This document shows positions 1-64,000 of a stretch of 64,000 nt of DNA, in pieces. Position 1 is the first letter of the stretch. Each line of letters opens with the position of its first letter. Source of the stretch: an uncultured Muribaculaceae bacterium. GTDB taxonomy: Bacteria > Bacteroidota > Bacteroidia > Bacteroidales > Muribaculaceae. Below the pieces are notes generated by a model. The model had not been told where the DNA came from. It worked only from the letters and a program-made list of their open reading frames with translations, and searched no databases. The DNA is taken from the NCBI GenBank assembly GCA_947627615.1, contig CANQWS010000007.1, positions 1-64,000 of the forward strand. Direction: 5' to 3'. Both the position numbers and the translations under genes were made by a program.

Positions 1-77
1 AGTGGTAGTAAGCCCACCTCGGTGGCGGCCATGTCTGAGTCAAGAATCCCGCGGCTTTAGCCGTGGGAGTATGTCAA
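1..77 (+). mobile_element. Right end of an IS608-like MITE (copy a, cut by window edge)
   Basis: Only the 3' part of the element is inside the window. It matches the right halves of the copies at 6053-6218 and 11095-11260: the 3' end of a tnpB reading frame, the guide tetranucleotide GAAT, the hairpin CCCGCGGCTTTAGCCGTGGG, and the terminal TCAA at 74-77. In IS608, GAAT next to the right hairpin pairs with the TCAA cleavage site, and the same arrangement is visible here. The left end would lie before base 1. Confidence 0.85.
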
Positions 78-78
78 T

Positions 79-207
79 AAATGGCGCTATAAGTCAAGTG
101 GGGATGTTATTATCTCTGTTGGGTCTTACGACGGGGAATCTTGGGATGCAGATTCCATTCTGTATCCGGATTTGTTTGAGTTTCTAGGCTGGCGTGAGAT
201 TCATTAG
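79..207 (+). pseudogene. 3' remnant of a gene interrupted by MITE copy a
   Basis: Directly after the MITE end an open frame of about 42 codons continues to a TAG at 205-207 and ends in DLFEFLGWREIH. It has no start codon of its own, so it looks like the tail of a gene split by the insertion. The 5' part would be to the left of the window. The product is not recognised. Confidence 0.5.
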
Positions 208-218
208 CAGGGAGAGCT

Positions 219-465
219 ATGAAAATTAAACTACTAAAACGGCTTAGGCGGGAGGCAATGGAAATTACTCCTTCTCCGGAATGTATGTACCAATCATTTA
301 GCAGTGTGTTGCAAGCAATTTCATGTCCGTGCTGATATGACTTTTCAGGAATTTGCTAAGTCTTTGGTTTCGATTGCTTTCAAGTGGCGGCTTACGCCGG
401 AGGGCGAGAGTTTTTGGCGTGATGTATCTACCCGCTGGGTTGCTCATCTTCGAAGTTTAAAATAG
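219..465 (+). pseudogene. Small gene, possibly frameshifted
   Basis: An ATG at 219 opens a 38-codon frame ending at TGA 333-335. A second frame, with an ATG at 337, runs to TAG 463-465 and encodes 42 residues (MTFQEFAKSLVSIAFKWRLT onward). The second frame is also open upstream of its ATG, so one gene broken by a +1 shift near position 290-300 is possible. Two very small independent genes is the alternative. No family is recognised; it lies just ahead of the phosphatase gene. Confidence 0.35.
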
Positions 466-472
466 GGTGGTT

Positions 473-943
473 ATGCAATACTTTCTTATTATTGATATAG
501 ACGGTACGATTGCTTCGTGTGATCATCGTCTTCATTTTATTTCTGGAGCGTCTAAGGACTGGGACTCTTTTTATGCTGGGGTTGAGGGTGATCCTATTAT
601 CGAGAACGTTGCTTGCGTTATTCGTTCGTTGCTTTCTCCGTCTTTACCGCATAACCATTATACGCCTATTTTCATTACGGGGCGTCCTGAGCGCTGTAAG
701 GAGGCTACCATTCAGTGGCTGTCAGGCTTTGGGTTATGGCGTTCAGACGCAGTCTATCTTTGTCGCCCGGATGCGGACCATTGTCCGGACGTGGCTTTGA
801 AGGCTCGTCATTTGGATTACGTGTCTAAGACCTACGGAGTAGCATCCCATAATACGATTATCTTTGAGGATCGTGCCCGTGTCGTAGATATGTATCGTTC
901 ACGAGGTTTTACGGTGTTTCAGGTCGCTGACGGAAAATATTAA
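473..943 (+). CDS. HAD-family phosphatase, polynucleotide 3'-phosphatase-like
   Basis: The 156-residue protein begins with the HAD nucleophile motif (IIDIDGTIAS, the DxDGT pattern) and later shows TGRPERCKEATIQWL and EDRARVVDMYRSRGF. This matches the layout of the 3'-phosphatase domain of T4 polynucleotide kinase/phosphatase (Pnkp). By family knowledge it would remove 3'-phosphate or cyclic phosphate from RNA or DNA ends. No kinase P-loop is present, so it is a stand-alone phosphatase half, shorter than full Pnkp of about 300 residues. The ATG at 473 was preferred over an in-frame GTG at 467. The nick-repair or tRNA-repair role is inferred. Confidence 0.7.
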   Translation: MQYFLIIDIDGTIASCDHRLHFISGASKDWDSFYAGVEGDPIIENVACVIRSLLSPSLPHNHYTPIFITGRPERCKEATIQWLSGFGLWRSDAVYLCRPDADHCPDVALKARHLDYVSKTYGVASHNTIIFEDRARVVDMYRSRGFTVFQVADGKY

Positions 944-961
944 TGGTTTATAATTTGGAGG

Positions 962-985
962 TGTTAATTTAATTTACTATCTTTG
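962..985 (+). promoter_or_regulatory. Bacteroidetes-type promoter
   Basis: An A/T-rich TTAATTTAATTTAC stretch is followed by TATCTTTG at 978-985, the typical Bacteroidetes -7 box (TAnnTTTG). It stands 27 bases before the ATG at 1013. The same architecture recurs before the genes at 20672, 24832, 30774, 41073 and 47279. Confidence 0.6.
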
Positions 986-1012
986 TTTAGAAATAAAATT
1001 AACACTTTCCCT

Positions 1013-1315
1013 ATGAATCGCAACTTTCTATTTCCGGTTTTTGAGCGTGTCTACGCTTCTGTTGTTTCTGATTGGCGGAGACGCTTGTTATCCTTACCCG
1101 TGGGTACGGTCCTGCTGGTTTCGAGTACCTTATCGCTGGGTGTTCGTGACGAAGGGTTGCAGGGGTCTCCGTCGTTGTTCGTCGAGGATTGCAGTTCGGT
1201 CATCGGCGGTCATTTCAGCGTTGTTCGGGATTTCGACCAGCTTCCGCTTTCAGATCAGTTTGCTATCGTAGCATCTTTGGATAGCACGACGCCAGTAATG
1301 ATCAAGGAGTTATAG
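1013..1315 (+). CDS. Hypothetical protein, 100 residues
   Basis: The gene opens with ATG 1013 just after a Bacteroidetes-type promoter. The product is basic at the N-terminus (ERVYASVVSDWRRRLLSLPV) with a short hydrophobic stretch (GTVLLVSSTLSLGV) that is too short and isolated to call a membrane segment confidently. No family is recognised. As the first gene after a promoter it may be expressed with the following exoribonuclease gene. Confidence 0.55.
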   Translation: MNRNFLFPVFERVYASVVSDWRRRLLSLPVGTVLLVSSTLSLGVRDEGLQGSPSLFVEDCSSVIGGHFSVVRDFDQLPLSDQFAIVASLDSTTPVMIKEL

Positions 1316-1352
1316 ATGCGTACGTTTATTGTTTCATTAATATGTTTTTGTT

Positions 1353-2297
1353 ATGAGTTCAAATGTTCAGTCCTTCCTCGTCACTTCCTGTAAAAAGGCC
1401 GTAGCTAAGAACGGTCGTTACTATAATCAGCTTGTCGTAGTTGACGAGCATGGCACTTCCATTTCGTGTTTCTTTTGGGAGAATACGGATGCTTTGATGG
1501 ATCACGTCATCCTGCTTTATGACGGTGTTCCGGAGGCTAACAGTGCTGGGTTCCGGTCTTTCTCGGAGGATCGGTTCGCGGGCGATCTTGGTAACTTCAT
1601 GAAGGATGCCAAGCTTCAGGAGCAGTATCCTCATTGGGCGTCATTCGTCCATCCGTGCCCTACGTTTGATCGTTTTCAGGCATGCCTTTCGCATCTTCTC
1701 GCTGATTGGGTTACCGCTCCAGAGACGCCTGTTGAGTCACTCTCGGCGCGGCAAAAGGTCGTCCGTAGGCTTTTCGAGGAGCTTCCGGCTTTGTACCAGC
1801 TTTACTGTGCTTATCCGGCTGCTGCTAAATTCCATCATGCTTACGAAGGTGGCCTTGCTCAGCATACGTTCGAGATTCTTTACATGCTGTGGGGTCTTCG
1901 TAAGACTTTCCCTTATCAGTTGGACTTGTTCGTCATTACGCTTGCAGCTTTATACCATGACTGGGGCAAGACGAAGGAGTACACGCCGGAGGTCTTTGAG
2001 TATGACGAGACTTTGTGCTTGAAGCCCCATTCGGTTTCCTCCGCGGAGTATGTGAAGGATGTCTACGGTGAGTTCCTTTCGGAGGGGCTTTTGGAGCGCA
2101 TTCAGCATTGCATCTATTCGCATCATGGCCGTAAGGAGTGGGGTGTTGCATCTGTTCCGGCTACGGTCGAGGCTTTCGTCCTTTCGGAGCTTGACCTTCT
2201 TTCGGGACATGGTGCTGCTTTCTTTGCGGTTCCGAATCTGGACTACTCGTCTGCTATCGAGCGTCGTGTTATTAACACACCTAATCCGGAGGAGTAG
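1353..2297 (+). CDS. YhaM-like 3'-5' exoribonuclease (OB fold + HD domain)
   Basis: The 314-residue protein has an N-terminal nucleic-acid-binding OB-like part (about residues 1-90) and a C-terminal HD metal-dependent phosphohydrolase domain. Visible HD signatures are HHAYEGGLAQHT, the core ALYHDWGKTKEY and a late CIYSHHGRKEWG. The order, motif spelling and length (B. subtilis YhaM is also close to 314 residues) fit the YhaM/CBF1 family of 3'-5' exoribonucleases. It would trim RNA, or perhaps single-stranded DNA, in the cytoplasm. It is followed at 3 bases by the next gene, which suggests one operon. An HD nucleotidase is the main alternative. Confidence 0.8.
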   Translation: MSSNVQSFLVTSCKKAVAKNGRYYNQLVVVDEHGTSISCFFWENTDALMDHVILLYDGVPEANSAGFRSFSEDRFAGDLGNFMKDAKLQEQYPHWASFVHPCPTFDRFQACLSHLLADWVTAPETPVESLSARQKVVRRLFEELPALYQLYCAYPAAAKFHHAYEGGLAQHTFEILYMLWGLRKTFPYQLDLFVITLAALYHDWGKTKEYTPEVFEYDETLCLKPHSVSSAEYVKDVYGEFLSEGLLERIQHCIYSHHGRKEWGVASVPATVEAFVLSELDLLSGHGAAFFAVPNLDYSSAIERRVINTPNPEE

Positions 2298-2300
2298 CTT

Positions 2301-2927
2301 ATGGCTTCAGTTTTGTTTTTGACGGCTACGGACAAGGAGCGGCTTAAGATTAAGCCCCTCCTTGCTCGTCATTCTATTTTAGAGGAGCTGGCGGTTTCGT
2401 GGCGTATTGAGTCGGTGGGTTATACTGACTTGGAGGCGGCGTGCAATACTTCCGTGGAGTTGACTCGTGAGTACGATCTTATTGTACGCCTTGGGTATGC
2501 TTTAGTGAGTTATCCTACTAAGATTGTAGGCGGCACTCTCTTTTGTGGATCTTCACTTCAGGGTCCTGCTGCGGCGTCTTTGGCTGGCACGGAGTTTTAT
2601 GCTTCGCCTGCCGCAGGTAGTGGTTTGGTACTGTCGCCTGTTTGTACTGCCGGGTGTTTTATCGGGGATGTTGGCGTTGCTTCTCGTGCTTGGCCTTACG
2701 ATACTACTGTTGTGTATGATGACGCTATGGGAGGTATTGTTGTGGCTCGCAATTGCATTTCTCCGGCTACGGAGATAGGTGCGGTTTACCTCGGTGTTGT
2801 TGACCCGCGTCATGACTCTTATAGTGTTTCTGAGTTTGAGGCTTGCTGCGACGTTTATCCTAATGTTGCAGGCTTGGTTGACGCTGCTTGTGAGCTTGTT
2901 GAGTTCTGGGACATTAAATCGAAGTAG
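2301..2927 (+). CDS. Nucleoside phosphorylase/nucleosidase-like protein
   Basis: The 208-residue product resembles the small MTA/SAH-nucleosidase and futalosine-hydrolase branch of the nucleoside phosphorylase superfamily. It starts with a beta strand and ATDKE, has YDLIVRLGYALVS where the family has YDLVINxGIAG, and GDVGVASRAWPYD where the family has GDVVVxxxxxYD. A clear MEGAA purine-binding motif is not visible, so catalytic competence is uncertain. It could act on modified or host nucleosides. It sits between RNA-processing and clamp-loader-like genes. Confidence 0.45.
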   Translation: MASVLFLTATDKERLKIKPLLARHSILEELAVSWRIESVGYTDLEAACNTSVELTREYDLIVRLGYALVSYPTKIVGGTLFCGSSLQGPAAASLAGTEFYASPAAGSGLVLSPVCTAGCFIGDVGVASRAWPYDTTVVYDDAMGGIVVARNCISPATEIGAVYLGVVDPRHDSYSVSEFEACCDVYPNVAGLVDAACELVEFWDIKSK

Positions 2928-2931
2928 TAGT

Positions 2932-3216
2932 ATGGGTTTCATTTCTTCTTATGAGTATAAGCGTGCCTTGAGCATTGTGAAACAGTATGTGGCACAGCAA
3001 GCCAATTTTGAGAAGCTTATGGCGGATGTTGTTAATATGTTTCCGATTGGCGCAGAGGTTGGTTCTTCTAAGTCTCTTGCGTCGGGTGTTGTTTACGGTT
3101 ATGGGAGTTGGCGCGACATTCCGTTATTGAAGATTCGCTTTTCTACGCATGGTGGTAGTTTTGGTTCGGGTACTATCTTGGTTCCGAATGCTTATGTTAT
3201 TCGTTCTGCGGAGTAG
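2932..3216 (+). CDS. Hypothetical protein, 94 residues
   Basis: ATG 2932 is four bases after the preceding stop. The product starts with a helical stretch (YEYKRALSIVKQYVAQQANF) and ends in a beta-rich part (IPLLKIRFSTHGG, GTILVPNAYVIRS). No family is recognised. It is tightly packed with its neighbours, two bases before the next start, so it belongs to the same transcription unit. Confidence 0.6.
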   Translation: MGFISSYEYKRALSIVKQYVAQQANFEKLMADVVNMFPIGAEVGSSKSLASGVVYGYGSWRDIPLLKIRFSTHGGSFGSGTILVPNAYVIRSAE

Positions 3217-3218
3217 CC

Positions 3219-3674
3219 ATGCGTCTTCTGGTTCGTGATAAGTCGGAGTTTGTCAACTTCGTTCATAACATTTCGGAGCTTCGAGACTTTGTGGAGGCTT
3301 ATGTGCCGGGTACACGTATTGTTCTTGGGGACATCAGCACCTTTTCCAAGCAGATGGTTTCCATGCTTTTGAAGCTCACGGAGGAGAACCCTCAGATTGA
3401 CTGTTATAGCTCTTTGGATATTGTCGATCCGGTTTTGCTTAGTAGGTTTCGGGAGGTTGTGAAGGTTCCACTTGAGATTCGTTCTGAGCATTCCGAGAAG
3501 GACTTTATGCTTAGTGATCGTTCTTTCTCCAGCACGGTTGCCCATTTGGAGCTTCCGGATACTAGTCGTCTTTTGGCGGTTGGTGCTTCTAAGACGGAGG
3601 TTGCTTTATTGTCGTTGCCAGGTGATTATGTACAATTTTACACTGCACATATTGACGCTTCGTCGAGACCGTAA
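3219..3674 (+). CDS. Clamp-loader subunit-like AAA+ protein, C-terminus altered by insertion
   Basis: The protein lacks a P-loop but carries MVSMLLKLTEENPQIDCYSS followed by LSRFREVVKVPL. This resembles clamp-loader subunits, where a LLKxLEEP block precedes a (S)R(C/F) arginine-finger motif. It could be a delta/delta'-type partner of the DnaX-like protein at 31376. The tnpB element at 3620-4878 sits inside its last codons. Without the element the frame would run on for eight codons to a TGA overlapping the next gene's ATG at 4892. With it, the last 18 codons come from the element end. The effect on function is unknown. Confidence 0.45.
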   Translation: MRLLVRDKSEFVNFVHNISELRDFVEAYVPGTRIVLGDISTFSKQMVSMLLKLTEENPQIDCYSSLDIVDPVLLSRFREVVKVPLEIRSEHSEKDFMLSDRSFSSTVAHLELPDTSRLLAVGASKTEVALLSLPGDYVQFYTAHIDASSRP

Positions 3675-4878
3675 CCGTCCTCTCCACGCCCGTCAAACCC
3701 GCCCACCGCGGGCAATAATGACTCTAAACCCATACGCTTAATGTTGAGCGCAGCATTGATGTCTCTGTCGTGATGCGTACCGCAACCCGGACATGTCCAA
3801 GAACGATCTGAAAGTGTTAACGTAGAATTGTGGAAACCACAATAACTACAAGTCTTCGTACTCGGCGCAAACCTATCTATGAAGATTAAGTTGTGGCCCA
3901 ACCATTGTGACTTATACTCCAGAACTCTACGAAGCTCACCCCAACAAATGTTTTGTATGGATTTAGCTAAACTATGATTCTTAACCATGCCGACAATATT
4001 AAGGTCTTCCATTACTAGCGTTTGGCTTTCACGCAGTAACGTCTTGGCAACATGGTAAATATAATTTTTAATTAAATTGCGTTTCTTAATATAGAGTTTG
4101 TTAATCTTCAGCCGGATGTGTGCACGGCGCTTAGACCCTTTTGTCTTTCTAGCTTCGTGCTTCTGCAAGCGTGCTATACGACGGTCGATAGTAGCGTAGA
4201 AACGTGGATTAGGTATCTTGTGTCCGTCCGACGTGACGATAAAGTCTTTAAGTCCTAAGTCGATACCGACCGTAGTACTGGCATCGACAGGTTGCGGTTC
4301 CGGAATCTCCGTAGTAGTCTCCACCAAACATGAAGCGTAGTACTTACCATCGCTGTCTTGCGTAACCACAATGTGTCGTAAAGTACCAACGAACTCCCGA
4401 TCTTTCTTGTACTTGACTAAACCTAATTTAGAAAACTTGAGCCGCGCTTGCTCTTGAAGCACATCACAGAACGGATACGGGAATTTGCAAGATTTGCGGC
4501 TGCGATGCTTCGTCTTGAACTTCGGATAGCCTTTGTCGGACTTAAAGAAGTTCTGGTAAGCTCTATCCATGTTGTAGACGGCTTGCGGCAAGCATACATG
4601 CGGCACGTCGCGCAGCCACGGGAATTCATCTTTAAGTGGCTTTAATCTCTTGATGAGGTCAAACTTACTAAGCTTCGTCTTGTCGGTTTCGTAAGCCGTC
4701 TTCCTAATATCAAGAGTTTTATTATAGACGAATCGGCAACATCCAAACGTCGCCTGAAGCAAGGCTTGTTGAGCCTTGTTCGGATAGATGCGATATTTGA
4801 ATGTCTTATGCATGGATGCAAGTTACAATTATTTTACGTTTATTGCAAGAAGTTGTGTAAAATTGTATGTAATCGCCT
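3620..4878 (-). mobile_element. TIR-bounded tnpB element A
   Basis: The element is flanked by inverted repeats: GGTGATTATGTACAATTTTA onward at 3621-3643, and its near-complement at 4855-4877. They differ at about 3 of 23 positions, and an A/T pair extends the symmetry to 3620 and 4878. It contains a single gene, tnpB, on the minus strand and no transposase. Elements B (8033-9458) and C (48348-49606) have the same ends. No target-site duplication is obvious. Insertion replaced the end of the clamp-loader-like gene. Confidence 0.8.
3638..4813 (-). CDS. tnpB: TnpB RNA-guided nuclease (element A)
   Basis: The 391-residue protein starts MHKTFKYRIYPNKAQQALLQ, a typical TnpB N-terminus. RuvC catalytic residues look intact: Asp in VGIDLGLKDF, Glu in VMEDLNIVGM and Asp in HDRDINAALN. 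The zinc finger (CSYCGFHNS, then CPGCGTHH) is present. By family knowledge TnpB binds an omegaRNA transcribed from the 3' end of its own gene and the element right end, and cuts DNA next to a short TAM. The reading frame ends inside the right terminal repeat, so coding region and omegaRNA overlap. It is A/G-rich compared with the T-rich phage genes, which indicates transfer. Confidence 0.9.
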   Translation of the reverse strand: MHKTFKYRIYPNKAQQALLQATFGCCRFVYNKTLDIRKTAYETDKTKLSKFDLIKRLKPLKDEFPWLRDVPHVCLPQAVYNMDRAYQNFFKSDKGYPKFKTKHRSRKSCKFPYPFCDVLQEQARLKFSKLGLVKYKKDREFVGTLRHIVVTQDSDGKYYASCLVETTTEIPEPQPVDASTTVGIDLGLKDFIVTSDGHKIPNPRFYATIDRRIARLQKHEARKTKGSKRRAHIRLKINKLYIKKRNLIKNYIYHVAKTLLRESQTLVMEDLNIVGMVKNHSLAKSIQNICWGELRRVLEYKSQWLGHNLIFIDRFAPSTKTCSYCGFHNSTLTLSDRSWTCPGCGTHHDRDINAALNIKRMGLESLLPAVGGFDGRGEDGYGLDEASICAV

Positions 4879-4891
4879 TAGTCTATTTGCT

Positions 4892-5572
4892 ATGCCGGGT
4901 GTGAGGGTCATATCGTTATCTTCGCCGGATTACTTTCGGATTCTTCCGTTTCTCTTTCCGTCCTACGCTGTATCCAAGAATCCTACGTCGAGTTCTGAGT
5001 TTATCACTTATCGTGATATTAAGTCTAAGCAGGATCGGGAGTATCTGGATTACGACTACGCAGATTGTGTTTTCATTTCGCGTCAGATTTTCGATGAGGT
5101 CTGGGACGAGGATGTTATCCGTCGTGAGGTTCTGGCCTTCGCCCAGCGTGTCTTTGGTTCCCGCAAGCGCACTTTGAAGACTTTGGCTACGGAGGGTTCC
5201 GACTTCATAGATGAGTGTCTGGCTTTCATCTTCACTGGGGTTACGTTCGAGGACGATGAGTCTAAGTTTACGGAGCTCTTTGACTTGTATGGGAGTGTTA
5301 AGTTCATTCCTCGGTTTATTCAGGAGTGCGGCAATACGTCTGTAGGTCATGTTTCGGCTTCTATGGATACGTTCATATTACGTTTACTCAACTCCACGGA
5401 TTCTCCTTATTATCGTCGTGCTAAGATGCGCTTGGAGAGTAGTCTTCGTCCGTCTATTACGGGAGCTATCGAGGCGATGCGTACATTGGATAAGTTCTAC
5501 ACGTCGAAGTTTCGGGATTTGTGTCAGTTGTGGTTTTATATGAACTTGCTGCGTAGGCAGTATTTTAAATAA
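4892..5572 (+). CDS. Hypothetical protein, 226 residues
   Basis: ATG 4892 lies 14 bases after the end of element A, and the open frame continues upstream into the element only by chance. The protein is helix-rich in its C-terminal two thirds (REVLAFAQRVFGSRKRTLKT; FTELFDLYGSVKFIPRFIQE). It follows the clamp-loader-like gene and, before the insertion, would have overlapped it by a few bases. A helical partner or collar-like clamp-loader piece is a guess from position only; no family is recognised. Confidence 0.6.
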   Translation: MPGVRVISLSSPDYFRILPFLFPSYAVSKNPTSSSEFITYRDIKSKQDREYLDYDYADCVFISRQIFDEVWDEDVIRREVLAFAQRVFGSRKRTLKTLATEGSDFIDECLAFIFTGVTFEDDESKFTELFDLYGSVKFIPRFIQECGNTSVGHVSASMDTFILRLLNSTDSPYYRRAKMRLESSLRPSITGAIEAMRTLDKFYTSKFRDLCQLWFYMNLLRRQYFK

Positions 5573-5576
5573 GCGC

Positions 5577-5963
5577 ATGGGTGTTGTAGATGCTAAGGTA
5601 GATGCGGTTGCGATTCTGAAGGCTTATCGGGAAAAGTTTGCGGATCAGGATACTATGATTAATAGTTTGTTCGTTCAGTTGGACACGGAGCTGGATAAGC
5701 TTGGTGATCCGTCGCGGTCCCGGTCGGATAAGAACGACGTTGTTCTGGAGTCGGAGTATTTGCTCACGCGCCTTCGTAGTAAGTTGCTTGTTGAGCTGTC
5801 GTCCATCCAGAAGGTTTTGAATTCGGTTTCGAATGCTGGGGCTACGAAGCTGTTTAAGGAGCGCTTAAATACGGTTATGGTTTACTTGGGTCGCCTTAAT
5901 GATCTGCGTGCCGACTTCGAGGTTATTCAGCGTACTAGATACGTTGATAATTGGCGCAGGTAG
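5577..5963 (+). CDS. Hypothetical helical protein, 128 residues
   Basis: The product is predicted from its heptad-like pattern to be almost all alpha-helix or coiled coil (ILKAYREKFADQ; LLTRLRSKLLVELSSIQKVL; LNTVMVYLGRLNDLRADFEV). The start is four bases after the previous stop. A strong terminator (5979-6050) follows, making it the last gene of the first operon. No family is recognised. Confidence 0.6.
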   Translation: MGVVDAKVDAVAILKAYREKFADQDTMINSLFVQLDTELDKLGDPSRSRSDKNDVVLESEYLLTRLRSKLLVELSSIQKVLNSVSNAGATKLFKERLNTVMVYLGRLNDLRADFEVIQRTRYVDNWRR

Positions 5964-5978
5964 TTACGTTTATGACAT

Positions 5979-6050
5979 GTCCACTCTGAGGGCTTATGAG
6001 AGAGTGTAGGTCCTTTTCGAAGTCGGCGATGCTCTCGGGGTGGACTTTTT
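5979..6050 (+). terminator. Intrinsic terminator
   Basis: GTCCACTCTGAGGGC at 5979 can pair, with G-U pairs, with GCTCTCGGGGTGGAC ending at 6045, directly followed by TTTTT. It closes the operon ending at 5963. MITE copy b inserted two bases after the T run, at TTAC. Confidence 0.65.
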
Positions 6051-6052
6051 AC

Positions 6053-6218
6053 GAATTAAAGCTGCAGAAAGCCCATGCCTTTAGGCATGGGATGTAAACG
6101 CAGCGTTAAACATTAAGCGTTCGGGCATGGACGCGTTGATTAGTGGTAGTAAGCCCACCTCGGTGGCGGCCATGTCTGAGTCAAGAATCCCGCGGCTTTA
6201 GCCGTGGGAGTATGTCAA
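6053..6218 (+). mobile_element. IS608-like MITE, copy b (166 bp)
   Basis: It begins GAATTAAAG right after TTAC, has the left guide AAAG and left hairpin CCCATGCCTTTAGGCATGGG, then about 100 bases equal to the 3' end of a tnpB frame (encoding NAALNIKRSGMDALISGS), the right guide GAAT, hairpin CCCGCGGCTTTAGCCGTGGG and final TCAA. All parts match the IS608 end logic. It shares its internal deletion junction (GGGATGTAAACGCAG) with copies c and d, so these are transposed copies of one deletion derivative. It carries no transposase and depends on TnpA in trans. Confidence 0.88.
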
Positions 6219-6256
6219 GAACCTTTTTAATTAACATATAATTATCTACTTCGAAA

Positions 6257-7216
6257 ATGGGTCAGTTTATTCAGTTTGGGCAGAGTGCTTCTTCAGTGTC
6301 TATCAGTCGTGTAGACATTGCCGTGGGGTACACTGGTTATTGTATTCCTCTGGACAACAACACGTTGGCCAAGAATATCGTTTACGTTCGGGGTTTTGGT
6401 AACCTTGAGCTTGACAGTCAGTCTATGGTTGAGTTCCGGCTTGAGCCGCAGCTTTACTACTTCTTTTTGGTTGCTCGTCTCAACTGTGATCAGTATGGTC
6501 AGGTTGCGAGTGACGACATTACGGTTGAGTATATCCGCATGACGGAGAAGCAGTACTTCCGCTTCTTGGGTCTTCGCCGTGCCAATCCTAATGCTAACGC
6601 TATTATGCTGCAGAAGGAGAAGCGCACGAATCAGGAGGGCAAGGACGTTTCGTCGGTGGATTATACTCCGGCTACGCTTCAGTACTCGGATGCTATTCGT
6701 CAGCGCATTCAGTTGCTTACTGCTAAGCCTGAAGTTATTCAGGGTCTTTACACGCAGGTTGATGCTGTGACGAGTAAGACTGCTGATGCCTATCGTGCTT
6801 ACCTTTCGTCCCTCGCTGGTGGCGTTTCTCAGGCTCCGGGTCTTCCGACGCCTCCGCCCCAGCAGCAGCTCGGTCCTATGCCTACGGTTCCACCTACGCC
6901 CCCCGCTTACGGTGGTTATCAGGCAGCTCCGGGTCTTCCGCAGCAGACGTATCAGGCTCCCCCTGCGCAGGCTGCTGCTCCTGTCCCTCATCCCGCTCCG
7001 GCCCCTGCTCCGGTTCCTCCTGCGGCTTCTTATCCTGCTTCAGGATATGCTTCTGCTCCTACTGCGCCGCAGGCTCAGGCTCCGGGTCTTCCGCAGGATG
7101 CTCCGGGTTTGGCTCCGGGCATGCCTATCACTCCGCCGCCTATGGACCCGTTTGCAGGCAATAGCTTCGGTGGGGGTGAGGACTTCCCGGAGGATTTCGG
7201 AGGTTCTAGCTTCTAG
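6257..7216 (+). CDS. Hypothetical protein with Pro/Gln-rich linker and acidic tail
   Basis: The 319-residue protein has a folded beta-rich N-terminal part (about 1-170), a low-complexity linker rich in Pro, Ala, Gln and Gly (about 180-295, with repeated APGLPQ units), and a short acidic-aromatic tail (GGGEDFPEDFGGSSF). A fold-linker-acidic-tip layout is typical of single-stranded DNA-binding proteins, and the gene sits just before a RuvC-like gene and near recA, so an SSB role is plausible. No OB-fold motif could be verified by eye. The upstream sequence after MITE b is A/T-rich and may hold a promoter near 6240-6250. Confidence 0.55.
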   Translation: MGQFIQFGQSASSVSISRVDIAVGYTGYCIPLDNNTLAKNIVYVRGFGNLELDSQSMVEFRLEPQLYYFFLVARLNCDQYGQVASDDITVEYIRMTEKQYFRFLGLRRANPNANAIMLQKEKRTNQEGKDVSSVDYTPATLQYSDAIRQRIQLLTAKPEVIQGLYTQVDAVTSKTADAYRAYLSSLAGGVSQAPGLPTPPPQQQLGPMPTVPPTPPAYGGYQAAPGLPQQTYQAPPAQAAAPVPHPAPAPAPVPPAASYPASGYASAPTAPQAQAPGLPQDAPGLAPGMPITPPPMDPFAGNSFGGGEDFPEDFGGSSF

Positions 7217-7236
7217 ACCCCCGTGGATTGTTGGAC

Positions 7237-7270
7237 AGCCGGAGGTCTCTTAGGAGGCTTCCGGTTTTTA
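7237..7270 (+). terminator. Intrinsic terminator
   Basis: GCCGGAGGTCTC pairs with GGAGGCTTCCGG and is followed by TTTTTATTTTT. It lies between the gene ending at 7216 and the resolvase start at 7282. Confidence 0.6.
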
Positions 7271-7281
7271 TTTTTGCATCT

Positions 7282-7938
7282 ATGCGAGTACTGGGAATTG
7301 ATCCAAGCTTCACGCGAACTGGTTTGTCTATTTTAGATTCTGACTTAGGCGTTACTGCGTATACCTCCATTGAAGTGCCACGTGTTCTGAAGGAGGGTGG
7401 TAATATTTTTCATTTTGATAAATCTTTTCAAGCGGCTACATGGCATGCTAAGGCGGTACGTGCTTGGCTTGCCGAGTATGATGATGCTGTTGATGCTGTA
7501 TTTGTTGAGATGCCTGCCATGCTTTCCGGTTCCGGCCCGTATCTCCTTCCTTTGCAGTGTATGCTTTACACGGAGTTTCAGGATTTACAGAAGTATTCTA
7601 CTGCGGGGCTGTTAGGTTCTCCTTCGGGTCTATTTTCGCCCCCCACAGCCGATTTCTATCTAATCCCGCCCACAGCTATCAACTCTTTGGTCCGTCCGTC
7701 TACGGCCAAGAAACGGGCCAAGAAAGGCGAGATTCCAGAAGTCCCGCCTAAGAAGATTTCCAAGGAGGAGGGCAAGAAGCTTATCGTCCAGTGGGTGCTG
7801 GATCATTATAGTATTGCTATGAACCATGACGAGGCTTCAGCAGTTATCCTCGCTGCTATTGGTTTGGATATACTGGCTGGTACTTACAAGAAGACTTACC
7901 AGCTTTGCCCGCGGCTGCAGAAGGAACTATTCGATTGA
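7282..7938 (+). CDS. RuvC-like Holliday junction resolvase
   Basis: The 218-residue protein opens MRVLGIDPSFTRTGLSILD, the RuvC first strand with catalytic Asp at residue 7. A second acidic residue is in VFVEMPA, and the C-terminal acidic motif is HDEASAVILAAIGLD. RuvC-like nucleases with this spelling resolve Holliday junctions or flaps during phage recombination and packaging. The ATG at 7282 was chosen because upstream codons lie in the preceding terminator. An internal Lys-rich insert (KKRAKKGEIPEVPPKKISKE) may contact DNA. Neighbours include recA. Confidence 0.75.
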   Translation: MRVLGIDPSFTRTGLSILDSDLGVTAYTSIEVPRVLKEGGNIFHFDKSFQAATWHAKAVRAWLAEYDDAVDAVFVEMPAMLSGSGPYLLPLQCMLYTEFQDLQKYSTAGLLGSPSGLFSPPTADFYLIPPTAINSLVRPSTAKKRAKKGEIPEVPPKKISKEEGKKLIVQWVLDHYSIAMNHDEASAVILAAIGLDILAGTYKKTYQLCPRLQKELFD

Positions 7939-7951
7939 TTTACACAGAGTT

Positions 7952-8033
7952 ATGTTTTATTTCAATAATGGTTTTGGTCATTGGTTCTATGACGTAGTAT
8001 GCGACCTCTTGGATGCTGTCAGTTATATATCTA
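7952..8033 (+). pseudogene. Small ORF truncated by element B
   Basis: ATG 7952 opens a frame beginning MFYFNNGFGHWFYDVVCDLL. It reaches the left end of tnpB element B after about 27 codons and then continues into the MITE by chance, to 8086. It may be a small gene cut by the insertion. It starts 13 bases after the resolvase stop. No function can be assigned. Confidence 0.3.
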
Positions 8034-8054
8034 GGAAACTATATACTATTTTAC

Positions 8055-8221
8055 GAATTAAGGCTGTAGAAAGCCCATGCCTTTAGGCATGGGATGTAAA
8101 CGCAGCGTTAAACATTAAGCGTTCGGGCATGGACGCTTTGATTAGTGGCAGTAAGCCCGCTTTTAGCGGCAGCCATGTTTGAGTCAAGAATCCAGCGTCT
8201 TTAGGCGTGGGAGTGTGTCAA
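8055..8221 (+). mobile_element. IS608-like MITE, copy c, nested in element B
   Basis: It has the same structure as copies b and d: TTAC at 8051-8054, GAATTAAGG start, AAAG guide, left hairpin, tnpB 3' fragment, GAAT guide, right hairpin (with small changes, CAGCGTCTTTAGGCGTGG) and TCAA at 8218-8221. It is 167 bp. It sits inside the left inverted repeat of element B, so it came later than B. Confidence 0.88.
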
Positions 8222-8264
8222 ACTACCACTTGCACTAAATATAAAATAAATCTAACTTGATGTC

Positions 8265-9440
8265 ATGCATAAAGCATTCAAATATCGCATTTATCCGAAC
8301 AAGGCCCAGCAGGCTTTGCTTGAGGCGACGTTTGGATGCTGCCGATTCGTCTATAACAAAACGCTCGACATCAGGAAGACGGCATATGAGACCGACAAAA
8401 CACGGCTTAGCAAATTCGACCTCATTAAGAAAGTAACATCACTAAAAGACGAATTCGAATGGCTTAAAGACGTACCCGCGACATGCCTCCAGCAAGTCGT
8501 CGATAATATGGATAAAGCCTATCAGAATTTCTTCAAGTCTGGCAAGGGTTATCCGAAGTTTAAGACGAAGCATCGCAGCCGTAAGTCTTGTTGTTTTTCG
8601 GGTCAGCGTAGTGATGTACTGCAAGACATTAGTTGTTTGAAGCTTTCTAAGATAGGATTAGTTAAGTACAAGAAAGACCGTGCGTTTGTTGGTATTTTAC
8701 GCCACATTGTGATTACACAAGAAAACGACGGTAAGTACTACGCTTCGTGTGTGGTCGAAACGGGCGTAGAAGCACCTAAGCCGCAGCCTGTAGAAGCTAG
8801 TACTACGGTCGGCATTGACTTGGGTCTTAAAGACTTTATCATCACGTCGGACGGTCACAAGATACCTAACCCGCGGTTCTACGCTACTGTCGACCGTCGC
8901 ATAGCACGGTTGCAGAAGCATGAGTCCCGGGAGCAGAAAGGCTCGAAGCGTCGTGCCCGCATACGGTTAAAGATTAATAAACTTTATGTCAAGAAACGTA
9001 ATTTAATTAAGAACTTCATTTATCATGTTGCCAAGACGTTACTGCGCGAGAGCCAAACGTTAGTAATGGAAGATTTAAATATTGTCGGCATGGTTAAAAA
9101 TCATAAGTTAGCTAAATCCATTCAGAACATCTGTTGGGGTGAATTAAGGCGAGTACTGGAGTATAAATCGAAGTGGTTGGGTCACAACTTGATTTTCATA
9201 GATCGTTGGGCGCCTAGTACGAAGACTTGTAGTCATTGTGGCTTCCACAATTCTACGTTAACGCTTTCAGATCGTTCGTGGGTTTGTCCGGGTTGTGGTA
9301 CACACCACGACCGTGATATCAACGCTGCAATTAATATTAAGCGTATGGGTTTAGAGACATTACTGCCTGCGGTGAGCGGGTTTGACGGGCGTGGAGAGGT
9401 TGGTTGCAACTTCGACGAAGCGTCAATATGTACAGTTTAA
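8265..9440 (+). CDS. tnpB: TnpB RNA-guided nuclease (element B)
   Basis: This 391-residue protein is closely similar to the copies at 3638 and 48413 over the full length. RuvC acidic residues (VGIDLGLKDF, VMEDLNIVGM, HDRDINAAIN) and the CSHCGF/CPGCGTHH zinc finger are intact, so it may be active as an RNA-guided nuclease. The most diverged part is residues 55-135. Its 3' end and the following right terminal repeat would form the omegaRNA, with the guide drawn from the flank starting at 9459. MITE copy c has separated it from most of its original upstream repeat. Confidence 0.9.
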   Translation: MHKAFKYRIYPNKAQQALLEATFGCCRFVYNKTLDIRKTAYETDKTRLSKFDLIKKVTSLKDEFEWLKDVPATCLQQVVDNMDKAYQNFFKSGKGYPKFKTKHRSRKSCCFSGQRSDVLQDISCLKLSKIGLVKYKKDRAFVGILRHIVITQENDGKYYASCVVETGVEAPKPQPVEASTTVGIDLGLKDFIITSDGHKIPNPRFYATVDRRIARLQKHESREQKGSKRRARIRLKINKLYVKKRNLIKNFIYHVAKTLLRESQTLVMEDLNIVGMVKNHKLAKSIQNICWGELRRVLEYKSKWLGHNLIFIDRWAPSTKTCSHCGFHNSTLTLSDRSWVCPGCGTHHDRDINAAINIKRMGLETLLPAVSGFDGRGEVGCNFDEASICTV

Positions 9441-9489
9441 AACAGTGTATAATCACCTATATCCAACTGGTTCCGAAGGAGCCGCTAGT

Positions 9490-9503
9490 GCAATTCTATA
9501 CCC
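9490..9503 (+). promoter_or_regulatory. Variant of the proposed late-promoter motif
   Basis: GCAATTCTATACCC resembles GCAATTATATATCC, the motif found upstream of at least eight structural genes. It lies 9 bases before the ATG at 9513, the same close spacing. Two mismatches make this a weaker call. Confidence 0.4.
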
Positions 9504-9512
9504 CCTATTTTC

Positions 9513-9623
9513 ATGAGTGAGTCTTCTACACAAGCTACGGAGGAGGTTAAGATACCAATTCCGGTTTTCCCTTCGTCGGATAGTAGTGATGACGACGATT
9601 GGGTGTTCTACGCAGATTTATAA
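9513..9623 (+). CDS. Small acidic protein, 36 residues
   Basis: ATG 9513 opens a 36-codon frame that is Ser/Glu/Asp rich and ends SSDSSDDDDWVFYADL. It has a late-promoter-like motif just upstream and hairpins just downstream, so it looks like a compact transcription unit. No family is recognised. An acidic DNA-mimic role is conceivable but unsupported. Confidence 0.4.
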   Translation: MSESSTQATEEVKIPIPVFPSSDSSDDDDWVFYADL

Positions 9624-9629
9624 TTCCCT

Positions 9630-9693
9630 GCGGAGGGAGTTCTCCGCCTTTGTTCCCAGCAGGAGGGATTCCTGCGATTTAATTATTTTATTT
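9630..9693 (+). terminator. Tandem hairpins, probable terminator
   Basis: Hairpin GCGGAGGGAGTTCTCCGC (9630-9647) is followed by GCAGGAGGGATTCCTGC (9659-9675) and then by a T/A-rich run. The recombinase gene starts at 9695, so the second hairpin could also act as an mRNA leader element. Confidence 0.45.
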
Positions 9694-9694
9694 T

Positions 9695-10804
9695 ATGGCC
9701 AAAAAGTCAGAGAAATCCGGGAAGTCGGAGTTGACTTCCCTTGCGGACGTGTTGAATGAGTATGGCATCGACCGTCCTACTACGTTTGTCGATACGGGCA
9801 TCGACACCTTGAATGACATCTTGGGGGGTGGTATTGCTCGTGGTAGCTCCTACGCTATGTGGGGTGTCGCAGGTTGCGGTAAGTCCACCATTGCGGCCCA
9901 GACACTTCGTAGCTTTTGTCGTCAGGGTTTGAAGTGTGTCTTGGTGGATACGGAGCGTGCATGGAATGACCTTCAGCTTCAGTCTTTCGGTTTATGGGAG
10001 TACAAGGAGTCTGGTCTTCTTATTCACCTTACGGTCCGTGATTATGCTCAGTTGGAGGACGTATGTAAGGTTATATCTTCAGATCAGGACGCAGGCATTT
10101 CGTTTGCCGTCTTTGATAGTATGTCGGAGTTGGAGGCTTACGCGGATAAGACATTGACGGTCAAGGATTGCCGTCCGGGCATTAAGGCGTTGCAGGCATC
10201 CTTTTTGCTTCCTCGTATTAAGAACTGGTTTGCGGATGCCGACATTGCGTCCTTATGGCTCTTTCACGCCCGCGCTAACCTCCAGATGGGTGTTCCTAAC
10301 CCCTACGCCTCGAAGGACCGTCAGGATGGCGGATATGCTGCCCTTCACGTTCCGGACGCTATCATCAAGCTTTCTGTTGGCTTCAAGCTCAAGGAGAAGG
10401 AGGGTGACACCGAAGAGGTTTACGGTGTTGAGTTGTTCATGGAGGCTACCAAGAATAAGTTCAGCAAGCCTTTCCGTCAGAAGAAGGTCAAGCTCATTTT
10501 CGGTCAGGGTGTTAGCAAGCGCTATGCCACCATTGATGAAGCTGTGGCTTCGGGTGTCATCCGGAAGTCGGGTGCAAGTTATTCGCTTCCGTGGGGTGAG
10601 AAGTTCTTTGGAGTCAAGAAGCTTTACGCTATGGAGCATACTACCCTTAAGCGGTTGTACGAGTATCTACGGACTAACGGTGCTTCGGAGGTAGGTACGA
10701 GTCCGGGCATTCCGGTCTATGTTGATCCAGCCGTTAATCCGTCGGACTTGGACCCGGAGACAGGTGAGCTTTTATCACCAGAAGGTTCTATTTCAAATTT
10801 GTAG
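9695..10804 (+). CDS. RecA/UvsX-like recombinase
   Basis: The 369-residue protein has a P-loop GVAGCGKS at residues 57-64, a TERAW segment where RecA proteins have the catalytic Glu strand, and Walker B-like ISFAVFDSMSE. It has a Ser/Lys-rich start and an acidic C-terminus. It would form filaments on single-stranded DNA and promote strand exchange for recombination-dependent replication, working with the Mre11-Rad50-like genes at 12361-17906. T4 UvsX has similar length. A DnaB-like or RadA ATPase is less likely. Confidence 0.8.
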   Translation: MAKKSEKSGKSELTSLADVLNEYGIDRPTTFVDTGIDTLNDILGGGIARGSSYAMWGVAGCGKSTIAAQTLRSFCRQGLKCVLVDTERAWNDLQLQSFGLWEYKESGLLIHLTVRDYAQLEDVCKVISSDQDAGISFAVFDSMSELEAYADKTLTVKDCRPGIKALQASFLLPRIKNWFADADIASLWLFHARANLQMGVPNPYASKDRQDGGYAALHVPDAIIKLSVGFKLKEKEGDTEEVYGVELFMEATKNKFSKPFRQKKVKLIFGQGVSKRYATIDEAVASGVIRKSGASYSLPWGEKFFGVKKLYAMEHTTLKRLYEYLRTNGASEVGTSPGIPVYVDPAVNPSDLDPETGELLSPEGSISNL

Positions 10805-10806
10805 TT

Positions 10807-11073
10807 ATGGAGTTGTGTGATACTATTTCCTTCACCTTGACAGCTGCGGGTGCTGCTCATCTTACGGAGTGTGACATGGATTACCGCGAGTATCATCATG
10901 TTTATAATGCTCTCCCGGAGGCTGAGTTGCAGCGCTTATATCCTGCGAACTACTATGAGGGTCAGGTTTTGACTATGTCTTTTTCCTCTCTTTTCTGTAG
11001 GTTTGAGCGCTATTCTTTCCATCTAGGTTCCGAAGTTCCATTTGTGGATTTGAAGCTAGTAGAATCCAACTAA
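10807..11073 (+). CDS. Hypothetical protein, 88 residues
   Basis: The start is two bases after the recombinase stop, so the two are probably co-translated. The sequence begins MELCDTISFTLTAAGAAHL and ends in FVDLKLVESN. It is likely a small mixed alpha/beta protein with no recognised family. MITE copy d follows 21 bases downstream. Confidence 0.55.
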   Translation: MELCDTISFTLTAAGAAHLTECDMDYREYHHVYNALPEAELQRLYPANYYEGQVLTMSFSSLFCRFERYSFHLGSEVPFVDLKLVESN

Positions 11074-11094
11074 CATGTTTGGTTCTGCGTTTAC

Positions 11095-11260
11095 GAATTA
11101 AAGCTGCAGAAAGCCCATGCCTTTAGGCATGGGATGTAAACGCAGCGTTAAACATTAAGCGTTCGGGCATGGACGTGTTGATTAGTGGCAGTAAGCCCGC
11201 TTAGGCGGCAGCCATGTTTGAGTCAAGAATCCAGCGGCTTTAGCCGTGGGAGTATGTCAA
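11095..11260 (+). mobile_element. IS608-like MITE, copy d (166 bp)
   Basis: TTAC lies at 11091-11094, the element starts GAATTAAAG, and it ends TCAA at 11257-11260. Both guides, both hairpins and the GGGATGTAAACGCAG deletion junction match copy b. The insertion split the repeat block shared with 63533-63611: that copy reads ATACGTATATGTA without an insert, while here the MITE sits between TTAC and GTATATGTA. No target duplication was made, as expected for IS200/IS605 transposition. Confidence 0.9.
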
Positions 11261-11338
11261 GTATATGTAACGACTTACTATTTTATGATGATTACAGGCC
11301 GGGGTTTTCCTCGGCCTTCGTTGTGGTTTATGGGGGGG
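11261..11338 (+). repeat. Intergenic repeat, copy 1, with hairpin
   Basis: About 78 bases match 63536-63611 closely, including ACTTACTATTTTAT, the hairpin AGGCCGGGGTTTTCCTCGG onward (11296-11317) and TTCGTTGTGGTTTATGGGGG. The hairpin looks like a terminator stem but lacks a clean T run. Both copies precede a G/T-rich spacer and then a late-promoter-like motif. Confidence 0.75.
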
Positions 11339-11458
11339 TTGGGTTATGGGTTGTGTGTGGGTTGTGGTTGTGGGGTTCCGGGGTGCGTGTGGCCGTGTGG
11401 TTTCGGTTGTTGCCTTCGTCGTGTGGTTTGTTTGGTTGTTTTTGTTCTGGCAGAGGGT
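11339..11458 (+). other. G/T-rich non-coding spacer, copy 1
   Basis: About 120 bases are composed almost only of G and T on this strand, with runs such as GGGTTATGGGTTGTGTGTGG. Open frames cross it, but they have low-complexity Gly/Val/Trp/Leu translations and no homology between frames, so it is judged non-coding. A similar spacer is at 63612-63790. G-runs could form quadruplexes. This and the flanking MITE, repeat and promoter fill the gene-free stretch 11074-11541. Confidence 0.6.
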
Positions 11459-11472
11459 GCAATTCTATATCC
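11459..11472 (+). promoter_or_regulatory. Variant of the proposed late-promoter motif
   Basis: GCAATTCTATATCC differs from GCAATTATATATCC at one base. It lies 70 bases before the ATG at 11542, farther than the other copies. An A/T-rich segment at 11519-11540 could be an additional promoter. Confidence 0.5.
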
Positions 11473-11541
11473 ATATTTTTGTGGCATTGTTTATGCGTTG
11501 CACTGTTTTACGTTGATGTTTTTAATTAATTTGTTTTTCTT

Positions 11542-11841
11542 ATGAATGGTTATCCTCTGTTTGTAGGTTTTTCGTCTAGCAGCGATACGAGTTATACACC
11601 GCCGCAGACGTATTGTTCTCTTATGGTCATTCATTTCCGGACTCTTGGTACTACAGAGCTTATTATTGATTATTGTTCGGGCTATGATTTTGAAGGTCTT
11701 CGTGTTCCTTCGGGTAGGCTTTGCTTGAGCTTCTCGGATAGTAGTGCACAGTCTTTGGGTCTTCATAGGCTTACTGATACACTAGAGCGTGGGGGTCATT
11801 GTGTGTGCTTTGATTTGGTTACAGCGTTTAGTTTGGACTGA
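11542..11841 (+). CDS. Hypothetical protein, 99 residues
   Basis: ATG 11542 follows an A/T-rich leader. The protein is beta-rich, with LMVIHFRTLGTTELIIDYC in the centre. No family is recognised. It begins the operon that leads into the Rad50-like genes. Confidence 0.5.
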   Translation: MNGYPLFVGFSSSSDTSYTPPQTYCSLMVIHFRTLGTTELIIDYCSGYDFEGLRVPSGRLCLSFSDSSAQSLGLHRLTDTLERGGHCVCFDLVTAFSLD

Positions 11842-11844
11842 TTT

Positions 11845-12312
11845 ATGGTTCAGGTTCCTAGTATTGATAGCTACCTTTGGGGTTACATAGGTTGTGGTCT
11901 TAAGGTTCAGGATTGCATTACGGGTTCTGTCTTCCGCTTTCGTGATGTTCGTCCGGGTAGCTGTAGTATGGACGGAGTTCGTCCTGTGCTTCGCCCTTTG
12001 CGGTGGTTGTTTACGGATCGAGGTTTTCCTGTGTTGCGTTCTCTTATCGAGTCTTATTATTCGGACGCTTATGACTTTATCTTAGGTTCTGATTATGTTA
12101 CCTTCAGGAGTCATGGGTCTGATAATGTTTACACGGCTTCGTGGGGCCATGATACACTCTGCTTCTTTGTAGGCTGCTCCGAGGTTGCATGTATTCCTCC
12201 TTATTTGGTGTATGATGTCTGCCATAGCTACTTTGTAGATTACCGTGGTTTGCTGGATTGTGGTGCGGCTGTTCCTACGTCTTGTGTTGGTGACGTTTAT
12301 GCGGAGGGTTGA
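11845..12312 (+). CDS. Hypothetical protein of the LPYGLKVQD-type phage family
   Basis: The 155-residue protein shares an arrangement with the 170-residue product at 49642: SYLWGYIGCGLKVQD versus GYLPYGLKVQDED near the N-terminus, then VRPVLRPLRWLFTD versus LVLRPMSDLYKEI in the middle. Proteins of this shape are common in phages and mobile elements of Bacteroidetes, and their role is unknown. It is four bases from its upstream neighbour. Confidence 0.5.
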   Translation: MVQVPSIDSYLWGYIGCGLKVQDCITGSVFRFRDVRPGSCSMDGVRPVLRPLRWLFTDRGFPVLRSLIESYYSDAYDFILGSDYVTFRSHGSDNVYTASWGHDTLCFFVGCSEVACIPPYLVYDVCHSYFVDYRGLLDCGAAVPTSCVGDVYAEG

Positions 12313-12360
12313 TCCTTCGTGCCCTGTTCTGGTTTTGTTTTTTAGTGTTTATGCTGTAGG

Positions 12361-13548
12361 ATGGATATAGTTGTTAAGGATTACCTTGCTGCGCGTGACG
12401 TTCGGGTACGCGTCGAGGGGTTGACGGTGCTTCGTGGTGAGAGCTGTGCTGGTAAGAGTAGTACGTTCCGCGGTGTTGTTGCTGCTTGCATGAATAGGTT
12501 TACGTCGGGCTGCGTCCGTTGGGGTTCTGCGGGGTGTAGTGTCTCGGTTCGGTTTGCGGATGACGCCCGTGTTCTGCGTGTTACTAAGACGGAGAAGGGT
12601 GGTGCTGTTTATCGGCTTGGGGATGTTACTTATGATAAGACACGGCGCGAGGTTCCGTCGGATGTTTGTAGCTTTCTGAACTTTGGTTTTCTGGAGGCGG
12701 GGAGCGATAGGCTTTCCTTGAGCTTCTGGGAGCAGTTTACGCCGCCGTTGCTTATGGGCTTCAGCCAGCGTCGTATTGGTGAGCTTCTAGGTTCTGGTTC
12801 TGGGTTATCGGACTGGAGTGTTTGCTGGCGTGGTCTTGGTGTTCGTCGTGACCGCTGCCGTGGTGCTTCTACGAGTTTGGGTAAGCTTTTGGATTCCGCT
12901 AAGCGTAGTAGGGAGTTGTATTGCTCGCTTCAGGCGTCGGGTTCTGCTCTTTATGGTAGGGTTACGGATGCCTATAGTAGACTTACGTCGTTGCGTTCGC
13001 GGTTGTCGTCCTTGCAGACGCTTCTTTCGTTATGCACGACGGATTATGTCCATGCGTCTTCTGTTGTTTCGGGTTATTCACGGCTGTCTTCGATTTTGGA
13101 CGCCTACGTCGCGTTTTTGTCCCGCCGCCGGGAGGTAGTATCGCTTTTGACATTATACGCAGACAGATCGCTTCTTTCGGGCCAAATTTCGGATGTTCTG
13201 GAGCCTTGCTTGGGTGTTCTTGATAAGCATTCGTCTTTGGTTTCGTCGTGTTCGTCCTTGCGTTCGCGCATGACGTCGCTTGTGTCTTTAGTAGAGATGG
13301 TTACGCGCTGCGGTTCTATGTCGTCGGGTCTTTCCGTTTTGTCGGAGTGTGCTTCGTACCTTTCCGGGTTGGAGAGTCTTGCGTCGCGCCGTGCTTCGCT
13401 TGTTTCGCGCCGTGAGCGTTTGTCGTCTTTGCTGTCGCTTCTTACGAGCCGCGACTCGTTCGTTTCTGAGATTTGGCGTTTGGAGGGTCTGCTTGATAGT
13501 AACGTTTGCCCGTTGTGCGGTTCCCCTTTGGGTTCCCCTTGCTGTTAA
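12361..13548 (+). CDS. Rad50/SbcC-like ATPase, N-terminal half ending at the zinc hook
   Basis: The 395-residue protein has a P-loop GESCAGKS at about residues 26-33, an N-terminal ATPase lobe to about residue 150, then about 220 residues of Ser/Leu/Arg-rich coiled coil. It ends NVCPLCGSPLGSPCC, a CxxC zinc-hook-like motif. No signature motif or Walker B is present; they are in the separate gene at 14681. In Rad50/SbcC/T4 gp46 both halves are normally one chain with the hook at the apex, so this gene stops at the apex. It should pair with the nuclease at 17016 to resect DNA ends. Confidence 0.7.
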   Translation: MDIVVKDYLAARDVRVRVEGLTVLRGESCAGKSSTFRGVVAACMNRFTSGCVRWGSAGCSVSVRFADDARVLRVTKTEKGGAVYRLGDVTYDKTRREVPSDVCSFLNFGFLEAGSDRLSLSFWEQFTPPLLMGFSQRRIGELLGSGSGLSDWSVCWRGLGVRRDRCRGASTSLGKLLDSAKRSRELYCSLQASGSALYGRVTDAYSRLTSLRSRLSSLQTLLSLCTTDYVHASSVVSGYSRLSSILDAYVAFLSRRREVVSLLTLYADRSLLSGQISDVLEPCLGVLDKHSSLVSSCSSLRSRMTSLVSLVEMVTRCGSMSSGLSVLSECASYLSGLESLASRRASLVSRRERLSSLLSLLTSRDSFVSEIWRLEGLLDSNVCPLCGSPLGSPCC

Positions 13549-13598
13549 TTTATTTTACGTTTATCGTTTGGTTTTAATTTTACTTATCTGTTTGTATT

Positions 13599-14021
13599 AT
13601 GGCTTTATTGTTGGAAGATATACAGCGTCGTCGGTCCGAGGTTGCTTCGAGCTTATCTGCTGCCCAGACGAAGTTGGGTGTTTTGGAGTCCCAGATTTCG
13701 TCATTAAGTAGTAGTTTAGGTTACACTACGGTACCGTCTGAGTCACAGCTTCGTAGTGATCTTGCAGCTTTGGATCGTGAGATTGCGTCTTCGGAGTCCT
13801 TGCTTTCGGACGCGGAGTCGGAGATGTCTTCGTGGCTTTCTAAGTACGATGCGCTTCGTGAGGGTTCTACGGGTTCGAGTCCTTCGTCGCCGTCGCTTGC
13901 TGCCCCGTCGGGTTCTGGCTCGTCGGGTGTTGCTGCTTCGGGTTCAGGTCCTGTTGTTTCTTGGGGTCCTTCGGGTTCTGGTTCGCTTCCGGACTTCGAT
14001 GATGGTGATGCTCTTGCTTAG
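13599..14021 (+). CDS. Coiled-coil protein with Ser/Gly-rich tail
   Basis: The 140-residue protein has about 85 residues of coiled coil (LLEDIQRRRSEVASSLSAAQ; LRSDLAALDREIASSESLLS) and then a Ser/Gly/Pro-rich tail ending PDFDDGDALA. It lies between the two halves of the Rad50-like ATPase and could supply coiled coil to that complex. The tail with an acidic end resembles protein-interaction tails. Identity is otherwise unknown. Confidence 0.55.
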   Translation: MALLLEDIQRRRSEVASSLSAAQTKLGVLESQISSLSSSLGYTTVPSESQLRSDLAALDREIASSESLLSDAESEMSSWLSKYDALREGSTGSSPSSPSLAAPSGSGSSGVAASGSGPVVSWGPSGSGSLPDFDDGDALA

Positions 14022-14024
14022 TCT

Positions 14025-14678
14025 ATGGCTTCTTTAGGTGATACATACATAGGCTCTGGAGTCGAGCTTCGCTGCACAGATTGTATGGACTATATGCGGT
14101 CTTTACCGGATAAGTCCTTCGACGTTGCTATTGTCGATCCGCCGTATGGGATTCATGTTTCTAAGCGTGACTTGGGAGGTCTTTCGTCTAAGATTTACAT
14201 GGGTTCATGGGATGACAGTATTCCGGATGGTTCTTACTTTTCGGAGTTGTTCCGTGTTTCGCGTCACCAGATTATCTGGGGTGCTAATTATTTTACGTCT
14301 TACTTGCCGGGTATTATGTCATGGGTTGTGTGGGATAAGAGCATTCCGGATAGTTTGAGTTTTGGTCAGGGTGAGCTTGCGTGGACGAGCTTCGGTGGTC
14401 CATTGAAGATCGCGCGTATTCCTTACCGGGGTTCGGTTGGTGCGGATGAGGTTCGGATACATCCTACGCAGAAGCCTATTAAGTTGTACGAGTGGTTATT
14501 GTCTAGATATGTTAAGCCGGGCATGCGTGTTCTGGATACCCATATGGGTAGTGGTTCTTCGGCCATTGCGTGCCTGAATGCCGGGCTTTCCTTCGTCGGC
14601 TGTGAGCTTGATCCTATCCATTACGAGGATGCTAAGAACCGTTTTATTTTTCATAGTAGACAACAGCGATTGTTCTGA
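14025..14678 (+). CDS. DNA methyltransferase (N6-adenine or N4-cytosine)
   Basis: The 217-residue protein has the catalytic motif DPPYGI at residues 38-43 after ELRCTDCMDYMRSLPD, and the AdoMet-binding motif late in the chain (VLDTHMGSGSSAIACLNAGL, then GCELDP). This order (motif IV before motif I) is the beta-class N6/N4 methyltransferase arrangement. HPTQKPIKLYEWLL is a typical family segment. No restriction nuclease is adjacent, so it probably modifies phage DNA against host restriction. It is embedded between Rad50-like halves. Confidence 0.85.
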   Translation: MASLGDTYIGSGVELRCTDCMDYMRSLPDKSFDVAIVDPPYGIHVSKRDLGGLSSKIYMGSWDDSIPDGSYFSELFRVSRHQIIWGANYFTSYLPGIMSWVVWDKSIPDSLSFGQGELAWTSFGGPLKIARIPYRGSVGADEVRIHPTQKPIKLYEWLLSRYVKPGMRVLDTHMGSGSSAIACLNAGLSFVGCELDPIHYEDAKNRFIFHSRQQRLF

Positions 14679-14680
14679 TT

Positions 14681-15271
14681 ATGAATTTGGATTTGTATAC
14701 TAGATTTACGGAGTCCTATACTTCATTATGCCGTCGTCTTGAGGATGCCGACGAGCGTGTTCTCAGCTACGAGCGCCAGTTGGGTGAGGTCCTTTCGGAG
14801 TCTTCGTTGCTTGAGCGTTGCCGTGACGCTATGGGTTCTGCTAAGGAGCTTCTTACGAAGTCTTCGCTTACACAGTGCGAGCGCCTTGCTACGCTTGCGG
14901 TTCGTTCTATCTTCGGTCTGGACGCTAAGGTTGTCTATGATTCGGATGCCAGCAAGTTTCTGCTGGATTACGGTGACGGTAAAAAGAGCGATTTGACGAC
15001 CGCGCAAAGTGGTGGTTTAATGGTCGTTGTGAGCTTTGTGTTCACGCTTTACTTGATCATGAAGCACAAGTCGCGCCGTGTTTTATTTATGGACGAGGCT
15101 TGGGTTCAGGTTTCGGCGGCTCATTATCCTCGGTTTATCGACTTTGTTCGGACCATCTGCCGTGACTTTGGTTTTGAGATTTTGCTTGTTTCGCATGATG
15201 CTCGATTGACGCTTGACATGTGTGATAGGTGCTATGAGATACGTGATGGGGAGGCCCATCGTTTAAAGTGA
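14681..15271 (+). CDS. Rad50/SbcC-like ATPase, C-terminal half
   Basis: The 196-residue protein begins with about 65 residues of coiled coil, then a C-terminal ABC-type ATPase lobe. This lobe has the signature-like TTAQSGGLMVVVSFVFTLYL, Walker B RVLFMDEAW, and the switch region LLVSHDARLTLDMCD. It has no P-loop, so it should need the N-terminal half at 12361 to form an active site. The coiled coil is far shorter than that of the partner chain; the coiled-coil protein at 13599 might compensate. Confidence 0.7.
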   Translation: MNLDLYTRFTESYTSLCRRLEDADERVLSYERQLGEVLSESSLLERCRDAMGSAKELLTKSSLTQCERLATLAVRSIFGLDAKVVYDSDASKFLLDYGDGKKSDLTTAQSGGLMVVVSFVFTLYLIMKHKSRRVLFMDEAWVQVSAAHYPRFIDFVRTICRDFGFEILLVSHDARLTLDMCDRCYEIRDGEAHRLK

Positions 15272-15275
15272 GCTT

Positions 15276-15590
15276 ATGGGAGATTGTGGTTATCGCGGGT
15301 TTGTACCTGCAGGTGGTGAGTTTCAGTTTTACGACCGTGTTTATAAGGTTGTTGCTTTGGTCGACTTGGTGAGTCCTATTCCTACGCCGTGTCCGGGCAA
15401 GACGGCATATTCCTATGCCCATTGCCCTAGTTGTGCTTTTGCGGATAATCCGTGTCTTTGCGCACAGGCTAGGGATCTGATCGGCGGGTGCTGTGGTTCA
15501 TGTCGTCGTGATGGTACGTCGGTCTGTATTTTCGAGCTTGGTGTTGCTGTCCGTGGGACGGGAGACATCGTTGATCCGGAGGAGGCTTAG
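15276..15590 (+). CDS. Cysteine-rich hypothetical protein, 104 residues
   Basis: The protein has about ten cysteines, mainly in AHCPSCAF, NPCLCAQ and GGCCGSCRRDGTSVC. These could bind one or two zinc ions. No family is recognised. It lies in the run of small genes between the Rad50-like C-half and the interrupted gene at 15594. Confidence 0.55.
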   Translation: MGDCGYRGFVPAGGEFQFYDRVYKVVALVDLVSPIPTPCPGKTAYSYAHCPSCAFADNPCLCAQARDLIGGCCGSCRRDGTSVCIFELGVAVRGTGDIVDPEEA

Positions 15591-15804
15591 TCTATGAATA
15601 CGAAGGTTAAGATTTTTGAGTTGCAGGCCGGGGATTACCTTTATGGTCTCACGCAGACTCTAGGTTTCATCACCTACAGGATTGCTTGCATTGAGCGCCA
15701 TAAGGATATGGTTGACTTGGAGTTATCGGGTCAGGGTCCTTCTGTTGGCGAGTACCGTGTTCAGGTTCCGTGTAGCGAGGATACGGCGTTGCTGATGCTG
15801 GCGG

Positions 15805-16201
15805 TTGACATACTCCCGCGGCTAAAGCCGCTGGATTCTTGACTCAAGCATGGCGGCCGCTAAAAGCGGGCTTACTGCCACTAATCAAAGCGTCCATGCC
15901 CGAACGCTTAATGTTTAACGCCGCGTTAAGATCACGATCATGGTGCGCACCACATTGTGGACAAGTCCATGATCGGTCAACCAGCCGAAGCTCTTTGTTA
16001 ACGTACCCGCAACAACTACACGTCTTGCTGCTCGCAAACCACTTGTCAACATGCACAATATGGGTGTTGTACTTAGTGGCCACGAATTCTAAGCGTGACA
16101 CGAAAGATGCGTGGCTGAGGTCGATATATTGAGGATCAGAAGAAAAAGTAGGCTGCATTCATCCCATGCCTAAAGGCATGGGCTTTCTGCAGCTTTAATT
16201 C
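15805..16201 (-). mobile_element. IS608-like element with tnpB fragment, copy e (397 bp)
   Basis: On the minus strand it starts GAATTAAAG after TTAC (16202-16205 complement), has the AAAG guide and left hairpin, then a tnpB C-terminal fragment, the GAAT guide, right hairpin and terminal TCAA (15805-15808 complement). It is longer than copies b-d and has a different deletion junction, so it arose by an independent internal deletion. It interrupts the gene at 15594-16611. Confidence 0.88.
15844..16158 (-). pseudogene. tnpB C-terminal fragment in copy e
   Basis: The 104-codon frame retains the DLSHASFVSRLEFVATKYNT helix, the zinc finger (CSCCGYVNK and CPQCGAHH) and the last RuvC Asp (HDRDLNAALN), but lacks the first two RuvC motifs, so it cannot cut DNA. 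It belongs to the IS608-like family and differs from the TnpBs of elements A-C. The retained 3' region is the part that would form the omegaRNA. Confidence 0.8.
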
Positions 16202-16625
16202 GTAAGGAGTGTCGTAAGTCGGCTACTGACTCGTCACGTTCTGCTGCTTCGTCTGCGAAGTTGTGTGCTTCCAGTGCGGAGTTGAAGAAGGCTATGTCGG
16301 TTGAGGTTCCGGCGGCTAAGGTTGTGGCCCGCAATGGTGTTCCTACGTCGGAGTCTAAGCTTCCGCGTCGCCTTCGTAGGTTATCCCCCCCCCTTGCGGC
16401 GGATGCCGTTCCGGGGAGTTCCGACCGCGTGTCTTCAGTGGATGTGTGTATTGAGTCGGGTGTGTGCTCTGATTTGAGTGATACGCGCGGCTTTAACCCT
16501 TTGTTCGAGGGCATCTCGTCGGAGGAGTTGTTTTCGGAGCTTGAGGCTCGTGGTTTTGCTCTGGATGGCGTTTACCGCCTTCGTGTCATTCGGGAGCGCG
16601 TTGTCAGGTAGTACGTTTATGGTTT

Positions 16626-16704
16626 ATTTGACGGGCGTGGAGAGGTCGGTTACGGCTTCGACGAAGCGTCAATATGTATAATTAATAATTGTATATAATC
16701 ACCT
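16626..16704 (+). mobile_element. Solitary right end of a TIR tnpB element (D)
   Basis: The bases encode the last residues of the A-C TnpB family (FDGRGEVGYGFDEASIC in one frame) followed by the right terminal repeat ending TAATCACC at 16696-16703. Neither the rest of tnpB nor a left repeat is present. The GCTTCGACGAAGC hairpin region and TCAATATGTA are kept as in the full elements, so an omegaRNA-like end has survived without its nuclease gene. Confidence 0.75.
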
Positions 16705-16719
16705 AAATGGTTTTTTGTC

Positions 16720-17019
16720 ATGGAAGTTACTCGTGGTTTATTGTTGGATTCCTTGAAGGGGTCCGATAACTTTGATAAGTGTGTGTGTCTTGCCCGGCAT
16801 CTGTCTTCGGAGCTTGGGGGTGCTTTTTCTATCGAGCATGAGCTTTCGGATACGTATGAGCTTAGCTTTCATTCTTTCGATATTGAGGATGCTATGCTTG
16901 TTGTATTCCGGGGTACTCGCTGTACGGTTTTTCAGTCTGGAGAGGCTCAGCGTATCTTCGTTGGTCCTTTCTCTGGGGATGATCTTAGTGTTCTTTTGGA
17001 GCTTTTCGGTGTCGAATGA
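16720..17019 (+). CDS. Hypothetical protein, 99 residues
   Basis: ATG 16720 is 16 bases after the solitary tnpB-element end. The product has a helical N-terminus (FDKCVCLARHLSSELGG) and a beta-rich middle. The last four bases overlap the start of the Mre11-like gene, so the two are translationally coupled. No family is recognised. Confidence 0.55.
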   Translation: MEVTRGLLLDSLKGSDNFDKCVCLARHLSSELGGAFSIEHELSDTYELSFHSFDIEDAMLVVFRGTRCTVFQSGEAQRIFVGPFSGDDLSVLLELFGVE

Positions 17020-17906
17020 GTCGCTTTCTTTTCATTACGGACTTGCATATAACCACCACGTGTCCGGTCCGCACGGGTAATCCTTTGGAGGACGTTTGTT
17101 CTAAGCTTCGGTGGTGTGTCGACTTCGTCAATGAGCATGATGCTACGTTGCTTCTTGGTGGTGACATCTTCGATAAGCCTACGGTTCCTCTGGAGGCTAT
17201 TAACATGGTCATCGAGGTCCTTCGTGGTTGCCGCCGTATGCCATTAGGTGTCTGGGGCAATCACGATCAGCTTTACCGTGCTGCAGAGAATAATCCTAAG
17301 TGTGCCCTGTATACACTTGCTTCGTCCCGTGTCATTGCGCTGATTGATGACCGGGATGTTGAGTTTGAGGACTGTACTGTCACTAATGTTCTACCTTTGC
17401 AGACGAGTTCGAGTCCTCAGATTTTCATTTATCACGGTTTCCTCAACCAGAAGGACGGTCGGTTCACGGTTCCGCTTTCGGACATTGCTTCTCCATCGAG
17501 TCCTACGTTGGTTCTGCTGGGGCATGACCATATTGAGTATGCGGACTTGGAGTTGTCGGACTCGGTTACGGTTGTTCGTCCGGGCAGCTTGTTTCGGAAT
17601 CGCCGTGTTGAGACGTCGGAGCGTCCTCCTAAGGGGGTCTATGTTGAGGTTTCGAATGGGTCTATTTCTCACCGCATGGTCGAGGTTCCGGCTCGATCTT
17701 TCGACAGCATCTTTGCTGTTAAGACGGATGGTTCCGTTGCGCCGTCGGAGGATGTTGATTATGACAAGCTTCTAGAGACGCTTCAGGCGAGCTGTGGTTC
17801 TGATGATCTCACGTTTATAGATGCTCTTTCGTCGGTTGCGGACGAGGACGTCGTTTTGTACTGCGAGGGTGTCGTAGCGGAGAGTCTTCAGTCTTCGGCG
17901 CGTTAG
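17016..17906 (+). CDS. Mre11/SbcD-like nuclease
   Basis: The 296-residue protein has the calcineurin-like phosphoesterase motifs in order: FITDLHIT (residues 6-13), LLLGGDIFDKP, GVWGNHDQLY, YHGFLN and LLGHDHIEYADL. These supply two-metal ligands for a 3'-5' exonuclease and endonuclease. T4 gp47 and SbcD are homologues that work with gp46/SbcC; here the partner is the split Rad50-like pair at 12361 and 14681. The capping region is followed by PGSLFRNRR, also typical. Start overlaps the preceding gene by four bases. Confidence 0.88.
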   Translation: MSRFLFITDLHITTTCPVRTGNPLEDVCSKLRWCVDFVNEHDATLLLGGDIFDKPTVPLEAINMVIEVLRGCRRMPLGVWGNHDQLYRAAENNPKCALYTLASSRVIALIDDRDVEFEDCTVTNVLPLQTSSSPQIFIYHGFLNQKDGRFTVPLSDIASPSSPTLVLLGHDHIEYADLELSDSVTVVRPGSLFRNRRVETSERPPKGVYVEVSNGSISHRMVEVPARSFDSIFAVKTDGSVAPSEDVDYDKLLETLQASCGSDDLTFIDALSSVADEDVVLYCEGVVAESLQSSAR

Positions 17907-17930
17907 TTCATAAACTTTTAACATTTCCAT

Positions 17931-19154
17931 ATGTCTAATATTAATGATTTTAAGTTAGAGGGGGCTGTGGCGTCGGATGCCATGTCCCCTCTTAGCACGT
18001 TAGGTCTTGATGATGTTTCCGCTTCGGAGCTTGCGGGCATTGCAGAGGCTTCGTCGGGTCTTCCTTATGACCATTACATTTCGTTTTCGAAGCTTCAGGC
18101 TACTCCTATGCTTCGTGTTCTGGATTGCCTTTCAAAGTTGGCAGCGGCTTTGTCAGGCAAGAACGTCCTGATTTCAGCCAATGAGAAGCTCATCACGGTC
18201 AAGTATGACAATGCTGCCTACCAGTTTGTTTTTCGCATTCCGAACTCGTCGGGTAAGACGTTGTCACCTTTTGCCATTCCCATTTCAACCCTGAAGGCAT
18301 TGTTCGGGAATGTCATGGCTCACTTGGTTCTCGTCGAGCAGAAGAGTTCCTTCGGGGATCAGCCTGCGGGGCTGTACGCTCATTTCTCGGGGAACCTTGT
18401 CTTTGTAGCTACGCAGCCGTTCGACGAGGGTATGTACAAGTTTGCCTACGACAAGATGACGGATCAGCTTGATGGATCTTACATTAGAACTCACCTTCGT
18501 TCCTTTACGTCGCTGCTTGCTTTTTCGGAGCGGACGTCGGAGCGCCATTTGATCTGTCAGGGTGGGATGTCATATTTGAACATCGGCTCAATTCTGGGGC
18601 GCATGAAGTCATTCTTTGGTAATCATGACTGCATCATCTCCCGGTATTTGGTTGACTGTATTGCCACGCTTGCTGAGTTCGACGGCACGTCTGTTTCGGG
18701 TTTCTTTGCGGACGACCATGCTTCTTTGAAGTTCGGTGATAGCTGCTATCTTCGATTTGCCTACACTTCGGGGGAAGCTGTTTCTAGGTTCATGAGTCCT
18801 TTGTTCCGCAATTCGTTCTCGTATGATACCTCGATTCGCATTGATGACACTCCTTTTTGTCAGTTGTTGACGGTTATTGGGTCTTTGGATTACTTCACGG
18901 ACACTATTAAGGTTTCCTTCGCCACTAGCGACTTTACGGTCGTGGCTCACAAGAAGGACGGTTCGGATGCGACTTACAAGTTCCAGTACAAAGAGGGCAC
19001 GAGTCCGTCGGGGACTATCATCGTGTCGATTCCAGTTTTGCTTGGTGTTCTGTCGAAGGCTTCGGATGTCACCAAGTATAGCTGTGCTTCTAGTAGCCTT
19101 GTTGTAGACTTGGGCGATTGTACTTACTGCGTACGCTCTGTGCTTATGGCGTAG
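17931..19154 (+). CDS. Possible sliding clamp, 407 residues
   Basis: The protein is beta-rich with repeating strand patterns (KNVLISANEKLITVKYDNAA; DTIKVSFATSDFTVVAHKKD; GTIIVSIPVLLGVLSKA) reminiscent of three-domain DNA sliding clamps. Length is slightly above that of bacterial beta clamps (about 370). It ends the recombination/replication block and precedes a terminator. A clamp would fit with the clamp-loader-like genes at 3219 and 31376. No diagnostic motif exists for clamps, so this rests on overall pattern and context; structural prediction would decide. Confidence 0.4.
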   Translation: MSNINDFKLEGAVASDAMSPLSTLGLDDVSASELAGIAEASSGLPYDHYISFSKLQATPMLRVLDCLSKLAAALSGKNVLISANEKLITVKYDNAAYQFVFRIPNSSGKTLSPFAIPISTLKALFGNVMAHLVLVEQKSSFGDQPAGLYAHFSGNLVFVATQPFDEGMYKFAYDKMTDQLDGSYIRTHLRSFTSLLAFSERTSERHLICQGGMSYLNIGSILGRMKSFFGNHDCIISRYLVDCIATLAEFDGTSVSGFFADDHASLKFGDSCYLRFAYTSGEAVSRFMSPLFRNSFSYDTSIRIDDTPFCQLLTVIGSLDYFTDTIKVSFATSDFTVVAHKKDGSDATYKFQYKEGTSPSGTIIVSIPVLLGVLSKASDVTKYSCASSSLVVDLGDCTYCVRSVLMA

Positions 19155-19183
19155 TCATTGTGGAGTGTTGTTTGCTTCTACTT

Positions 19184-19217
19184 CCCGGTCCTTTCATGGG
19201 GCCGGGATTTTAATTTT
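19184..19217 (+). terminator. Intrinsic terminator
   Basis: CCCGGTCC pairs with the GGGGCCGGG that ends at 19206, followed by ATTTTAATTTT. It ends the recombination operon ahead of the first clear late-promoter motif. Confidence 0.7.
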
Positions 19218-19226
19218 CGGCATTGT

Positions 19227-19240
19227 GCAATTATATATCC
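19227..19240 (+). promoter_or_regulatory. Proposed late promoter
   Basis: GCAATTATATATCC followed by TATAAAT. It lies 17 bases before the GTG at 19258 (41 before the ATG at 19282). It is directly downstream of a terminator and upstream of genes carrying head-processing-type motifs. Confidence 0.7.
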
Positions 19241-19257
19241 TATAAATTCATTTAGGC

Positions 19258-19875
19258 GTGATTACAGAGCTTCTTTCAGGCATGAGTGTTTCGGAGTGTC
19301 GGCGTCGTGGTCTTTCGTCGCTTCGTCCGTCGGGTTTTTCAGGTCCGGGTCTTTATAGCCTTTGTAAGGTATCTGATTCGGTCTCATTGGTGCTGCTGTC
19401 TTCGGATGAGCTTTCCGGAGTTCAGGACGCTGCGTCTGAGGGGTCTTTCGTCACGTTTGGAGGCATTAAGTATCGGTTATTACAGGAGACGCCTAATGCG
19501 TGGCTTGTAGAGCCACTTTCGGGCGATGCTGGGGATTCGGATTCTTTCATCACGTTATTGAAGTCTCAGTATTCGGAACCCGATCCGGAGGTAGATGCAG
19601 ATCAGGAGTCGTTGGATGCAGCTACGAAGGCGCATGCTTCTACGCTTCCTTCGCCGTCGCGTTCTGCTTCTACGCATAAGGAGTCTGCCTCCTACGATTT
19701 CACTAAGCCGTACAAGGCTTCAGACTTGAAGTTGGTTGCCTACTCGTACATGAATCCTACGCTGTGGGCGGATGCGGTTAGTGCGGTTGCTTCGCGTGAT
19801 GGTTCCGATAAGATTATGGTTGGTAAAGTGGTTTCTGAGTATCGACGCTTGCGGCGTGCTTCTAAGAGTAAGTAG
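19258..19875 (+). CDS. Probable virion or head-assembly protein, 205 residues
   Basis: The start is GTG 19258, or ATG 19282 (MSVSECRRRGLSSLRPSGFS). The product has a folded N-terminal half, a Ser/Ala-rich linker (STLPSPSRSASTHKESAS) and a basic C-terminal tail (SEYRRLRRASKSK). It carries KVSDSV, an instance of the (V/I/L)-x-D-S motif seen in the capsid and protease. It is the first gene after a late promoter. No family is recognised. Confidence 0.5.
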   Translation: MITELLSGMSVSECRRRGLSSLRPSGFSGPGLYSLCKVSDSVSLVLLSSDELSGVQDAASEGSFVTFGGIKYRLLQETPNAWLVEPLSGDAGDSDSFITLLKSQYSEPDPEVDADQESLDAATKAHASTLPSPSRSASTHKESASYDFTKPYKASDLKLVAYSYMNPTLWADAVSAVASRDGSDKIMVGKVVSEYRRLRRASKSK

Positions 19876-19880
19876 TAGGT

Positions 19881-20624
19881 ATGCTTAGGGATAGTGATTA
19901 TAGGGATTTGTGTCGTGTCGAAGATTCTTCGGCCAGTTCTGTTTTTGACGCCGCTGGTGATTCTAAAGGCGTTTTGGGTGCTGTAGGTGGTGCTATTAAG
20001 AATGCTTTTAAGGAAGCGGGCAAGGGGTTACTTACGGATTTACTGTATGGCTCTACTGGCTTGAAGGGGTCGGATATCGTCGAGTTCTTTGACACGTTGG
20101 ACAAGAAGCTTCGTCATGGCGACCGTGCTGCTTTGTCTGCTGCGCTTGCGCAGATCGCATACGGCAAATGTAATCTGCAGGAGGGCTTCTACATTTTGAG
20201 TGCTACGGATGTCACTTCGTCGTCTATGGAGGATTACACTTTCAAGATGCCTATCTTTGCTGCTGTTGATTGGGACTCTTATAAGAAGCTTAAAGAGTAC
20301 AAGCGCGGTGCTTGGGAGGATATTGATGATGCGGACAGGCGTGATGACGCTAAGGCGCAGGAGGAGAAGGAGCTTGCCGAGTTGCAGTCTAAGTTTATCG
20401 ACAAGCCCTTGACGGATGCCTACGCAGGCGACGACTTTTTGGCTCACATCATTCCGAATCCTGTGTCTGGCGACTTGTCGGTTCATTGGGGTTACATTCC
20501 TAATAAGAACATTGCGCAGGCTTTTGTTGCGAATGTCTCCGGGGATCGTTCTTTCACACTCAGTGTCTTCAAGGATGATAAATCTGCGGTTACGGCCGTG
20601 AAGCAGAAAGAGGTTTCGAAGTAG
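19881..20624 (+). CDS. Probable virion or head-assembly protein, 247 residues
   Basis: The product begins MLRDSDYRDL, again a (V/I/L)-x-D-S match, and contains a small Gly/Ala-rich amphipathic stretch (GVLGAVGGAIKNAFKEAGKG) that could interact with membrane or other proteins. A charged central helix (DAKAQEEKELAELQSKF) and a beta-rich end follow. It is five bases from the previous gene. No family is recognised. Confidence 0.5.
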   Translation: MLRDSDYRDLCRVEDSSASSVFDAAGDSKGVLGAVGGAIKNAFKEAGKGLLTDLLYGSTGLKGSDIVEFFDTLDKKLRHGDRAALSAALAQIAYGKCNLQEGFYILSATDVTSSSMEDYTFKMPIFAAVDWDSYKKLKEYKRGAWEDIDDADRRDDAKAQEEKELAELQSKFIDKPLTDAYAGDDFLAHIIPNPVSGDLSVHWGYIPNKNIAQAFVANVSGDRSFTLSVFKDDKSAVTAVKQKEVSK

Positions 20625-20632
20625 TTGTGCCT

Positions 20633-20655
20633 TTAAATTAACTTTCTTATATTTG
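20633..20655 (+). promoter_or_regulatory. Bacteroidetes-type promoter
   Basis: TTTAAATTAAC at 20633-20643 and TATATTTG at 20648-20655, 16 bases before ATG 20672. The same boxes with nearly the same spacing occur at 30706-30728. Confidence 0.65.
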
Positions 20656-20671
20656 CATAAAATTTACACTC

Positions 20672-21238
20672 ATGAGTTTTACAGATATAATTTCGAGTAG
20701 TGTCATCACGGATGCGGATGCTTCGAGCTACGATTCGGATAAGATGGCTTCTCAGTTTACGGAGACGTTTGGCTTTCCTCGGAAGGGTAAGTGGGGTTCG
20801 ATGAATTACATTCTTTCGGTTCCTAGTGGTAACTACGAGGATATTGAGTTGAATTCTGCGGGTGTTCCGGTTTATGCGGGGGCGCAGTCCTCGCCTTATG
20901 GTGGGGCTGTATTTCTTGTCGAGGTTTTGCCGTCGGGTGAGATGTCGGTTGTCGAGGATATTTCTTACGCGGGAGTTATGGCGGAGCCTACGGTTGCCGA
21001 TATTCTTTTCGATTACGATCTTCTGGACTCGGATAACGAGTATTATGTTGAGTCCTACGAGAAGAAGTATGGTGCCACGCCGGATGAGGATGCTCGGTAC
21101 TCTGCTTCGGAGGATGTCGATGATAGTATTGATGCGCCTGCACCTTATAGTGCGGGTGTGACGATGATGTCTGACATTGGCTCTCATGTTCCGGGTCAGT
21201 TCCCGGCCAAGCGCCGTCGTCGGACTTGTGATGAGTAA
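20672..21238 (+). CDS. Head-associated protein sharing a segment with the major capsid
   Basis: The 188-residue protein has a residue 151-178 segment starting DSIDAPA and including VTMMSDIGSHVPGQFP. It aligns without gaps with capsid residues 60-87 (DSIDAPA, then VNMMSDFGPYIPEVFP), about 16 of 28 identical. It ends AKRRRRTCDE, a strongly basic tail. The shared part begins at a (V/I)-x-D-S site in both proteins. A capsid-interacting or processed core protein is inferred; the rest is unknown. Confidence 0.55.
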   Translation: MSFTDIISSSVITDADASSYDSDKMASQFTETFGFPRKGKWGSMNYILSVPSGNYEDIELNSAGVPVYAGAQSSPYGGAVFLVEVLPSGEMSVVEDISYAGVMAEPTVADILFDYDLLDSDNEYYVESYEKKYGATPDEDARYSASEDVDDSIDAPAPYSAGVTMMSDIGSHVPGQFPAKRRRRTCDE

Positions 21239-21268
21239 TTCATTTTTTCAATTTTTAGATAGTTCATT

Positions 21269-24200
21269 ATGGGAAAAGGTTTTTGGGAACACATGGTTGC
21301 GGACAGCACGTCATGGGTTCAGGATTCGAATGAGCGTCTTAAGGAGTACCTTGAGGGTTCTTTGAGTAAGGCGGGTCTGGAGTCTTTCGTTACGGTTATG
21401 CCGCGGCGTGACGGTTATCGTATTTATGCTGGGGAGAAGCCGGACGCTCCTTTTGCATATGTAGATGTTTACTTAGACGGCAATGCTTTGGTTGTTGAGG
21501 GTTCCAGCAAGCGGCATCTTTCGGAGCAGGAGATGGGTGACTTGGCTCGTTTCCTCGGCATTTCGGGTTCGGAGGCTGGTGAGAAGCTCAATCGCTTCCG
21601 CAAGTTCATTGACGCGCTTCAGAAGCACGCGGGCGAGGACGTTGACAAGCTCGATGACTTGAAGGTTTCGGATGCTTGTGGCAAGGGCACTAAGGGTCAG
21701 GAGATCGCCAAGGCTGTTTCCGAGGCGAACGTTTCAGACGGTTTGGAAGACTCGCCGTCTGTAGATGCTTACTTGGCTCATGATGGTGCCATGTCTTTCG
21801 ATGACGCTGCCGATATCATTTCTTCTTTCAATACTGATTACAGTTTGGAGGATGGTCTTTTGTGGGTTTCAGAGAATTGGGTTGATCCGTCGGATTCCGC
21901 CACTGAAGTTAATCTTGGATTGGCGGCTGGTATTCTGGGCATTGCCGCTGGGGATGATATTGTAGCTTCCGATCTTTACGATAGCTTGTCGGATGACGAG
22001 GTTTACGAGAAGCTTGCGGTTAAAGATTTGGTTGTTCAGGTATACACTTCTGACAATCGTGAGCACCATGAGTTTATTTACAAGGCCCCTTCGCATGAAT
22101 TGCTTCGCAAGGTTGTGCGTACTGTACTGTACTTTTCAGAGGCTCAGGACAACTACAAGGATACTTATGAGGGTCTTAAGAAGATTTTGCCTGCTGCCCA
22201 GATTAGCGACTCTGTCTCTGTGAATTTCAAGAATTCGAAGGGTGGTTCTGCTGTTCGCCAGCTTTTGGGTGAGCGGGTTGGTAAGCCTGTTGGTAAGGCT
22301 CGTCCGGTTAGGGACTCGAAGGCTTCGGAGGTTGCTAAGATCGACAAGGCTTTGGACTTGGTTCGCAATGCTTATAAGAGTACTGGCAAGAAGTCGGAGG
22401 TCAAGGGCATGTCTATGGACATCAAGGGTCTCGATGATGCTGTTGTTGACCTGAAGGCATATAAGTCTGGCAAGGAGGATAAGATTGCCGTTGAGATTCG
22501 TTGGAAGGATGGCGAGCGCAAGGGCTTCGATTATGGTATCGATGCTAAGGCTTCTCATGTTTACGGCGACATTGTTTCGTTGAAGAAGGTTGCCGACAGT
22601 TTGGAGGACCCTACGGAGGACTTGATTGGCGTTGCTAAGGAGGGTGATATTACTTACGCTGAAGTCGAGAGTATCTTCTCAGCTAATGATGTTGTACCGT
22701 CTCTTGATGATCGTACTTTGTGGGTCATTTATAAGTGGGATGATCCGGAGGACTTAGTGGATACGGTCTATCTTGACTTGTCTTCGGGTCTTGAAGGCAT
22801 TGGAGGTGTTGATGAGTATGAGCCGCTGCTTGACATGCCGGAGGATAGATTCGTGCAGGAAGTTAAGGTTGACTATGCTTTAGTCCAGACTAGGTTATAT
22901 TCGGGGGCTAAGGATACTGAGACTGAATACGATGAATTCTATTACGAGAATCCTTCGAAGTTCACTCTTGATCGTATTACTCGGGTTGTTAAGGCTGTTA
23001 GTATCGTGGCGTCCTCTTACGAGGGTACTGTGCAGCTCTTGGAGGCTAGTCTTCCGAAGGAGGGTCGTGTTTCTGACTCGGTTCATGTTGACATTAAGAA
23101 TCGCAAGGGTGGTGCTCCGGTTCGTCAGATCGATGGTTCTCGCATTGGCAAGCCTGTCGCAAAGGCTCGCCCGGTTAGGGACTCGAAGCTTGATGGTCAG
23201 AAGGTCGGTAAGCCCACCCCGAAGGCTAAGGTTCGAGACTTCGCTGCAGCTCCTGAGTCGGCTTTGGTACCGTTCCAGAATGCTTGGGCTAAGCTGCAGT
23301 CTAATTCCAAGCTCCCGAAGGTGAAGACTTCTATTAACTACATGGGCGATCTGATTCCTGTTGAGCTGGAGCGCAAGGGGGCTGATGCTGTGGATGTTTA
23401 TGTTAATGGTAAGTCTGTAGGCAGCTATGACTTGAAGAAGGACAGCGCTGACTACGTTTTCAATGCCATTATTGGTCGTGATGATACTACGGTGGGTGAT
23501 CGCGTTGATAAGGGTCTTTCGAAGACGTCGGATGATGCTGACGGTAAAATTCCGGCTGTTGGTTCTAGAGTCAAGATTTTCGGTGATCCTGAAAGTCCTC
23601 GGTTTGGCGAGGAAGGCGAAGTTGTCGCTACGATGAAGGGACGCAATGGTCATTTTATTATATCGGTCAAGTTTGCTGATGGGGATATGTACGGTTATAA
23701 GGAGAGTGAGATTGTTAGTGACTCTGCGGACTTTGCTACACCTATTGCCCCTCAGACTAAAGTTTACATTAAAGACTTCTTGACCACCGATCCTTATGGC
23801 CATAGCGGCGATGCAGGTGTGGTTCTTGGACGTCTGGACGTCGATCCGGATACGGTTGTAGTGTCGTTCGAGTCGGGTGTTCCTGTTGCCTTGTATGACA
23901 TTGACGCTATCGCGCTGGACGGCACTCCCGCGAAGACTCAGGATGCTGCTCCGGCACCCTTTGCTAAAGTGAAGGAGGGTCTGGAGTTGTTCGTTCCTTT
24001 AGCTATCACGGCTCATGGGGGTTCGGTAGGTGCTGATTCGGTTACTATTACTGAAGGTGCTGATGGTCGCATCTCCGTTGGTCTGGCTGCTGACTTGGGC
24101 GATACTGAAGTTTCTGCGGCTGCGGGTGCACTTGACAACGTTGCTCGGGTCTTGGGTTATGCAGCATCGAAAGAAGCTGATGGTCGCACCTTCTTGTTGA

Positions 24201-24697
24201 CTCCGCTTCGTGTTTCGGATTCTGTAGAGGATGCAGCTAGTTTAGTAGCTTCTCTGGAGTCTGACTCGTCTATCGAGAATCAGCGTCGTGTTGCCGACAT
24301 AATGCTGAAGAATGATATGCATGTTCTGAAGGATGGTCGCAAGGAGATTATGGTCATTGCTAATGCCGATACTGATATTCCGTTGTTCTCCTTCAAGCAG
24401 CATGCGTGGACGCATATTCACGATAAGGCTTCGGATTCGGAGAAGCGTTCGGATTTCGTCTTTCCTGCGGATTCCTCGGATGTGAATGACGGCAAGGGTC
24501 ACTTTCCTTTGAACAGTCTCCGTCGTGCTCGTGCTGCTATCGCTTACGCGAATAAGTATCAGGAGCTTCCTACGTGGTACTCGGGTGATCTTGACCTGAA
24601 GGGCTTCGTCGATAAGATTGTGTCGGAGGTCAAGAAGCAGTATCCGTCTATTGAAATTTCCCCGGAGTCTTATATCCCTGCTCCGGATCAGAAATAG
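21269..24697 (+). CDS. Large repetitive virion protein, 1142 residues, possible processed polyprotein
   Basis: The protein holds two diverged copies of a unit of about 190 residues. The first spans roughly residues 170-355 and the second about 465-660. Each unit has an acidic helix start (SLEDGLLWVSENWVDPSD versus SLDDRTLWVIYKWDDPED), later VSVNFKNSKGG versus VHVDIKNRKGG, and ends VGKARPVRDSK versus VAKARPVRDSK. At least eight (V/I)-x-D-S tetrapeptides punctuate it (VADS, VQDS, ISDS, VRDS twice, VSDS three times). It is Asp/Lys-rich with no membrane segment. An inner-head protein cut by the protease at 44832 is proposed. Confidence 0.5.
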   Translation: MGKGFWEHMVADSTSWVQDSNERLKEYLEGSLSKAGLESFVTVMPRRDGYRIYAGEKPDAPFAYVDVYLDGNALVVEGSSKRHLSEQEMGDLARFLGISGSEAGEKLNRFRKFIDALQKHAGEDVDKLDDLKVSDACGKGTKGQEIAKAVSEANVSDGLEDSPSVDAYLAHDGAMSFDDAADIISSFNTDYSLEDGLLWVSENWVDPSDSATEVNLGLAAGILGIAAGDDIVASDLYDSLSDDEVYEKLAVKDLVVQVYTSDNREHHEFIYKAPSHELLRKVVRTVLYFSEAQDNYKDTYEGLKKILPAAQISDSVSVNFKNSKGGSAVRQLLGERVGKPVGKARPVRDSKASEVAKIDKALDLVRNAYKSTGKKSEVKGMSMDIKGLDDAVVDLKAYKSGKEDKIAVEIRWKDGERKGFDYGIDAKASHVYGDIVSLKKVADSLEDPTEDLIGVAKEGDITYAEVESIFSANDVVPSLDDRTLWVIYKWDDPEDLVDTVYLDLSSGLEGIGGVDEYEPLLDMPEDRFVQEVKVDYALVQTRLYSGAKDTETEYDEFYYENPSKFTLDRITRVVKAVSIVASSYEGTVQLLEASLPKEGRVSDSVHVDIKNRKGGAPVRQIDGSRIGKPVAKARPVRDSKLDGQKVGKPTPKAKVRDFAAAPESALVPFQNAWAKLQSNSKLPKVKTSINYMGDLIPVELERKGADAVDVYVNGKSVGSYDLKKDSADYVFNAIIGRDDTTVGDRVDKGLSKTSDDADGKIPAVGSRVKIFGDPESPRFGEEGEVVATMKGRNGHFIISVKFADGDMYGYKESEIVSDSADFATPIAPQTKVYIKDFLTTDPYGHSGDAGVVLGRLDVDPDTVVVSFESGVPVALYDIDAIALDGTPAKTQDAAPAPFAKVKEGLELFVPLAITAHGGSVGADSVTITEGADGRISVGLAADLGDTEVSAAAGALDNVARVLGYAASKEADGRTFLLTPLRVSDSVEDAASLVASLESDSSIENQRRVADIMLKNDMHVLKDGRKEIMVIANADTDIPLFSFKQHAWTHIHDKASDSEKRSDFVFPADSSDVNDGKGHFPLNSLRRARAAIAYANKYQELPTWYSGDLDLKGFVDKIVSEVKKQYPSIEISPESYIPAPDQK

Positions 24698-24720
24698 GTT
24701 GGTATAATTTTTAAGTGAGA

Positions 24721-24749
24721 GGTGGAGTTTCGGCTCCACCTTTTTTATT
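24721..24749 (+). terminator. Intrinsic terminator
   Basis: GGTGGAG, loop TTTCGG, CTCCACC, then TTTTTTATT. It follows the 1142-residue protein gene. Confidence 0.85.
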
Positions 24750-24762
24750 GCATTAATTTGTT

Positions 24763-24788
24763 TATTAAATTAATTATACTTATATTTG
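24763..24788 (+). promoter_or_regulatory. Bacteroidetes-type promoter
   Basis: TTATTAAATTAATTATAC followed by TATATTTG at 24781-24788. An 8-codon open frame (MKYVDCAT, 24793-24819) lies between it and the ATG at 24832 and might be a leader peptide. Confidence 0.6.
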
Positions 24789-24831
24789 TAGCATGAAGTA
24801 CGTTGATTGTGCAACTTAATATGCTTTGGTA

Positions 24832-25266
24832 ATGAGTAAGTGTTTGTCATTTGCAGATGTTTATGAGGTGCTGGCGGCGTCTTCTTTTGTTGGCTATGAG
24901 TACGGAATCAACGGTTGCTTTCGTGTATTCTACTCCGGTGCTTCTGCAGAATGTTGTCTTGTGGTTCAGACGCCCTTGTCTGCGTTTCCATCGCGCGATA
25001 TGCGTGATGTTTCTGTTCGTTCTTTGCGTGTAGGTATTCAGTCGTTTGCCGATCCTGCGCTTGCTACAGATACGTCTCGCTATTTGGAGTTCAAGACTCC
25101 GACGTCGTTGCCTTTGGTTTCTCAGGTTGCGACTGTGTTACAAGACCTTTGTGCGTCTTGTCGCGGAGGTCTTCCTAACCGTATGGCTATTGTAGACCAA
25201 GCTGTTGCTTCGCTTCAGTCTTTGGGTTTTGTACTTGGTGATTTTCCGATTTATGAAGACGCCTAA
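24832..25266 (+). CDS. Hypothetical protein, 144 residues
   Basis: The gene follows a Bacteroidetes-type promoter; ATG 24832 was chosen over an in-frame TTG at 24826. The protein has an N-terminal helix (FADVYEVLAASSF) then mixed beta/alpha content. It overlaps the next gene by 14 bases. It is the first gene of the operon containing the radical SAM enzyme. No family is recognised. Confidence 0.55.
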   Translation: MSKCLSFADVYEVLAASSFVGYEYGINGCFRVFYSGASAECCLVVQTPLSAFPSRDMRDVSVRSLRVGIQSFADPALATDTSRYLEFKTPTSLPLVSQVATVLQDLCASCRGGLPNRMAIVDQAVASLQSLGFVLGDFPIYEDA

Positions 25267-25639
25267 ACGTGATACCTTCTTCGCTGATGCTGCTAGGCGG
25301 CGTATTGATAATGAGTTCTGGGTTGCTCCGGATGGCCGCGTTGTTCGCCTTCGTGTGTCGGGCGATCCGGACTGGGATGTCATTTCAAGTATTGTTTCAC
25401 TGCATGGGGCTATTGCAGAGCAACAGTTCAGTAATTGCCTCGGTTCTCCGGAGGATTATGCTCGGAAGCTGGGTTGGGTTTCCGTTCAGCTTGATAACGA
25501 GTACCGTGCCCCTCATTGCTACAAAGAGCCTACGCAGTCGCAGATAAATACGATGTTCGATTTTGGTTACGCTCTTAATGATGGTACGGGGTTCTCAATG
25601 CTTGGTCCTGTGTGGTCGTTTCATAAATTGCCGAAGTGA
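25253..25639 (+). CDS. Hypothetical protein, 128 residues
   Basis: Starts MKTPKRDTFFADAARRRIDN at ATG 25253, inside the end of the preceding gene. Features are WVAPDGRVVRLRVSGDPDWD and a C-terminal helix-loop part with NTMFDFGYALNDG. The family is not recognised; similar small proteins are frequent in Bacteroidetes phages. It ends exactly at the next start. Confidence 0.5.
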   Translation: MKTPKRDTFFADAARRRIDNEFWVAPDGRVVRLRVSGDPDWDVISSIVSLHGAIAEQQFSNCLGSPEDYARKLGWVSVQLDNEYRAPHCYKEPTQSQINTMFDFGYALNDGTGFSMLGPVWSFHKLPK

Positions 25640-25869
25640 TGAATTGTTCTTTTCTGAAGCGGTTTTCGCGTTCTGCTTTCTTACGGGGTGGAGTCGTCAG
25701 TCCCCATAAGTTCGCCTACCTAGTATTTGAGTGGCGTCGCTTGTCTGTCGAGTTAGGAGCAGACTGGTATGGCCTTGCGTTTGGGCTTCGTCTGTCTTGC
25801 TGGGCCGTACGAGTTGACTTTTTGGTTTTCAACTTTGAGGTTTCTTTGGTTTCGGAGGATGAGTCATAG
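25639..25869 (+). CDS. Hypothetical protein, 76 residues
   Basis: ATG 25639 overlaps the previous TGA by one base. The protein is basic at the N-terminus (FLKRFSRSAFLRGG) and has FEVSLVSEDES at the end. The central part is aromatic and hydrophobic but broken by charges. No family is recognised. Confidence 0.45.
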   Translation: MNCSFLKRFSRSAFLRGGVVSPHKFAYLVFEWRRLSVELGADWYGLAFGLRLSCWAVRVDFLVFNFEVSLVSEDES

Positions 25870-25878
25870 GGTTGGTGC

Positions 25879-28662
25879 ATGATGATACGTTCGGTGCGGT
25901 TTATAGAGTCTTATTATAAGGTCCTGCATAACGGTTGTGAGTTTTACAACCGGGATGCAGGTCTTATGACGTCTGATGATTTTAAGTCTTCGGATGTCAA
26001 GTGGCTCATTGTGTTTCCGTCTTCGTCGTTCGACAAGGATAATTCGATGACGCCTACGGTTCTGTTGGACTTTGTTCGCAGTTCGTGTCCGGGTGTCTTC
26101 ATTGACTTTGCTTTTCTGCCTTGCCGGGATGACATTCGGTGGTATGATAAGGAGAGTATGCCTTACGCTATTGGTGTATCATCCCATCTGGACGCTTCTC
26201 ACTTTGACATTGTAGGCTTTAGTATTTCGTGTTTGTATGAGATTCCGGTAGTTCCGTGGATGCTTCAGTCTTTCTCGCGCTGCGATAAGCCTATTCCTCT
26301 TTCGTGGTCGGAGCGGAGTAAGTATAATATTGATGAGCTTCCGGTCATCTATGCGGGCGGTGCTTCTGTGGTCTACTCAGACATTTTGTTTGGCGACTTA
26401 GGCGATGGTCGCAAGAGCTATCTGGATTTCATGCATCTGGGTCAGGTCTGGTCCCAGACTCGCCTACTGCAGCTCATGTTGAATAAGAAGTACAAGAATC
26501 CGATTCGTATTGGTCGTGTTCCTTATCTTCTTTGGGAGCGTGGTGATCGTCATTGCTATATGCCGCAGGCTTATGATATTGTCTTTGATGGTTGTCGTGT
26601 AGTATCGGTTACGCCGACGTCATCTTCCGTCCCTTCGTCGGTTGTTTTTAATACGGGTCAGGAGAAGCCGTCGGGGCTTCTTGGTGCTTCTCGGGGTTAT
26701 CTTCGTGGTTCGGGTGGCAACGCGGGGCTGGCTATGGTCTCTGCTGCGGAGGGTTGTGGCTTTACGGGTAACTGTACCTTTTGTGCCGAGGGTCACATTG
26801 CGGGGGGCTTGCATGAGGAGTCGCAGGATGATATTGTTCGTATGGCCCGGGCAGCTAAGATATCGTCGGGTGCGGATACGGTTAAGCTTGCGTCTTACAA
26901 TTTGAATTATCTTACGGATTGGAAAGGCACGGTTGCTAGGGTTCAGGAGGTTTTTCCTACTGTTTCCTTCAGCAATATGCGGATGGAGGAACTTGGTCGG
27001 GATGAGGATGCTATGGAGCTGCTTTTTCAGCTAGGGTTCCGTCGCGGCACTGCTCCTATTGAGGGTATTAGTCCTCGTATTCGTAATGGGTATTATAACA
27101 AGGGCTTGTCCGAGGAGGCGCTGGATTCTTACATGCGTTTCATGGTTCATAGGGGTTGTTTGGACATCAAGGTTGGTATTGTCCTTTGCGGCCTTGAGGA
27201 GGGTGCTGATTGGCAGTGGTTGTATGACTTCACTAAGCGTTGGAAGGACTACGCTGCTTCCCGCGGGGGTAAGCTACCTATTCGGTATCGTTGTACGCCT
27301 TTGGTTCAGTATCCTTTGACGCCTATGGAGTATACGGCTAAGTCCGCCGCTCGCATTAGTTATGAGGATGGTGAGTGGGTTCCACGGTATTGGTTTGACA
27401 AGTTTGCTGCGGAGCTTGATACGCGCATTCAGGTTAACGGCTATCGTTACAGTACGTTGCTGGAGCAGGTTTTTGTGAGCTTGGGTCGTAAGATGACTTC
27501 GTCCTTGCAGTCGGTTTTGTCTTCCGGGCATTTCCTGTACAACATGCGCGCTTTGACTACTTCGTCTTTTATGGATGATATCCGTTCGGTTATTTCCGCC
27601 GATGCTGCATCTTTCTTTGAGATGCCGGATATTGATTCCTATGTTTCCATTCTGTCGGCGGTGTCCTCTCCTTTTTCAGAGGTTTGTAAGTTGCAGGGAC
27701 GTAACATCCAGTCGGGGCTTTCGGCGCTTCCTATGAGTCGTTGCCTTCGTACTAATGCAGTAGATCGCCTTACATGCTATGAGAAGATTTCAGGGGGTTG
27801 TACGGGGTGTTTTGGGAAGGCTGCCTCCTTGCGTCCATTTAACCGTCAGTTGCTATCTTCGGTCACTTCGAAGGATATTCTTGCCGTTGTTAAGCCAGAA
27901 ACGGTCCAAACGCTTCGTTTCAGGATAAAGAGGTATGGTTACGCCACAGTTTTAAATCCGCGTCATACAGCGCATATTTTGGCCTCGGCATTAATGCAGC
28001 ATTCTGAGGTATTGGCTGCGTCCTTTATTCGTGTTTCGAAGATTCATTCCATGTATGGTCAGTCTTATGCGGATAGTCATTGGGATGTTAGTGGGAGTCA
28101 GTTAGTAGACCTTGAGTTTAGGACATTGCTTTCTGCCGATGAAGTTAATGCGGCGATTGCATCTGCGAATTCGGTGCTACGCTCTTTTGTGATTTTGGGT
28201 TTCTCAGATGGGAGTCTTGATTCCGGCATCGAGTTATCAGACATGAATGTCTTTACATTCCGGTCGGATTTGCCTTTGGAGGTTTGGGATTTCGTTTTGC
28301 CGGAGTACGATGGTTCTGTCATGGTCCTTGAGGGTGACAAGTATTATCCTCGTCTTTTGAAGTCGGGGCCGTTATCTGCCCCGGTTGTTGGGGGTGCTTC
28401 GGGAGGTTCGAAGGGTGTCTTCGTGCTTCCGGTCCGTTGCAATCCGTGGTACTATCTTCGTGCTGTTTTGCGTCCTAAGCGAGTACATCCCAATAAACTT
28501 TATAGAGATACGTTTATTGACTGCGTTACAACGGTTAGGGTTAGGGATTATGCTGCTTGTAGTGGCTGTGGTTCCTCGAATGCCGTTTATGATATAGGTT
28601 CGGGTAAGTCTTATAACTTCTGCACGAGTTGTTTGACGAAGTTGTTATTGAAGAAGCTGTGA
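25879..28662 (+). CDS. Radical SAM protein with B12-binding-like and DUF2344-like regions
   Basis: The 927-residue protein has a Rossmann-like N-terminal part (about 50-250) resembling B12-binding-type domains, then the iron-sulfur loop EGCGFTGNCTFCAEGHIAGG at about residue 290. It has a CxxxxxCxxC spacing rather than CxxxCxxC, as in YgiQ-like radical SAM proteins. Residues about 680-760 (LRFRIKRYGYATVLNPRHTA, then LVDLEFRTLLSADEV) resemble the DUF2344 domain paired with such enzymes. The C-terminus has a Cys4 zinc ribbon (CSGCGSS and CTSCLTK). A further Cys cluster (ISGGCTGCFG) lies at about 640. Substrate is unknown; RNA or DNA base modification is a guess. Confidence 0.75.
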   Translation: MMIRSVRFIESYYKVLHNGCEFYNRDAGLMTSDDFKSSDVKWLIVFPSSSFDKDNSMTPTVLLDFVRSSCPGVFIDFAFLPCRDDIRWYDKESMPYAIGVSSHLDASHFDIVGFSISCLYEIPVVPWMLQSFSRCDKPIPLSWSERSKYNIDELPVIYAGGASVVYSDILFGDLGDGRKSYLDFMHLGQVWSQTRLLQLMLNKKYKNPIRIGRVPYLLWERGDRHCYMPQAYDIVFDGCRVVSVTPTSSSVPSSVVFNTGQEKPSGLLGASRGYLRGSGGNAGLAMVSAAEGCGFTGNCTFCAEGHIAGGLHEESQDDIVRMARAAKISSGADTVKLASYNLNYLTDWKGTVARVQEVFPTVSFSNMRMEELGRDEDAMELLFQLGFRRGTAPIEGISPRIRNGYYNKGLSEEALDSYMRFMVHRGCLDIKVGIVLCGLEEGADWQWLYDFTKRWKDYAASRGGKLPIRYRCTPLVQYPLTPMEYTAKSAARISYEDGEWVPRYWFDKFAAELDTRIQVNGYRYSTLLEQVFVSLGRKMTSSLQSVLSSGHFLYNMRALTTSSFMDDIRSVISADAASFFEMPDIDSYVSILSAVSSPFSEVCKLQGRNIQSGLSALPMSRCLRTNAVDRLTCYEKISGGCTGCFGKAASLRPFNRQLLSSVTSKDILAVVKPETVQTLRFRIKRYGYATVLNPRHTAHILASALMQHSEVLAASFIRVSKIHSMYGQSYADSHWDVSGSQLVDLEFRTLLSADEVNAAIASANSVLRSFVILGFSDGSLDSGIELSDMNVFTFRSDLPLEVWDFVLPEYDGSVMVLEGDKYYPRLLKSGPLSAPVVGGASGGSKGVFVLPVRCNPWYYLRAVLRPKRVHPNKLYRDTFIDCVTTVRVRDYAACSGCGSSNAVYDIGSGKSYNFCTSCLTKLLLKKL

Positions 28663-28964
28663 GTGAGTTTGATCGTGAGTTAGTGAACAGCCTGCAGTGG
28701 CTTATTGCGAGTTTGTGTATACGTCACCATTCTTTGTTGCGGGGGAAATCCGTAACCCGGAGTTTTGGTTTTGCCGACTTCGGCGTTTATGGGACGATAC
28801 GTTTTACGCGCTACTCTGCGGATAATTACTCAATGACGGGTGTTTTCAGTGGTAACGGTCCGGATCAGTTTGGCGAGTTGGTCATTCCTTATTGCCCTTA
28901 CGTGGGTTTTGATGAGTACGCTCGCAATTTTGTTGATTTTATAAAAGAAAAAGTTTTAGTTTGA
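28659..28964 (+). CDS. Hypothetical protein, 101 residues
   Basis: The best start is GTG 28659, overlapping the TGA of the radical SAM gene (GTGA), which indicates translational coupling. The protein has an N-terminal helix (LVNSLQWLIASLCIRHH) and a beta-rich centre (FGVYGTIRFTRYSADNYSMT). No family is recognised. Confidence 0.5.
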   Translation: MSEFDRELVNSLQWLIASLCIRHHSLLRGKSVTRSFGFADFGVYGTIRFTRYSADNYSMTGVFSGNGPDQFGELVIPYCPYVGFDEYARNFVDFIKEKVLV

Positions 28965-28967
28965 GTA

Positions 28968-29282
28968 ATGGGAAGAAGTGTTTCTCGTGAGAGTGTTGAG
29001 GTTCGTCCGGGTTTTTCCGTTGATATGACGGGCCAGCAGCGAGCTTTTTGGTCTACGCTTACGTCGGTTCCGGTTGGGGATCAAGTGTCCACGGAGGAGC
29101 TTTGTACGAAGCTGGATATTGAGATTCGCAATTTGCGTGTCTTGAAGAACAAGGTCGGGCGACTGGTATCACCTGCTTATATCATTAAGAGTAAGTGGGG
29201 TGGCTTTTACAGTTTGGTTCCGGTTTCGGATCAGGCTGCGGAGTCTACATCGACCGTTGCTTCGGAGTCGGTTTCGGAGTAG
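28968..29282 (+). CDS. Possible winged-helix protein, 104 residues
   Basis: The middle (VSTEELCTKLDIEIRNLRVL followed by KNKVGRLVSPAYI and KSKWGGFYSLV) reads as helix-turn-helix plus a beta wing, so a small DNA-binding protein is plausible. A Ser/Glu-rich tail follows. It may be a phage regulator or replication accessory; it is placed just before the Toprim gene. Assigned from pattern only. Confidence 0.4.
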   Translation: MGRSVSRESVEVRPGFSVDMTGQQRAFWSTLTSVPVGDQVSTEELCTKLDIEIRNLRVLKNKVGRLVSPAYIIKSKWGGFYSLVPVSDQAAESTSTVASESVSE

Positions 29283-29291
29283 TGGTGTTCT

Positions 29292-29897
29292 ATGAATCTT
29301 CCGGTGAGTCATATATGTCTACCTCCGGGGTTTCGTCACAAAAATTACCAGTGGTTGAAGTTGCTGGAGTTGTGGGGCGGTATTCGTGGTGGTGTTGAGG
29401 TTCGTGAGAACTTCATTACGGACAATTTGGCTGTAGATGTTTTGGAGCATCTGCCGTGTGCATCGGGGGATCGTATTTCCTTTTGGTATACCCGAGACGT
29501 TGGGGGTCGTGGCAAAAATACTTCCGTTGACTACTTTGGTTTGGTAGGTTTATCCTTGTTGAACTTGTCGGACCGTCGTGTCATTATTACGGAGGGTGTT
29601 TCTGATTATTTGTCTGCTAAGTTGTGTTACCCGACCTTCAACGTTCTTGGGTTTACTTCTCTTGGTGGCAATTCGAAGGCTACCCGTATTGTCTTGTCGT
29701 TGTTCGACGAGCTTTATTATTTTGCGGATAATGACATGGATAAGCATGGGTTTAATACGGGTTTGCGTGCCGGGGGCAACGTTTTGAATTTTTATATGCG
29801 TCATGGTAAGCGTGTCCATGTTTTGACACCGAATTTGCCTTATAAGGATACGACGCAGCAGTTTCTGGCAGACTTGGCGTTCGCGTTTAACAGTTAG
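29292..29897 (+). CDS. Stand-alone Toprim-domain protein (primase-like)
   Basis: The 201-residue protein contains a Toprim fold: RVIITEGVSDYLSAKL (the catalytic Glu motif), NVLGFTSLGGNSKATRIVL, and YYFADNDMDKHG (the DxD metal motif). Toprim domains of DnaG-type primases have this order. No zinc-binding or helicase part is attached, so it is either the catalytic half of a split primase or a Toprim nuclease. The N-terminal 90 residues (FRHKNYQWLKLLELWGGI) are not recognised. Confidence 0.7.
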   Translation: MNLPVSHICLPPGFRHKNYQWLKLLELWGGIRGGVEVRENFITDNLAVDVLEHLPCASGDRISFWYTRDVGGRGKNTSVDYFGLVGLSLLNLSDRRVIITEGVSDYLSAKLCYPTFNVLGFTSLGGNSKATRIVLSLFDELYYFADNDMDKHGFNTGLRAGGNVLNFYMRHGKRVHVLTPNLPYKDTTQQFLADLAFAFNS

Positions 29898-29906
29898 GTT
29901 TCTTTT

Positions 29907-30683
29907 ATGGTTTACATGGGGTCTAAGGCGGCTTTGGTTTCGGAGCTTGGTCCTATTCTAAAGTCGCATTTGGTTTCGGATTCTCAGTGGTACATTGAGT
30001 GTTTTATGGGTGGTGGCAATATGATTTCTATGATCGACCATCCTTTGCGCTGGGGTAATGACTACAATGATCTTCTGCCGGAGATGTTTTCGTATCTTCA
30101 GTCGAAGGTCTATTTTGATGAGCGCACTTGTGAGTGGTGCTTTCCGGAGGATACTTTCCCCACGGAGGTATCTAAGGAGGAGTATATCTACATGCGTGGT
30201 CATAAGGAGGAGTTTCCGAAGTGGCTTGTGGCCTACGTTGGTTTCTGCTGTTCGTTTAAGGCTACGTTTTTTCAGGGTTATGCGGGTAAGATGTATCAGG
30301 ATCGGAATCGCGCTTCTATTTTCAAGCAGTTCACGGCGCAGTATCATAACGGTATGCGGGGTGTTAAGCTGACTGCTGGGGATTATCGTGATATGGATAT
30401 TCCTCGTGGGTCCTTGTTGTACCTCGATCCGCCTTACGCCAATACGAGTGCTTATAAGTCTAGTGCAGGTTCTATTAATAAGTTCGATCATCCTGCGTTC
30501 TATCGTTGGTGTGTTTCACAGGTTAAGGACAATGAGTGTTCTGTGTTTTTGTCGGAGTATACGAAGCCGGATTACGGTACATGGGATACGGTTTGGCAGC
30601 AGATCAAGTTTAATAACATGTACTCGGGTGGTGGTCCTAAGCCGTTTAATGTAGAGAAGCTGTTTCGTTGCATAGGTGAATAA
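29907..30683 (+). CDS. Dam-like DNA adenine methyltransferase (D12 class)
   Basis: The 258-residue protein begins MVYMGSKAALVSELGPIL and continues to YIECFMGGGNMISMI. This is the AdoMet-binding motif at the N-terminus as in Dam/D12 enzymes. The catalytic DPPY is in LLYLDPPYANTSAYKSS. It would methylate adenine N6 in a short site. It is a different class from the methyltransferase at 14025 (motif order I then IV here), so the phage likely modifies two sequence contexts. It is ten bases after the Toprim gene. Confidence 0.85.
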   Translation: MVYMGSKAALVSELGPILKSHLVSDSQWYIECFMGGGNMISMIDHPLRWGNDYNDLLPEMFSYLQSKVYFDERTCEWCFPEDTFPTEVSKEEYIYMRGHKEEFPKWLVAYVGFCCSFKATFFQGYAGKMYQDRNRASIFKQFTAQYHNGMRGVKLTAGDYRDMDIPRGSLLYLDPPYANTSAYKSSAGSINKFDHPAFYRWCVSQVKDNECSVFLSEYTKPDYGTWDTVWQQIKFNNMYSGGGPKPFNVEKLFRCIGE

Positions 30684-30705
30684 TTCTCGGAATTCATTTG
30701 GATTA

Positions 30706-30728
30706 TTAAATTAACTTTCTTATCTTTG
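30706..30728 (+). promoter_or_regulatory. Bacteroidetes-type promoter
   Basis: TTAAATTAAC at 30706-30715 and TATCTTTG at 30721-30728, about 46 bases before ATG 30774. The boxes and spacing are almost identical to those at 20633-20655. Confidence 0.65.
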
Positions 30729-30773
30729 TGTTGTAGAAATAGTTCTATAGATAATTTAATATGGATTTGAATT

Positions 30774-31004
30774 ATGGGTGCTGTCAACAAGGATTTGGCT
30801 TTGTTCTTTGAGTTTTTAGCTCAGGAAGGAGTTACGGCTCAGTTTTTCGAGAATTGGGTTCCCAACGATCCAATAACCACCGCCGTCGGTGGTTGGAGCT
30901 TGGTCGGATCTACCGTAGGATTAGCAATCATCGCGACGATTATCAGTGGCGCTTGGCACATGAGTTATGTCGTCGTTATTCTACGATCTGCTTGGAGACA
31001 CTAA
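30774..31004 (+). pseudogene. Gene truncated by an IS608-like tnpB remnant
   Basis: ATG 30774 follows a strong promoter. The first about 33 residues (MGAVNKDLALFFEFLAQEGV onward) have the codon use of the phage. From about 30870 the DNA matches the internal part of a tnpB in another frame, so the remaining residues of this ORF are probably a chance read-through. The gene has therefore lost its 3' end. Its original product is unknown. Confidence 0.5.
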
Positions 31005-31345
31005 GCCTTGACGGGATGCGCCGGTTGTGGGGTCGCAAGGTTTCGGATCTCAGCCACGCATCGTTCGTGTCTCGCTTGGAACACGTAGCTACTAAGTACA
31101 ACACTAAGGTTGCGCATGTTGACAAGTGGTTTGCGAGTAGCAAGACGTGTAGTTGTTGCGGGTACGTTAATAAGGAGCTTCGTTTGGTTGCTCGATCGTG
31201 GGTTTGTCCACAATGTGGTACGCACCATGATCGTGATCTAAACGCGGCGTTAAACATTAAGCGTTCGGGCATGGGCGCGTTGATTAGTGGTTGTAAGTCC
31301 GCTTCGGCGGCCGCCATGCTTGAGTCAAGAATCCAGCGGCTTTAG
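30875..31345 (+). pseudogene. tnpB remnant in copy f
   Basis: The open frame gives a TnpB middle helix (LGRIYRRISNHRDDYQWRLA), the RuvC Glu motif region (ICLETLSLDGMRRLWG), DLSHASFVSRLEHVATKYNT, the zinc finger (CSCCGYVNK, CPQCGTHH) and HDRDLNAALN. The N-terminal half with the first RuvC Asp is absent. It is about 90 percent identical by eye to the fragment in copy e over the shared part. Confidence 0.75.
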
Positions 31346-31362
31346 CCGCGGGAGTATGTCAA
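30875..31362 (+). mobile_element. 5'-truncated IS608-like element, copy f
   Basis: The right end is complete (GAAT guide, hairpin CCAGCGGCTTTAGCCGCGGG, TCAA at 31359-31362). The left hairpin, left guide and first half of tnpB are missing, so it cannot be mobilised by the standard mechanism. The boundary near 30875 is set from where tnpB-like translation begins. Confidence 0.75.
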
Positions 31363-31364
31363 TC

Positions 31365-31386
31365 TATAAAATTGTATGCAATCATC
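31365..31386 (+). repeat. Inverted-repeat-like sequence overlapping the dnaX start
   Basis: TATAAAATTGTATGCAATC followed by ATC matches the complement of the left terminal repeat of element C (TGTAAAATTGTATGCAATC then TCC) at about 19 of 22 bases. It contains the dnaX ATG at 31376. It may be a residue of a TIR tnpB element or chance similarity. Confidence 0.4.
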
Positions 31387-33721
31387 TACTACTTTAGCGA
31401 ATCTTTATCGTCCCAAGACTTTTGCGGACGTTGTGGGCCAGCCTTTGGCGGTTACCACCTTGAAGCGTATTGCCCATGCGGACGGTATCGCCGCACGTGC
31501 TATTTTTATGAAGGGTGCGTTTGGTAGTGGTAAGTGCCAGTGTGGTACTGACTATGTATCAACGAGTTACGGTTACAAGAAGTTTAAGGACATCTACCCG
31601 GATGCGGGTTATGGTTTCACGCCGTTCGAGATTGGTGTCGAGCAGCCAGATGGTAGCTTTGCACAGACGAGTCATTTCTATAAGGAGAAGGATGCAGAGG
31701 TGCTTCACTTGCGTTGTGCAAGTGGTCGTGAGTATACTGGCACTGCAGCCCATCCGAAGCTGGCCTACCGCGTGGGGTCTGATCGTGTTGAGCTTGTGAA
31801 GTGCGGTGACTTACGGGTTGGTGATTATATTGCCCGCCGTTGGACGGGCAGTATCGAGTTGCATCCGGACGTGGATGAGGCTAAGCTTTATTGCTTGTAT
31901 GGTGTTTGGTTAGGAGATGGACATTATGGTAATAATGCAATTCGAGGGTTACAGGATAGTATAGGCTATCTTTCTTGCGATACACTTGCGGATTGGTGTC
32001 GGAGTGTTGAGGGGTATTCATCTTCTAATGTTGTTATTTGCAAAAATAATAAGTGCAGGTCTTATCGTTTGTCGGTTGCTAAGTCCAAGTTGAAGCGTTT
32101 TATAGATGGTCCATGTGTTGCTAACACGAAGCGAATTCATCGTGACGCCTTTGGTAGCCGCGAGCGAGCGTTCTACACTTTGTATGGCTTGTTGATAACG
32201 GATGGGTATGTAGATAAGGCTGGTATGTTTGGGTTTGGTACGGTATCTCCTTACTTGGCTGATGGGGTCTGTGACATCCTTGATTATTTAGGTTTGCAGT
32301 ACAGCATCCGGAAGCGTGTTGGTCGCAAGTATTTTTATAAGAAGATTAGTGAGTGGCGTCCGGCGCAGGACAGTTATCGGATAAGTATATCGGTTGAGTC
32401 CTCGCATGCTTTGTATGATGCCATGTTAGCTTATGTTTCTATTCTTGAGATGAATGCACCTCATTCGCGGAGGTTGGTGGATGGTTTCGCCGAGTATTTT
32501 TCTAAACGTCCTATCAACTCTACCCGCAATAATAAGAACTGCGTTTTATTAGGTTCTTATGCTTCAGAATTTGTTTCGGTGCTTCGTGGTGTTAGGAGGT
32601 CATTACCTGTTTCGAGCCGCCAGAAGTATGACTCCATGTCTCGCATTCTTGGCCGTATTGCTAGGCCCAAGACAACATCTGTTCAGGCTATTGAGCATTG
32701 TGCGGAGTACCTCATTGCTAGGGGTTCGGAGTTGCCTGCCAATATTGCTACTTTTTGTGGTGTTCGCTTCGACCGCATTGAGAGTATTAGCACGACGGTT
32801 GAGGATGTCTATGATGTTACGGTTCCAAGCACTCATTTGTTCATGTCCGGGAACGTTGTTAATCATAATACCACAACCGCTCGTATTTTCGCTAGAGCTT
32901 TAAACTGCGATACCTTCAAGCAGACTGGCGATGTTTGTAATACGTGTGATGGTTGTTTGGAGGCTTCGTCGGTCAATTCGTCTACGTATTGGGAGCTTGA
33001 CGGTACAGTCATAGGTAACGTCGAGGGTATTCGTGCATTGAAGGAGCGTTTGTCTATTGTTCCTAATGGTCGTAGGGTTGTCTGCCTCGACGAGGTCCAG
33101 AGCTGCACAAGAAGTGCTAATGATGCTTTGTTGAAGGTTGTCGAGGAGGGAGTTCCTAATACGATCTTTCTCTTTTGTGGCACGGAGGATATCCAGCCAA
33201 CTTTAAAGTCTCGTTGTGTAAATATTGACATTTCGGTTATTCCTTTGTCTTTGATTGCGGATCGCGTTCGGTTTATAGCTAACGACCGGGGTATCTCTAT
33301 TACGGATGATCAGCTTCGAATCTTGGCTATGAAGTCTCAGGGTCACATGCGGGATGCCCTTCAGTTGCTTCAGTTTTACGAGCTTGCGGGCGAACGTGCT
33401 CTTGACAGCTCCTACTTCTTGTTCCGGGAGTTCGTGCGTTCCTGCTTCGCAAAGGGTGCCGATCCTTCGTCTGTTTTACCGAAGCTGTTGGTTTATTCCA
33501 CTGCGGATATAAAGATGTCTGTAGGGCTTCTTATTCGCAATATTTTCGGCAGTGCTCAGGATGATTCTTTGGAGTCTAAGTTCCAGCGTGCGGGTTTGGG
33601 TCAGACGTTGTTTAGCTTTTTCTTTTCTCCGTTAGCCCAGCAGGCTTTGGGTTCTGAGATTGGGACGGAGATTTTGCTTAGGTCTTTAATGGAGCGGACT
33701 GCGGGTTCGCGTAAAATGTAG
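31376..33721 (+). CDS. dnaX: DnaX-like clamp loader ATPase with intein
   Basis: The 781-residue precursor has N-extein residues 1-53 (NLYRPKTFADVVGQPLAVTT, then GAFGSGK), an intein of 445 residues inside the P-loop, and a C-extein of 283 residues starting TTTARIFARALNC. The C-extein has the Cys zinc motif (DVCNTCDGC), Walker B VCLDEVQSC and the arginine-finger SRC (TLKSRCVNI). The spliced product would be about 336 residues, close to DnaX gamma-like clamp loaders. It loads the sliding clamp for phage replication. It begins 14 bases after the remnant of IS608-like copy f. Confidence 0.88.
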   Translation: MQSSTTLANLYRPKTFADVVGQPLAVTTLKRIAHADGIAARAIFMKGAFGSGKCQCGTDYVSTSYGYKKFKDIYPDAGYGFTPFEIGVEQPDGSFAQTSHFYKEKDAEVLHLRCASGREYTGTAAHPKLAYRVGSDRVELVKCGDLRVGDYIARRWTGSIELHPDVDEAKLYCLYGVWLGDGHYGNNAIRGLQDSIGYLSCDTLADWCRSVEGYSSSNVVICKNNKCRSYRLSVAKSKLKRFIDGPCVANTKRIHRDAFGSRERAFYTLYGLLITDGYVDKAGMFGFGTVSPYLADGVCDILDYLGLQYSIRKRVGRKYFYKKISEWRPAQDSYRISISVESSHALYDAMLAYVSILEMNAPHSRRLVDGFAEYFSKRPINSTRNNKNCVLLGSYASEFVSVLRGVRRSLPVSSRQKYDSMSRILGRIARPKTTSVQAIEHCAEYLIARGSELPANIATFCGVRFDRIESISTTVEDVYDVTVPSTHLFMSGNVVNHNTTTARIFARALNCDTFKQTGDVCNTCDGCLEASSVNSSTYWELDGTVIGNVEGIRALKERLSIVPNGRRVVCLDEVQSCTRSANDALLKVVEEGVPNTIFLFCGTEDIQPTLKSRCVNIDISVIPLSLIADRVRFIANDRGISITDDQLRILAMKSQGHMRDALQLLQFYELAGERALDSSYFLFREFVRSCFAKGADPSSVLPKLLVYSTADIKMSVGLLIRNIFGSAQDDSLESKFQRAGLGQTLFSFFFSPLAQQALGSEIGTEILLRSLMERTAGSRKM
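31535..32869 (+). other. Intein with LAGLIDADG homing endonuclease in DnaX P-loop
   Basis: The insertion starts with Cys (CQCGTDYVSTSYGYKKF) directly after GSGK and ends VVNHN before Thr. Cys1, the C-terminal HN and a Thr +1 residue are the expected splicing residues. The block-B-like TAAHPK is at about residues 70-75 of the intein. Two LAGLIDADG-type motifs (LYCLYGVWLGDGHYG and FYTLYGLLITDGYVD) mark a homing endonuclease in the middle. Removal restores the P-loop GAFGSGKTTT. Confidence 0.9.
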
Positions 33722-33726
33722 TTTGT

Positions 33727-34515
33727 ATGTTTGGGTGGTATCAGCGACGTCGGTTTGAGCGTGATGAGCAGTATCGCGCGTTAGTGGTTGTTAAGTGGGT
33801 TTCCCGCATGCAGGATTATTTCGTACATGCAGGTTGTTTTATGGGTGTCTATGGTCGGGAGGCTATGTGTACTCTGCTTGAGTGTGCTTCGGCTACAGCT
33901 CCTAAGTGGTTACGTTGTTCTTTGTCGGATGTTCTCCCAGAGTTTAATTGTGATTACTTAAATAAGACGATTGGTGGTAAGCCAGATTGGTTTCATACGT
34001 CTTCTGAGCTTTGGTTTCCGGCGGGTGACTACGAGGTGCGGTATTTATCTCTTTGTCATCTTTTTAAGTTGGCCGAGTCTCGCTGGATTGCTTTGGGAGG
34101 CACTTCACGCGTTCGGCATCCGTTCACATGGTTTGGGTGGTATCGTCGTAAGCGTTTTGCATCAAGTGAAGTTTATCGCTATAAAGTTATTATGCGGTGG
34201 TTACAGGATGCTGTGTGTGCTTATGAACACGGAGGTCGTTCTATGTTTGTAGTAGGCATGGCTGGCGATTCTCCGGATTCGTTTATTCATATGGTGCGTC
34301 CTAAGTGGCTGGGTCGTTCGTTGGAGGATGTGTTCGAGGATTATACGTTTGATAACGTTCGTCGGATTGTTTCTGAGGTTTCAGGGTTGAGTGGTCCGGA
34401 TTCATTGCCAGAGGGCTGGATGTTTTCGGATTCTTTCCATGTAAATTTAGTGACGTTGCGACGACTTCACTCTTTGGCATCAGATCGGTGGCATCTTGCA
34501 GCGTTTGGTTCTTAG
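33727..34515 (+). CDS. Hypothetical protein with two tandem repeats
   Basis: The 262-residue product contains an internal duplication. Unit 1 starts FGWYQRRRFERDEQYRALVV and unit 2 (about residue 136) starts FGWYRRKRFASSEVYRYKVI. Each unit continues with a helix (KWVSRMQDYFV; RWLQDAVCAYE), PKWLRCSLSDV versus PKWLGRSLEDV, and ends in a short helix (LFKLAESRW; LHSLASDRW). Conserved W, R and P residues suggest a small repeated binding domain. No family is recognised. Confidence 0.55.
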   Translation: MFGWYQRRRFERDEQYRALVVVKWVSRMQDYFVHAGCFMGVYGREAMCTLLECASATAPKWLRCSLSDVLPEFNCDYLNKTIGGKPDWFHTSSELWFPAGDYEVRYLSLCHLFKLAESRWIALGGTSRVRHPFTWFGWYRRKRFASSEVYRYKVIMRWLQDAVCAYEHGGRSMFVVGMAGDSPDSFIHMVRPKWLGRSLEDVFEDYTFDNVRRIVSEVSGLSGPDSLPEGWMFSDSFHVNLVTLRRLHSLASDRWHLAAFGS

Positions 34516-34528
34516 CTTCATAGATGTT

Positions 34529-35101
34529 ATGGTGTGTGATCATGTTGTTGTAGACGATGCCACTGAGGTTAGTGTTTCGTCGGCTCGTGTTGTTATAGAT
34601 AAGCGGTTGCTGCTTTCTTTTTACCTGCATCCTACGGATGAGACTACGGAGGCGGAGCTTGCGGAGATTAATAAGGTCATCAGTATTGTTTTGAATACTC
34701 ATTTCGGTAAGTATTACCGCATGTTCGATGACTTGCGTTCGCAGGCTCTTGCTACTATTATAGAGCGTCATGATCGCTTCGATTCGAAGATGGCTGCTTA
34801 TCCTTATCTGTATACCATGATTCGCAACGAAGCGGGCAATTTGATTCGTCGTTTGCTTCGAGAGGATGACCTTGAGGTTCTGCCGCCGTCACGGGGTCGT
34901 GTTGCCGAGATTATTCCGAGTGTTTTAGACGAGCTTTTGCCGTTCTTGTCGGGTGATTCTCCGTTTACACGTATAGAGATTCCGCATGGTCTTGTAGGTC
35001 CGTTTCTTGTTTTTTGCCAACGTGGCTTAAACAAGAAACAGTCGGAGTCGGAGGCTATGGAGTCGGTTATTGGCAAATTAGTTGACATTTTTATTTTTTA
35101 A
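34529..35101 (+). CDS. Sigma-factor-like protein, possible late sigma
   Basis: The 190-residue protein has FDDLRSQALATIIERHDRFD followed by YPYLYTMIRNEAGNLIRRLL. This is the pattern of sigma-70 region 2 (helix, then Y...RN.A...IR). Its length is like T4 gp55, the small late sigma. A C-terminal helical part (LVFCQRGLNKKQSESEAMES) could be a weak region-4-like element. It would recruit host RNA polymerase to phage late promoters, for which GCAATTATATATCC is the candidate. ATG 34529 was chosen over TTG 34496. Confidence 0.65.
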   Translation: MVCDHVVVDDATEVSVSSARVVIDKRLLLSFYLHPTDETTEAELAEINKVISIVLNTHFGKYYRMFDDLRSQALATIIERHDRFDSKMAAYPYLYTMIRNEAGNLIRRLLREDDLEVLPPSRGRVAEIIPSVLDELLPFLSGDSPFTRIEIPHGLVGPFLVFCQRGLNKKQSESEAMESVIGKLVDIFIF

Positions 35102-35113
35102 TTTTATTATCGT

Positions 35114-36019
35114 ATGGACGAAAATACTATTTTAGGAGAGGATTCTCCCGTCACGAGTTTGGAGTCTTTGGTTCGTCTCGGCACGGCCACGGAGACGGAT
35201 TTGGGTATGCAGATGCGTGCCATCATGGTAGGTGTTTCTACCGCTGCTTGTAACATTGTGGAGCGTCTTCACAATCAGTCTATGGCCTGCGCTAATATTA
35301 TGCAGCGTCTTTCTGACAAGCATTTGGAGAAGTTGTCGGAGGAGATCGAGACGATGGATCGCACTGAGCTGGATGTTGAGTATAAGAATCTCATGGCTCG
35401 TCAGATCGAGGTTGCCAAGCTGGAGATCAAGATTGCTCAGGGTAAGGCTATGTTCCCTGAGGATTCTTTCTCGGAGGAGGATCGTAAGATTCTGCGTATG
35501 CTTTCGGCGCTTCGTTCGAAGGAGGATCGCCAGCGCTTCGTTCGCATTCTGTCGGAGGAGTTCGGTGACGAGAATAGCTTCGATAGCGAGCCTGTGGTTC
35601 CTTCGGAGCCTATTTACGATGCAGTCGATCCTGCTGCTTCGGAGTCGACGCGCGGTGGTCGTGTTCGTCGTGCGTCACGTAAGGTTTCGGCTGGCCGCGA
35701 GATGCCTCAGGGTGAGTTCGCTGAGATGGAAACTACGGTTACGGTTGCTCCGGAGAATCCCACGAAATCGGTGGATATTGACGTTGTGGTTCCGGATAGC
35801 AGTGTCGGCGTTCCGCAGCACGCTATCGAGCCTACGCCGACGTCGGGTGTCGAGGTTGGTCCTGAGTCGCTTGCGGATGCTCCGTCGGATGTCAAGCTTC
35901 CGGAGCCGCCGGAGATTCCGGGATTCGAGCTTCCGCATGATGAGTCTCCGGCTCCTGCGCCTGCTGCTCAGCCTGCTCAGGCGATTCCTGACTTTGAGGA
36001 CGAGTTCGCAGGCATGTAG
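35114..36019 (+). CDS. Possible small terminase or head-core protein
   Basis: The 301-residue protein has a helical/coiled N-terminal half (HNQSMACANIMQRLSDKHLE; LMARQIEVAKLEIKIAQGKA) and a long acidic, Pro/Glu/Val-rich disordered half ending in PDFEDEFAGM. It lies upstream of the large terminase with only the ferritin-like gene between. Small terminase subunits often have helical oligomerising cores, but scaffold is equally possible. No sequence motif decides. Confidence 0.4.
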   Translation: MDENTILGEDSPVTSLESLVRLGTATETDLGMQMRAIMVGVSTAACNIVERLHNQSMACANIMQRLSDKHLEKLSEEIETMDRTELDVEYKNLMARQIEVAKLEIKIAQGKAMFPEDSFSEEDRKILRMLSALRSKEDRQRFVRILSEEFGDENSFDSEPVVPSEPIYDAVDPAASESTRGGRVRRASRKVSAGREMPQGEFAEMETTVTVAPENPTKSVDIDVVVPDSSVGVPQHAIEPTPTSGVEVGPESLADAPSDVKLPEPPEIPGFELPHDESPAPAPAAQPAQAIPDFEDEFAGM

Positions 36020-36034
36020 TCTCCAGCCTTTGAG

Positions 36035-36048
36035 TCAATTATATATCC
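36035..36048 (+). promoter_or_regulatory. Proposed late promoter (one mismatch)
   Basis: TCAATTATATATCC followed by CGGAAAT. It precedes the ferritin-like gene by about 40 bases and overlaps the stem of a terminator-like hairpin. Confidence 0.6.
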
Positions 36049-36083
36049 CGGAAATCTTGGTAGATTTCTGGGGTATTTTGTTT
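36047..36083 (+). terminator. Hairpin overlapping the late promoter
   Basis: CCCGGAAATCT, loop TGGT, AGATTTCTGGGG, then TATTTTGTTT. It has terminator shape but lies between promoter motif and start codon, so it may instead be a 5' mRNA hairpin or terminate upstream transcripts only. Confidence 0.5.
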
Positions 36084-36087
36084 GGTT

Positions 36088-36621
36088 ATGAATGAAGGTT
36101 TGATTTGCGGTTTATCGCGTGTTGAGGATTCTCTGGATGATTTGTATTCGGAGGCCTATGTTGCTTCTATGGGCCAGCTTTTGGAGATTGCGGCCTGCGA
36201 GGAGATTCTGGCTTGGGCACAGTATGCTGTAGTTTCTCCCTATCTTGTTGGCGAGGAGCGTGCTAACATCGAGGAGCTTTTCAATACGAATGCCAAGGAC
36301 GAGCTTGACGATCATTTCTGGAAGCTCCAGAACCGCATGAATGAACTTCAGTACGTCCCTAAGACGTTATTTGACTTTTCTAAGATTCAGTCTACCGCCC
36401 GTTGTGAGTACCATATCCCTACGGATGTTGCGGACTTGATTACGCTTCTCAAGCAGAATATCGAGTCGGAGGAGTGCGCTATTCGCACTTACCAGAATAT
36501 CATTATGGTTGCCCGTGATAATTCCGATTTTGTCACGGAGCGTATTGCTAAGGAGATTCAGGACGACGAGGCTCAGCATCTCTCGGACTTGAATGACTTT
36601 TTGGCCGACTTGGAGTCTTAG
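36088..36621 (+). CDS. Ferritin-like four-helix protein
   Basis: The 177-residue protein has a ferritin/bacterioferritin-type pattern of paired helices with acidic and His residues: EEILAWAQYAVVSPYLVGEE, AKDELDDHFWKLQNRMNELQ, NIESEECAIRTYQNII and EIQDDEAQHLSDLNDFLADL. The E-(x)n-ELDDH and E-(x)n-DDEAQH pairs could bind two iron ions. Possible roles are iron handling or protection of phage DNA from oxidation, or a structural use of the fold. It lies next to the terminase genes under a late-type promoter. Its SRVEDS start also fits the processing motif. Confidence 0.6.
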   Translation: MNEGLICGLSRVEDSLDDLYSEAYVASMGQLLEIAACEEILAWAQYAVVSPYLVGEERANIEELFNTNAKDELDDHFWKLQNRMNELQYVPKTLFDFSKIQSTARCEYHIPTDVADLITLLKQNIESEECAIRTYQNIIMVARDNSDFVTERIAKEIQDDEAQHLSDLNDFLADLES

Positions 36622-36679
36622 TTTTTAGATTGCAGCCGTCACTGCACTGATGGCTGACAGTTGCCTTTATATTGTGTGT

Positions 36680-36730
36680 GCCCTCTGGGGATCGCCATCG
36701 TGCAGGGTGGCGTCCCTTTGGGGGCTTTTT
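36680..36730 (+). terminator. Intrinsic terminator
   Basis: A long stem-loop from GCCCTCTGGGGATCGCCA to TGGCGTCCCTTTGGGGGC followed by TTTTT. It separates the ferritin-like gene from the large terminase. Confidence 0.8.
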
Positions 36731-36741
36731 AGTTGTGGTAG

Positions 36742-38712
36742 ATGGGTTCAGTTAAGGATACGATGCATCGTCGGGGTGGTGTTGCTTCTGCCGTCAGCGA
36801 CTTGCTTCTTACGGAGCGCAAGCTAGTAGGATTCCGGGAGTTTATTCTTTCTCCAGACTATATGGCTTTGGAGGGGGTCTATCCTTTCTGGTTGAAGGAG
36901 TCGGATGCCCTCTCTCAAGATCATAACTCACTGATACTCACAGGCTCGTTGGGCGGGGGAAAATCATCATTCATGAACATGGTGATATGCTATAAGTTAT
37001 ATTACTGGTTTAATCAGGGTGACTTGTATAGCTATTTTCAAATCCTTCGTGGTACGCCTATTTACTTTTTGTATTTCTCTGTATCTATGAAGGCCGCGGA
37101 GCGTTCTGGTTTTAAGCAGTTGCGCCAGATGATCGATAATGCCCCGTGGTTTAAAAATAATTTTCCGCGTCGTAAGGACATTCAGTCTTCCATTCAGTTT
37201 AATAATAATTTCTCCATAGAGTTTGCTTCGGGCGAGAGCCATGCTATTGGTTTGAATGTCGTTGGCGCTGTTATTGACGAGGCCAACTTCCGCAATGGTG
37301 TCGGGCAGGGTACTGTTTCAGAGTATTCGGAGGTTCAGCGCTTGGCCCAGCAGTTGGAGGACCGTATGCATTCTCGTTTTACCCGTGAGGGTGGTAAGTT
37401 GATTTCTTTCATGGGGTACATTTCCTCGGCGTCTTACCAGTCTTCGTTTATTGAGGATAAGATTGCCGAGGTGCAGGGTAACAAATATGCCCGTGTTGTT
37501 ACTGCTGTTCAGTATAAGATTTGCCCTCAGAATTACTCTCCTAAGAAGTTCGAGGTGTTCTGTGGCTACCAGCAGATTTCCCCGTGTATTGTCCAGAGCA
37601 AGGAGCATAAGGCTACGCTTCTGAAGTCTATGAGTCTTCCGAAGTCTAAGGCGGAGGGTTATTTTGAGCGTGTTCCGGAGGACCTGAAGTCGCAGTTCAA
37701 GAAGAATATCTATTTGGCCATCCAGAACCATTGCGGACGCTCTACAGCGGCTAAGGGTAGTTTTATTACGAACTATGATGTCGTCCGCAAGGCCTATAGC
37801 GATGCACTGCTTCGTGCGTGTCCTTTGGTTCAGAGTAGTATTGTTGTTTCGGATCAGGATGATACTCCTATCCGCTCTGTTCTTGATGTTTCACGTTTAC
37901 AGTATACGGATCGTCCTCATGCCTTGTGCTTGGACTTGTCTTTGACGGGCGACCACGGTTCTTTGTGCTGTGTTCGGTTTGATGGCTATGCGGCAGACGG
38001 TCGAGCTTTGCATAATGAGGTTTTCAATTTAGAGCTTGTTCCTCCGGCGTTTCCGGGGATGCTGAAGGTTTCGAAGGTCGAGGATTTCATTTTGTGGCTT
38101 GCGGATCATTTGAATATCGCGGTTTTTAGTACTGACCAGTTTCAGTCTACGCAGCTTCGTCAGAATGTGTGCGAAGCTTTGATGCTTCCGGATATCCGCC
38201 TTTCTTTGGATAGCTCCGACATTCCTCATTTGTTGTGGCTTTCGATGTTAGTTGACGAGCGTCTTGGTCTTCTTTACTTGGAGCGTCAGGATCGAGAGAT
38301 TCGGGAGGCGGTCCATGATGTTGTCAAGCACAAGGTTGTCAAGCGTGACGGGTCTTCGGACGACCAGTTCCAGACTTTAGTCGGTGCCTTCTTCTTGTCG
38401 GAGACGATCTGTACGCAGGAGGGAGATATATCATCTTTACTTGATGCGCGCCTTAACTTGGTTGGTGCGGGTAATATTAACCGTATGCTTAAGTCACTTG
38501 GCTATGGTGGTCTATCTTTGGATGGTCGGGGTCACGTTGCCCGTGCTGTGACTTCGGATATCGAAGCCCCGCGCCCAAGTGTCCGTTCACTTCTGGAGGG
38601 TCGCGCTGCTTCGGGTCCGTCGTTTACGAGTTCAGATGTTATTGCTTCTATGACGCCGCGCCGTAGACGTGGCGGGGTCTGGGACTTGATTAACGGTCTG
38701 GATAATAAGTGA
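36742..38712 (+). CDS. Terminase large subunit
   Basis: The 656-residue protein has a P-loop GSLGGGKSS at residues 68-76, Walker B VGAVIDEANF at about 174-183, and a C-terminal RNase H-like nuclease domain beginning LCLDLSLTGDHGS (first Asp at about 394). STDQFQS fits the second acidic position. Together these make the packaging ATPase-nuclease motor that pumps DNA into the prohead via the portal at 39427. A terminator before it and a late promoter after it suggest separate transcription from neighbours. Confidence 0.9.
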   Translation: MGSVKDTMHRRGGVASAVSDLLLTERKLVGFREFILSPDYMALEGVYPFWLKESDALSQDHNSLILTGSLGGGKSSFMNMVICYKLYYWFNQGDLYSYFQILRGTPIYFLYFSVSMKAAERSGFKQLRQMIDNAPWFKNNFPRRKDIQSSIQFNNNFSIEFASGESHAIGLNVVGAVIDEANFRNGVGQGTVSEYSEVQRLAQQLEDRMHSRFTREGGKLISFMGYISSASYQSSFIEDKIAEVQGNKYARVVTAVQYKICPQNYSPKKFEVFCGYQQISPCIVQSKEHKATLLKSMSLPKSKAEGYFERVPEDLKSQFKKNIYLAIQNHCGRSTAAKGSFITNYDVVRKAYSDALLRACPLVQSSIVVSDQDDTPIRSVLDVSRLQYTDRPHALCLDLSLTGDHGSLCCVRFDGYAADGRALHNEVFNLELVPPAFPGMLKVSKVEDFILWLADHLNIAVFSTDQFQSTQLRQNVCEALMLPDIRLSLDSSDIPHLLWLSMLVDERLGLLYLERQDREIREAVHDVVKHKVVKRDGSSDDQFQTLVGAFFLSETICTQEGDISSLLDARLNLVGAGNINRMLKSLGYGGLSLDGRGHVARAVTSDIEAPRPSVRSLLEGRAASGPSFTSSDVIASMTPRRRRGGVWDLINGLDNK

Positions 38713-38727
38713 CACTTCTGGCTACAT

Positions 38728-38741
38728 GCAATTATATATCC
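38728..38741 (+). promoter_or_regulatory. Proposed late promoter
   Basis: GCAATTATATATCC followed by TATAAAT, 20 bases before ATG 38762. Confidence 0.7.
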
Positions 38742-38761
38742 TATAAATTTATATTTTGATT

Positions 38762-39415
38762 ATGGTACATAAGAAAGACGCTGCACAGTCTCAGAGTGCT
38801 GAAGTAGAAGTTAAGATTCCGTCGCAGTCTGCTGCGGACATTCCTGTTTTGTCATTGGATGCTGTTCCTGCGCCGCCTATGCCGGACGCGTCGGTTCCGT
38901 CCACTTCGGAGGAGACTATTGTTCCTCCTTTTGCAGGTGATCCTGCTCCGGTGAGTGTTACACCTAATGGTGGTAAGAGCTTCGCCGAGTTGCTTTATGA
39001 GGATGATGCTACAGGCGGTGTGGGTGCAGTTGCTTCGCCGTCTATGCCGAGTGCTTCCTTCGAGGAGCTTCCGGTTCTTGATATGGCGTTTATGCCTAAG
39101 CCTGACGCTGCTGTTGTCATGGATACTCCGAGTGAGAGTCCGTCTGTTGTTTCGCCGCAGCCTGCACCTGCTGGGAGTCTTCGTGATGCTATTGCTAAGC
39201 GTGGTGGTGCCTTCGGCTCGCGTGTTGGTATTAAGCAGCTTATTGCTGAGCGCGGTGGTGCTCAGCGTGAGGTTACGGGTTTGGGTGTAAAAGCGGCCAT
39301 TGCTTCGCGTTCTTATCAGGGTGGGGGTGTTGGTGCATCTCGTGCCATTCGTGATCGCATGCAGGGCGGTATTCGTGCAGAGGCTGGTGTTTGCACGACT
39401 AAGGTTGTAGGTTAA
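38762..39415 (+). CDS. Hypothetical virion protein, 217 residues
   Basis: The first 140 residues are Pro/Ala/Ser-rich and probably disordered. The last 75 have Gly/Arg-rich repeats with the pattern R..I..RGG (LRDAIAKRGGAFGSRVGIKQ, then LIAERGGAQREVTGLGVKAA). ATG 38762 was preferred over TTG 38756. It lies between terminase and portal, where neck or core proteins often are. No family is recognised. Confidence 0.5.
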   Translation: MVHKKDAAQSQSAEVEVKIPSQSAADIPVLSLDAVPAPPMPDASVPSTSEETIVPPFAGDPAPVSVTPNGGKSFAELLYEDDATGGVGAVASPSMPSASFEELPVLDMAFMPKPDAAVVMDTPSESPSVVSPQPAPAGSLRDAIAKRGGAFGSRVGIKQLIAERGGAQREVTGLGVKAAIASRSYQGGGVGASRAIRDRMQGGIRAEAGVCTTKVVG

Positions 39416-39426
39416 GACTTCATTTC

Positions 39427-40947
39427 ATGTATACTGGGGGTTTACAGTCATTAGGTTTAATGTTAGCGAATTTCCTCGGCATTCCGCCGGGGGTTTCGCT
39501 TCGTAGGACATACGGGAATCGCGGCACTTCCGCTAATGGGAACGGCTTGTCGGAGATTCTTGCCAATCATGATTTCATTAATTCGATTGTGGACATCACG
39601 TCGGATGACGTGTGCGTAGGTAATTCTCCTGTGTACGTTTCGGGTCTGTCGTCTATTTCGAGTCCTATTCTTAAGCAGCGTACGGAGGATATTTGTGCTG
39701 CTTTAAATAAGATTGTCCGCTGGGCTGCTGTTGACTTACTGAAGCATGGGTTGTCAATGTATGTTTTTCATTCTTACGAGGATCGCGTTGCGGGGCGGGT
39801 CAAGGCTTCGCTTGTTCCCTTCGTTGAGGATGTTAAGATTTACATGAAGCGTGACGGTTCTATCGTTTTCTATGATACGAAGGATCGCGTTGTTGAGAAT
39901 GTTCTTGTGTTCTTGAACTACTCTAAGGAGTCTCTGGTTAAGATTGAGTCCGGGTCTCATGACAACTCGATGTCGGACGCCGAGTGGGATGAGATGCTCT
40001 ATGAGGTTACGCCGGAGCCTATCCAGCTTAAGAACGTTTCGTCGGTTGCTCAGGACTTGTATGGTCTTGAGCGTTCTATGTATAGCTATCGCAATAAGTT
40101 GGCGCGTATCGTGCGGTTTATAACGGTTGATGTCGGTAACTCGCAGGGGGAGCGCACTCAGGAGATTATAGACGATATATCTCAGACTATCAATGCTGAT
40201 TCTCAGTCGTTACAGCCCACGATGACGCCCAACACGGATTTTGCGGATGGCATTTCTATACATCCTCACCGTAAAGGTATCGGCAAGCCGGAGCTTGTTG
40301 AGAACGTTCCGGATTTCGATATTTCGAAGATGGCGGACTTGGATTATACGCTCGGTCGTCTTTTTCTGGCTACCCGCTTTCCTAAGACGTATGCCGACTT
40401 TAACACGAATTTGAATGAGACTACTGTTTCGTTGATTCGTGGTGATATTCGGTATGCTCGTATGGTTGCTCATTGCCGCTTCAATATTGAGGATACGATT
40501 AACAACTGGTTCCGGTCTTCGTCTAAGGAGCTTGACTCGTCGGATGTTTACTTCCGGTTGGTTAAGTTGCCTACGTCGGAGGATACGGATGTTGTCGATA
40601 CACTTACGTCCTTTGCGGAGTTTTCCAATAATTTCATTGAGACTTTGGATAACGCAGAGACGCGTGAGGCGGCTCTCAATTACCTTCAGTCTATGGAGTC
40701 CTTGTTGGATGATACTTCCAACTTGAGTTCGGTTCAGAATTGGTTCGAGCTTATGCGTTCGTACATCAACGATAAGTTCGATGCTTTGGACCGTGACGAG
40801 GAGAATGCTGCCGCGCAGGAGGCTGCCGCCCTTGAGGGTCTTGGTACTTCGCTTCCGGCGGACGAGGGTGCTGCCGAGGATGCGGTTGCTGCCGATATGG
40901 CTGCTGCCGCGGAGGAGTTCGAGGCACCGCCTGCAGTTCCGGAGTAG
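39427..40947 (+). CDS. Portal vertex protein
   Basis: The 506-residue protein has portal features: an early NHDFINSIVDITSDDVCVG helix-loop, beta-rich wing (FVEDVKIYMKRDGSIVFYDT), TQEIIDDISQTINADSQSLQ, and the stem/crown region with ARMVAHCRFNIEDTINNWF. The region FPKTYADFNTNLNETTVSLI resembles T4 gp20-type portals where KLP..YAD.. precedes the clip helix. The tail is Ala/Glu-rich. It would form the dodecameric DNA entry ring. Position between terminase and protease/capsid supports the call. Confidence 0.8.
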   Translation: MYTGGLQSLGLMLANFLGIPPGVSLRRTYGNRGTSANGNGLSEILANHDFINSIVDITSDDVCVGNSPVYVSGLSSISSPILKQRTEDICAALNKIVRWAAVDLLKHGLSMYVFHSYEDRVAGRVKASLVPFVEDVKIYMKRDGSIVFYDTKDRVVENVLVFLNYSKESLVKIESGSHDNSMSDAEWDEMLYEVTPEPIQLKNVSSVAQDLYGLERSMYSYRNKLARIVRFITVDVGNSQGERTQEIIDDISQTINADSQSLQPTMTPNTDFADGISIHPHRKGIGKPELVENVPDFDISKMADLDYTLGRLFLATRFPKTYADFNTNLNETTVSLIRGDIRYARMVAHCRFNIEDTINNWFRSSSKELDSSDVYFRLVKLPTSEDTDVVDTLTSFAEFSNNFIETLDNAETREAALNYLQSMESLLDDTSNLSSVQNWFELMRSYINDKFDALDRDEENAAAQEAAALEGLGTSLPADEGAAEDAVAADMAAAAEEFEAPPAVPE

Positions 40948-40971
40948 GCTTAGAGTGTGAAGGTATAGGTT

Positions 40972-41011
40972 GGACGGAGGGTTATGCTATGATGCTGTTC
41001 TCCGTCTTTTT
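40972..41011 (+). terminator. Intrinsic terminator
   Basis: GGACGGAG pairs with CTCCGTC, followed by TTTTT. It separates the portal gene from the toxin-antitoxin-like trio. Confidence 0.7.
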
Positions 41012-41029
41012 AGTTCTAGGACTTGCATA

Positions 41030-41053
41030 ATAAAATTAATATTTCTATATTTG
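41030..41053 (+). promoter_or_regulatory. Bacteroidetes-type promoter
   Basis: AAAATTAATATTTC followed by TATATTTG at 41046-41053, 19 bases before ATG 41073. It is a host-type promoter inside the head module, suited to an autonomous toxin-antitoxin cassette. Confidence 0.65.
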
Positions 41054-41072
41054 TGTCATAAATAGGTGTTTT

Positions 41073-41303
41073 ATGAGTGATTTCATTAAGGCTGTTTGTG
41101 CCGCGGAGGATGATCGTCCTCTTTTGGAACGGGTCAATGATGCAGACTTTGACGAAGCTGCGTGGCTTGCCGATATGTCTGCTGCATTAGCTGATGAGGG
41201 TTTTTCTGATCCCGATACAATGGCTCGCGACCTTTTAGAGAGCCGACGCCATCCGGAGCAGGTATGTTCTATGGAGGATATATTTGCCGAGTTTGGGTTA
41301 TGA
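41073..41303 (+). CDS. Antitoxin-like small acidic protein, 76 residues
   Basis: The protein has DADFDEAAWLADMSAALADE, then GFSDPDTMARDLLESRRHPE and MEDIFAEFG. A paralogue follows the toxin-like gene (41574-41780) with the same order of motifs. It has its own promoter and overlaps the toxin-like gene as ATGA, the usual coupling in toxin-antitoxin operons. It would bind and neutralise the RelE/YoeB-like product and probably repress the promoter. Confidence 0.6.
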   Translation: MSDFIKAVCAAEDDRPLLERVNDADFDEAAWLADMSAALADEGFSDPDTMARDLLESRRHPEQVCSMEDIFAEFGL

Positions 41304-41587
41304 TATATCGGGTTGTGTTTAATCAGCGCAGTGCGAAGGATTTCAAGAAGTACTTACATCAGTGTGCTCCGAAGCAGCGTCGTCAGGCGCATGCTATTGT
41401 AGAGTCTTTACGTGCCGATCCGCGCAGAGGTATTGGTCATAAGCATCCTCTTGAGGGTCGTCTGCGGGGTTATTGGGCTTGTAGGTTAGATGGGTCTACT
41501 CGTCTTTTATATACAATTAATGATGACGAGATTTTGGTTTATGTAGATCGTTTTTCTAGTGATCATTACCGCGATGTCCATAAATGA
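41300..41587 (+). CDS. RelE/YoeB-like toxin
   Basis: The 95-residue protein starts MIYRVVFNQRSAKDFKKYLH and has GIGHKHPLEGRLRGYWACRL, followed by STRLLYTINDDEILVYVDRF and a final HY. This is the RelE/YoeB/Txe-type mRNA interferase pattern (PLxGxLxGYWxxRI, RLxYxI, HY). It would cleave translated mRNA on ribosomes if active. Start overlaps the upstream antitoxin-like stop by four bases. Confidence 0.7.
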   Translation: MIYRVVFNQRSAKDFKKYLHQCAPKQRRQAHAIVESLRADPRRGIGHKHPLEGRLRGYWACRLDGSTRLLYTINDDEILVYVDRFSSDHYRDVHK

Positions 41588-41780
41588 TTTTAACTCTGCT
41601 GATTTTGATGAGTCTGCATGGTTAGCGCAGGCTACGGAGGATGCGCGTGCGGAGGGTTTTTCTGATCCTGAACGTGTCGCCCACAATTATCTTTATACTC
41701 TGCGTCATCCTTTTGAAGAGAGAGTGCTATTGGAGGATGTTTTAGCCGAGCTTCGTGCGACTCCATGGAAGGTGCATTAG
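41574..41780 (+). CDS. Second antitoxin-like protein, 68 residues
   Basis: It is a paralogue of 41073-41303: SADFDESAWLAQATEDARAE, GFSDPERVAHNYLYTLRHPF and LEDVLAEL align in order. It overlaps the toxin-like gene by 14 bases, so it is translated in the same operon. A duplicated antitoxin flanking one toxin is unusual. It may be an insurance copy or an anti-host-toxin decoy. Confidence 0.6.
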   Translation: MSINDFNSADFDESAWLAQATEDARAEGFSDPERVAHNYLYTLRHPFEERVLLEDVLAELRATPWKVH

Positions 41781-41815
41781 TAGAGTTTGGGTTATAGTGT
41801 TAGTTACTGGGTGTC

Positions 41816-42442
41816 ATGGCCAAGCAGAATAAACCAATAAGATTGACCAAGTCGAATACTCGCAAGTATTCGAGCAGTTCGCCTTCGCGTAGTAGTTCCG
41901 TGATGAAGACGAAGCCGTCGTCCTTGAATTACAAGAAGTTTCTTTCGGAGCGCGATTTCTTGAAGGTCGCTAAGCGTGCAAACATGGTACAGGGTTGGTC
42001 CTTGTCCTCTATTGATTTTGCGGGCAACGAGCTTCGCTTCTTGGTTAATTCTGTGACACGTCCCGGTATTAAGTATATGATTATTGTTCAGGTCAATCCC
42101 ATTGATAAGAGTGTGATGATCGACAAGAAGGCTAAGCTGTACAAGATTCTGCAGGACGCTGGTTTAAAAGTCTACTGCGGATGTCCGGCGTTCAGTTACT
42201 GGTACAGCTATAAGGCTTGGCGCTATGACTACGGTATTTTCCCTGAGCGTCGCTTCCCTCACATTCGTAATCCACATTTGCGTGGCTTTGTGTGTAAGCA
42301 TTTGCATTATGTAATGAGGCTCTGGCCCTTCCTTTCTCGCCAGATTGCAAAGCAGTTTCGGGATTACTGGACTAAGGAGCAGTTGGAGCAGATAGATGAT
42401 GCCATTGAATATGCTTTGAAGGGTATCAAGATTGACTTTTAG
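41816..42442 (+). CDS. SWIM zinc-finger-like protein, 208 residues
   Basis: The protein has a basic Ser/Lys/Arg-rich N-terminus (1-45) and then CGCPAFSYW, with GFVCKHLHYVM about 45 residues later. CxC followed by CxH is the SWIM zinc-finger signature, which binds DNA or proteins. Similar SWIM-like proteins occur in several large phages, where function is unclear. A C-terminal helix follows (DYWTKEQLEQIDDAIEYALK). Confidence 0.65.
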   Translation: MAKQNKPIRLTKSNTRKYSSSSPSRSSSVMKTKPSSLNYKKFLSERDFLKVAKRANMVQGWSLSSIDFAGNELRFLVNSVTRPGIKYMIIVQVNPIDKSVMIDKKAKLYKILQDAGLKVYCGCPAFSYWYSYKAWRYDYGIFPERRFPHIRNPHLRGFVCKHLHYVMRLWPFLSRQIAKQFRDYWTKEQLEQIDDAIEYALKGIKIDF

Positions 42443-42484
42443 TTCCGCTTAGTTTCATATAAGGAGGGTTGGTCCTCCGTTTTG

Positions 42485-42530
42485 CCTCGGGTGTTGCATG
42501 ACGTCGGTCCTGCAATGTCCGAGGTTTTTT
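42485..42530 (+). terminator. Intrinsic terminator
   Basis: CCTCGGGTGTTGCA pairs with TGCAATGTCCGAGG, then TTTTTT. A smaller hairpin GGAGGGTTGGTCCTCC lies just before it (42462-42477). The late promoter begins six bases later. Confidence 0.8.
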
Positions 42531-42535
42531 ATTGT

Positions 42536-42549
42536 GCAATTATATATCC
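42536..42549 (+). promoter_or_regulatory. Proposed late promoter
   Basis: GCAATTATATATCC followed by TTAAAAT, 23 bases before ATG 42573. Confidence 0.7.
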
Positions 42550-42572
42550 TTAAAATTAAAGTTTTAGGATAT

Positions 42573-44387
42573 ATGGCAAAGTTGATTCCTATGGTTCGTG
42601 AGTTCAACACGTCTCCGGTTGCGGAGCTTGACGTACTGTCTCACAACATTTCTGTTATAGCTTCGGAGCTTGGTGTTGAGTATGCTACTCCGGTCTCGAC
42701 TGTTTCGTTCGTTCGTGCTATTGGCGACGGCAACGAGTTCACGGTTACGGTTGATGCTGTTTCTGCGGAGTCGAAAGCTGGAGTTGCTACCATCCTTGTT
42801 GATCGTGATTCGGATGTAGAGTATACTATTTCGGCGGATGGTTTCGAGGATATCACGGGCACTTTGTATGTTTCGGATGTCAATGCTCAGGTTCTGCTTC
42901 CTCGGTTTGTTGATGCGGGTCTTGATGGCAAGTTTTTTGTTACGGTGTCGGCTACTCCGTCGGATGCTACGGTTAAGATCAACGGTCAGCCTGCTTCGCG
43001 GTTGGAGGTTGCTGCCGGGTCTAATGTTTCGTGGTCTGTTTCTAAGGACGGTTACATTCCTCAGTCGGGCAACATTCAGTCTATTTCCAAGGATGAGACT
43101 GTTACTGTTACGCTGGAGGCCGATGCTATCGAGTCGTATAGTGACGTTGCCGTTGTCCTGAGTTACGCGGGCACTCCGGTTGCTGCTTCCGGCGGTACGG
43201 TTACTCCTACTGTTTCTTATTCTCAGATTGCTTCTTATAAGTCTGGTAAGACGGAGACCATTACTTCGGGTGGTTCTGTTTCCTTCTCCGGTGATACTGT
43301 AGATACTACATCGGGGTCTGTTGACGTTCCGAGTGCTGGTACTACTGTTTCGGGTGTCACCTTGATTACCACGGCTACCTGCACTGTCTCGCTGAATGAC
43401 AAGAGTGGTTCTGCTTCTGCCGAGATTAACCGTGCTGCTAATACTGTAGAGTATAGTGCACCTGTTGTTTCTGGTGGCACCTACGCTGAGATTCCTGCGG
43501 GCGGTGGCAGTTCGACGCCGTCGGGTCTTTCTTACACTCAGACTGCTACTTACAGTTCTGGTTCGTCTGAGGCCATTACCACGGGCGGTGATGTTACCTA
43601 CAGTATGCCTACTGTTGAGGGTCTGACTTTGGCTAGTGCTTCGACGGGTGAGGTTTCGGGTACTGATCGTGGTTCTGTTGCAGGTGACGCTATCTCTGGT
43701 ACTGTTACAGCTACGGTTAGCTTGAATTCCAAGTCTGGCACGCTGGAGATGCCTGTTTCGCAGGCCGCCAATGAGGCAACCTACGGTGATGTTTCGGTTG
43801 TTGTAGGTGCTATCGCCGACATTCCTGCTTCGGGTGGCGAGGCCGTTGTTGGTGATGTTACTTGCACGCAGGCTGTGTCTTACACGTCTGGTGCGTCTTC
43901 TGAGAATTCGATTGAGGATTATACTGTTTCTAGTCCTCTGCCTTCCGCTTTGGATTTGTCTACGACGGTTAAGGAGCGCACGAAGGTTGGTACTGTTACT
44001 GTTACGGCTACGGGTCAGGGTGATAAGTCCGGTACGGGTTCTGCTGATGTCTATCAGGCGGCTAATGTTGCCACGTATGGTGACGCTACGGTTTCTTTGA
44101 CTTATCCTGACATTCCTGCTGAGGGTGGTAGTGTTAATCCTAACGCTTTGACGGGTACTCAGTCTGTATCTTATACTTCGGGTGCTTCGGAGTCGGATGT
44201 TTTCGAGGTGGAGGGTTCTCCGGTGTATAGCGGCACGAGTGTCGATCCGAGCACGGGTACTGTTACAGCAGAGGCTACGGAGTCTACTTCTCGTACTCTC
44301 ATTACTACGGCTTCGGTTTCTGTTCAGAGCCACGGCAAGACGGCTACGGCTTCTGCTGAGGTTTATCAGGCCGCTAAGACGGAGTAG
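42573..44387 (+). CDS. Ig-like repeat virion surface protein, 604 residues
   Basis: The N-terminal about 100 residues (SPVAELDVLSHNISVIASEL, VSTVSFVRAIGDG) are shared with the 121-residue protein at 44429. A PEGA-like domain follows (SATPSDATVKINGQPASRLE; KDGYIPQSG). Then come about four Ser/Thr/Gly-rich beta-sandwich repeats of about 100 residues, each with a VxYSxxx(A/D)IPAxGG-type start and SVSYTSGxSE- or YTQTATYSSG-like segment. Such repeats decorate capsids or fibres and may bind host surface polysaccharide or mucin. It lies between terminase/portal and protease/capsid, favouring head decoration. Confidence 0.65.
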   Translation: MAKLIPMVREFNTSPVAELDVLSHNISVIASELGVEYATPVSTVSFVRAIGDGNEFTVTVDAVSAESKAGVATILVDRDSDVEYTISADGFEDITGTLYVSDVNAQVLLPRFVDAGLDGKFFVTVSATPSDATVKINGQPASRLEVAAGSNVSWSVSKDGYIPQSGNIQSISKDETVTVTLEADAIESYSDVAVVLSYAGTPVAASGGTVTPTVSYSQIASYKSGKTETITSGGSVSFSGDTVDTTSGSVDVPSAGTTVSGVTLITTATCTVSLNDKSGSASAEINRAANTVEYSAPVVSGGTYAEIPAGGGSSTPSGLSYTQTATYSSGSSEAITTGGDVTYSMPTVEGLTLASASTGEVSGTDRGSVAGDAISGTVTATVSLNSKSGTLEMPVSQAANEATYGDVSVVVGAIADIPASGGEAVVGDVTCTQAVSYTSGASSENSIEDYTVSSPLPSALDLSTTVKERTKVGTVTVTATGQGDKSGTGSADVYQAANVATYGDATVSLTYPDIPAEGGSVNPNALTGTQSVSYTSGASESDVFEVEGSPVYSGTSVDPSTGTVTAEATESTSRTLITTASVSVQSHGKTATASAEVYQAAKTE

Positions 44388-44428
44388 TTCTTTTGATTTA
44401 AAACTTACTTTTCTAAATTTTTGTACAT

Positions 44429-44794
44429 ATGGCAGATGCTAAATTACTGAGGATGGATCGTGCACGGTTCACCTCTCCGGTTGCACAGTTGGACGCTGTT
44501 AAGTTCAACATTCAGGTTCTGGCTGCAAAGGCAGGTCTGGAGTTCGAAGACCCCATGACGGCTGTTTCGTTCAAGGGTTCGGTTGGTGCTTACACTCCGG
44601 CTTACACTATCACTATCGACCACACTACTTACACGCCGGATGCTAACGGTGTTGCGGTTGCTGTGCTGCCGTCGGGTGAGTCTGTTTCGTTCACGGCTAA
44701 GGCTGATGGTTATGTAGACATTACGGGTTCGATTACCCCCGAAGGTATCAACCAGATTGTTTACCTGACTTGGGCTGCTGCTCCTAAAGCGTAA
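44429..44794 (+). CDS. Head decoration-like protein, 121 residues
   Basis: The protein has FTSPVAQLDAVKFNIQVLAA, MTAVSFKGS and then one PEGA-like or Ig-like beta domain (YTITIDHTTYTPDANGVAVA; FTAKADGYVDITGS). The N-terminal segment matches that of the upstream 604-residue protein, so both probably dock to the same virion site. It lies just upstream of the protease and capsid genes. A cement or decoration role is inferred from size and place. Confidence 0.6.
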   Translation: MADAKLLRMDRARFTSPVAQLDAVKFNIQVLAAKAGLEFEDPMTAVSFKGSVGAYTPAYTITIDHTTYTPDANGVAVAVLPSGESVSFTAKADGYVDITGSITPEGINQIVYLTWAAAPKA

Positions 44795-44804
44795 CGGGCA
44801 CTAA

Positions 44805-44818
44805 GCAATTATATATCC
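44805..44818 (+). promoter_or_regulatory. Proposed late promoter
   Basis: GCAATTATATATCC followed by CACAAAT, only 13 bases before ATG 44832. Confidence 0.75.
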
Positions 44819-44831
44819 CACAAATTCGGAG

Positions 44832-45539
44832 ATGATGTTTAACAAGGTCTTTGCGACATACAAGAGTCAGTTTAAGGTTGTAGACTCTACGGAGGCGGCG
44901 GATGGTACTCGGATTCCTATTATTCGTGGTGCTGCGTCGCATACGGATGTTCAGAGCCAGAAGGGCTACCGTTATCGCTCTGGTTTCTGGGATAAGGTGA
45001 TTAATGATCCTGCACTTCAGCAGCGCATTGAGGAGCGGGATATGCTTGGCATGATCGAGCATCCTACGGATGACTCGGATTACATGCGGACGCCTTTGGA
45101 TAAGGCATCGCATGTTGTGATGCGTGCATGGGTTGATGAGTCTTCGCATGACCCGTGGATTGATTGTGGGTTGCTTAACAATCCGGATGGCAACGCTATT
45201 AAGGCTTTGGTTGATGTAGGTTTTCGTCCGGGTTGCAGCACTCGCGGTCTTGGTGACTATTTGATGGACTCGATTTCTGAGTATTTGGACCCTGATACTT
45301 TCACGGTTATTACTTGGGACTTGGTCAAGTCGCCTAACTTTGGAGATATTAGGTTGGAACGCGTATCGGATTCCTTGCTGGCTTCGCCGATTTTCAAGGA
45401 GGCTGTGCAGATGTATCAGTTACGAGACTCTGTAGACGATGCTTATAATCCCGACCGTTTGTTATTGGAGACGCGCCGCGCCATTTCCGCGCTTCAGGAT
45501 TTATGTTCTGCTCTCGAGCGCAGTTGTCAGCGGTCTTAG
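44832..45539 (+). CDS. Prohead protease, T4 gp21-like
   Basis: The 235-residue protein has MLGMIEHPTD with catalytic-type His at 77, and RPGCSTRGLGDYL with the candidate nucleophile Ser at 136. These match the gp21/herpesvirus-assemblin fold proteases. Its C-terminal tail contains RVSDS (cut candidate at 180/181) and LRDS (199/200), and VVDS is at 17-20. These would allow self-removal of ends, as T4 gp21 does. It sits directly upstream of the major capsid gene, the common order. Confidence 0.8.
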   Translation: MMFNKVFATYKSQFKVVDSTEAADGTRIPIIRGAASHTDVQSQKGYRYRSGFWDKVINDPALQQRIEERDMLGMIEHPTDDSDYMRTPLDKASHVVMRAWVDESSHDPWIDCGLLNNPDGNAIKALVDVGFRPGCSTRGLGDYLMDSISEYLDPDTFTVITWDLVKSPNFGDIRLERVSDSLLASPIFKEAVQMYQLRDSVDDAYNPDRLLLETRRAISALQDLCSALERSCQRS

Positions 45540-45585
45540 TTTCCAGTAGGTTTTGATTATTTCATTTTAAGTTATTAAAAGTTTT

Positions 45586-47082
45586 ATGACTGATTATTTA
45601 TCTTTGGACGCACGCCGCGTTACTGATAGTATCGCCGCTGCTCGTGCCGACAAGCGCACTGCAAAAGCCATGCTGAAGTCGGAGAAGCTTGGCAATCTGA
45701 CTACGCTTAAGGAGCGTGGTATTCAGGCTGGTATTCTGAACAACTTCAGCCGTGCCATTCAGGATTCTATTGATGCTCCCGCTACTCGCGGTCAGCAGGT
45801 TAACATGATGTCGGACTTCGGACCTTACATTCCGGAGGTCTTCCCCATCGTTGCCGCTTGGTATCCCGACTTCCCGCTGAAGGACCTGATCTCGGTTCAG
45901 GACATGAATCAGGATTTGGCTTACCTGTTCTTCTCGAAGCTGGTTACTGGCACCAACAAGGCTCCCACGATTACGGGTCAGGTTGTTGAGACCGCTACGG
46001 GTATGCGTCAGATCAACGGCTACTATCCTACGGGTGAGATCATGGGTGAGACCATTCCGGAGGAGCAGCTTGAGTACGACGCCGCCACGAACGAGCTTGT
46101 AGCCATGACGGCTTACTACGCTCTGAACACCAGTGGTGATTATCTGGAGAAGTTCCTCATCAATGTTTACAAGGACAACGCTATCGTTGCTACCCTGATT
46201 GCTACGACCGTTCAGAACGGCAAGGTTATGCTGGTCAACAGTGCTAACCCCGGTGTTTCGAATGGTTCGTACATGGTCGTTGAGTCGGGTGCCATCATGC
46301 TGGCTTCTGCCGATATCAACAACCTTCAGGCTACGACGGGTGTTTGTCTGAACGTGAACTACGTTTGGAACCTCGACTACGCTATTCAGGAGAACATCCC
46401 GAAGGTTAAGGAGCAGGTTGAGCGTGTTGAGATGCGCGCTATTCCCCGTGCTATTGGCATGGAGTGGACTATCTTCGCCGAGGCTCTGAAGAAGTCGCAG
46501 TTCAGCACCGACATTCGCGTTGAGAACACCAAGCGCGTCCTTGATCTTCTGTACCAGTATCAGGTTCGTTACATCCTTGATACCATGTGGACTTACGCTG
46601 CAGGTGCTCCCGGTACCATTACCCTCAACATGTCCAACAACTTCTCGCTGGACGTACAGGCTGCTGACCTCATGCGTCAGCTCAAGCAGTACGCTACGCA
46701 GATCGAGATCGCTACGGGCCGTATCGAGGGTAACCGTCTTGTCGTCGGCAAGAACCTGAAGTCGTTCCTTGAGTCGCTGCCCACCACGTGGTTTAAGCCT
46801 GTTGCTACACCGAGCGGCTTCTCGTCACCTCGTGAGATCGGTACCTTTGGAACTTTCAAAGTGTATTACGATCCCTACCGCGCCGACAACGAGGCCTTCA
46901 TGACCTACCGGGGGGATCAGTGGTTTGATGCTGCATTTTATTGCGGGATTTACTTACCTATCGTTCCGACGGATACTGTGGCACTTGGGGTTACGGTCCG
47001 TCAGTCTATGGTCAGCATGGAAGCGTATTTGTTCCATAAGAAGACGGCGGTGGTTCGCCTTACGGTTAACTACGGGGCCTAG
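45586..47082 (+). CDS. Major capsid protein
   Basis: The 498-residue protein follows the protease gene and is encoded with unusually C-rich, optimised codons relative to neighbours, as expected for the most abundant protein. The N-terminal about 60 residues are helical and basic. Motifs VTDS (12-15) and IQDS (58-61) fit a propeptide that the protease removes. After this come MMSDFGPYIPEVFPIVAAWY and FPLKDLISVQDMNQ, a gp23-like capsid entry segment. Residues 60-87 match the 188-residue protein at 20672. Confidence 0.85.
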   Translation: MTDYLSLDARRVTDSIAAARADKRTAKAMLKSEKLGNLTTLKERGIQAGILNNFSRAIQDSIDAPATRGQQVNMMSDFGPYIPEVFPIVAAWYPDFPLKDLISVQDMNQDLAYLFFSKLVTGTNKAPTITGQVVETATGMRQINGYYPTGEIMGETIPEEQLEYDAATNELVAMTAYYALNTSGDYLEKFLINVYKDNAIVATLIATTVQNGKVMLVNSANPGVSNGSYMVVESGAIMLASADINNLQATTGVCLNVNYVWNLDYAIQENIPKVKEQVERVEMRAIPRAIGMEWTIFAEALKKSQFSTDIRVENTKRVLDLLYQYQVRYILDTMWTYAAGAPGTITLNMSNNFSLDVQAADLMRQLKQYATQIEIATGRIEGNRLVVGKNLKSFLESLPTTWFKPVATPSGFSSPREIGTFGTFKVYYDPYRADNEAFMTYRGDQWFDAAFYCGIYLPIVPTDTVALGVTVRQSMVSMEAYLFHKKTAVVRLTVNYGA

Positions 47083-47105
47083 TCATTTTGACGGTGTGTT
47101 TTTCG

Positions 47106-47140
47106 ATCCGGGTGGTTTTTCCGCCCGGATTTTTGTTTTT
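47106..47140 (+). terminator. Intrinsic terminator
   Basis: ATCCGGG, loop TGGTTTTTCCG, CCCGGAT, then TTTTGTTTTT. It ends the capsid transcript. Confidence 0.85.
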
Positions 47141-47163
47141 GTCAATATTCTTACGTATATTTG
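47140..47163 (+). promoter_or_regulatory. Bacteroidetes-type promoter
   Basis: GTCAATATTCTTACG followed by TATATTTG at 47156-47163. It would drive the homing endonuclease gene with a leader of about 110 bases. Confidence 0.5.
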
Positions 47164-47180
47164 CAGTGTTAGTATAGCTT

Positions 47181-47244
47181 CTCTCGACTTTATGCTATAC
47201 GTTTATAGGTTTGGAATCCTCCGTTGGGGTCACGAAGTCGAGAG
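47181..47244 (+). promoter_or_regulatory. Structured mRNA leader of the homing endonuclease
   Basis: CTCTCGACTT at 47181-47190 pairs perfectly with AAGTCGAGAG at 47235-47244. The leader lies between a host-type promoter and ATG 47279. A second possible pairing is AATCCTCCG with a later CGGGGGATT. It may limit translation until late infection, as is known for some T4 homing endonuclease mRNAs. Confidence 0.5.
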
Positions 47245-47278
47245 CGTGGTTCTGGCGGGGGATTTTCCTTTTTGAGTT

Positions 47279-48319
47279 ATGTTTTCGGGGATTATTTATT
47301 TACGCATTAGTCCTAGTAATAAAGGGTATGTTGGTCAGACTATTGACGAGGCGGGCCGCGATTGGGAGTTTGGTAATTTAAATAAGCGTTATGGTGGTGC
47401 AGCCATCGAGGCCGCACGCCGTAAGTATCCTCCTTCGTTGTGGCGTAAATTCCCTATATGTACGGTTAACGCTCGTAATCGGGACGAGCTTCGAGTTTGG
47501 CTTGATGCTCTGGAGGTATATTACATTTGGGCTTTCCAGACTGCCGATAAACGGTATGGTTACAATGCGAAGCTAGGAGGTAATAGTCGTGGTGGGTATC
47601 GTCATTCGGAGGAGACACTACGCAAGATAGGTGCTGGTAATAAGGGGAAAGTTGTTTCTCCGGAGGCGCGCGCTATAATTGCGTCTAAGCTGCGAGGACG
47701 TAAGCGTCCTTTGTCTGCTTGCGTGAAGACTTCGTTGGCTATGCGAGGTCATGTGTGGTCTCCGGAGACTTGTGCCAAACGTTCGGCAGCTTTACGGGGT
47801 CGTAAGCTACCTCCTAATAGCGCTGTATTTTCGGAGGAGTATCGTCAGCGTCATCGTGAGTTGTCTGCTGGTCGTCTTCATAGTCAGGCTGCTAAGAATA
47901 AGGTTTCTATTTCTAAGGGTTATCGTCCCGTTCTGGTTTATGATCGCGCTTCGGGTTCTTTTCTTGGTGAGTTTCAGACGCGCGTAGAGGCTGCTGCTCT
48001 TGGAGGTATACTTCCACATCAGATAGCACAGTCTTTTTCTGCACATCCGGGCGCGTTGTGGGTGTGCATTAAGAGTCATGTGTATGCATGGTCTGATCCT
48101 TCGTTGTCACGTGTTTCTCTTTGTGACAATGGGTATACTCCGGTTCTTCCTCCGTCGCAGCGTTCTATTAGCTGTGTCTCTTTACGCGGCAAGGACTTGG
48201 GTTGTGATAGCTTGTCAGGCTGGGAGTCTCGTCTAGGTATTAGTCGTCATAATATTCTACGTGTTTGTAACGGAGGCCGCAATGTGGCTGGCGGTTACGT
48301 TTTCCGCTATGTGGACTAG
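47279..48319 (+). CDS. GIY-YIG homing endonuclease
   Basis: The 346-residue protein begins MFSGIIYLRISPSNKGYVGQ, the GIY-YIG catalytic motif, with Arg in EAARRKYP and an ALEVYYIWAF helix later. DNA-binding repeats of the NUMOD3 type follow (HSEETLRKIGAGNKGK; SPEARAIIASKLRGRK; SPETCAKRSAALRGRK). A C-terminal helix-turn-helix-like part is LGISRHNILRVCNGG. It is free-standing, between capsid and tnpB element C, so its target is probably in an allele of a neighbouring gene in related phages. Confidence 0.85.
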   Translation: MFSGIIYLRISPSNKGYVGQTIDEAGRDWEFGNLNKRYGGAAIEAARRKYPPSLWRKFPICTVNARNRDELRVWLDALEVYYIWAFQTADKRYGYNAKLGGNSRGGYRHSEETLRKIGAGNKGKVVSPEARAIIASKLRGRKRPLSACVKTSLAMRGHVWSPETCAKRSAALRGRKLPPNSAVFSEEYRQRHRELSAGRLHSQAAKNKVSISKGYRPVLVYDRASGSFLGEFQTRVEAAALGGILPHQIAQSFSAHPGALWVCIKSHVYAWSDPSLSRVSLCDNGYTPVLPPSQRSISCVSLRGKDLGCDSLSGWESRLGISRHNILRVCNGGRNVAGGYVFRYVD

Positions 48320-48347
48320 TGGTTACGTTTATGCTGTAAACTTTTTA

Positions 48348-49606
48348 AGGAGATTGCATACAATTTTACACAACCTCTTGCAATAAACGTAAAATAATTG
48401 GAACTTGATGCCATGAAGAAGGCATTCAAATATCGCATTTATCCGAACAAGGCTCAACAAGCCTTGCTCCAAGTGACGTTTGGATGCTGCCGATTCGTCT
48501 ACAACAAAACGCTCGACATCCGGAAGAAGGCGTACGAGACTGACAAGACGAAACTTTCCAAGTTCGATCTTATCAAGAAGATAACGCCGCTTAAAGAGGA
48601 ATTCCCGTGGCTACGCGACGTACCGCATGTATGCTTACCGCAAGCCGTCTACAACATGGATGCAGCATATCAAAACTTCTTTAAGTCAGGTAAAGGATAT
48701 CCAAAGTTTAAGTCTAAGCATCGTAGTCGCAAGTCTTGTAAGTTTCCATCCTCACATTGTGCGGTGTTACAAGATACAAGTCACTTAAAACTTTCTAAGC
48801 TAGGCTTAGTCAAATATAAGAAAGACCGTGAATTCGCAGGGGTTTTACGTCACATTGTAGTTACACAAGAAAGTGACGGTAGGTACTACGCTTCGTGTTT
48901 GGTCGAGACGGGCGCCGATGCACCTGAGCCGCAGCCTGTAGAAGCTAGTACAACGGTCGGCATTGATTTAGGACTCAAAGACTTTATCGTCACGTCCGAC
49001 GGGCGCAAGATATCCAATCCGCGGTTCTACGCTACTATCGACCGTCGTTTGGCTTGTTTGCAGAAGCATGAAGCTAAAAAGACGAAAGGTTCGAAGCGCC
49101 GTGCACGCATCCGTTTAAAGATCAACAAGCTTTATGTCAAGAAACGTAATTTAATAAAGAACTACATTTACTATGTCGCTAAGACGTTACTGCGTGAAAG
49201 CCAAACGTTAGTAATGGAAGATTTAAACATTGTCGGCATGGTTAAGAATCATAGTTTAGCTAAATCCATCCAGAACATTTGTTGGGGTGAACTACGTAGA
49301 GTTCTGGAGTACAAGTCACAGTGGTCGGGTCACAACTTAATCTTCATAGATCGTTGGGCACCGAGTACGAAGACTTGTAGTCATTGCGGGTTCCACAATT
49401 CCACATTGACGCTTTCGGATCGTTCGTGGGTTTGTCCGGGCTGCGGTACACACCATGATCGAGACATCAACGCTGCGCTCAACATTAAGCGTATGGGTTT
49501 AGCGTCATTATTGCCTGCGGTGAGCGGGTTCGACGGGCGTGGAGAGGTCGGTTACGGTCTCGACGAAGCGTCAATATGTACAGTTTAAAATTGTATATAA
49601 TCACCT
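48348..49606 (+). mobile_element. TIR-bounded tnpB element C
   Basis: The left end GGAGATTGCATACAATTTTA (from 48349) and the right end TAAAATTGTATATAATCACC (to 49605) are inverted repeats. An A/T pair extends them to 48348 and 49606. The length of 1259 bp is the same as element A. Only tnpB is inside. It inserted 28 bases after the homing endonuclease stop. Confidence 0.85.
48413..49588 (+). CDS. tnpB: TnpB RNA-guided nuclease (element C)
   Basis: ATG 48413 gives 391 residues (MKKAFKYRIYPNKAQQALLQ), the same length as copies A and B; the TTG at 48398 was rejected. RuvC residues (VGIDLGLKDF, VMEDLNIVGM, HDRDINAALN) and the zinc finger (CSHCGF, CPGCGTHH) are intact. The protein differs from A at scattered positions and mostly at 110-130. 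The guide for its omegaRNA would be the flank from 49607 on (TTGTTAAAATAATGACTAG). Confidence 0.9.
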   Translation: MKKAFKYRIYPNKAQQALLQVTFGCCRFVYNKTLDIRKKAYETDKTKLSKFDLIKKITPLKEEFPWLRDVPHVCLPQAVYNMDAAYQNFFKSGKGYPKFKSKHRSRKSCKFPSSHCAVLQDTSHLKLSKLGLVKYKKDREFAGVLRHIVVTQESDGRYYASCLVETGADAPEPQPVEASTTVGIDLGLKDFIVTSDGRKISNPRFYATIDRRLACLQKHEAKKTKGSKRRARIRLKINKLYVKKRNLIKNYIYYVAKTLLRESQTLVMEDLNIVGMVKNHSLAKSIQNICWGELRRVLEYKSQWSGHNLIFIDRWAPSTKTCSHCGFHNSTLTLSDRSWVCPGCGTHHDRDINAALNIKRMGLASLLPAVSGFDGRGEVGYGLDEASICTV

Positions 49607-49641
49607 TGTTAAAATAATGACTAGAGTATCGTTTTATAGTT

Positions 49642-50154
49642 ATGGTACGTAAATTAACTTTTGCGGATATTGCTGGGTACCTGCCGTATGGTTTAAAAGT
49701 TCAAGACGAGGATCAGGATATTTGGACAATACGTCAGCTTGGCAATGTAGACCCTTGTAGGGACGGTGACGTCGGTTTAGTCTCCGATGACGGGCATTAT
49801 GAGCAATACACCTATATCGACGATATAGAGCTTGTACTTCGTCCGATGTCTGATCTGTACAAGGAGATCACGGATAAGGACTACAACGACGGCAAGCCGT
49901 TCGTTCCGCTGGTGGAGTTAGCAAAAGCGAAGTTTCCTTGTTTTGACAACTATGATTTTAATGCGGCTGGGATGTTTGTGTCTTGTAGTATGGAGGATGG
50001 TTCCTGCAGTGAGTGGTATAAATATGACGAAGACAAATTGTCTATTGAAGAGTTTGATCTTCTCCATAGGCTTAAATTTGACTTTCGCGGTCTGATTGAC
50101 GCGGATTTGGCTGTCAGTGTTCACCACTTAAAACAGAATCCCTACGACAAGTGA
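49642..50154 (+). CDS. Hypothetical protein of the LPYGLKVQD-type phage family
   Basis: The 170-residue protein has GYLPYGLKVQDEDQDIWTIR, then LVLRPMSDLYKEITDKDYND and FVPLVELAKAKFPCFDNYDF. This layout is shared with 11845-12312 and with small proteins common in Bacteroidetes phages. Function is unknown. Codon use is less T-rich in parts. The last four bases overlap the next gene. Confidence 0.6.
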   Translation: MVRKLTFADIAGYLPYGLKVQDEDQDIWTIRQLGNVDPCRDGDVGLVSDDGHYEQYTYIDDIELVLRPMSDLYKEITDKDYNDGKPFVPLVELAKAKFPCFDNYDFNAAGMFVSCSMEDGSCSEWYKYDEDKLSIEEFDLLHRLKFDFRGLIDADLAVSVHHLKQNPYDK

Positions 50155-50375
50155 AAACAATTCGAGCATACGGGCATGGTTTCCTTCTTCGTAGAGGGTT
50201 ACTGAACATAGGTCGCAACTATAAGACTGGTAATTGGGCGATAGAGCTTCGATGGTCTTGGGGTTATATTCCGGCATGGTCCTTACGGTTGTATCTTGGA
50301 CAGGTTAAGCCAAGTAGAGAGCGCATTAGGTTCTGTCATGTTATTTCCCCGTTGTTTATGGTGTTGCAGATGTAG
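50151..50375 (+). CDS. Hypothetical basic protein, 74 residues
   Basis: GTG 50151 overlaps the preceding stop (GTGA), indicating coupling. The product is rich in Arg, Trp and aromatic residues (WAIELRWSWGYIPAWSLRLY). It could be membrane-associated, but there is no clear long hydrophobic helix. No family is recognised. Confidence 0.45.
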   Translation: MKTIRAYGHGFLLRRGLLNIGRNYKTGNWAIELRWSWGYIPAWSLRLYLGQVKPSRERIRFCHVISPLFMVLQM

Positions 50376-50377
50376 TT

Positions 50378-50692
50378 ATGGGATTCCGTCTTGGTCGCCA
50401 TCGGAGGGTTAAGCGTGGTGATAGGGTTTATGTATACTGGGCTGGTCGAGGTTATGATGCAGAGGTTGTTGGCTTCCGCAGTTGTAGCTTCGTCGTTCGC
50501 TTTCTAGATAATGGCAATCAGGTTGAGTTACCTCCGTATAATCACGGACTGTTCTATGGCTTTTGTTATGAGGCGGGTATTGCCTTTTTCTATATGTCTC
50601 ACCCGTCCCATTTGCGTTGGGTTTTGCTGTGTGAGAAGCTTCGGTTGAAGCTTCCTTATAAGATTTGCCGCTTCTTGCGGTTGCAGGATTGA
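50378..50692 (+). CDS. Possible SH3/Tudor-like small protein, 104 residues
   Basis: The start shows VKRGDRVYVYWAGRGYDAEV followed by FVVRFLDNGNQVELPP. This is the strand pattern of SH3-like or Tudor-like barrels. The C-terminal half is basic and helical (RWVLLCEKLRLKLPYKICRF). No exact family is recognised. It lies two bases from its upstream neighbour. Confidence 0.45.
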   Translation: MGFRLGRHRRVKRGDRVYVYWAGRGYDAEVVGFRSCSFVVRFLDNGNQVELPPYNHGLFYGFCYEAGIAFFYMSHPSHLRWVLLCEKLRLKLPYKICRFLRLQD

Positions 50693-50717
50693 TACAAAAT
50701 TCAAAATTCGGTGCCTT

Positions 50718-50873
50718 ATGGTTGTTCTGGAGGTCTTTGAGTTCCTTATTGGGGTTGTTCTATATCTTCTAGGTTTTTGGCTCGCTTGTGCGGTTCTTTT
50801 TGCGGTCTTGGGTTACCTTTATTGGTTTGTGGGCCTCCTAGTGCGCGCGTGCAATTATATATCCCACAAATAA
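50718..50873 (+). CDS. Small membrane protein, 51 residues
   Basis: ATG 50718 opens a frame with one long hydrophobic region, VFEFLIGVVLYLLGFWLACA followed by VLFAVLGYLYWFVGLLV. These could span the membrane once or twice. Its last seven codons coincide with the late-promoter motif at 50851-50864 (CNYISHK). A holin, antiholin or superinfection protein is possible; evidence is only the hydrophobicity. Confidence 0.4.
   Translation: MVVLEVFEFLIGVVLYLLGFWLACAVLFAVLGYLYWFVGLLVRACNYISHK
50851..50864 (+). promoter_or_regulatory. Proposed late promoter
   Basis: GCAATTATATATCC followed by CACAAAT, 21 bases before ATG 50886. It overlaps the 3' end of the small membrane protein gene. Confidence 0.75.
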
Positions 50874-50885
50874 AATTTGGTGGTT

Positions 50886-51224
50886 ATGGATTTGTATAGT
50901 GTTTTGTCTGCAGACTTTGCTACGTTTCAGGAGGAGCTTGAGGCAACGGCGCCTAAGTCGGATGCTTGGGTTATCAGTGGTGAGGGTGATACTGCTGTTT
51001 TGAAAGGTAAGCTTTCGCAGGCGTCTTTTGAGATTTCCAAGGATGCCGACAGTCAGGATGTCCGTATGGATATTGTCGGCTCGGATATTCCTTCGTCGGT
51101 CCATGCTATTGTTCTGAATACAGTGTTCGACGACGCTATGTCTGCGGTTGCTGCTGCTGTTCAGATCAACGGTGTTTATTCGGAGGCTTTGTCTTCTGTT
51201 AATGACATTCTGCGTAACGCCTAG
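50886..51224 (+). CDS. Hypothetical virion protein, 112 residues
   Basis: The first gene of the neck/tail operon. It has an N-terminal helix (YSVLSADFATFQEELEATA) and beta strands (DTAVLKGKLSQASFEISKDA), ending in a helix. No family is recognised. ATG 50886 was chosen over TTG 50877 because it follows the promoter at the usual distance. Confidence 0.5.
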   Translation: MDLYSVLSADFATFQEELEATAPKSDAWVISGEGDTAVLKGKLSQASFEISKDADSQDVRMDIVGSDIPSSVHAIVLNTVFDDAMSAVAAAVQINGVYSEALSSVNDILRNA

Positions 51225-51230
51225 TTTTCT

Positions 51231-52016
51231 ATGTCGGAGTCACCTGATATAAGGCTGAACGCGCTTACGCTTTTTGCTGCGCGGATGGCGGATATTCGCA
51301 TATCTCGTCATCCGCTTCGTTCTGACTGTTTCTTTATGGTCAATAAGACGGAGTTTGACATTTATCAGGATGGCACTTCTTTTGAGGTTGCTCGTATTTT
51401 CAAGCAGGTTATTGTGAAGAAGAATCCGGACATGTTTTATGTTCAGGAGTCTTTCGGTGATGATGCTTTGGTCGAGGATGGTGATCTCATTCCGTGGGTT
51501 GTTAATATGACATGCTTGGGGCTTCCGCGTTTGCCGATGCTTGATGATCGTTTTCTGATTGACGGCATGGTTTATTCGGTCTCTGCGGTTAAGCCTGTAA
51601 ATCGCAATTCTCAAGGCATCTTGGAATGCCTTGTTTATCCGGAGCGCCGAGATGATCATGATACGCTTTGCGTGTATGGGGTTTCTTTCCATCAGGCGAT
51701 GAAGAGCGTCTCCCTTCAGGATGCCTACGGTGTCCCTTCAGTTATGCGTATTATTTACGGGGGTTCTCCGGTTAGTATGTCTTGGGATAAGAAGTCATGG
51801 TCTTCGTTCGAGGCTGTGTCTACGGTTACTGTTCCTCGCGGCACCAAGCGGTTCTATGTGAAGGACGCTGGGGGTGTTGTTTCGGAGTTTGTGTTCGGCG
51901 GGCGTCCTGTTCCGTCTTCTACGCCTTCGGCGCCGGAGGGCTATTCTGCTATTCGGGATTGCAACGGTCGGTTGTTTTTCTGTGCTTCGTGCCAGCATAT
52001 GTACGTTAATGGGTGA
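51231..52016 (+). CDS. Neck-region hypothetical protein, 261 residues
   Basis: The N-terminal part is helical and basic (LNALTLFAARMADIRISRHP), then beta-rich. A central segment reads FLIDGMVYSVSAVKPVNRNS. A final short Cys pair (FFCASCQHMYVNG) ends the chain. Position between capsid and sheath suggests a head-tail connector or neck protein. No motif supports a specific T4 counterpart. Confidence 0.45.
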   Translation: MSESPDIRLNALTLFAARMADIRISRHPLRSDCFFMVNKTEFDIYQDGTSFEVARIFKQVIVKKNPDMFYVQESFGDDALVEDGDLIPWVVNMTCLGLPRLPMLDDRFLIDGMVYSVSAVKPVNRNSQGILECLVYPERRDDHDTLCVYGVSFHQAMKSVSLQDAYGVPSVMRIIYGGSPVSMSWDKKSWSSFEAVSTVTVPRGTKRFYVKDAGGVVSEFVFGGRPVPSSTPSAPEGYSAIRDCNGRLFFCASCQHMYVNG

Positions 52017-52021
52017 TTTCT

Positions 52022-52588
52022 ATGGCGTCCTTAAGTTTTAAAGATAAGTTATTTGCGACGTATCCCATTCCACGGAGTGTTTCGATTTGGGAGGGTGATG
52101 GTGTTTCGTCGTTTGCGGTTAGCAGCTTGGATGATCTTATTTCGTCGTGTGTTGACGAGCTTCGTTCGGACTTGTACATCACGGAGTATGTTCATTGCTT
52201 GTCTCAGTCCACGTCGCTTCCGGAGGATGCCTTCGCGGTTGTGAACGCTAAGATTGACTTTCAGTTTCAGGGTAACCGTAGTGTTCGTGTTGACTTTGAT
52301 GCTGCATCACATAGGGCTTTGATTCGTTACGTTCCTGCGGTTCTCACCTACCGTCGTTACTTGCGTCTTTCGGACTTGGATACTTTGGCGGGGGATCGCC
52401 TTATCTACGCTAAGATGTATGTTCTTTGGCAGATGGCAGAGAAGGAACTTACCATCTTGCGGTCTGTTGTTCTGGACGCAGATAATGGCTCGGTCAATCT
52501 TGATGCTTTAGCATCCTTTTCGGATAAGTGTCGTGATCGCTACGAGGAGATGAAGGCGGAGGTTTTCATTTACACATCTGGAGTATAA
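52022..52588 (+). CDS. Neck or tail-completion-like protein, 188 residues
   Basis: The protein has SLDDLISSCVDELRSDLYIT, a beta-rich middle and a helical end with RYLRLSDLDTLAGDRLIYAK. A similar helix arrangement is seen in head-tail joining proteins. ATG 52022 was preferred to GTG 52013. No specific family can be named. Confidence 0.45.
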   Translation: MASLSFKDKLFATYPIPRSVSIWEGDGVSSFAVSSLDDLISSCVDELRSDLYITEYVHCLSQSTSLPEDAFAVVNAKIDFQFQGNRSVRVDFDAASHRALIRYVPAVLTYRRYLRLSDLDTLAGDRLIYAKMYVLWQMAEKELTILRSVVLDADNGSVNLDALASFSDKCRDRYEEMKAEVFIYTSGV

Positions 52589-52602
52589 TTTTTCTTGATA
52601 TC

Positions 52603-53127
52603 ATGAGTGCTTTTTATTCACATGTTTGCGATTCTGAGAATTCGGCATCGGTAAACGATAAGGTTGCTACGGGCAAGCGCATTTCGAAGGGTCTTGCCGA
52701 TTATCATCTTCATCACAAGGGCGGTGCGGAGGATATTCCGTCTATGGTTGATCTGAACGCCGAGGTTAAGGAGGAGATTGCGGACTCTACGGGTACGTTC
52801 AGCCTTCCTGCTGCTGCGGCATCTATTTTGTCTATGGTTCCGACGTTCGAGGTTGCGTCTTCGGAGCCGGATCGCCTTGAGGGTTTCTTTAAGTCGGTTG
52901 ACGGGGATGAGGTTTATCTTGGCTTTGATGACTCTACGGTCACGGTTTACGCCTACGAAGACCTTTCGGATGTATATGAAGACCCCATTGAGGTATCGTT
53001 CGACGCTTCGTCTTTGAACAGTGTGTACGCTTTGGCTGCGTTCTTGTCTGGGGTTGAGGATCTTCTCAGTAAGTCTTTGAACGTAGAGGACTATGTTTAT
53101 GGGATTAAAAAGTTAGCATCGAAGTAG
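52603..53127 (+). CDS. Hypothetical virion protein, 174 residues
   Basis: An acidic protein with an N-terminal disordered part (FYSHVCDSENSASVNDKVAT, an instance of V-x-D-S) and a mixed folded domain (DGDEVYLGFDDSTVTVYAYE; LAAFLSGVEDLLSKSLNVED). It is in the neck/tail operon. No family is recognised. Confidence 0.45.
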   Translation: MSAFYSHVCDSENSASVNDKVATGKRISKGLADYHLHHKGGAEDIPSMVDLNAEVKEEIADSTGTFSLPAAAASILSMVPTFEVASSEPDRLEGFFKSVDGDEVYLGFDDSTVTVYAYEDLSDVYEDPIEVSFDASSLNSVYALAAFLSGVEDLLSKSLNVEDYVYGIKKLASK

Positions 53128-53128
53128 C

Positions 53129-53770
53129 ATGTTTTTGCTTCAGTACGAGAAGGCAGTTTTGGAATGGTTTCACGCAGCGTATCCTCCGTTGCGTGAAGCC
53201 ATTTACGCTTCCGACATAGATAAGCTTTTGGCGTTGGACGATCATCTTAAGTATCCGTCGTTGGTTTACAGCCGTGAGGATGCTGATCTCACGTTGCCGA
53301 AGGCTTACGACTCGTACTGCACTACTGCTGACGGCACTTTGGAGCACATGCGGGCTTTTCCTTTCGAGCAGATTTACGACGCTAAGCTTGTCGTCGAGAA
53401 GCAGGAGGACATCTGGCGTGTTGCTAATACTATTCGTCAGCGGTGGTCTTATGACTCCTACGCTCATATTCTCCATCCGGACGATGACTGGCATCTAGAC
53501 GTAGGCATGAGGTTACTTCGGTTCCGTGTTGAGAGCGAGCGTGACAACTTGGACCGGAAGGGTGCCCGGCGCGTGCTTCATATGCGCTGGCGTTCGAGTT
53601 TGATTCTTGAAGATTATGATGAAGCCCATCGTTGGGCCGGCTATCGTCTTTGGCTTGTTCCTAACGGTGTTATGGCGGAGAAGTATCTCATTGCGGAGGG
53701 TCCGCTTCCCATTGGCGGGGTTATTCCCGACGAGCCGCCTATGGTCGAGGGTACTATCTCGAAGGCGTAG
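53129..53770 (+). CDS. Tail-completion-like protein, 213 residues
   Basis: The protein begins LQYEKAVLEWFHAAYPPL and has FEQIYDAKLVVEKQEDIWRV, then RWRSSLILEDYDEAHRWAGY. The position immediately before the sheath gene module matches where neck or tail terminator proteins are found (T4 gp15 and gp3). The similarity is positional, not motif-based. It is followed by a terminator. Confidence 0.4.
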   Translation: MFLLQYEKAVLEWFHAAYPPLREAIYASDIDKLLALDDHLKYPSLVYSREDADLTLPKAYDSYCTTADGTLEHMRAFPFEQIYDAKLVVEKQEDIWRVANTIRQRWSYDSYAHILHPDDDWHLDVGMRLLRFRVESERDNLDRKGARRVLHMRWRSSLILEDYDEAHRWAGYRLWLVPNGVMAEKYLIAEGPLPIGGVIPDEPPMVEGTISKA

Positions 53771-53838
53771 CTTTTATACGTATATGTTTTCGCAAGGGGT
53801 TTGGCCTTGTGCCCTTGTAATTCTCATTCATATTTATT

Positions 53839-53869
53839 GAAGCGGCGACTTAGGTTGTCGCTTCTTTTG
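53839..53869 (+). terminator. Intrinsic terminator
   Basis: GAAGCGGCGAC, loop TTAGGTT, GTCGCTTC, then TTTTGTTG. A two-base bulge is present in the stem. Confidence 0.65.
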
Positions 53870-53874
53870 TTGCG

Positions 53875-53888
53875 GCAATACGTATTGC
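53875..53888 (+). promoter_or_regulatory. 14-bp perfect palindrome before a homing endonuclease
   Basis: GCAATACGTATTGC lies six bases before ATG 53895. It may be an operator, a translation-limiting hairpin or part of a homing site. Confidence 0.35.
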
Positions 53889-53894
53889 TATTGT

Positions 53895-54902
53895 ATGTAC
53901 AGAGGTATTGTTTACTTGCGGCCTTCGCCGTCGGTTAAGTACTACGTCGGCTTGACTACGAATGAGACCAAGCGTCAGGAGCATTGGTTAAATATCAAGC
54001 GCGACTACGGTGGTTATCTTATCCGTGACGCCCGGAAGCGCTATCCGCCGGAGACGTGGGGTTACACGGTTTTGGCGGAGGTTCTTAGCCCTTCGCGGTC
54101 CGACCTTATGGTTTGGCTTAATGCGCTGGAGGTTTACTTTATTTGGCGTTATGACTCTAATAACCCGGAGCACGGTTATAACCTCACACGTGGTGGTGAG
54201 GGCCGTCTTGGTTATAAGTGTCGTCCGGAGGTTAAAGCACGTCTTTCGGCCTTATACAAGGGTCGCCCGCTTTCCGAGGAGACGAAGGCGAAGCTTTCTC
54301 GTGCGGCTAAGGGTCGCAAGGCTTCGGAGGAGACACGACGGAAGATGTCTGCTTCGCGGAAGGGATATCGTCATACTGAGGCTGCGAAGGCTAAGATGTC
54401 TGCTGTTCAGCGAGGGTTGGTTAAGTCGGTTTCTGGCGGTATTAAGTTGAGTGCTTTATTTAAAGGCCGTAAGATTTCTCAGTCTCATAAGGAGAAGTTG
54501 CACGCGGCTTGCAAGAAGGCGGTACTGCAGTATTCTCTTTCGGGTGAGTTGCTGGCGGAGTTTGATAGTGCTACTGCTGCGAGTGCGTCACTGGGGGTTT
54601 GTTATGGTCCTATCAGTCAGTGTTGCCGAGGCACTCTAAAGACGGCTTACGGGTTCAAGTGGGTTTTCAAGAATCCTGCACCACCGGCTATCAATCGTTC
54701 AGATTGTTATGTGGGTCAGTTTAGTTTGGATGATGTACTGTTGCATGTTTATCCGTCTGCAGCAGAAGCTGCTAGAGTGACTTCTGGGTTTGTGTATAGC
54801 ATTCGTGCTTGCTGTCGTGGAGTGCATGCTTCTTCGGGAGGTTTTCGTTGGCATTATGTTCATCGGGTTACTCATGCAATTATATATCCCATAAATAAAT
54901 AA
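53895..54902 (+). CDS. GIY-YIG homing endonuclease
   Basis: The 335-residue protein begins MYRGIVYLRPSPSVKYYVGL (GIY-YIG), with DARKRYPPETWG and ALEVYFIWRY as in the homologue at 47279. NUMOD3-type repeats follow (SEETKAKLSRAAKGRKASEE; KMSASRKGYRHTEAAKAKMS). A C-terminal NUMOD1-like helix-turn-helix region is DSATAASASLGVCYGPISQC and AAEAARVTSGFVYSIRACCR. Its last codons coincide with the promoter of the sheath gene. Confidence 0.85.
   Translation: MYRGIVYLRPSPSVKYYVGLTTNETKRQEHWLNIKRDYGGYLIRDARKRYPPETWGYTVLAEVLSPSRSDLMVWLNALEVYFIWRYDSNNPEHGYNLTRGGEGRLGYKCRPEVKARLSALYKGRPLSEETKAKLSRAAKGRKASEETRRKMSASRKGYRHTEAAKAKMSAVQRGLVKSVSGGIKLSALFKGRKISQSHKEKLHAACKKAVLQYSLSGELLAEFDSATAASASLGVCYGPISQCCRGTLKTAYGFKWVFKNPAPPAINRSDCYVGQFSLDDVLLHVYPSAAEAARVTSGFVYSIRACCRGVHASSGGFRWHYVHRVTHAIIYPINK
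54876..54889 (+). promoter_or_regulatory. Proposed late promoter
   Basis: GCAATTATATATCC followed by CATAAAT, 27 bases before the sheath ATG 54917. It lies inside the end of the homing endonuclease frame (encoding AIIYPINK). Confidence 0.75.
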
Positions 54903-54916
54903 TTCCATTTACGTTT

Positions 54917-56740
54917 ATGGGTAAGTCAGCGAATCCCTTAGTCCAAATTTCATATACGGATGAAACCAACTACGTCGAGGCTTCTAGTACTGACGACGTG
55001 ATGGGTATGGTTATGGATGCCAACTGGGGTCCTTGTGGGACACCTGTTGTTTGCAATAGTACCACTTTCCGTTCTATTTTCAATCCTCAGGGTTTGGGTC
55101 GTTTGAATGGCACGCTTGCCACGGCGCTTCGTGCTTTCGAGAAGAATCAGTCTTACATCGAGGTTGTCCGCTTGGGCAGTAAGGAGAATTGGCTGTTTGT
55201 GTATATTACGAGTGCTGGTACGGTAGGTACCTATTCGCATCCTTACAGTACCGATTCTTCGGCTATTGACTTCTCGGGCGTAGCTACGGCTATCGAGACT
55301 TCGTTTAAGGGCGATTCTAAACCTACGGTTCAGGCTTTGTTCCGTCTTCGTTATCCGGGGGGCTTCCCAGCCCAGATTACTTTGTCGGCGTCGCCTAAGA
55401 CGTTCTTGGGCACCCAGATGTATAGTCTGGAGCTTGCAGCTTATTCGGGTCAGACTTACACTACTGCTGGTGCTTTGGCTCGTAGTAAGAGTACGAAGGC
55501 TTCGGGTGCTACGGCGCAGCCGTCTTTCACCAATATCCTTGAGACCTTGACTTTCTCGCTTGTGGACTTGACCTACAACGGTGTTTCGTATAATTACGCT
55601 GATGTTATTACGAATGACTCGACGTACTTTGTTTCGGACGTTGCGTGGGCTGCGGGTAAGTCTGTTAGTGTTGCTTTGACGAACGCGCCGTTCGCATACA
55701 CAGTTGCTGATGCGGAGATTCCGGGCATTGCTTCTCTTTCTTCTACAGTTCCGGCTTACGTGGCAGATGACTTCGTCGCAGCCTACGATCTTTTCAAGGA
55801 TCGTGACATTTCGTCGTCTACGGAGTTGGTTAATAGTTACCTTTGGGATGCTTATCTGGAAGGCAATAGTGAGCCTGTTTTTGATTCCTCTGCGGGTCCG
55901 GGTAAGGTCATGTCTAAGATGTCTGAGATCGCTGAGCTACGTCAGGACTGCTGCGCCTTGCTTGGCTTCCCTACGACGGTTAATTCGTCTGCGTGGATCA
56001 ATCCTAACGAAGTTAATTGGGAGACTACTACCCGTACGAATGCTCGCACTTGGTTCGACGCTATTGCTAATGCGGGTCTGAACATGCATTCGTTCGGCAT
56101 CGTCGGCTGGGAGCGCTATACGCTTCGTACTACGATGGGTGTTAAGGTCTATAACCTTGACTGTACTGCTGGGTGGTGTGGCCGTATTAGCGCTGTTGCT
56201 GCTTCTACTCGCAATCGGAACCAGCTTCCGTCTTACAAGGCTTATGGTACTTACCCGTCGACGCTTGTTCGGACTATGAGCTTTGAGAATGTCGTTGAGA
56301 TGCATAAGGAGGACGGTATTGGTTCTGTTTATAGCACTGCTACGGGTAACTTCATCTTTGACGTGAAGGGTCTCTACGGAGTCGGCACTTCCTACTTTGC
56401 TCAGGCGAACGTTATGCGCGTCATTGAGTTCTTGCTTAATAATAGCTACGACATCATTGAGCAAGTTATCCATACGGACGTTGCCGCTAACAAGGCTTCA
56501 CGTGTTGACCTTGAGGGTCGTATGAACACAATGCTTGGCTGGTTTATCTCTCGCAATGAGCTTAAGGCCGAGTCGTATGTTGATATTGGGGATTCTTTGA
56601 ACAGCGATGATCTGACGAACGGCGGTGAGTACTTGAATATTAACATTGTCTGCTACTTCTTGAAGTTGACGCAGGGTGTTAATATTAACATCATTGCCCG
56701 TGATGGTAGTGTTAGTTCGTCTGTTTCGATGGTTAATTAA
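54917..56740 (+). CDS. Contractile tail sheath protein
   Basis: The 607-residue protein has the sheath layout: an N-terminal linker strand (SYTDETNYVEASSTDDVMGM), variable beta domains, then the conserved C-terminal domain. Its MNTMLGWFISRNELKAESYV and VDIGDSLNSDDLTNGGEYLN, with a final NINIIARDGSVSSSVSM strand, match myovirus sheaths. LCALLGFP-type text is present as CCALLGFPTTVNSSAW. It forms the contractile outer tail around the tube at 56761. This gene establishes the myovirus morphology. Confidence 0.85.
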   Translation: MGKSANPLVQISYTDETNYVEASSTDDVMGMVMDANWGPCGTPVVCNSTTFRSIFNPQGLGRLNGTLATALRAFEKNQSYIEVVRLGSKENWLFVYITSAGTVGTYSHPYSTDSSAIDFSGVATAIETSFKGDSKPTVQALFRLRYPGGFPAQITLSASPKTFLGTQMYSLELAAYSGQTYTTAGALARSKSTKASGATAQPSFTNILETLTFSLVDLTYNGVSYNYADVITNDSTYFVSDVAWAAGKSVSVALTNAPFAYTVADAEIPGIASLSSTVPAYVADDFVAAYDLFKDRDISSSTELVNSYLWDAYLEGNSEPVFDSSAGPGKVMSKMSEIAELRQDCCALLGFPTTVNSSAWINPNEVNWETTTRTNARTWFDAIANAGLNMHSFGIVGWERYTLRTTMGVKVYNLDCTAGWCGRISAVAASTRNRNQLPSYKAYGTYPSTLVRTMSFENVVEMHKEDGIGSVYSTATGNFIFDVKGLYGVGTSYFAQANVMRVIEFLLNNSYDIIEQVIHTDVAANKASRVDLEGRMNTMLGWFISRNELKAESYVDIGDSLNSDDLTNGGEYLNINIVCYFLKLTQGVNINIIARDGSVSSSVSMVN

Positions 56741-56760
56741 TAAAAATCTTTGGTTGTCCT

Positions 56761-57267
56761 ATGACACGTAAAATACAGACTTTCACGGGTATCATCACGA
56801 ACCCGATGAATATTCACAACTTCGCGTTGTCCATTCCGGGTTTTGAGGATTACAGCATCACGGTTCAGAGCACGTCGTTTCCGTCGGACTCTCTCCGTCA
56901 GACGCGGTTGTACGTTGCGGGTGAGGAGATTCGCTATCCTACGGTTGCTCAGAATTCGGGCACGTGGCAGTTTGTTGTTCCGGAGACGGACGACGGTACT
57001 ATCAGTTCCATTCTGGATGGCATCCGTTCTGAGATTTGGAATCAGCTTACGGGTGGTTTGACGGTTGATCCTACGCAGTGGCGTGACATTGGTGTCATTG
57101 CCCGCGACCTCAATAGTAACGAGTCTTTCGAGGTTATTCTGCATGGTGCATGGCTTGCGGGCCGTGGTGACGTCCAGCTTAATCAGGCTACCCCGGAGAC
57201 CAACTGGCAGTGGCAGTATCAGTTCATTTACCAGTGGCTTGAGAATAAGAACCTTCGTGGGTTGTAG
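56761..57267 (+). CDS. Tail tube protein
   Basis: The 168-residue protein follows the sheath gene and is about the length of T4 gp19 (163). It has NIHNFALSIPGFEDYSITVQ, then RQTRLYVAGEEIRYPTVAQN and WQFVVPETDDG, the tube-protein pattern of beta strands with a FxVPE-type segment. The end WQWQYQFIYQWLENKNLRGL is also typical. It would polymerise into the inner tail tube. Confidence 0.8.
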   Translation: MTRKIQTFTGIITNPMNIHNFALSIPGFEDYSITVQSTSFPSDSLRQTRLYVAGEEIRYPTVAQNSGTWQFVVPETDDGTISSILDGIRSEIWNQLTGGLTVDPTQWRDIGVIARDLNSNESFEVILHGAWLAGRGDVQLNQATPETNWQWQYQFIYQWLENKNLRGL

Positions 57268-57292
57268 TTTCGGGTTTATTTATCCACTTCTA

Positions 57293-57342
57293 GGAGGCTG
57301 TGGGCGTGGGTTGTAGTGTCCCACCTCACAGCTTCCTTTTTT
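57293..57342 (+). terminator. Intrinsic terminator
   Basis: GGAGGCTGTG pairs with CACAGCTTCC, with an internal GTGGG/CCCAC stem, then TTTTTT. Confidence 0.8.
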
Positions 57343-57356
57343 AGTTTGAGGATCGC

Positions 57357-57893
57357 ATGAGTATTAAGATTTCTGCTTTCACTGCTGCGATTCCTGCTCC
57401 TTTGACGAAGCGGGATATTACGATGGTGTGGCCTAATTTACCTCAGTCTATGTTTCTTGTTCAGTCGTTGACTTTTCCTACTGAGCAGTATGCTAAGGTT
57501 GAGGTTCCGGTTCGTGGTGTTTCTGTTCAGCTTCCGACACAGGTTTTTCAGCCGGGGGACTGGTCTTTCGAGGTTCCGGATAGTAGGTTCACGGCGGTTC
57601 GTTACGAGATTGAGCGAGCTTACTACGAGCAGCGTCTTCATAATATTCATCTTATTATGGGGGATGTCTCCAATGTTCTCAACATAGGGAGCGGTGCTTC
57701 GTTCTTTAGTAACCTTTTGAATGTAGCATCTGCTGCTGCATCTACGTTGCTTACGGCTTGCACCTTGTGCGATGCTTTTATTACGGACATTGATCCGGTC
57801 CAGTTTTCCGTTGCGGGTTCTGCGGGTGATCCTGTTTTGTGGTCGGTGAAGGTTCACTATACGTACATTACGAAATTGACTAACGTGGGGTAG
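57357..57893 (+). CDS. Second tail tube-like protein
   Basis: The 178-residue protein aligns in pattern with the tube protein at 56761: MVWPNLPQSMFLVQSLTFPT versus the IPGFEDYSI...STSFPS region, then VEVPVRGVSVQLPTQVFQPG and WSFEVPDSRF. A Ala/Ser-rich hydrophobic insert (NVASAAASTLLTACTLCDAF) is extra. It may be a tube initiator or baseplate tube protein like T4 gp48/gp54. It has its own gap after a terminator. Confidence 0.6.
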   Translation: MSIKISAFTAAIPAPLTKRDITMVWPNLPQSMFLVQSLTFPTEQYAKVEVPVRGVSVQLPTQVFQPGDWSFEVPDSRFTAVRYEIERAYYEQRLHNIHLIMGDVSNVLNIGSGASFFSNLLNVASAAASTLLTACTLCDAFITDIDPVQFSVAGSAGDPVLWSVKVHYTYITKLTNVG

Positions 57894-57897
57894 AGTT

Positions 57898-58665
57898 ATG
57901 GGTCGTTTAAGTACTTTGGTTCAGCGTGCTGTTGCTTCGCGTCGTGAGTTCATGAGTCTTTCGGCTTCGGGAGGTTCCTCCGGTACTCGTCATGTCATTG
58001 CTCCGCTTCTGCAGGGGGATTTTCGTCTTACGTTTGTGGACGGTAATGACAGTTCTTTGCAGTGGCATTCCACGGATTTCCTTTTGACGAGTTTGAGCGG
58101 TCCGAGTGCTACGTTGTCATGGTCCCCGCATAGCTCGATCTTGGGAGTTTCTATGCCGTCCATTTCTCAGGATTACCTGACTATCAACTTCTATGTTTCC
58201 GGCGACCCGGATTATACTCGCGCTAGTTTCCCGTCTTTGTTTTTGTATAATGACCAGTTTGCACCTAATGGGGCTTTGCGCTTGCCGTCTTCGGAGTACT
58301 TTGCGTTCCCGTCGTCCACTGGTGGTAGGTTTCGGGATTCTACGTTAGCCTTCGAGGATGAGATTAATTCAGAGTTCGGGGACTTGGGTCGTCCTTTTGT
58401 TCGTCCTACGATTATCCTTTACGCTCTTTACCGTCCGAGTGCGGGTGGCAGCTCTATGGAGGATACCCCGATTGAGCTTTGCAGGTTCGAGGGCTGCGTT
58501 TTTGGGACGCCTACGCCTGCTGTGAATCCGTCTGCGGTTGCTCCTATGACTTGGTCACAGCAAATAGGTTATCGTTTCGTTGTTTGGCAGGATGGTACGT
58601 TCTTGGGTAAGGCTATTTCGAAGGCCGAGCACCTTCGTTCTTTCCATATTACCACTTCAAATTAA
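57898..58665 (+). CDS. Tail tube/baseplate-associated protein, 255 residues
   Basis: The protein is mainly beta (LLQGDFRLTFVDGNDSSLQW; DYLTINFYVSGDPDYTRASF) with WSQQIGYRFVVWQDGTFLGK near the C-terminus. Its position after two tube-like genes and before the gp26-like protein suggests baseplate tube initiation or hub. A domain-level family is not recognised. Confidence 0.45.
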   Translation: MGRLSTLVQRAVASRREFMSLSASGGSSGTRHVIAPLLQGDFRLTFVDGNDSSLQWHSTDFLLTSLSGPSATLSWSPHSSILGVSMPSISQDYLTINFYVSGDPDYTRASFPSLFLYNDQFAPNGALRLPSSEYFAFPSSTGGRFRDSTLAFEDEINSEFGDLGRPFVRPTIILYALYRPSAGGSSMEDTPIELCRFEGCVFGTPTPAVNPSAVAPMTWSQQIGYRFVVWQDGTFLGKAISKAEHLRSFHITTSN

Positions 58666-58671
58666 TTTGCA

Positions 58672-59496
58672 ATGATTGTTCAGCTTCCGTCTAATGGTAT
58701 CTTTGGTCTCACGCAGACTGTTTTAAACACGCCGCTTGTCGGTCACCTTTCTCAGCTTGCTTCTACGGATTACACGGAGGAGCAGATTCGTCAGGAGTTC
58801 GTTCGCATGCTTCTGGCCCACCCGGAGGACCTTGAGCGTATGACCATCTGCGACCGCGATTATTTGTTTATGATCGCTGCGTCGGGTGTTTGTATGAACC
58901 AGATCACTACGGACTTTGTTTGTCCTGTATGTAAGGATGGTGGGAAGGACGTTGTCAGCTCTGTTGTTTATGACATTACTCAGCAGGAGGTTATTGAGCT
59001 TGCCCCCAAGACGCCGTCGGAGGTTAAGAAGACTTGGGATGACTTGGGTGTGGAGTATACCTACCGTATTCTCCGTGCTTCGGATGAGGAGCGCTTGGTT
59101 GAGTACGCTTTAGCCGACTACGATCATTATAGTCTTCGTTATGAGCAGGCTTTCATGGCTGCGACGCTTGGTCAGGATTGTAGTGATAACGAGGCTATTG
59201 CTAAAGGTATTGATGTTATTAGTCAGTATCCATTGGCGGTCTATTTCTCGGCGTTGTTGTTCACGCAGGTTGCGTTTCATGGTGTTCGACCTAGTGTAAT
59301 GGGTAAGTGCCATGAGTGCGGTCGTGATGTTAAGGTTTTGGTTCCTTTTGGGGATACGGTTAAGATGTTAGACTCTGCCCGTCTTGTCAACCGTTTCTCT
59401 CAGATTTCACATATGGTTGACTTCAAGTCTTTCTTGGAGCTTTCTATGCCTATGCTTGCGCAGTTTGAGGCGAATGCGCGTGCTCAGGCTAAGTAG
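58672..59496 (+). CDS. T4 gp26-like baseplate protein with zinc motif
   Basis: The 274-residue protein begins with LPSNGIFGLTQTVLNTPLVG and has RMLLAHPEDLERMTICDRDY, then FVCPVCKDGG and MGKCHECGRDVKVLVPFGDT. Two CxxC pairs about 120 residues apart would hold a zinc ion. This resembles the T4 baseplate hub (gp26/gp51-type) protein family, in which a Cys4 zinc site connects the helical parts. It precedes the tape-measure candidate, as expected. Confidence 0.6.
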   Translation: MIVQLPSNGIFGLTQTVLNTPLVGHLSQLASTDYTEEQIRQEFVRMLLAHPEDLERMTICDRDYLFMIAASGVCMNQITTDFVCPVCKDGGKDVVSSVVYDITQQEVIELAPKTPSEVKKTWDDLGVEYTYRILRASDEERLVEYALADYDHYSLRYEQAFMAATLGQDCSDNEAIAKGIDVISQYPLAVYFSALLFTQVAFHGVRPSVMGKCHECGRDVKVLVPFGDTVKMLDSARLVNRFSQISHMVDFKSFLELSMPMLAQFEANARAQAK

Positions 59497-59508
59497 TGGT
59501 ATTGTTAT

Positions 59509-61953
59509 ATGGCGTCGGACGAGAGGTTTAAAATTAGCGGCCTGAATGCCGCGCTGGATGAGTATTTGGAGAAGATTGACAAGGTCAATCTTAGCCGCAA
59601 GGACCTTCTTGCTAACAAGGAGCTTCTGGAGGATTCCTTGAAGTTGCTGGCTTCGCTGGATGATAAGATGAAGACGATTGAGTCTTCGTCTGCTTCGTCT
59701 TCCGAGAAGTCAGCCCGCTTAGCTTTGCTTGATAGCATCCGTTCTAACGTCATGTCGGGGAAGCCCGTTGATTCGTTGCTTACACAGGAGTCCCGTATTT
59801 CGGATTTAGCACGCCGGGGTTCGGGTGCTGCATCGTTTCCGCGCATTTCCTCTAGTGAGCGTGTTGGTCTTTTGAGTGTTTCGGAGCGTGTTGCCGCCGC
59901 GGGGTTAGGTTCTACGCTTGGGGGGTTGTCTCCGCGCCAGATTGATGCTATGCTTTCGTGGGCTACCCGTTCGGGTGGTGGTCCGTCGCGGTCCGGCATG
60001 AGTGCTGCTTTACAGTCGAGTGCTTTTGAGCTTGGTAGCAGCTTGACTTCGGGTGGCACGTGGGATCGCCTTCGTTCCTCGTCTGATGATCATCTTATTG
60101 ATTCTTTGGACGAGGCGGAGCGTGAGGAGAAGTTCGATCAGTCGGTGGCTACTATTCAGACTACGTCGGATGCGATCCTTGCTTCTTTGGGCAAGCCTAC
60201 GAAGGGTGCTCCTGCGCGTCTTGAGTTCCGCCAGCCTAAGCCGTCTAAGAGCGGTCGTGGTGATTGGTGGTCTACCTTGAAGTTGCTGGGCGGCATTGCG
60301 GGGACGGTTGGTGTTCTGTATGGTCTTTTCAGCAACCAGAAGGTTCAGCAGTGGTTGAACGATGTTCTTCTCAATCCGGATAAGTGGAAGGAGTGGGGCG
60401 ATAAGATAGATGCTATCTGGAATCGTCTTGGTGATGTATTCAACTTGGTTATGTCTTCTACCAAGTCTACTCGTGATGCTACTGTTGCTTCTGCTAATGC
60501 GGGTTATGAGCTTTATAAGAGCATGGATTCCGATTTGCAGGGTTATGTCAATAGCTTTAATCGGGATGTTAGTGGCATGCAGCCGATGCGTGTTCTGGGC
60601 TTATCGGACATTGATCGTTCTGTTGCTGCGTCGGGGGTTGACGAGGCTTTGTCTGCTGCTGCTAAGCTAGGGTTCGGTGCTTTGGGTGCAGGCGTTGTAC
60701 TGAAGAAGGGTTTATCTGCCTTGTACGCTGGTGGTCCTGCGAGTGCTGCTGCTTTGGCGTTGTTCTCCATTAAGGCGTGGTCTGAGATTAAGGAGACTCA
60801 GCGCAAGACTTTTAATATTGTCTCTGCCGCGTGGGCCGTTGAGCATGGGTTAGCTGCAGCTTATCTTTTTACCGAGGGTTCGGGGTCTTCTCCGTCATTG
60901 GTTGCTTTGGGCAAGATCGAGGATGCCTCCGGGACGACTTCATATGACTCTTTGTCTCCACAAGAGCAGATGGGCTATTCTACGTCGTTGTTGCTTCAGG
61001 TTGAGTCGGAGCGTCAGCGGTCTAACTCATATGCTTTGCTGTCTTCTGCTTTCTCATCTAATCCTGCTATGTATGCAGAGTTGGTCTTGGGTAAGACCGG
61101 GTTATCGGCCGATGCTGCTCGTGGTGAGCTTATGGATTGGCTGAGTAAGTCTTCTCCGAAGGAGCGTCGTGCTTTCCTTGCTCAGCATCCTGAGATTTAT
61201 CGGATGATTACGAGTGGTAACGTTGGTCTTGAGCTTGGTCGCCCTGCAGATTATCTAGGTCGTGCAGATGGTATGTATTCCCATTTGTTTTTTAATACTG
61301 TAGACAGTGCTATGGCTGCGAGTGCTCAGGGTTACGAAGGTGGTGAGTCAGACCCGGCCTTTGTAGAGGCTTGGGATAAGATTGCTCGCGGTGAGGTTAA
61401 CGTAGCACCATCCGGTCGTGGCTTGCTTCGCACTGCGGACATGCAGCGTCAGTATGATGCTTTGCGCGATCCGCGCGTGGTAGGTTATCAGACTGCGGCT
61501 TCATTCAATATCCTCAGTATGTTTGCAGGTGATAATGTGGATGCTGGGATAATGAAGTTAGGTATGAAGGGCGCTACGGGTCGCCGTGCATCTGCAGGAG
61601 CCTTGGCAGACTTCCAGCGTGCTTTGGCGTTGCGTAACATTCGTCTTCGTGGAGGTGATTCTGCGGTGGTGCCTGAACTTCAGCTTTCCACTTTCTTGCC
61701 TAGTATTGCGGGGTCTATACAGACTACGACGAGTTCTGCTGCTCCGAAGCTGGAGGAGTATGTTTCTGCTTCCGATTTAAAGTTGGATGCTTTGCTGTAC
61801 AAGGTTGACACTTTAGCCCATCAGTTGGATGTCCTTCGTGAGTCTCGGGCATCGTCACCGTCGACCTCTGAGGGTTCCGGCAATGCTACTATGGTCAATA
61901 ACAATTCTACCACGGTCATTCGTACCGCTAACGATCCTACAGGCTCTATGTAA
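59509..61953 (+). CDS. Tape measure protein candidate, 814 residues
   Basis: The N-terminal 100 residues are coiled coil (LDEYLEKIDKVNLSRKDLLA). A hydrophobic stretch, LKLLGGIAGTVGVLYGLF, lies at about residue 265, with further Ala/Gly-rich hydrophobic helices near 390-425. The C-terminus has a helix then TMVNNNSTTVIRTANDPTGS. Length, helix content and hydrophobic patches fit tape measure proteins, which sit in the tube and set tail length. The stop overlaps the start of the M23 peptidase gene. Confidence 0.55.
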   Translation: MASDERFKISGLNAALDEYLEKIDKVNLSRKDLLANKELLEDSLKLLASLDDKMKTIESSSASSSEKSARLALLDSIRSNVMSGKPVDSLLTQESRISDLARRGSGAASFPRISSSERVGLLSVSERVAAAGLGSTLGGLSPRQIDAMLSWATRSGGGPSRSGMSAALQSSAFELGSSLTSGGTWDRLRSSSDDHLIDSLDEAEREEKFDQSVATIQTTSDAILASLGKPTKGAPARLEFRQPKPSKSGRGDWWSTLKLLGGIAGTVGVLYGLFSNQKVQQWLNDVLLNPDKWKEWGDKIDAIWNRLGDVFNLVMSSTKSTRDATVASANAGYELYKSMDSDLQGYVNSFNRDVSGMQPMRVLGLSDIDRSVAASGVDEALSAAAKLGFGALGAGVVLKKGLSALYAGGPASAAALALFSIKAWSEIKETQRKTFNIVSAAWAVEHGLAAAYLFTEGSGSSPSLVALGKIEDASGTTSYDSLSPQEQMGYSTSLLLQVESERQRSNSYALLSSAFSSNPAMYAELVLGKTGLSADAARGELMDWLSKSSPKERRAFLAQHPEIYRMITSGNVGLELGRPADYLGRADGMYSHLFFNTVDSAMAASAQGYEGGESDPAFVEAWDKIARGEVNVAPSGRGLLRTADMQRQYDALRDPRVVGYQTAASFNILSMFAGDNVDAGIMKLGMKGATGRRASAGALADFQRALALRNIRLRGGDSAVVPELQLSTFLPSIAGSIQTTTSSAAPKLEEYVSASDLKLDALLYKVDTLAHQLDVLRESRASSPSTSEGSGNATMVNNNSTTVIRTANDPTGSM

Positions 61954-63524
61954 TGCAGAGGGCAGAGGTTGACATACAGGGTGCGGGTGTTGATGCTTTT
62001 CTGGCTCTTTCCGCAGAGACGCTGCAGGTCTGGGCTGCGGCTATGGCCCAACTGTCTTCGGAGGATGTTGCGGATGCAGAGCTGCCTGCCATGTCTCCGT
62101 CTGCCTTACGTGCTTACATTGAGTCTCATGACATAGATGACGTTGCGGATGATGCCGAGCGTTCTGCTTCTACGGATGATGACGAGGATGGCGGTGGGGT
62201 TCTAGGCTGGCTTCTGCGTTGTGCGGGGAGTGCTGCTATTCCTGCGTCGGTTAAGGCGGGCCTTGCTCTTTTGGATATTGTGATGTCCGTGGGTCAGGCT
62301 GCCTTGTGGGGTTTTCTCCTGTTTGGCGGCTTCAAATTGATTCACCGGACATCTACCGCCAAGTTAAAGATCGACGGCTCAGAATCAGACTTTACGACCG
62401 AGTGGGCTTTGGTCCCTACGTGGTTTTCGGAACTTGCGTCCGGTTCCGGGGGTGGTGCGGTTGTTCGAGGTACTCGTGCTTACTCGGAGGTTCAGGGCTA
62501 TGTTGGTTCTGAGTTATATAAGCTTCTGGTCGGTGAGGAGTACGCCCGTGAGGATAAGGGTGTTGTTTCTACCGAGTATGGTATTATTGACTCACTTCAT
62601 AGTAGACCTCACTCTGGTCTTGATTTGCGTATTGCTGGAGGCACTCCTTTGCGGTCTTTAGGTGATGGTGTTGTGACTCGCGTCTGGGAGGGCGGTTCAG
62701 GCGGCAAATCGCTCCAGATTACGCTTGATAACGGCATAGTGATAGGCATGGCCCACCTGCAGGACAATTCGCTTGTTCCGGTGGGCACACGTGTCCGCAA
62801 AGGGGACGTTGTAGCCGTTTCCGGTAATACGGGTACACATACTACTGGTGCTCATCTTCATATTACTTTCCGGCGTGCTTCGAATATGGGTTCGACGGTT
62901 AATCCTGCTTCCATCATGCCGGAGTTAGGTATTTCAGTTCCTATGGCACAGACATCTTCTTTTCCGGCAGATAGACAGGCTCAGGGTTATTCTATTACTC
63001 TAGGTTCCTCCTTAGCTAAGAATGCTTATAATTTGACAGGCTTGCAGGCTTTCGGCACACAGTGGAAAGGCAAGTCGGGTACGGTTCAAGCTTCTGGGGG
63101 TCGTGTTTTCGAGCGCTTCACTTCTCCGGAGTGGAGTCTTCGTGCTACGATGGGTACTCTTTTGAACTACCAGACTCGGAAGGACATTTCCCGGTCTGGG
63201 GGTGCTTGGACTACCATTGGTGATATTTCCCGTATGTATGTAGGCGGAGGTTACACGAACCGTCCGGCTTACGAAGGGGATGATATTGTTCAGTATGCCC
63301 GTAACATTTCGGAGTTTTCCGGTTATGGTGTTGATGAGCGTATTGATGTTCGCCGTCCGGAGGTCATTGAGAAGCTCACACAGGCTATTGCCCGTCAGGA
63401 GTCTTTTTCGATTGTTTCGGATACGGCTATTAAGCAGGTTCGTGCTGTTGCTTTCAATGACTTCTCGTCGGCAGTGAATAAGCAGGATGTTTCGGGGCTT
63501 AGTTCCAACTATCAGAAGTTTTGA
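61953..63524 (+). CDS. Baseplate/tail M23 peptidase with membrane-like segment
   Basis: The 523-residue protein has a hydrophobic segment (LLDIVMSVGQAALWGFLLFG) at about residues 108-127. It then has an M23/LytM endopeptidase domain at about 205-330 with HSGLDLRIAGGTPLRS, HLQDN and HLHITFRR, which provide the HxxxD and HxH zinc ligands. It would cleave peptidoglycan peptide bridges during DNA injection. The rest is beta-rich and helical (tail association). It is the last gene before the GT-rich spacer. Confidence 0.8.
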   Translation: MQRAEVDIQGAGVDAFLALSAETLQVWAAAMAQLSSEDVADAELPAMSPSALRAYIESHDIDDVADDAERSASTDDDEDGGGVLGWLLRCAGSAAIPASVKAGLALLDIVMSVGQAALWGFLLFGGFKLIHRTSTAKLKIDGSESDFTTEWALVPTWFSELASGSGGGAVVRGTRAYSEVQGYVGSELYKLLVGEEYAREDKGVVSTEYGIIDSLHSRPHSGLDLRIAGGTPLRSLGDGVVTRVWEGGSGGKSLQITLDNGIVIGMAHLQDNSLVPVGTRVRKGDVVAVSGNTGTHTTGAHLHITFRRASNMGSTVNPASIMPELGISVPMAQTSSFPADRQAQGYSITLGSSLAKNAYNLTGLQAFGTQWKGKSGTVQASGGRVFERFTSPEWSLRATMGTLLNYQTRKDISRSGGAWTTIGDISRMYVGGGYTNRPAYEGDDIVQYARNISEFSGYGVDERIDVRRPEVIEKLTQAIARQESFSIVSDTAIKQVRAVAFNDFSSAVNKQDVSGLSSNYQKF

Positions 63525-63532
63525 CGAGCACA

Positions 63533-63611
63533 TACGTATATGTAGGGACTTACTATTTTATTACGATGACAGGCCGGGGTTTTCCTCGGCCTTCGTTGTG
63601 GTTTATGGGGG
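63533..63611 (+). repeat. Intergenic repeat, copy 2, with hairpin
   Basis: TACGTATATGTA, ACTTACTATTTTAT, then the hairpin AGGCCGGGGTTTTCCTCGG onward (63571-63592) and TTCGTTGTGGTTTATGGGGG. It matches 11092-11094 plus 11261-11338, where a MITE splits the copy. Here it is intact and follows the M23 peptidase gene. Confidence 0.75.
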
Positions 63612-63790
63612 TTACGCGGGGGTTGTGGGCTGTGTGTTGTGTGTGGGTTCCGGGTTGTTGGGTGCTTTCGGTTTCGGCCTTCGTTGTGGGTTCCGGGTTT
63701 TGCTTAGGGTTGTGTATGCCGTATGGTTTGTTCGTTTGGACCTTCGTTGCAGGTGTTTTTGTTTTTTTTTGCATGTAGTGTTGGTTTTGT
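63612..63790 (+). other. G/T-rich non-coding spacer, copy 2
   Basis: About 180 bases mostly of G and T with runs such as GGGTTCCGGGTTGTTGGG and a T8-9 tract near 63764. It is similar in composition and context to 11339-11458, but not identical in order. It ends at a late promoter. No credible gene was found in it. Confidence 0.6.
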
Positions 63791-63804
63791 GCAATTATAT
63801 ATCC
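63791..63804 (+). promoter_or_regulatory. Proposed late promoter
   Basis: GCAATTATATATCC followed by TAGAAAT, 16 bases before ATG 63821. Confidence 0.75.
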
Positions 63805-63820
63805 TAGAAATGGTTTTGTG

Positions 63821-64000
63821 ATGTCATTGAGTGTCCAACAGATCCGGGATTTAAATAAGATACGGCTTTTTGTTACGAGCTGTAGTGATCCTGCTGGTGA
63901 GTATTCCGATGGTAGTTCTAGCACTGCGGGTGTCTGGAGTTTCGGGATGTACTCTGAGGGAGGTCTTGGGTTGGAGGCACCTATCAAGACGACGTCTGTC
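63821..64000 (+). CDS. Start of a structural protein gene (cut by window end)
   Basis: ATG 63821 opens a frame that stays open to the window end: MSLSVQQIRDLNKIRLFVTS, then SSSTAGVWSFGMYSEGG. It follows a late promoter, so it is probably another tail or baseplate gene. Only 60 codons are visible; no family is recognised. Confidence 0.6.
   Translation, partial: MSLSVQQIRDLNKIRLFVTSCSDPAGEYSDGSSSTAGVWSFGMYSEGGLGLEAPIKTTSV

Follow-up and report, generated by a model that had tools for sequence, protein, structure and literature searches.

A recurrent 21-base element as the probable late promoter of a large tailed phage that encodes a sigma factor, in a Bacteroidota genome bin

The window analysed in this study is the stretch of 64,000 bases that makes up bases 1-64000 of C7, a contig of 88,410 bases. 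The genome bin to which C7 belongs has 118 contigs and a size of 3.36 Mb. Judged by nine SusD family matches, the bin is Bacteroidota; among 14 control genomes only Bacteroides ihuae matched this family. In our own gene calls, 102 of the 103 genes of C7 lie on the same strand. They encode a head protease, a clamp loader, RecA/UvsX, RuvC, methyltransferases, a terminase and a major head protein that is distantly T4-like, and the portal and baseplate matches are weak. No Rfam match was obtained in the window, and two large phage proteins were without a useful match in the PDB. Exact copies of the motif described below picked out two further contigs of the bin, C32 (31,051 bases), which encodes a family A DNA polymerase with intein domains, and C51 (20,810 bases), which encodes fibre-like genes and a holin-like gene. 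Because the end of C7 and the start of C32 overlap by 77 bases, and because an insertion sequence (IS) end at the start of C7 is also present in C51, the three contigs probably belong to a single phage genome of 140 kb or more, with C51 the more weakly linked. This genome may be incomplete. All phage-wide motif counts refer to the three contigs together (140,271 bases), and positions on C32 and C51 are given on the reversed contigs, that is, on the coding strand. The features of the window are as follows.

954..985, + strand: host-type promoter, pattern match.
8019..8039, + strand: weak motif copy (14/18) of uncertain status, with an IS end directly after it.
9490..9503, + strand: weak motif copy of uncertain status (two mismatches, without AAAT), upstream of the RecA/UvsX-like gene 9695-10804.
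11459..11472, + strand: weak motif copy of uncertain status (one mismatch, without AAAT), upstream of 11542-11841.
19183..19207, + strand: strong hairpin with T run, ending 19 bases before the motif at 19227.
19227..19247, + strand: motif copy (18/18), with GTG 19258 or ATG 19282 downstream.
24757..24788, + strand: host-type promoter, pattern match.
30697..30728, + strand: host-type promoter, upstream of the clamp loader and sigma genes.
34529..35101, + strand: putative sigma factor gene with a Sigma70 region 2 match; region 4 undetected.
36035..36055, + strand: motif copy (17/18), before the ferritin-like gene 36082-36621 and the terminase gene 36742-38712; overlaps a terminator-like hairpin at 36043-36076.
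38728..38748, + strand: motif copy (18/18), before the gene 38756-39415 and the portal gene 39427-40947.
41022..41055, + strand: host-type promoter by a relaxed match (CTTG for TTTG), before small ORFs.
42536..42556, + strand: motif copy (18/18), before a head-fibre-like gene (ATG 42573).
44805..44825, + strand: motif copy (18/18), before the head protease gene 44832-45539 and the major head protein gene 45586-47082.
47132..47163, + strand: host-type promoter pattern, directly after a strong hairpin (47105-47131) that trails the major head protein gene.
50851..50871, + strand: motif copy (18/18), before the gene 50877-51224.
54876..54896, + strand: motif copy (18/18), before the gene 54917-56740; overlaps the end of the ORF 53895-54902.
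63791..63811, + strand: motif copy (18/18), before the gene at 63818.

The recurrent element reads GCAATTATATATCC-NNN-AAAT and spans 21 bases, 18 of them fixed. A first-pass annotation of the window had listed seven exact copies of GCAATTATATATCC (19227, 38728, 42536, 44805, 50851, 54876 and 63791), copies with one mismatch at 36035 and 11459 and a copy with two at 9490, and all of these were recovered. The NNNAAAT that it described behind them stands after all seven exact copies and 36035, but not after 9490 and 11459. Further exact copies lie beyond the window, at 67141 and 82579 of C7, and there are two each in C32 and C51. The search over the whole phage that had been recommended gave 13 coding-strand sites at 18/18 and one at 17/18 (36035), none at 15 or 16 and four at 14/18. 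On the opposite strand of the three contigs no site reached 14/18 and eight scored 13; in 60 dinucleotide shuffles no site reached 16/18, with a mean of 0.23 at 14/18 or more. All 13 exact copies of the bin are confined to C7, C32 and C51, and a reversed control pattern did not occur in the bin. Beyond the 21 bases, the flanks of the 14 copies have little in common; therefore duplication of a longer repeat does not account for them. The motif holds 33.3 bits of information over 22 columns, compared with 14.3 bits needed for 14 sites on both strands.

The copies are closely tied to gene starts. An ORF of at least 40 aa begins 5-26 bases past AAAT at 13 of the 14; measured to the first ATG alone (in one case a GTG), the distance is 6-34 bases, again for 13 of 14. 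The exception is the copy at oriented position 1967 of C51, which has no ORF within 130 bases and an IS element downstream. A distance of 13-27 bases from the end of the 14-mer to the start codon, as first reported, holds for most copies of the window; those that depart from it are 36035 (33 to TTG, 39 to ATG) and 19227 (17 to GTG or 41 to ATG), and at 50851 an alternative TTG lies at 12 bases. With the start taken after the motif, the window copies fall outside genes, and 54876 alone overlaps the last codons of the preceding ORF.

Strong hairpins with a T run end upstream of six of the 14 copies, at distances of 19 (19227), 11 (67141), 11 (C32 9963), 72 (C32 12260), 6 (C51 1967) and 25 (C51 12609) bases. 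Among 136 other gene starts, 11 have a hairpin of this kind upstream (Fisher p 0.0015; the distance windows of the two sets differ slightly). In total, the coding strand has 44 such hairpins and the opposite strand 16, and five mononucleotide shuffles gave 10-16. Under a looser terminator rule there was no excess over shuffles (C7: 45 vs 50, 41 and 34), because the coding strand is T-rich. The earlier statement that several copies directly follow terminators is thus clear within the window for 19227 only; 42536 and 50851 have weaker hairpins about 50 bases before them, and the other clear cases lie outside the window.

A second promoter class was observed in the same genome. The form TTTG-N20-TAnnTTTG, which we take to be the Bacteroidota promoter consensus, occurs 118 times in the whole bin vs seven times for reversed controls, and the N19 form 60 vs 11 times. 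This excess marks TTTG-N20-TAnnTTTG as the host's own promoter type. With TTTG-N(17-21)-TAnnTTTG, 12 sites were found on the phage coding strand, all of them non-coding, and one on the other strand. The spacer is exactly 20 in all 13, although 17-21 was allowed. Several of these sites share a longer common sequence and lie ahead of clusters of small ORFs.

We then assigned the nearest upstream promoter to 22 annotated genes, chosen for recognisable function. Two relaxed host-type sites, 41022 and C32 22725, were on the promoter list; 65910 was not, and its addition changes no assignment. The nearest promoter is a motif copy for all ten virion or lysis genes (of their annotations, those as collagen, BACON, portal and baseplate are weak) and for 2 of 12 others, with Fisher p 0.0001 for genes that are not independent within one transcription unit. 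For the remaining 10 of the 12 it is of the host type, three of these being doubtful and 7 of 12 clean: RecA, the 14025 methyltransferase and the phosphoesterase count as host-type only if the weak motif variants, which are nearer, are left out, and a terminator separates them from their host-type site, which lies at a distance of 8.7-16 kb. A motif copy is the nearest upstream promoter of two non-virion genes, those of the helicase (72857) and the DNA polymerase, at 5.7 and 5.4 kb, and therefore the split between virion and non-virion genes is not clean. The motif does differ from host-type promoters, as had been proposed: TAnnTTTG is missing from the element, and a separate host-type class stands ahead of non-virion genes.

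The phage also encodes a putative sigma factor. Its ORF opens at TTG 34496, and ATG 34529, which falls after the stop of the preceding gene, appears the likelier start. In the whole bin, Sigma70 region 2 was matched 14 times, and one of these matches lies on C7 (34706-34855). This Pfam Sigma70_r2 match has an E-value of 1.9e-5 and 24.8 bits, with a cut-off of 24, and covers residues 71-120 of the long form. A profile of 13 host sigma region 2 sequences placed the phage sigma first among 151 phage proteins (E 9.6e-5, next 0.77). Region 4 was not detected, neither by Pfam PF08281 on C7 nor by a host region 4 profile (E 5.3). No match was obtained by tblastn in 50,697 phage records at E 0.1 or with the PHROG sigma families phrog_234, 34068 and 12791 at E up to 10; PDB sequences gave no useful match, and BLAST and single-sequence hhalign comparisons with T4 gp55 were negative. 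The nearest host-type promoter upstream of the gene, 30697, is 3.8 kb away and no strong hairpin intervenes, an arrangement that fits a gene made before the late phase.

The element is probably the late promoter of this large tailed phage, in a cascade that would run from the host sigma to the phage sigma and from there to the element. The proposal of a phage-specific late promoter, made in the first-pass annotation, gains support from gene placement, strand, absence from the rest of the bin, the terminators upstream, the separate host-type class and the phage sigma. Early in infection, host RNA polymerase with host sigma would use TTTG-N20-TAnnTTTG and transcribe genes including that of the phage sigma. 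The phage sigma, with a region 2 and no detected region 4, would then direct host core polymerase to the 21-base elements and the late genes. The AAAT end (consensus YAYAAAT) is most likely the -10 element that opens, because it resembles TATAAATA, which the T4 sigma of similar build is described to recognise at -13 to -6 (PMC1524935). Transcripts would start up to about 10 bases past AAAT, just ahead of the start codons, and the leaders would therefore be very short. In another register, TATATAT may be the -10 element and AAAT may lie at the start site. The invariant 14 bases upstream would stand in for a -35 element and be read by the phage sigma or by a second, adjacent phage protein. From the sequence we infer both that the phage sigma recognises the element and that the element has promoter activity, with the late timing and -10 register given above.

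Tentatively, the late promoter might be a compound one, and its type a new one. A sigma with region 2 only would open YAYAAAT, and a second phage protein on the abutting 14-base box would replace both the -35 contact and the sliding-clamp tether of T4. If so, the two-fold information excess would be the mark of two proteins on one site. For T7 promoters, a second binding protein was suggested by Schneider and Stormo to account for excess information, as cited in PMC2680408, which also reports that other authors offer other reasons for this over-specification.

Other explanations were considered. Of these, the best is a late promoter whose 14-base box is read by a separate DNA-binding activator of the phage; this would bring in the host polymerase together with its own sigma, and the phage sigma would serve other genes. 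The box is indeed invariant, the roughly 33 bits in all are far above the 14 needed, and sigmas of the region 2-only kind such as T4 gp55 are described to read the -10 element only (PMC3184105). However, the element is without the host-type -7 element (TAnnTTTG), no activator gene was identified, and a phage sigma that is present needs promoters. We regard this explanation as rather unlikely.

Single-subunit RNA polymerases such as that of T7 use promoters of about 20 bases that are nearly invariant. The length, invariance and excess information of the element are like those of T7 promoters (PMC2680408), but the element seems very unlikely to be the promoter of a phage polymerase of this type. 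RNA_pol PF00940 had no match in the whole bin at E up to 1 (the control genomes gave no match either), and no single-subunit polymerase was seen by Pfam in the 14 proteins scanned out of 15 with at least 600 aa, from a phage genome that may be incomplete. A multi-subunit phage polymerase was rejected, as D.DGD or related short patterns occur in none of the 151 phage proteins.

Equally slight is the chance that the element works at the RNA level, as a signal in the leaders of late mRNAs that governs their translation or processing, with the promoters lying further upstream. The start codons are very near, 5-26 bases past AAAT in 13 of 14 cases, as such a signal would have it. However, at five copies a strong terminator lies only 6-25 bases upstream, which leaves little room for another promoter, and host-type promoters precede other genes and not those headed by the motif. 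The least probable explanation, in which the element is a short mobile repeat or a site of recombination and plays no part in transcription, would fit the near-identity of the copies and the same IS end directly after C51 1967 and C7 8019, but it was rejected since the flanks are unshared, the orientation is single, the copies are always ahead of gene starts and the IS end is missing at 12 of the 14 strong copies.

With the late-promoter reading, the phage can be compared with known systems. Phages phiEco32 and 7-11 have a phage sigma with its own promoters, those of 7-11 being predicted from sequence, as described in PMC4331800. Like the present phage, they have a phage-encoded sigma and a conserved element that is short and not paired with a classical -35; copies for late transcription stand ahead of virion genes, and early genes have host-type promoters (PMC4331800). 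Here, sigma region 2 was found in a phage gene and a distinct element stands ahead of all ten virion or lysis genes; the region 4 with which ECF sigmas read a -35 element was not found. In contrast, the consensus given for these enterobacterial phages, TAATGTATA / TG-TGATGT-TATA, is about 9-12 bases long, whereas the present element has 21 bases with 18 fixed, another sequence and a Bacteroidota setting.

The sigma resembles T4 gp55 in being small and in its presumed use of a -10 element only at late genes, and YAYAAAT resembles the TATAAATA described for T4 (PMC1524935, PMC3184105). The major head protein is likewise distantly T4-like. The clamp loader is encoded close to the sigma; no sliding clamp or gp33 was recognised among the phage proteins scanned. 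Unlike T4, which has no fixed upstream box, YAYAAAT stands here below an invariant 14-base box. The sigma also differs from gp55 in matching Pfam Sigma70_r2, which gp55 does not match in the same library, and in not matching the three PHROG families that gp55 matches. A T4-type TATAAATA promoter was rejected: there are only two occurrences of TATAAATA on the coding strand, and no motif copy coincides with either. Like T7 late promoters, the element is long, nearly invariant and excessive in information, but a single-subunit polymerase was found here neither among 14 of the 15 large proteins nor in the bin search, the controls of which gave no match. A counter-example is Ma-LMM01, for which host promoters are reported to be kept throughout (PMC5780444).

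A promoter system of this kind is known already (T4, phiEco32), and the motif and the sigma appear to be new. The element sequence was in no paper of the literature searched, and full-text searches for late promoters of Bacteroides or crAss-like phages gave no matching paper among those listed, both within open-access journal literature. IMG/VR held no confirmed relative by major head protein, terminase, sigma, helicase or head protease, and the genome contigs held none by the sigma. The major head protein was sought in 295 genomes at the level of the order and in 397 at that of the family, and each time only its own genome matched; no motif-carrying relative was found in the collections scanned. 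For a Bacteroidota-associated phage without a close relative in these collections, the putative host-type early class, phage sigma and highly specific late class together make a nearly complete transcription model at the sequence level. In isolated form, element and sigma would be candidates for an orthogonal pair in expression work with Bacteroides laboratory strains. With its over-specification, the element is also a test case for promoter choice by a sigma without region 4.

In IMG/VR, the 14-mer alone occurs in at least 120 stretches. The 18-position pattern was found in five IMG/VR contigs and 27 genome contigs, with one match per stretch and in scattered taxa, and these matches are read as chance. 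Two near-identical fecal fragments, MT839083.1 and MT839121.1, span no motif copy. Separately, two of 124 IMG/VR loci (L056 and L098) held four sites with up to two mismatches.

Seven near-full TnpB (IS605 OrfB) genes, 82-100% identical, were found across the three phage contigs C7, C32 and C51, and C32 carries three further TnpB genes of about 30% identity. The genes and fragments are located as follows:

Window 3641-4813, minus strand: TnpB gene
Window 8265-9437: TnpB gene
Window 48413-49585: TnpB gene
C7 81292-82461, minus strand: TnpB gene
C32 and C51: TnpB genes
C7 15856-16092: TnpB fragment
C7 30815-31291: TnpB fragment

Such a load of a single IS family (IS605/TnpB) is unusual for a phage, and the TnpB IS copies probably caused the break of the assembly. 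The same IS end occurs within window 8019-8075 and within C51 1967-2030 (coding-strand orientation), starting 20-30 bases downstream of a weak copy (8019) and of a copy, respectively, of the proposed late promoter motif. On C51, it sits between the predicted late promoter and a fibre-like gene.

The weak copies at 9490 and 11459 share the sequence GCAATTCTATA(T/C)CC without AAAT and lie upstream of RecA and other non-virion genes; potentially, they could form a middle promoter class. The motif at 36035 is adjoined downstream by a ferritin-like gene, the first in the terminase unit. This and two other genes are:

Window 36082-36621: ferritin-like (Dps/rubrerythrin-like) gene
Window 25879-28662: protein of 927 aa that matches radical SAM weakly, under the Pfam cut-off
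C32 26903-31051 (L012), minus strand: family A DNA polymerase with intein splicing and LAGLIDADG domains
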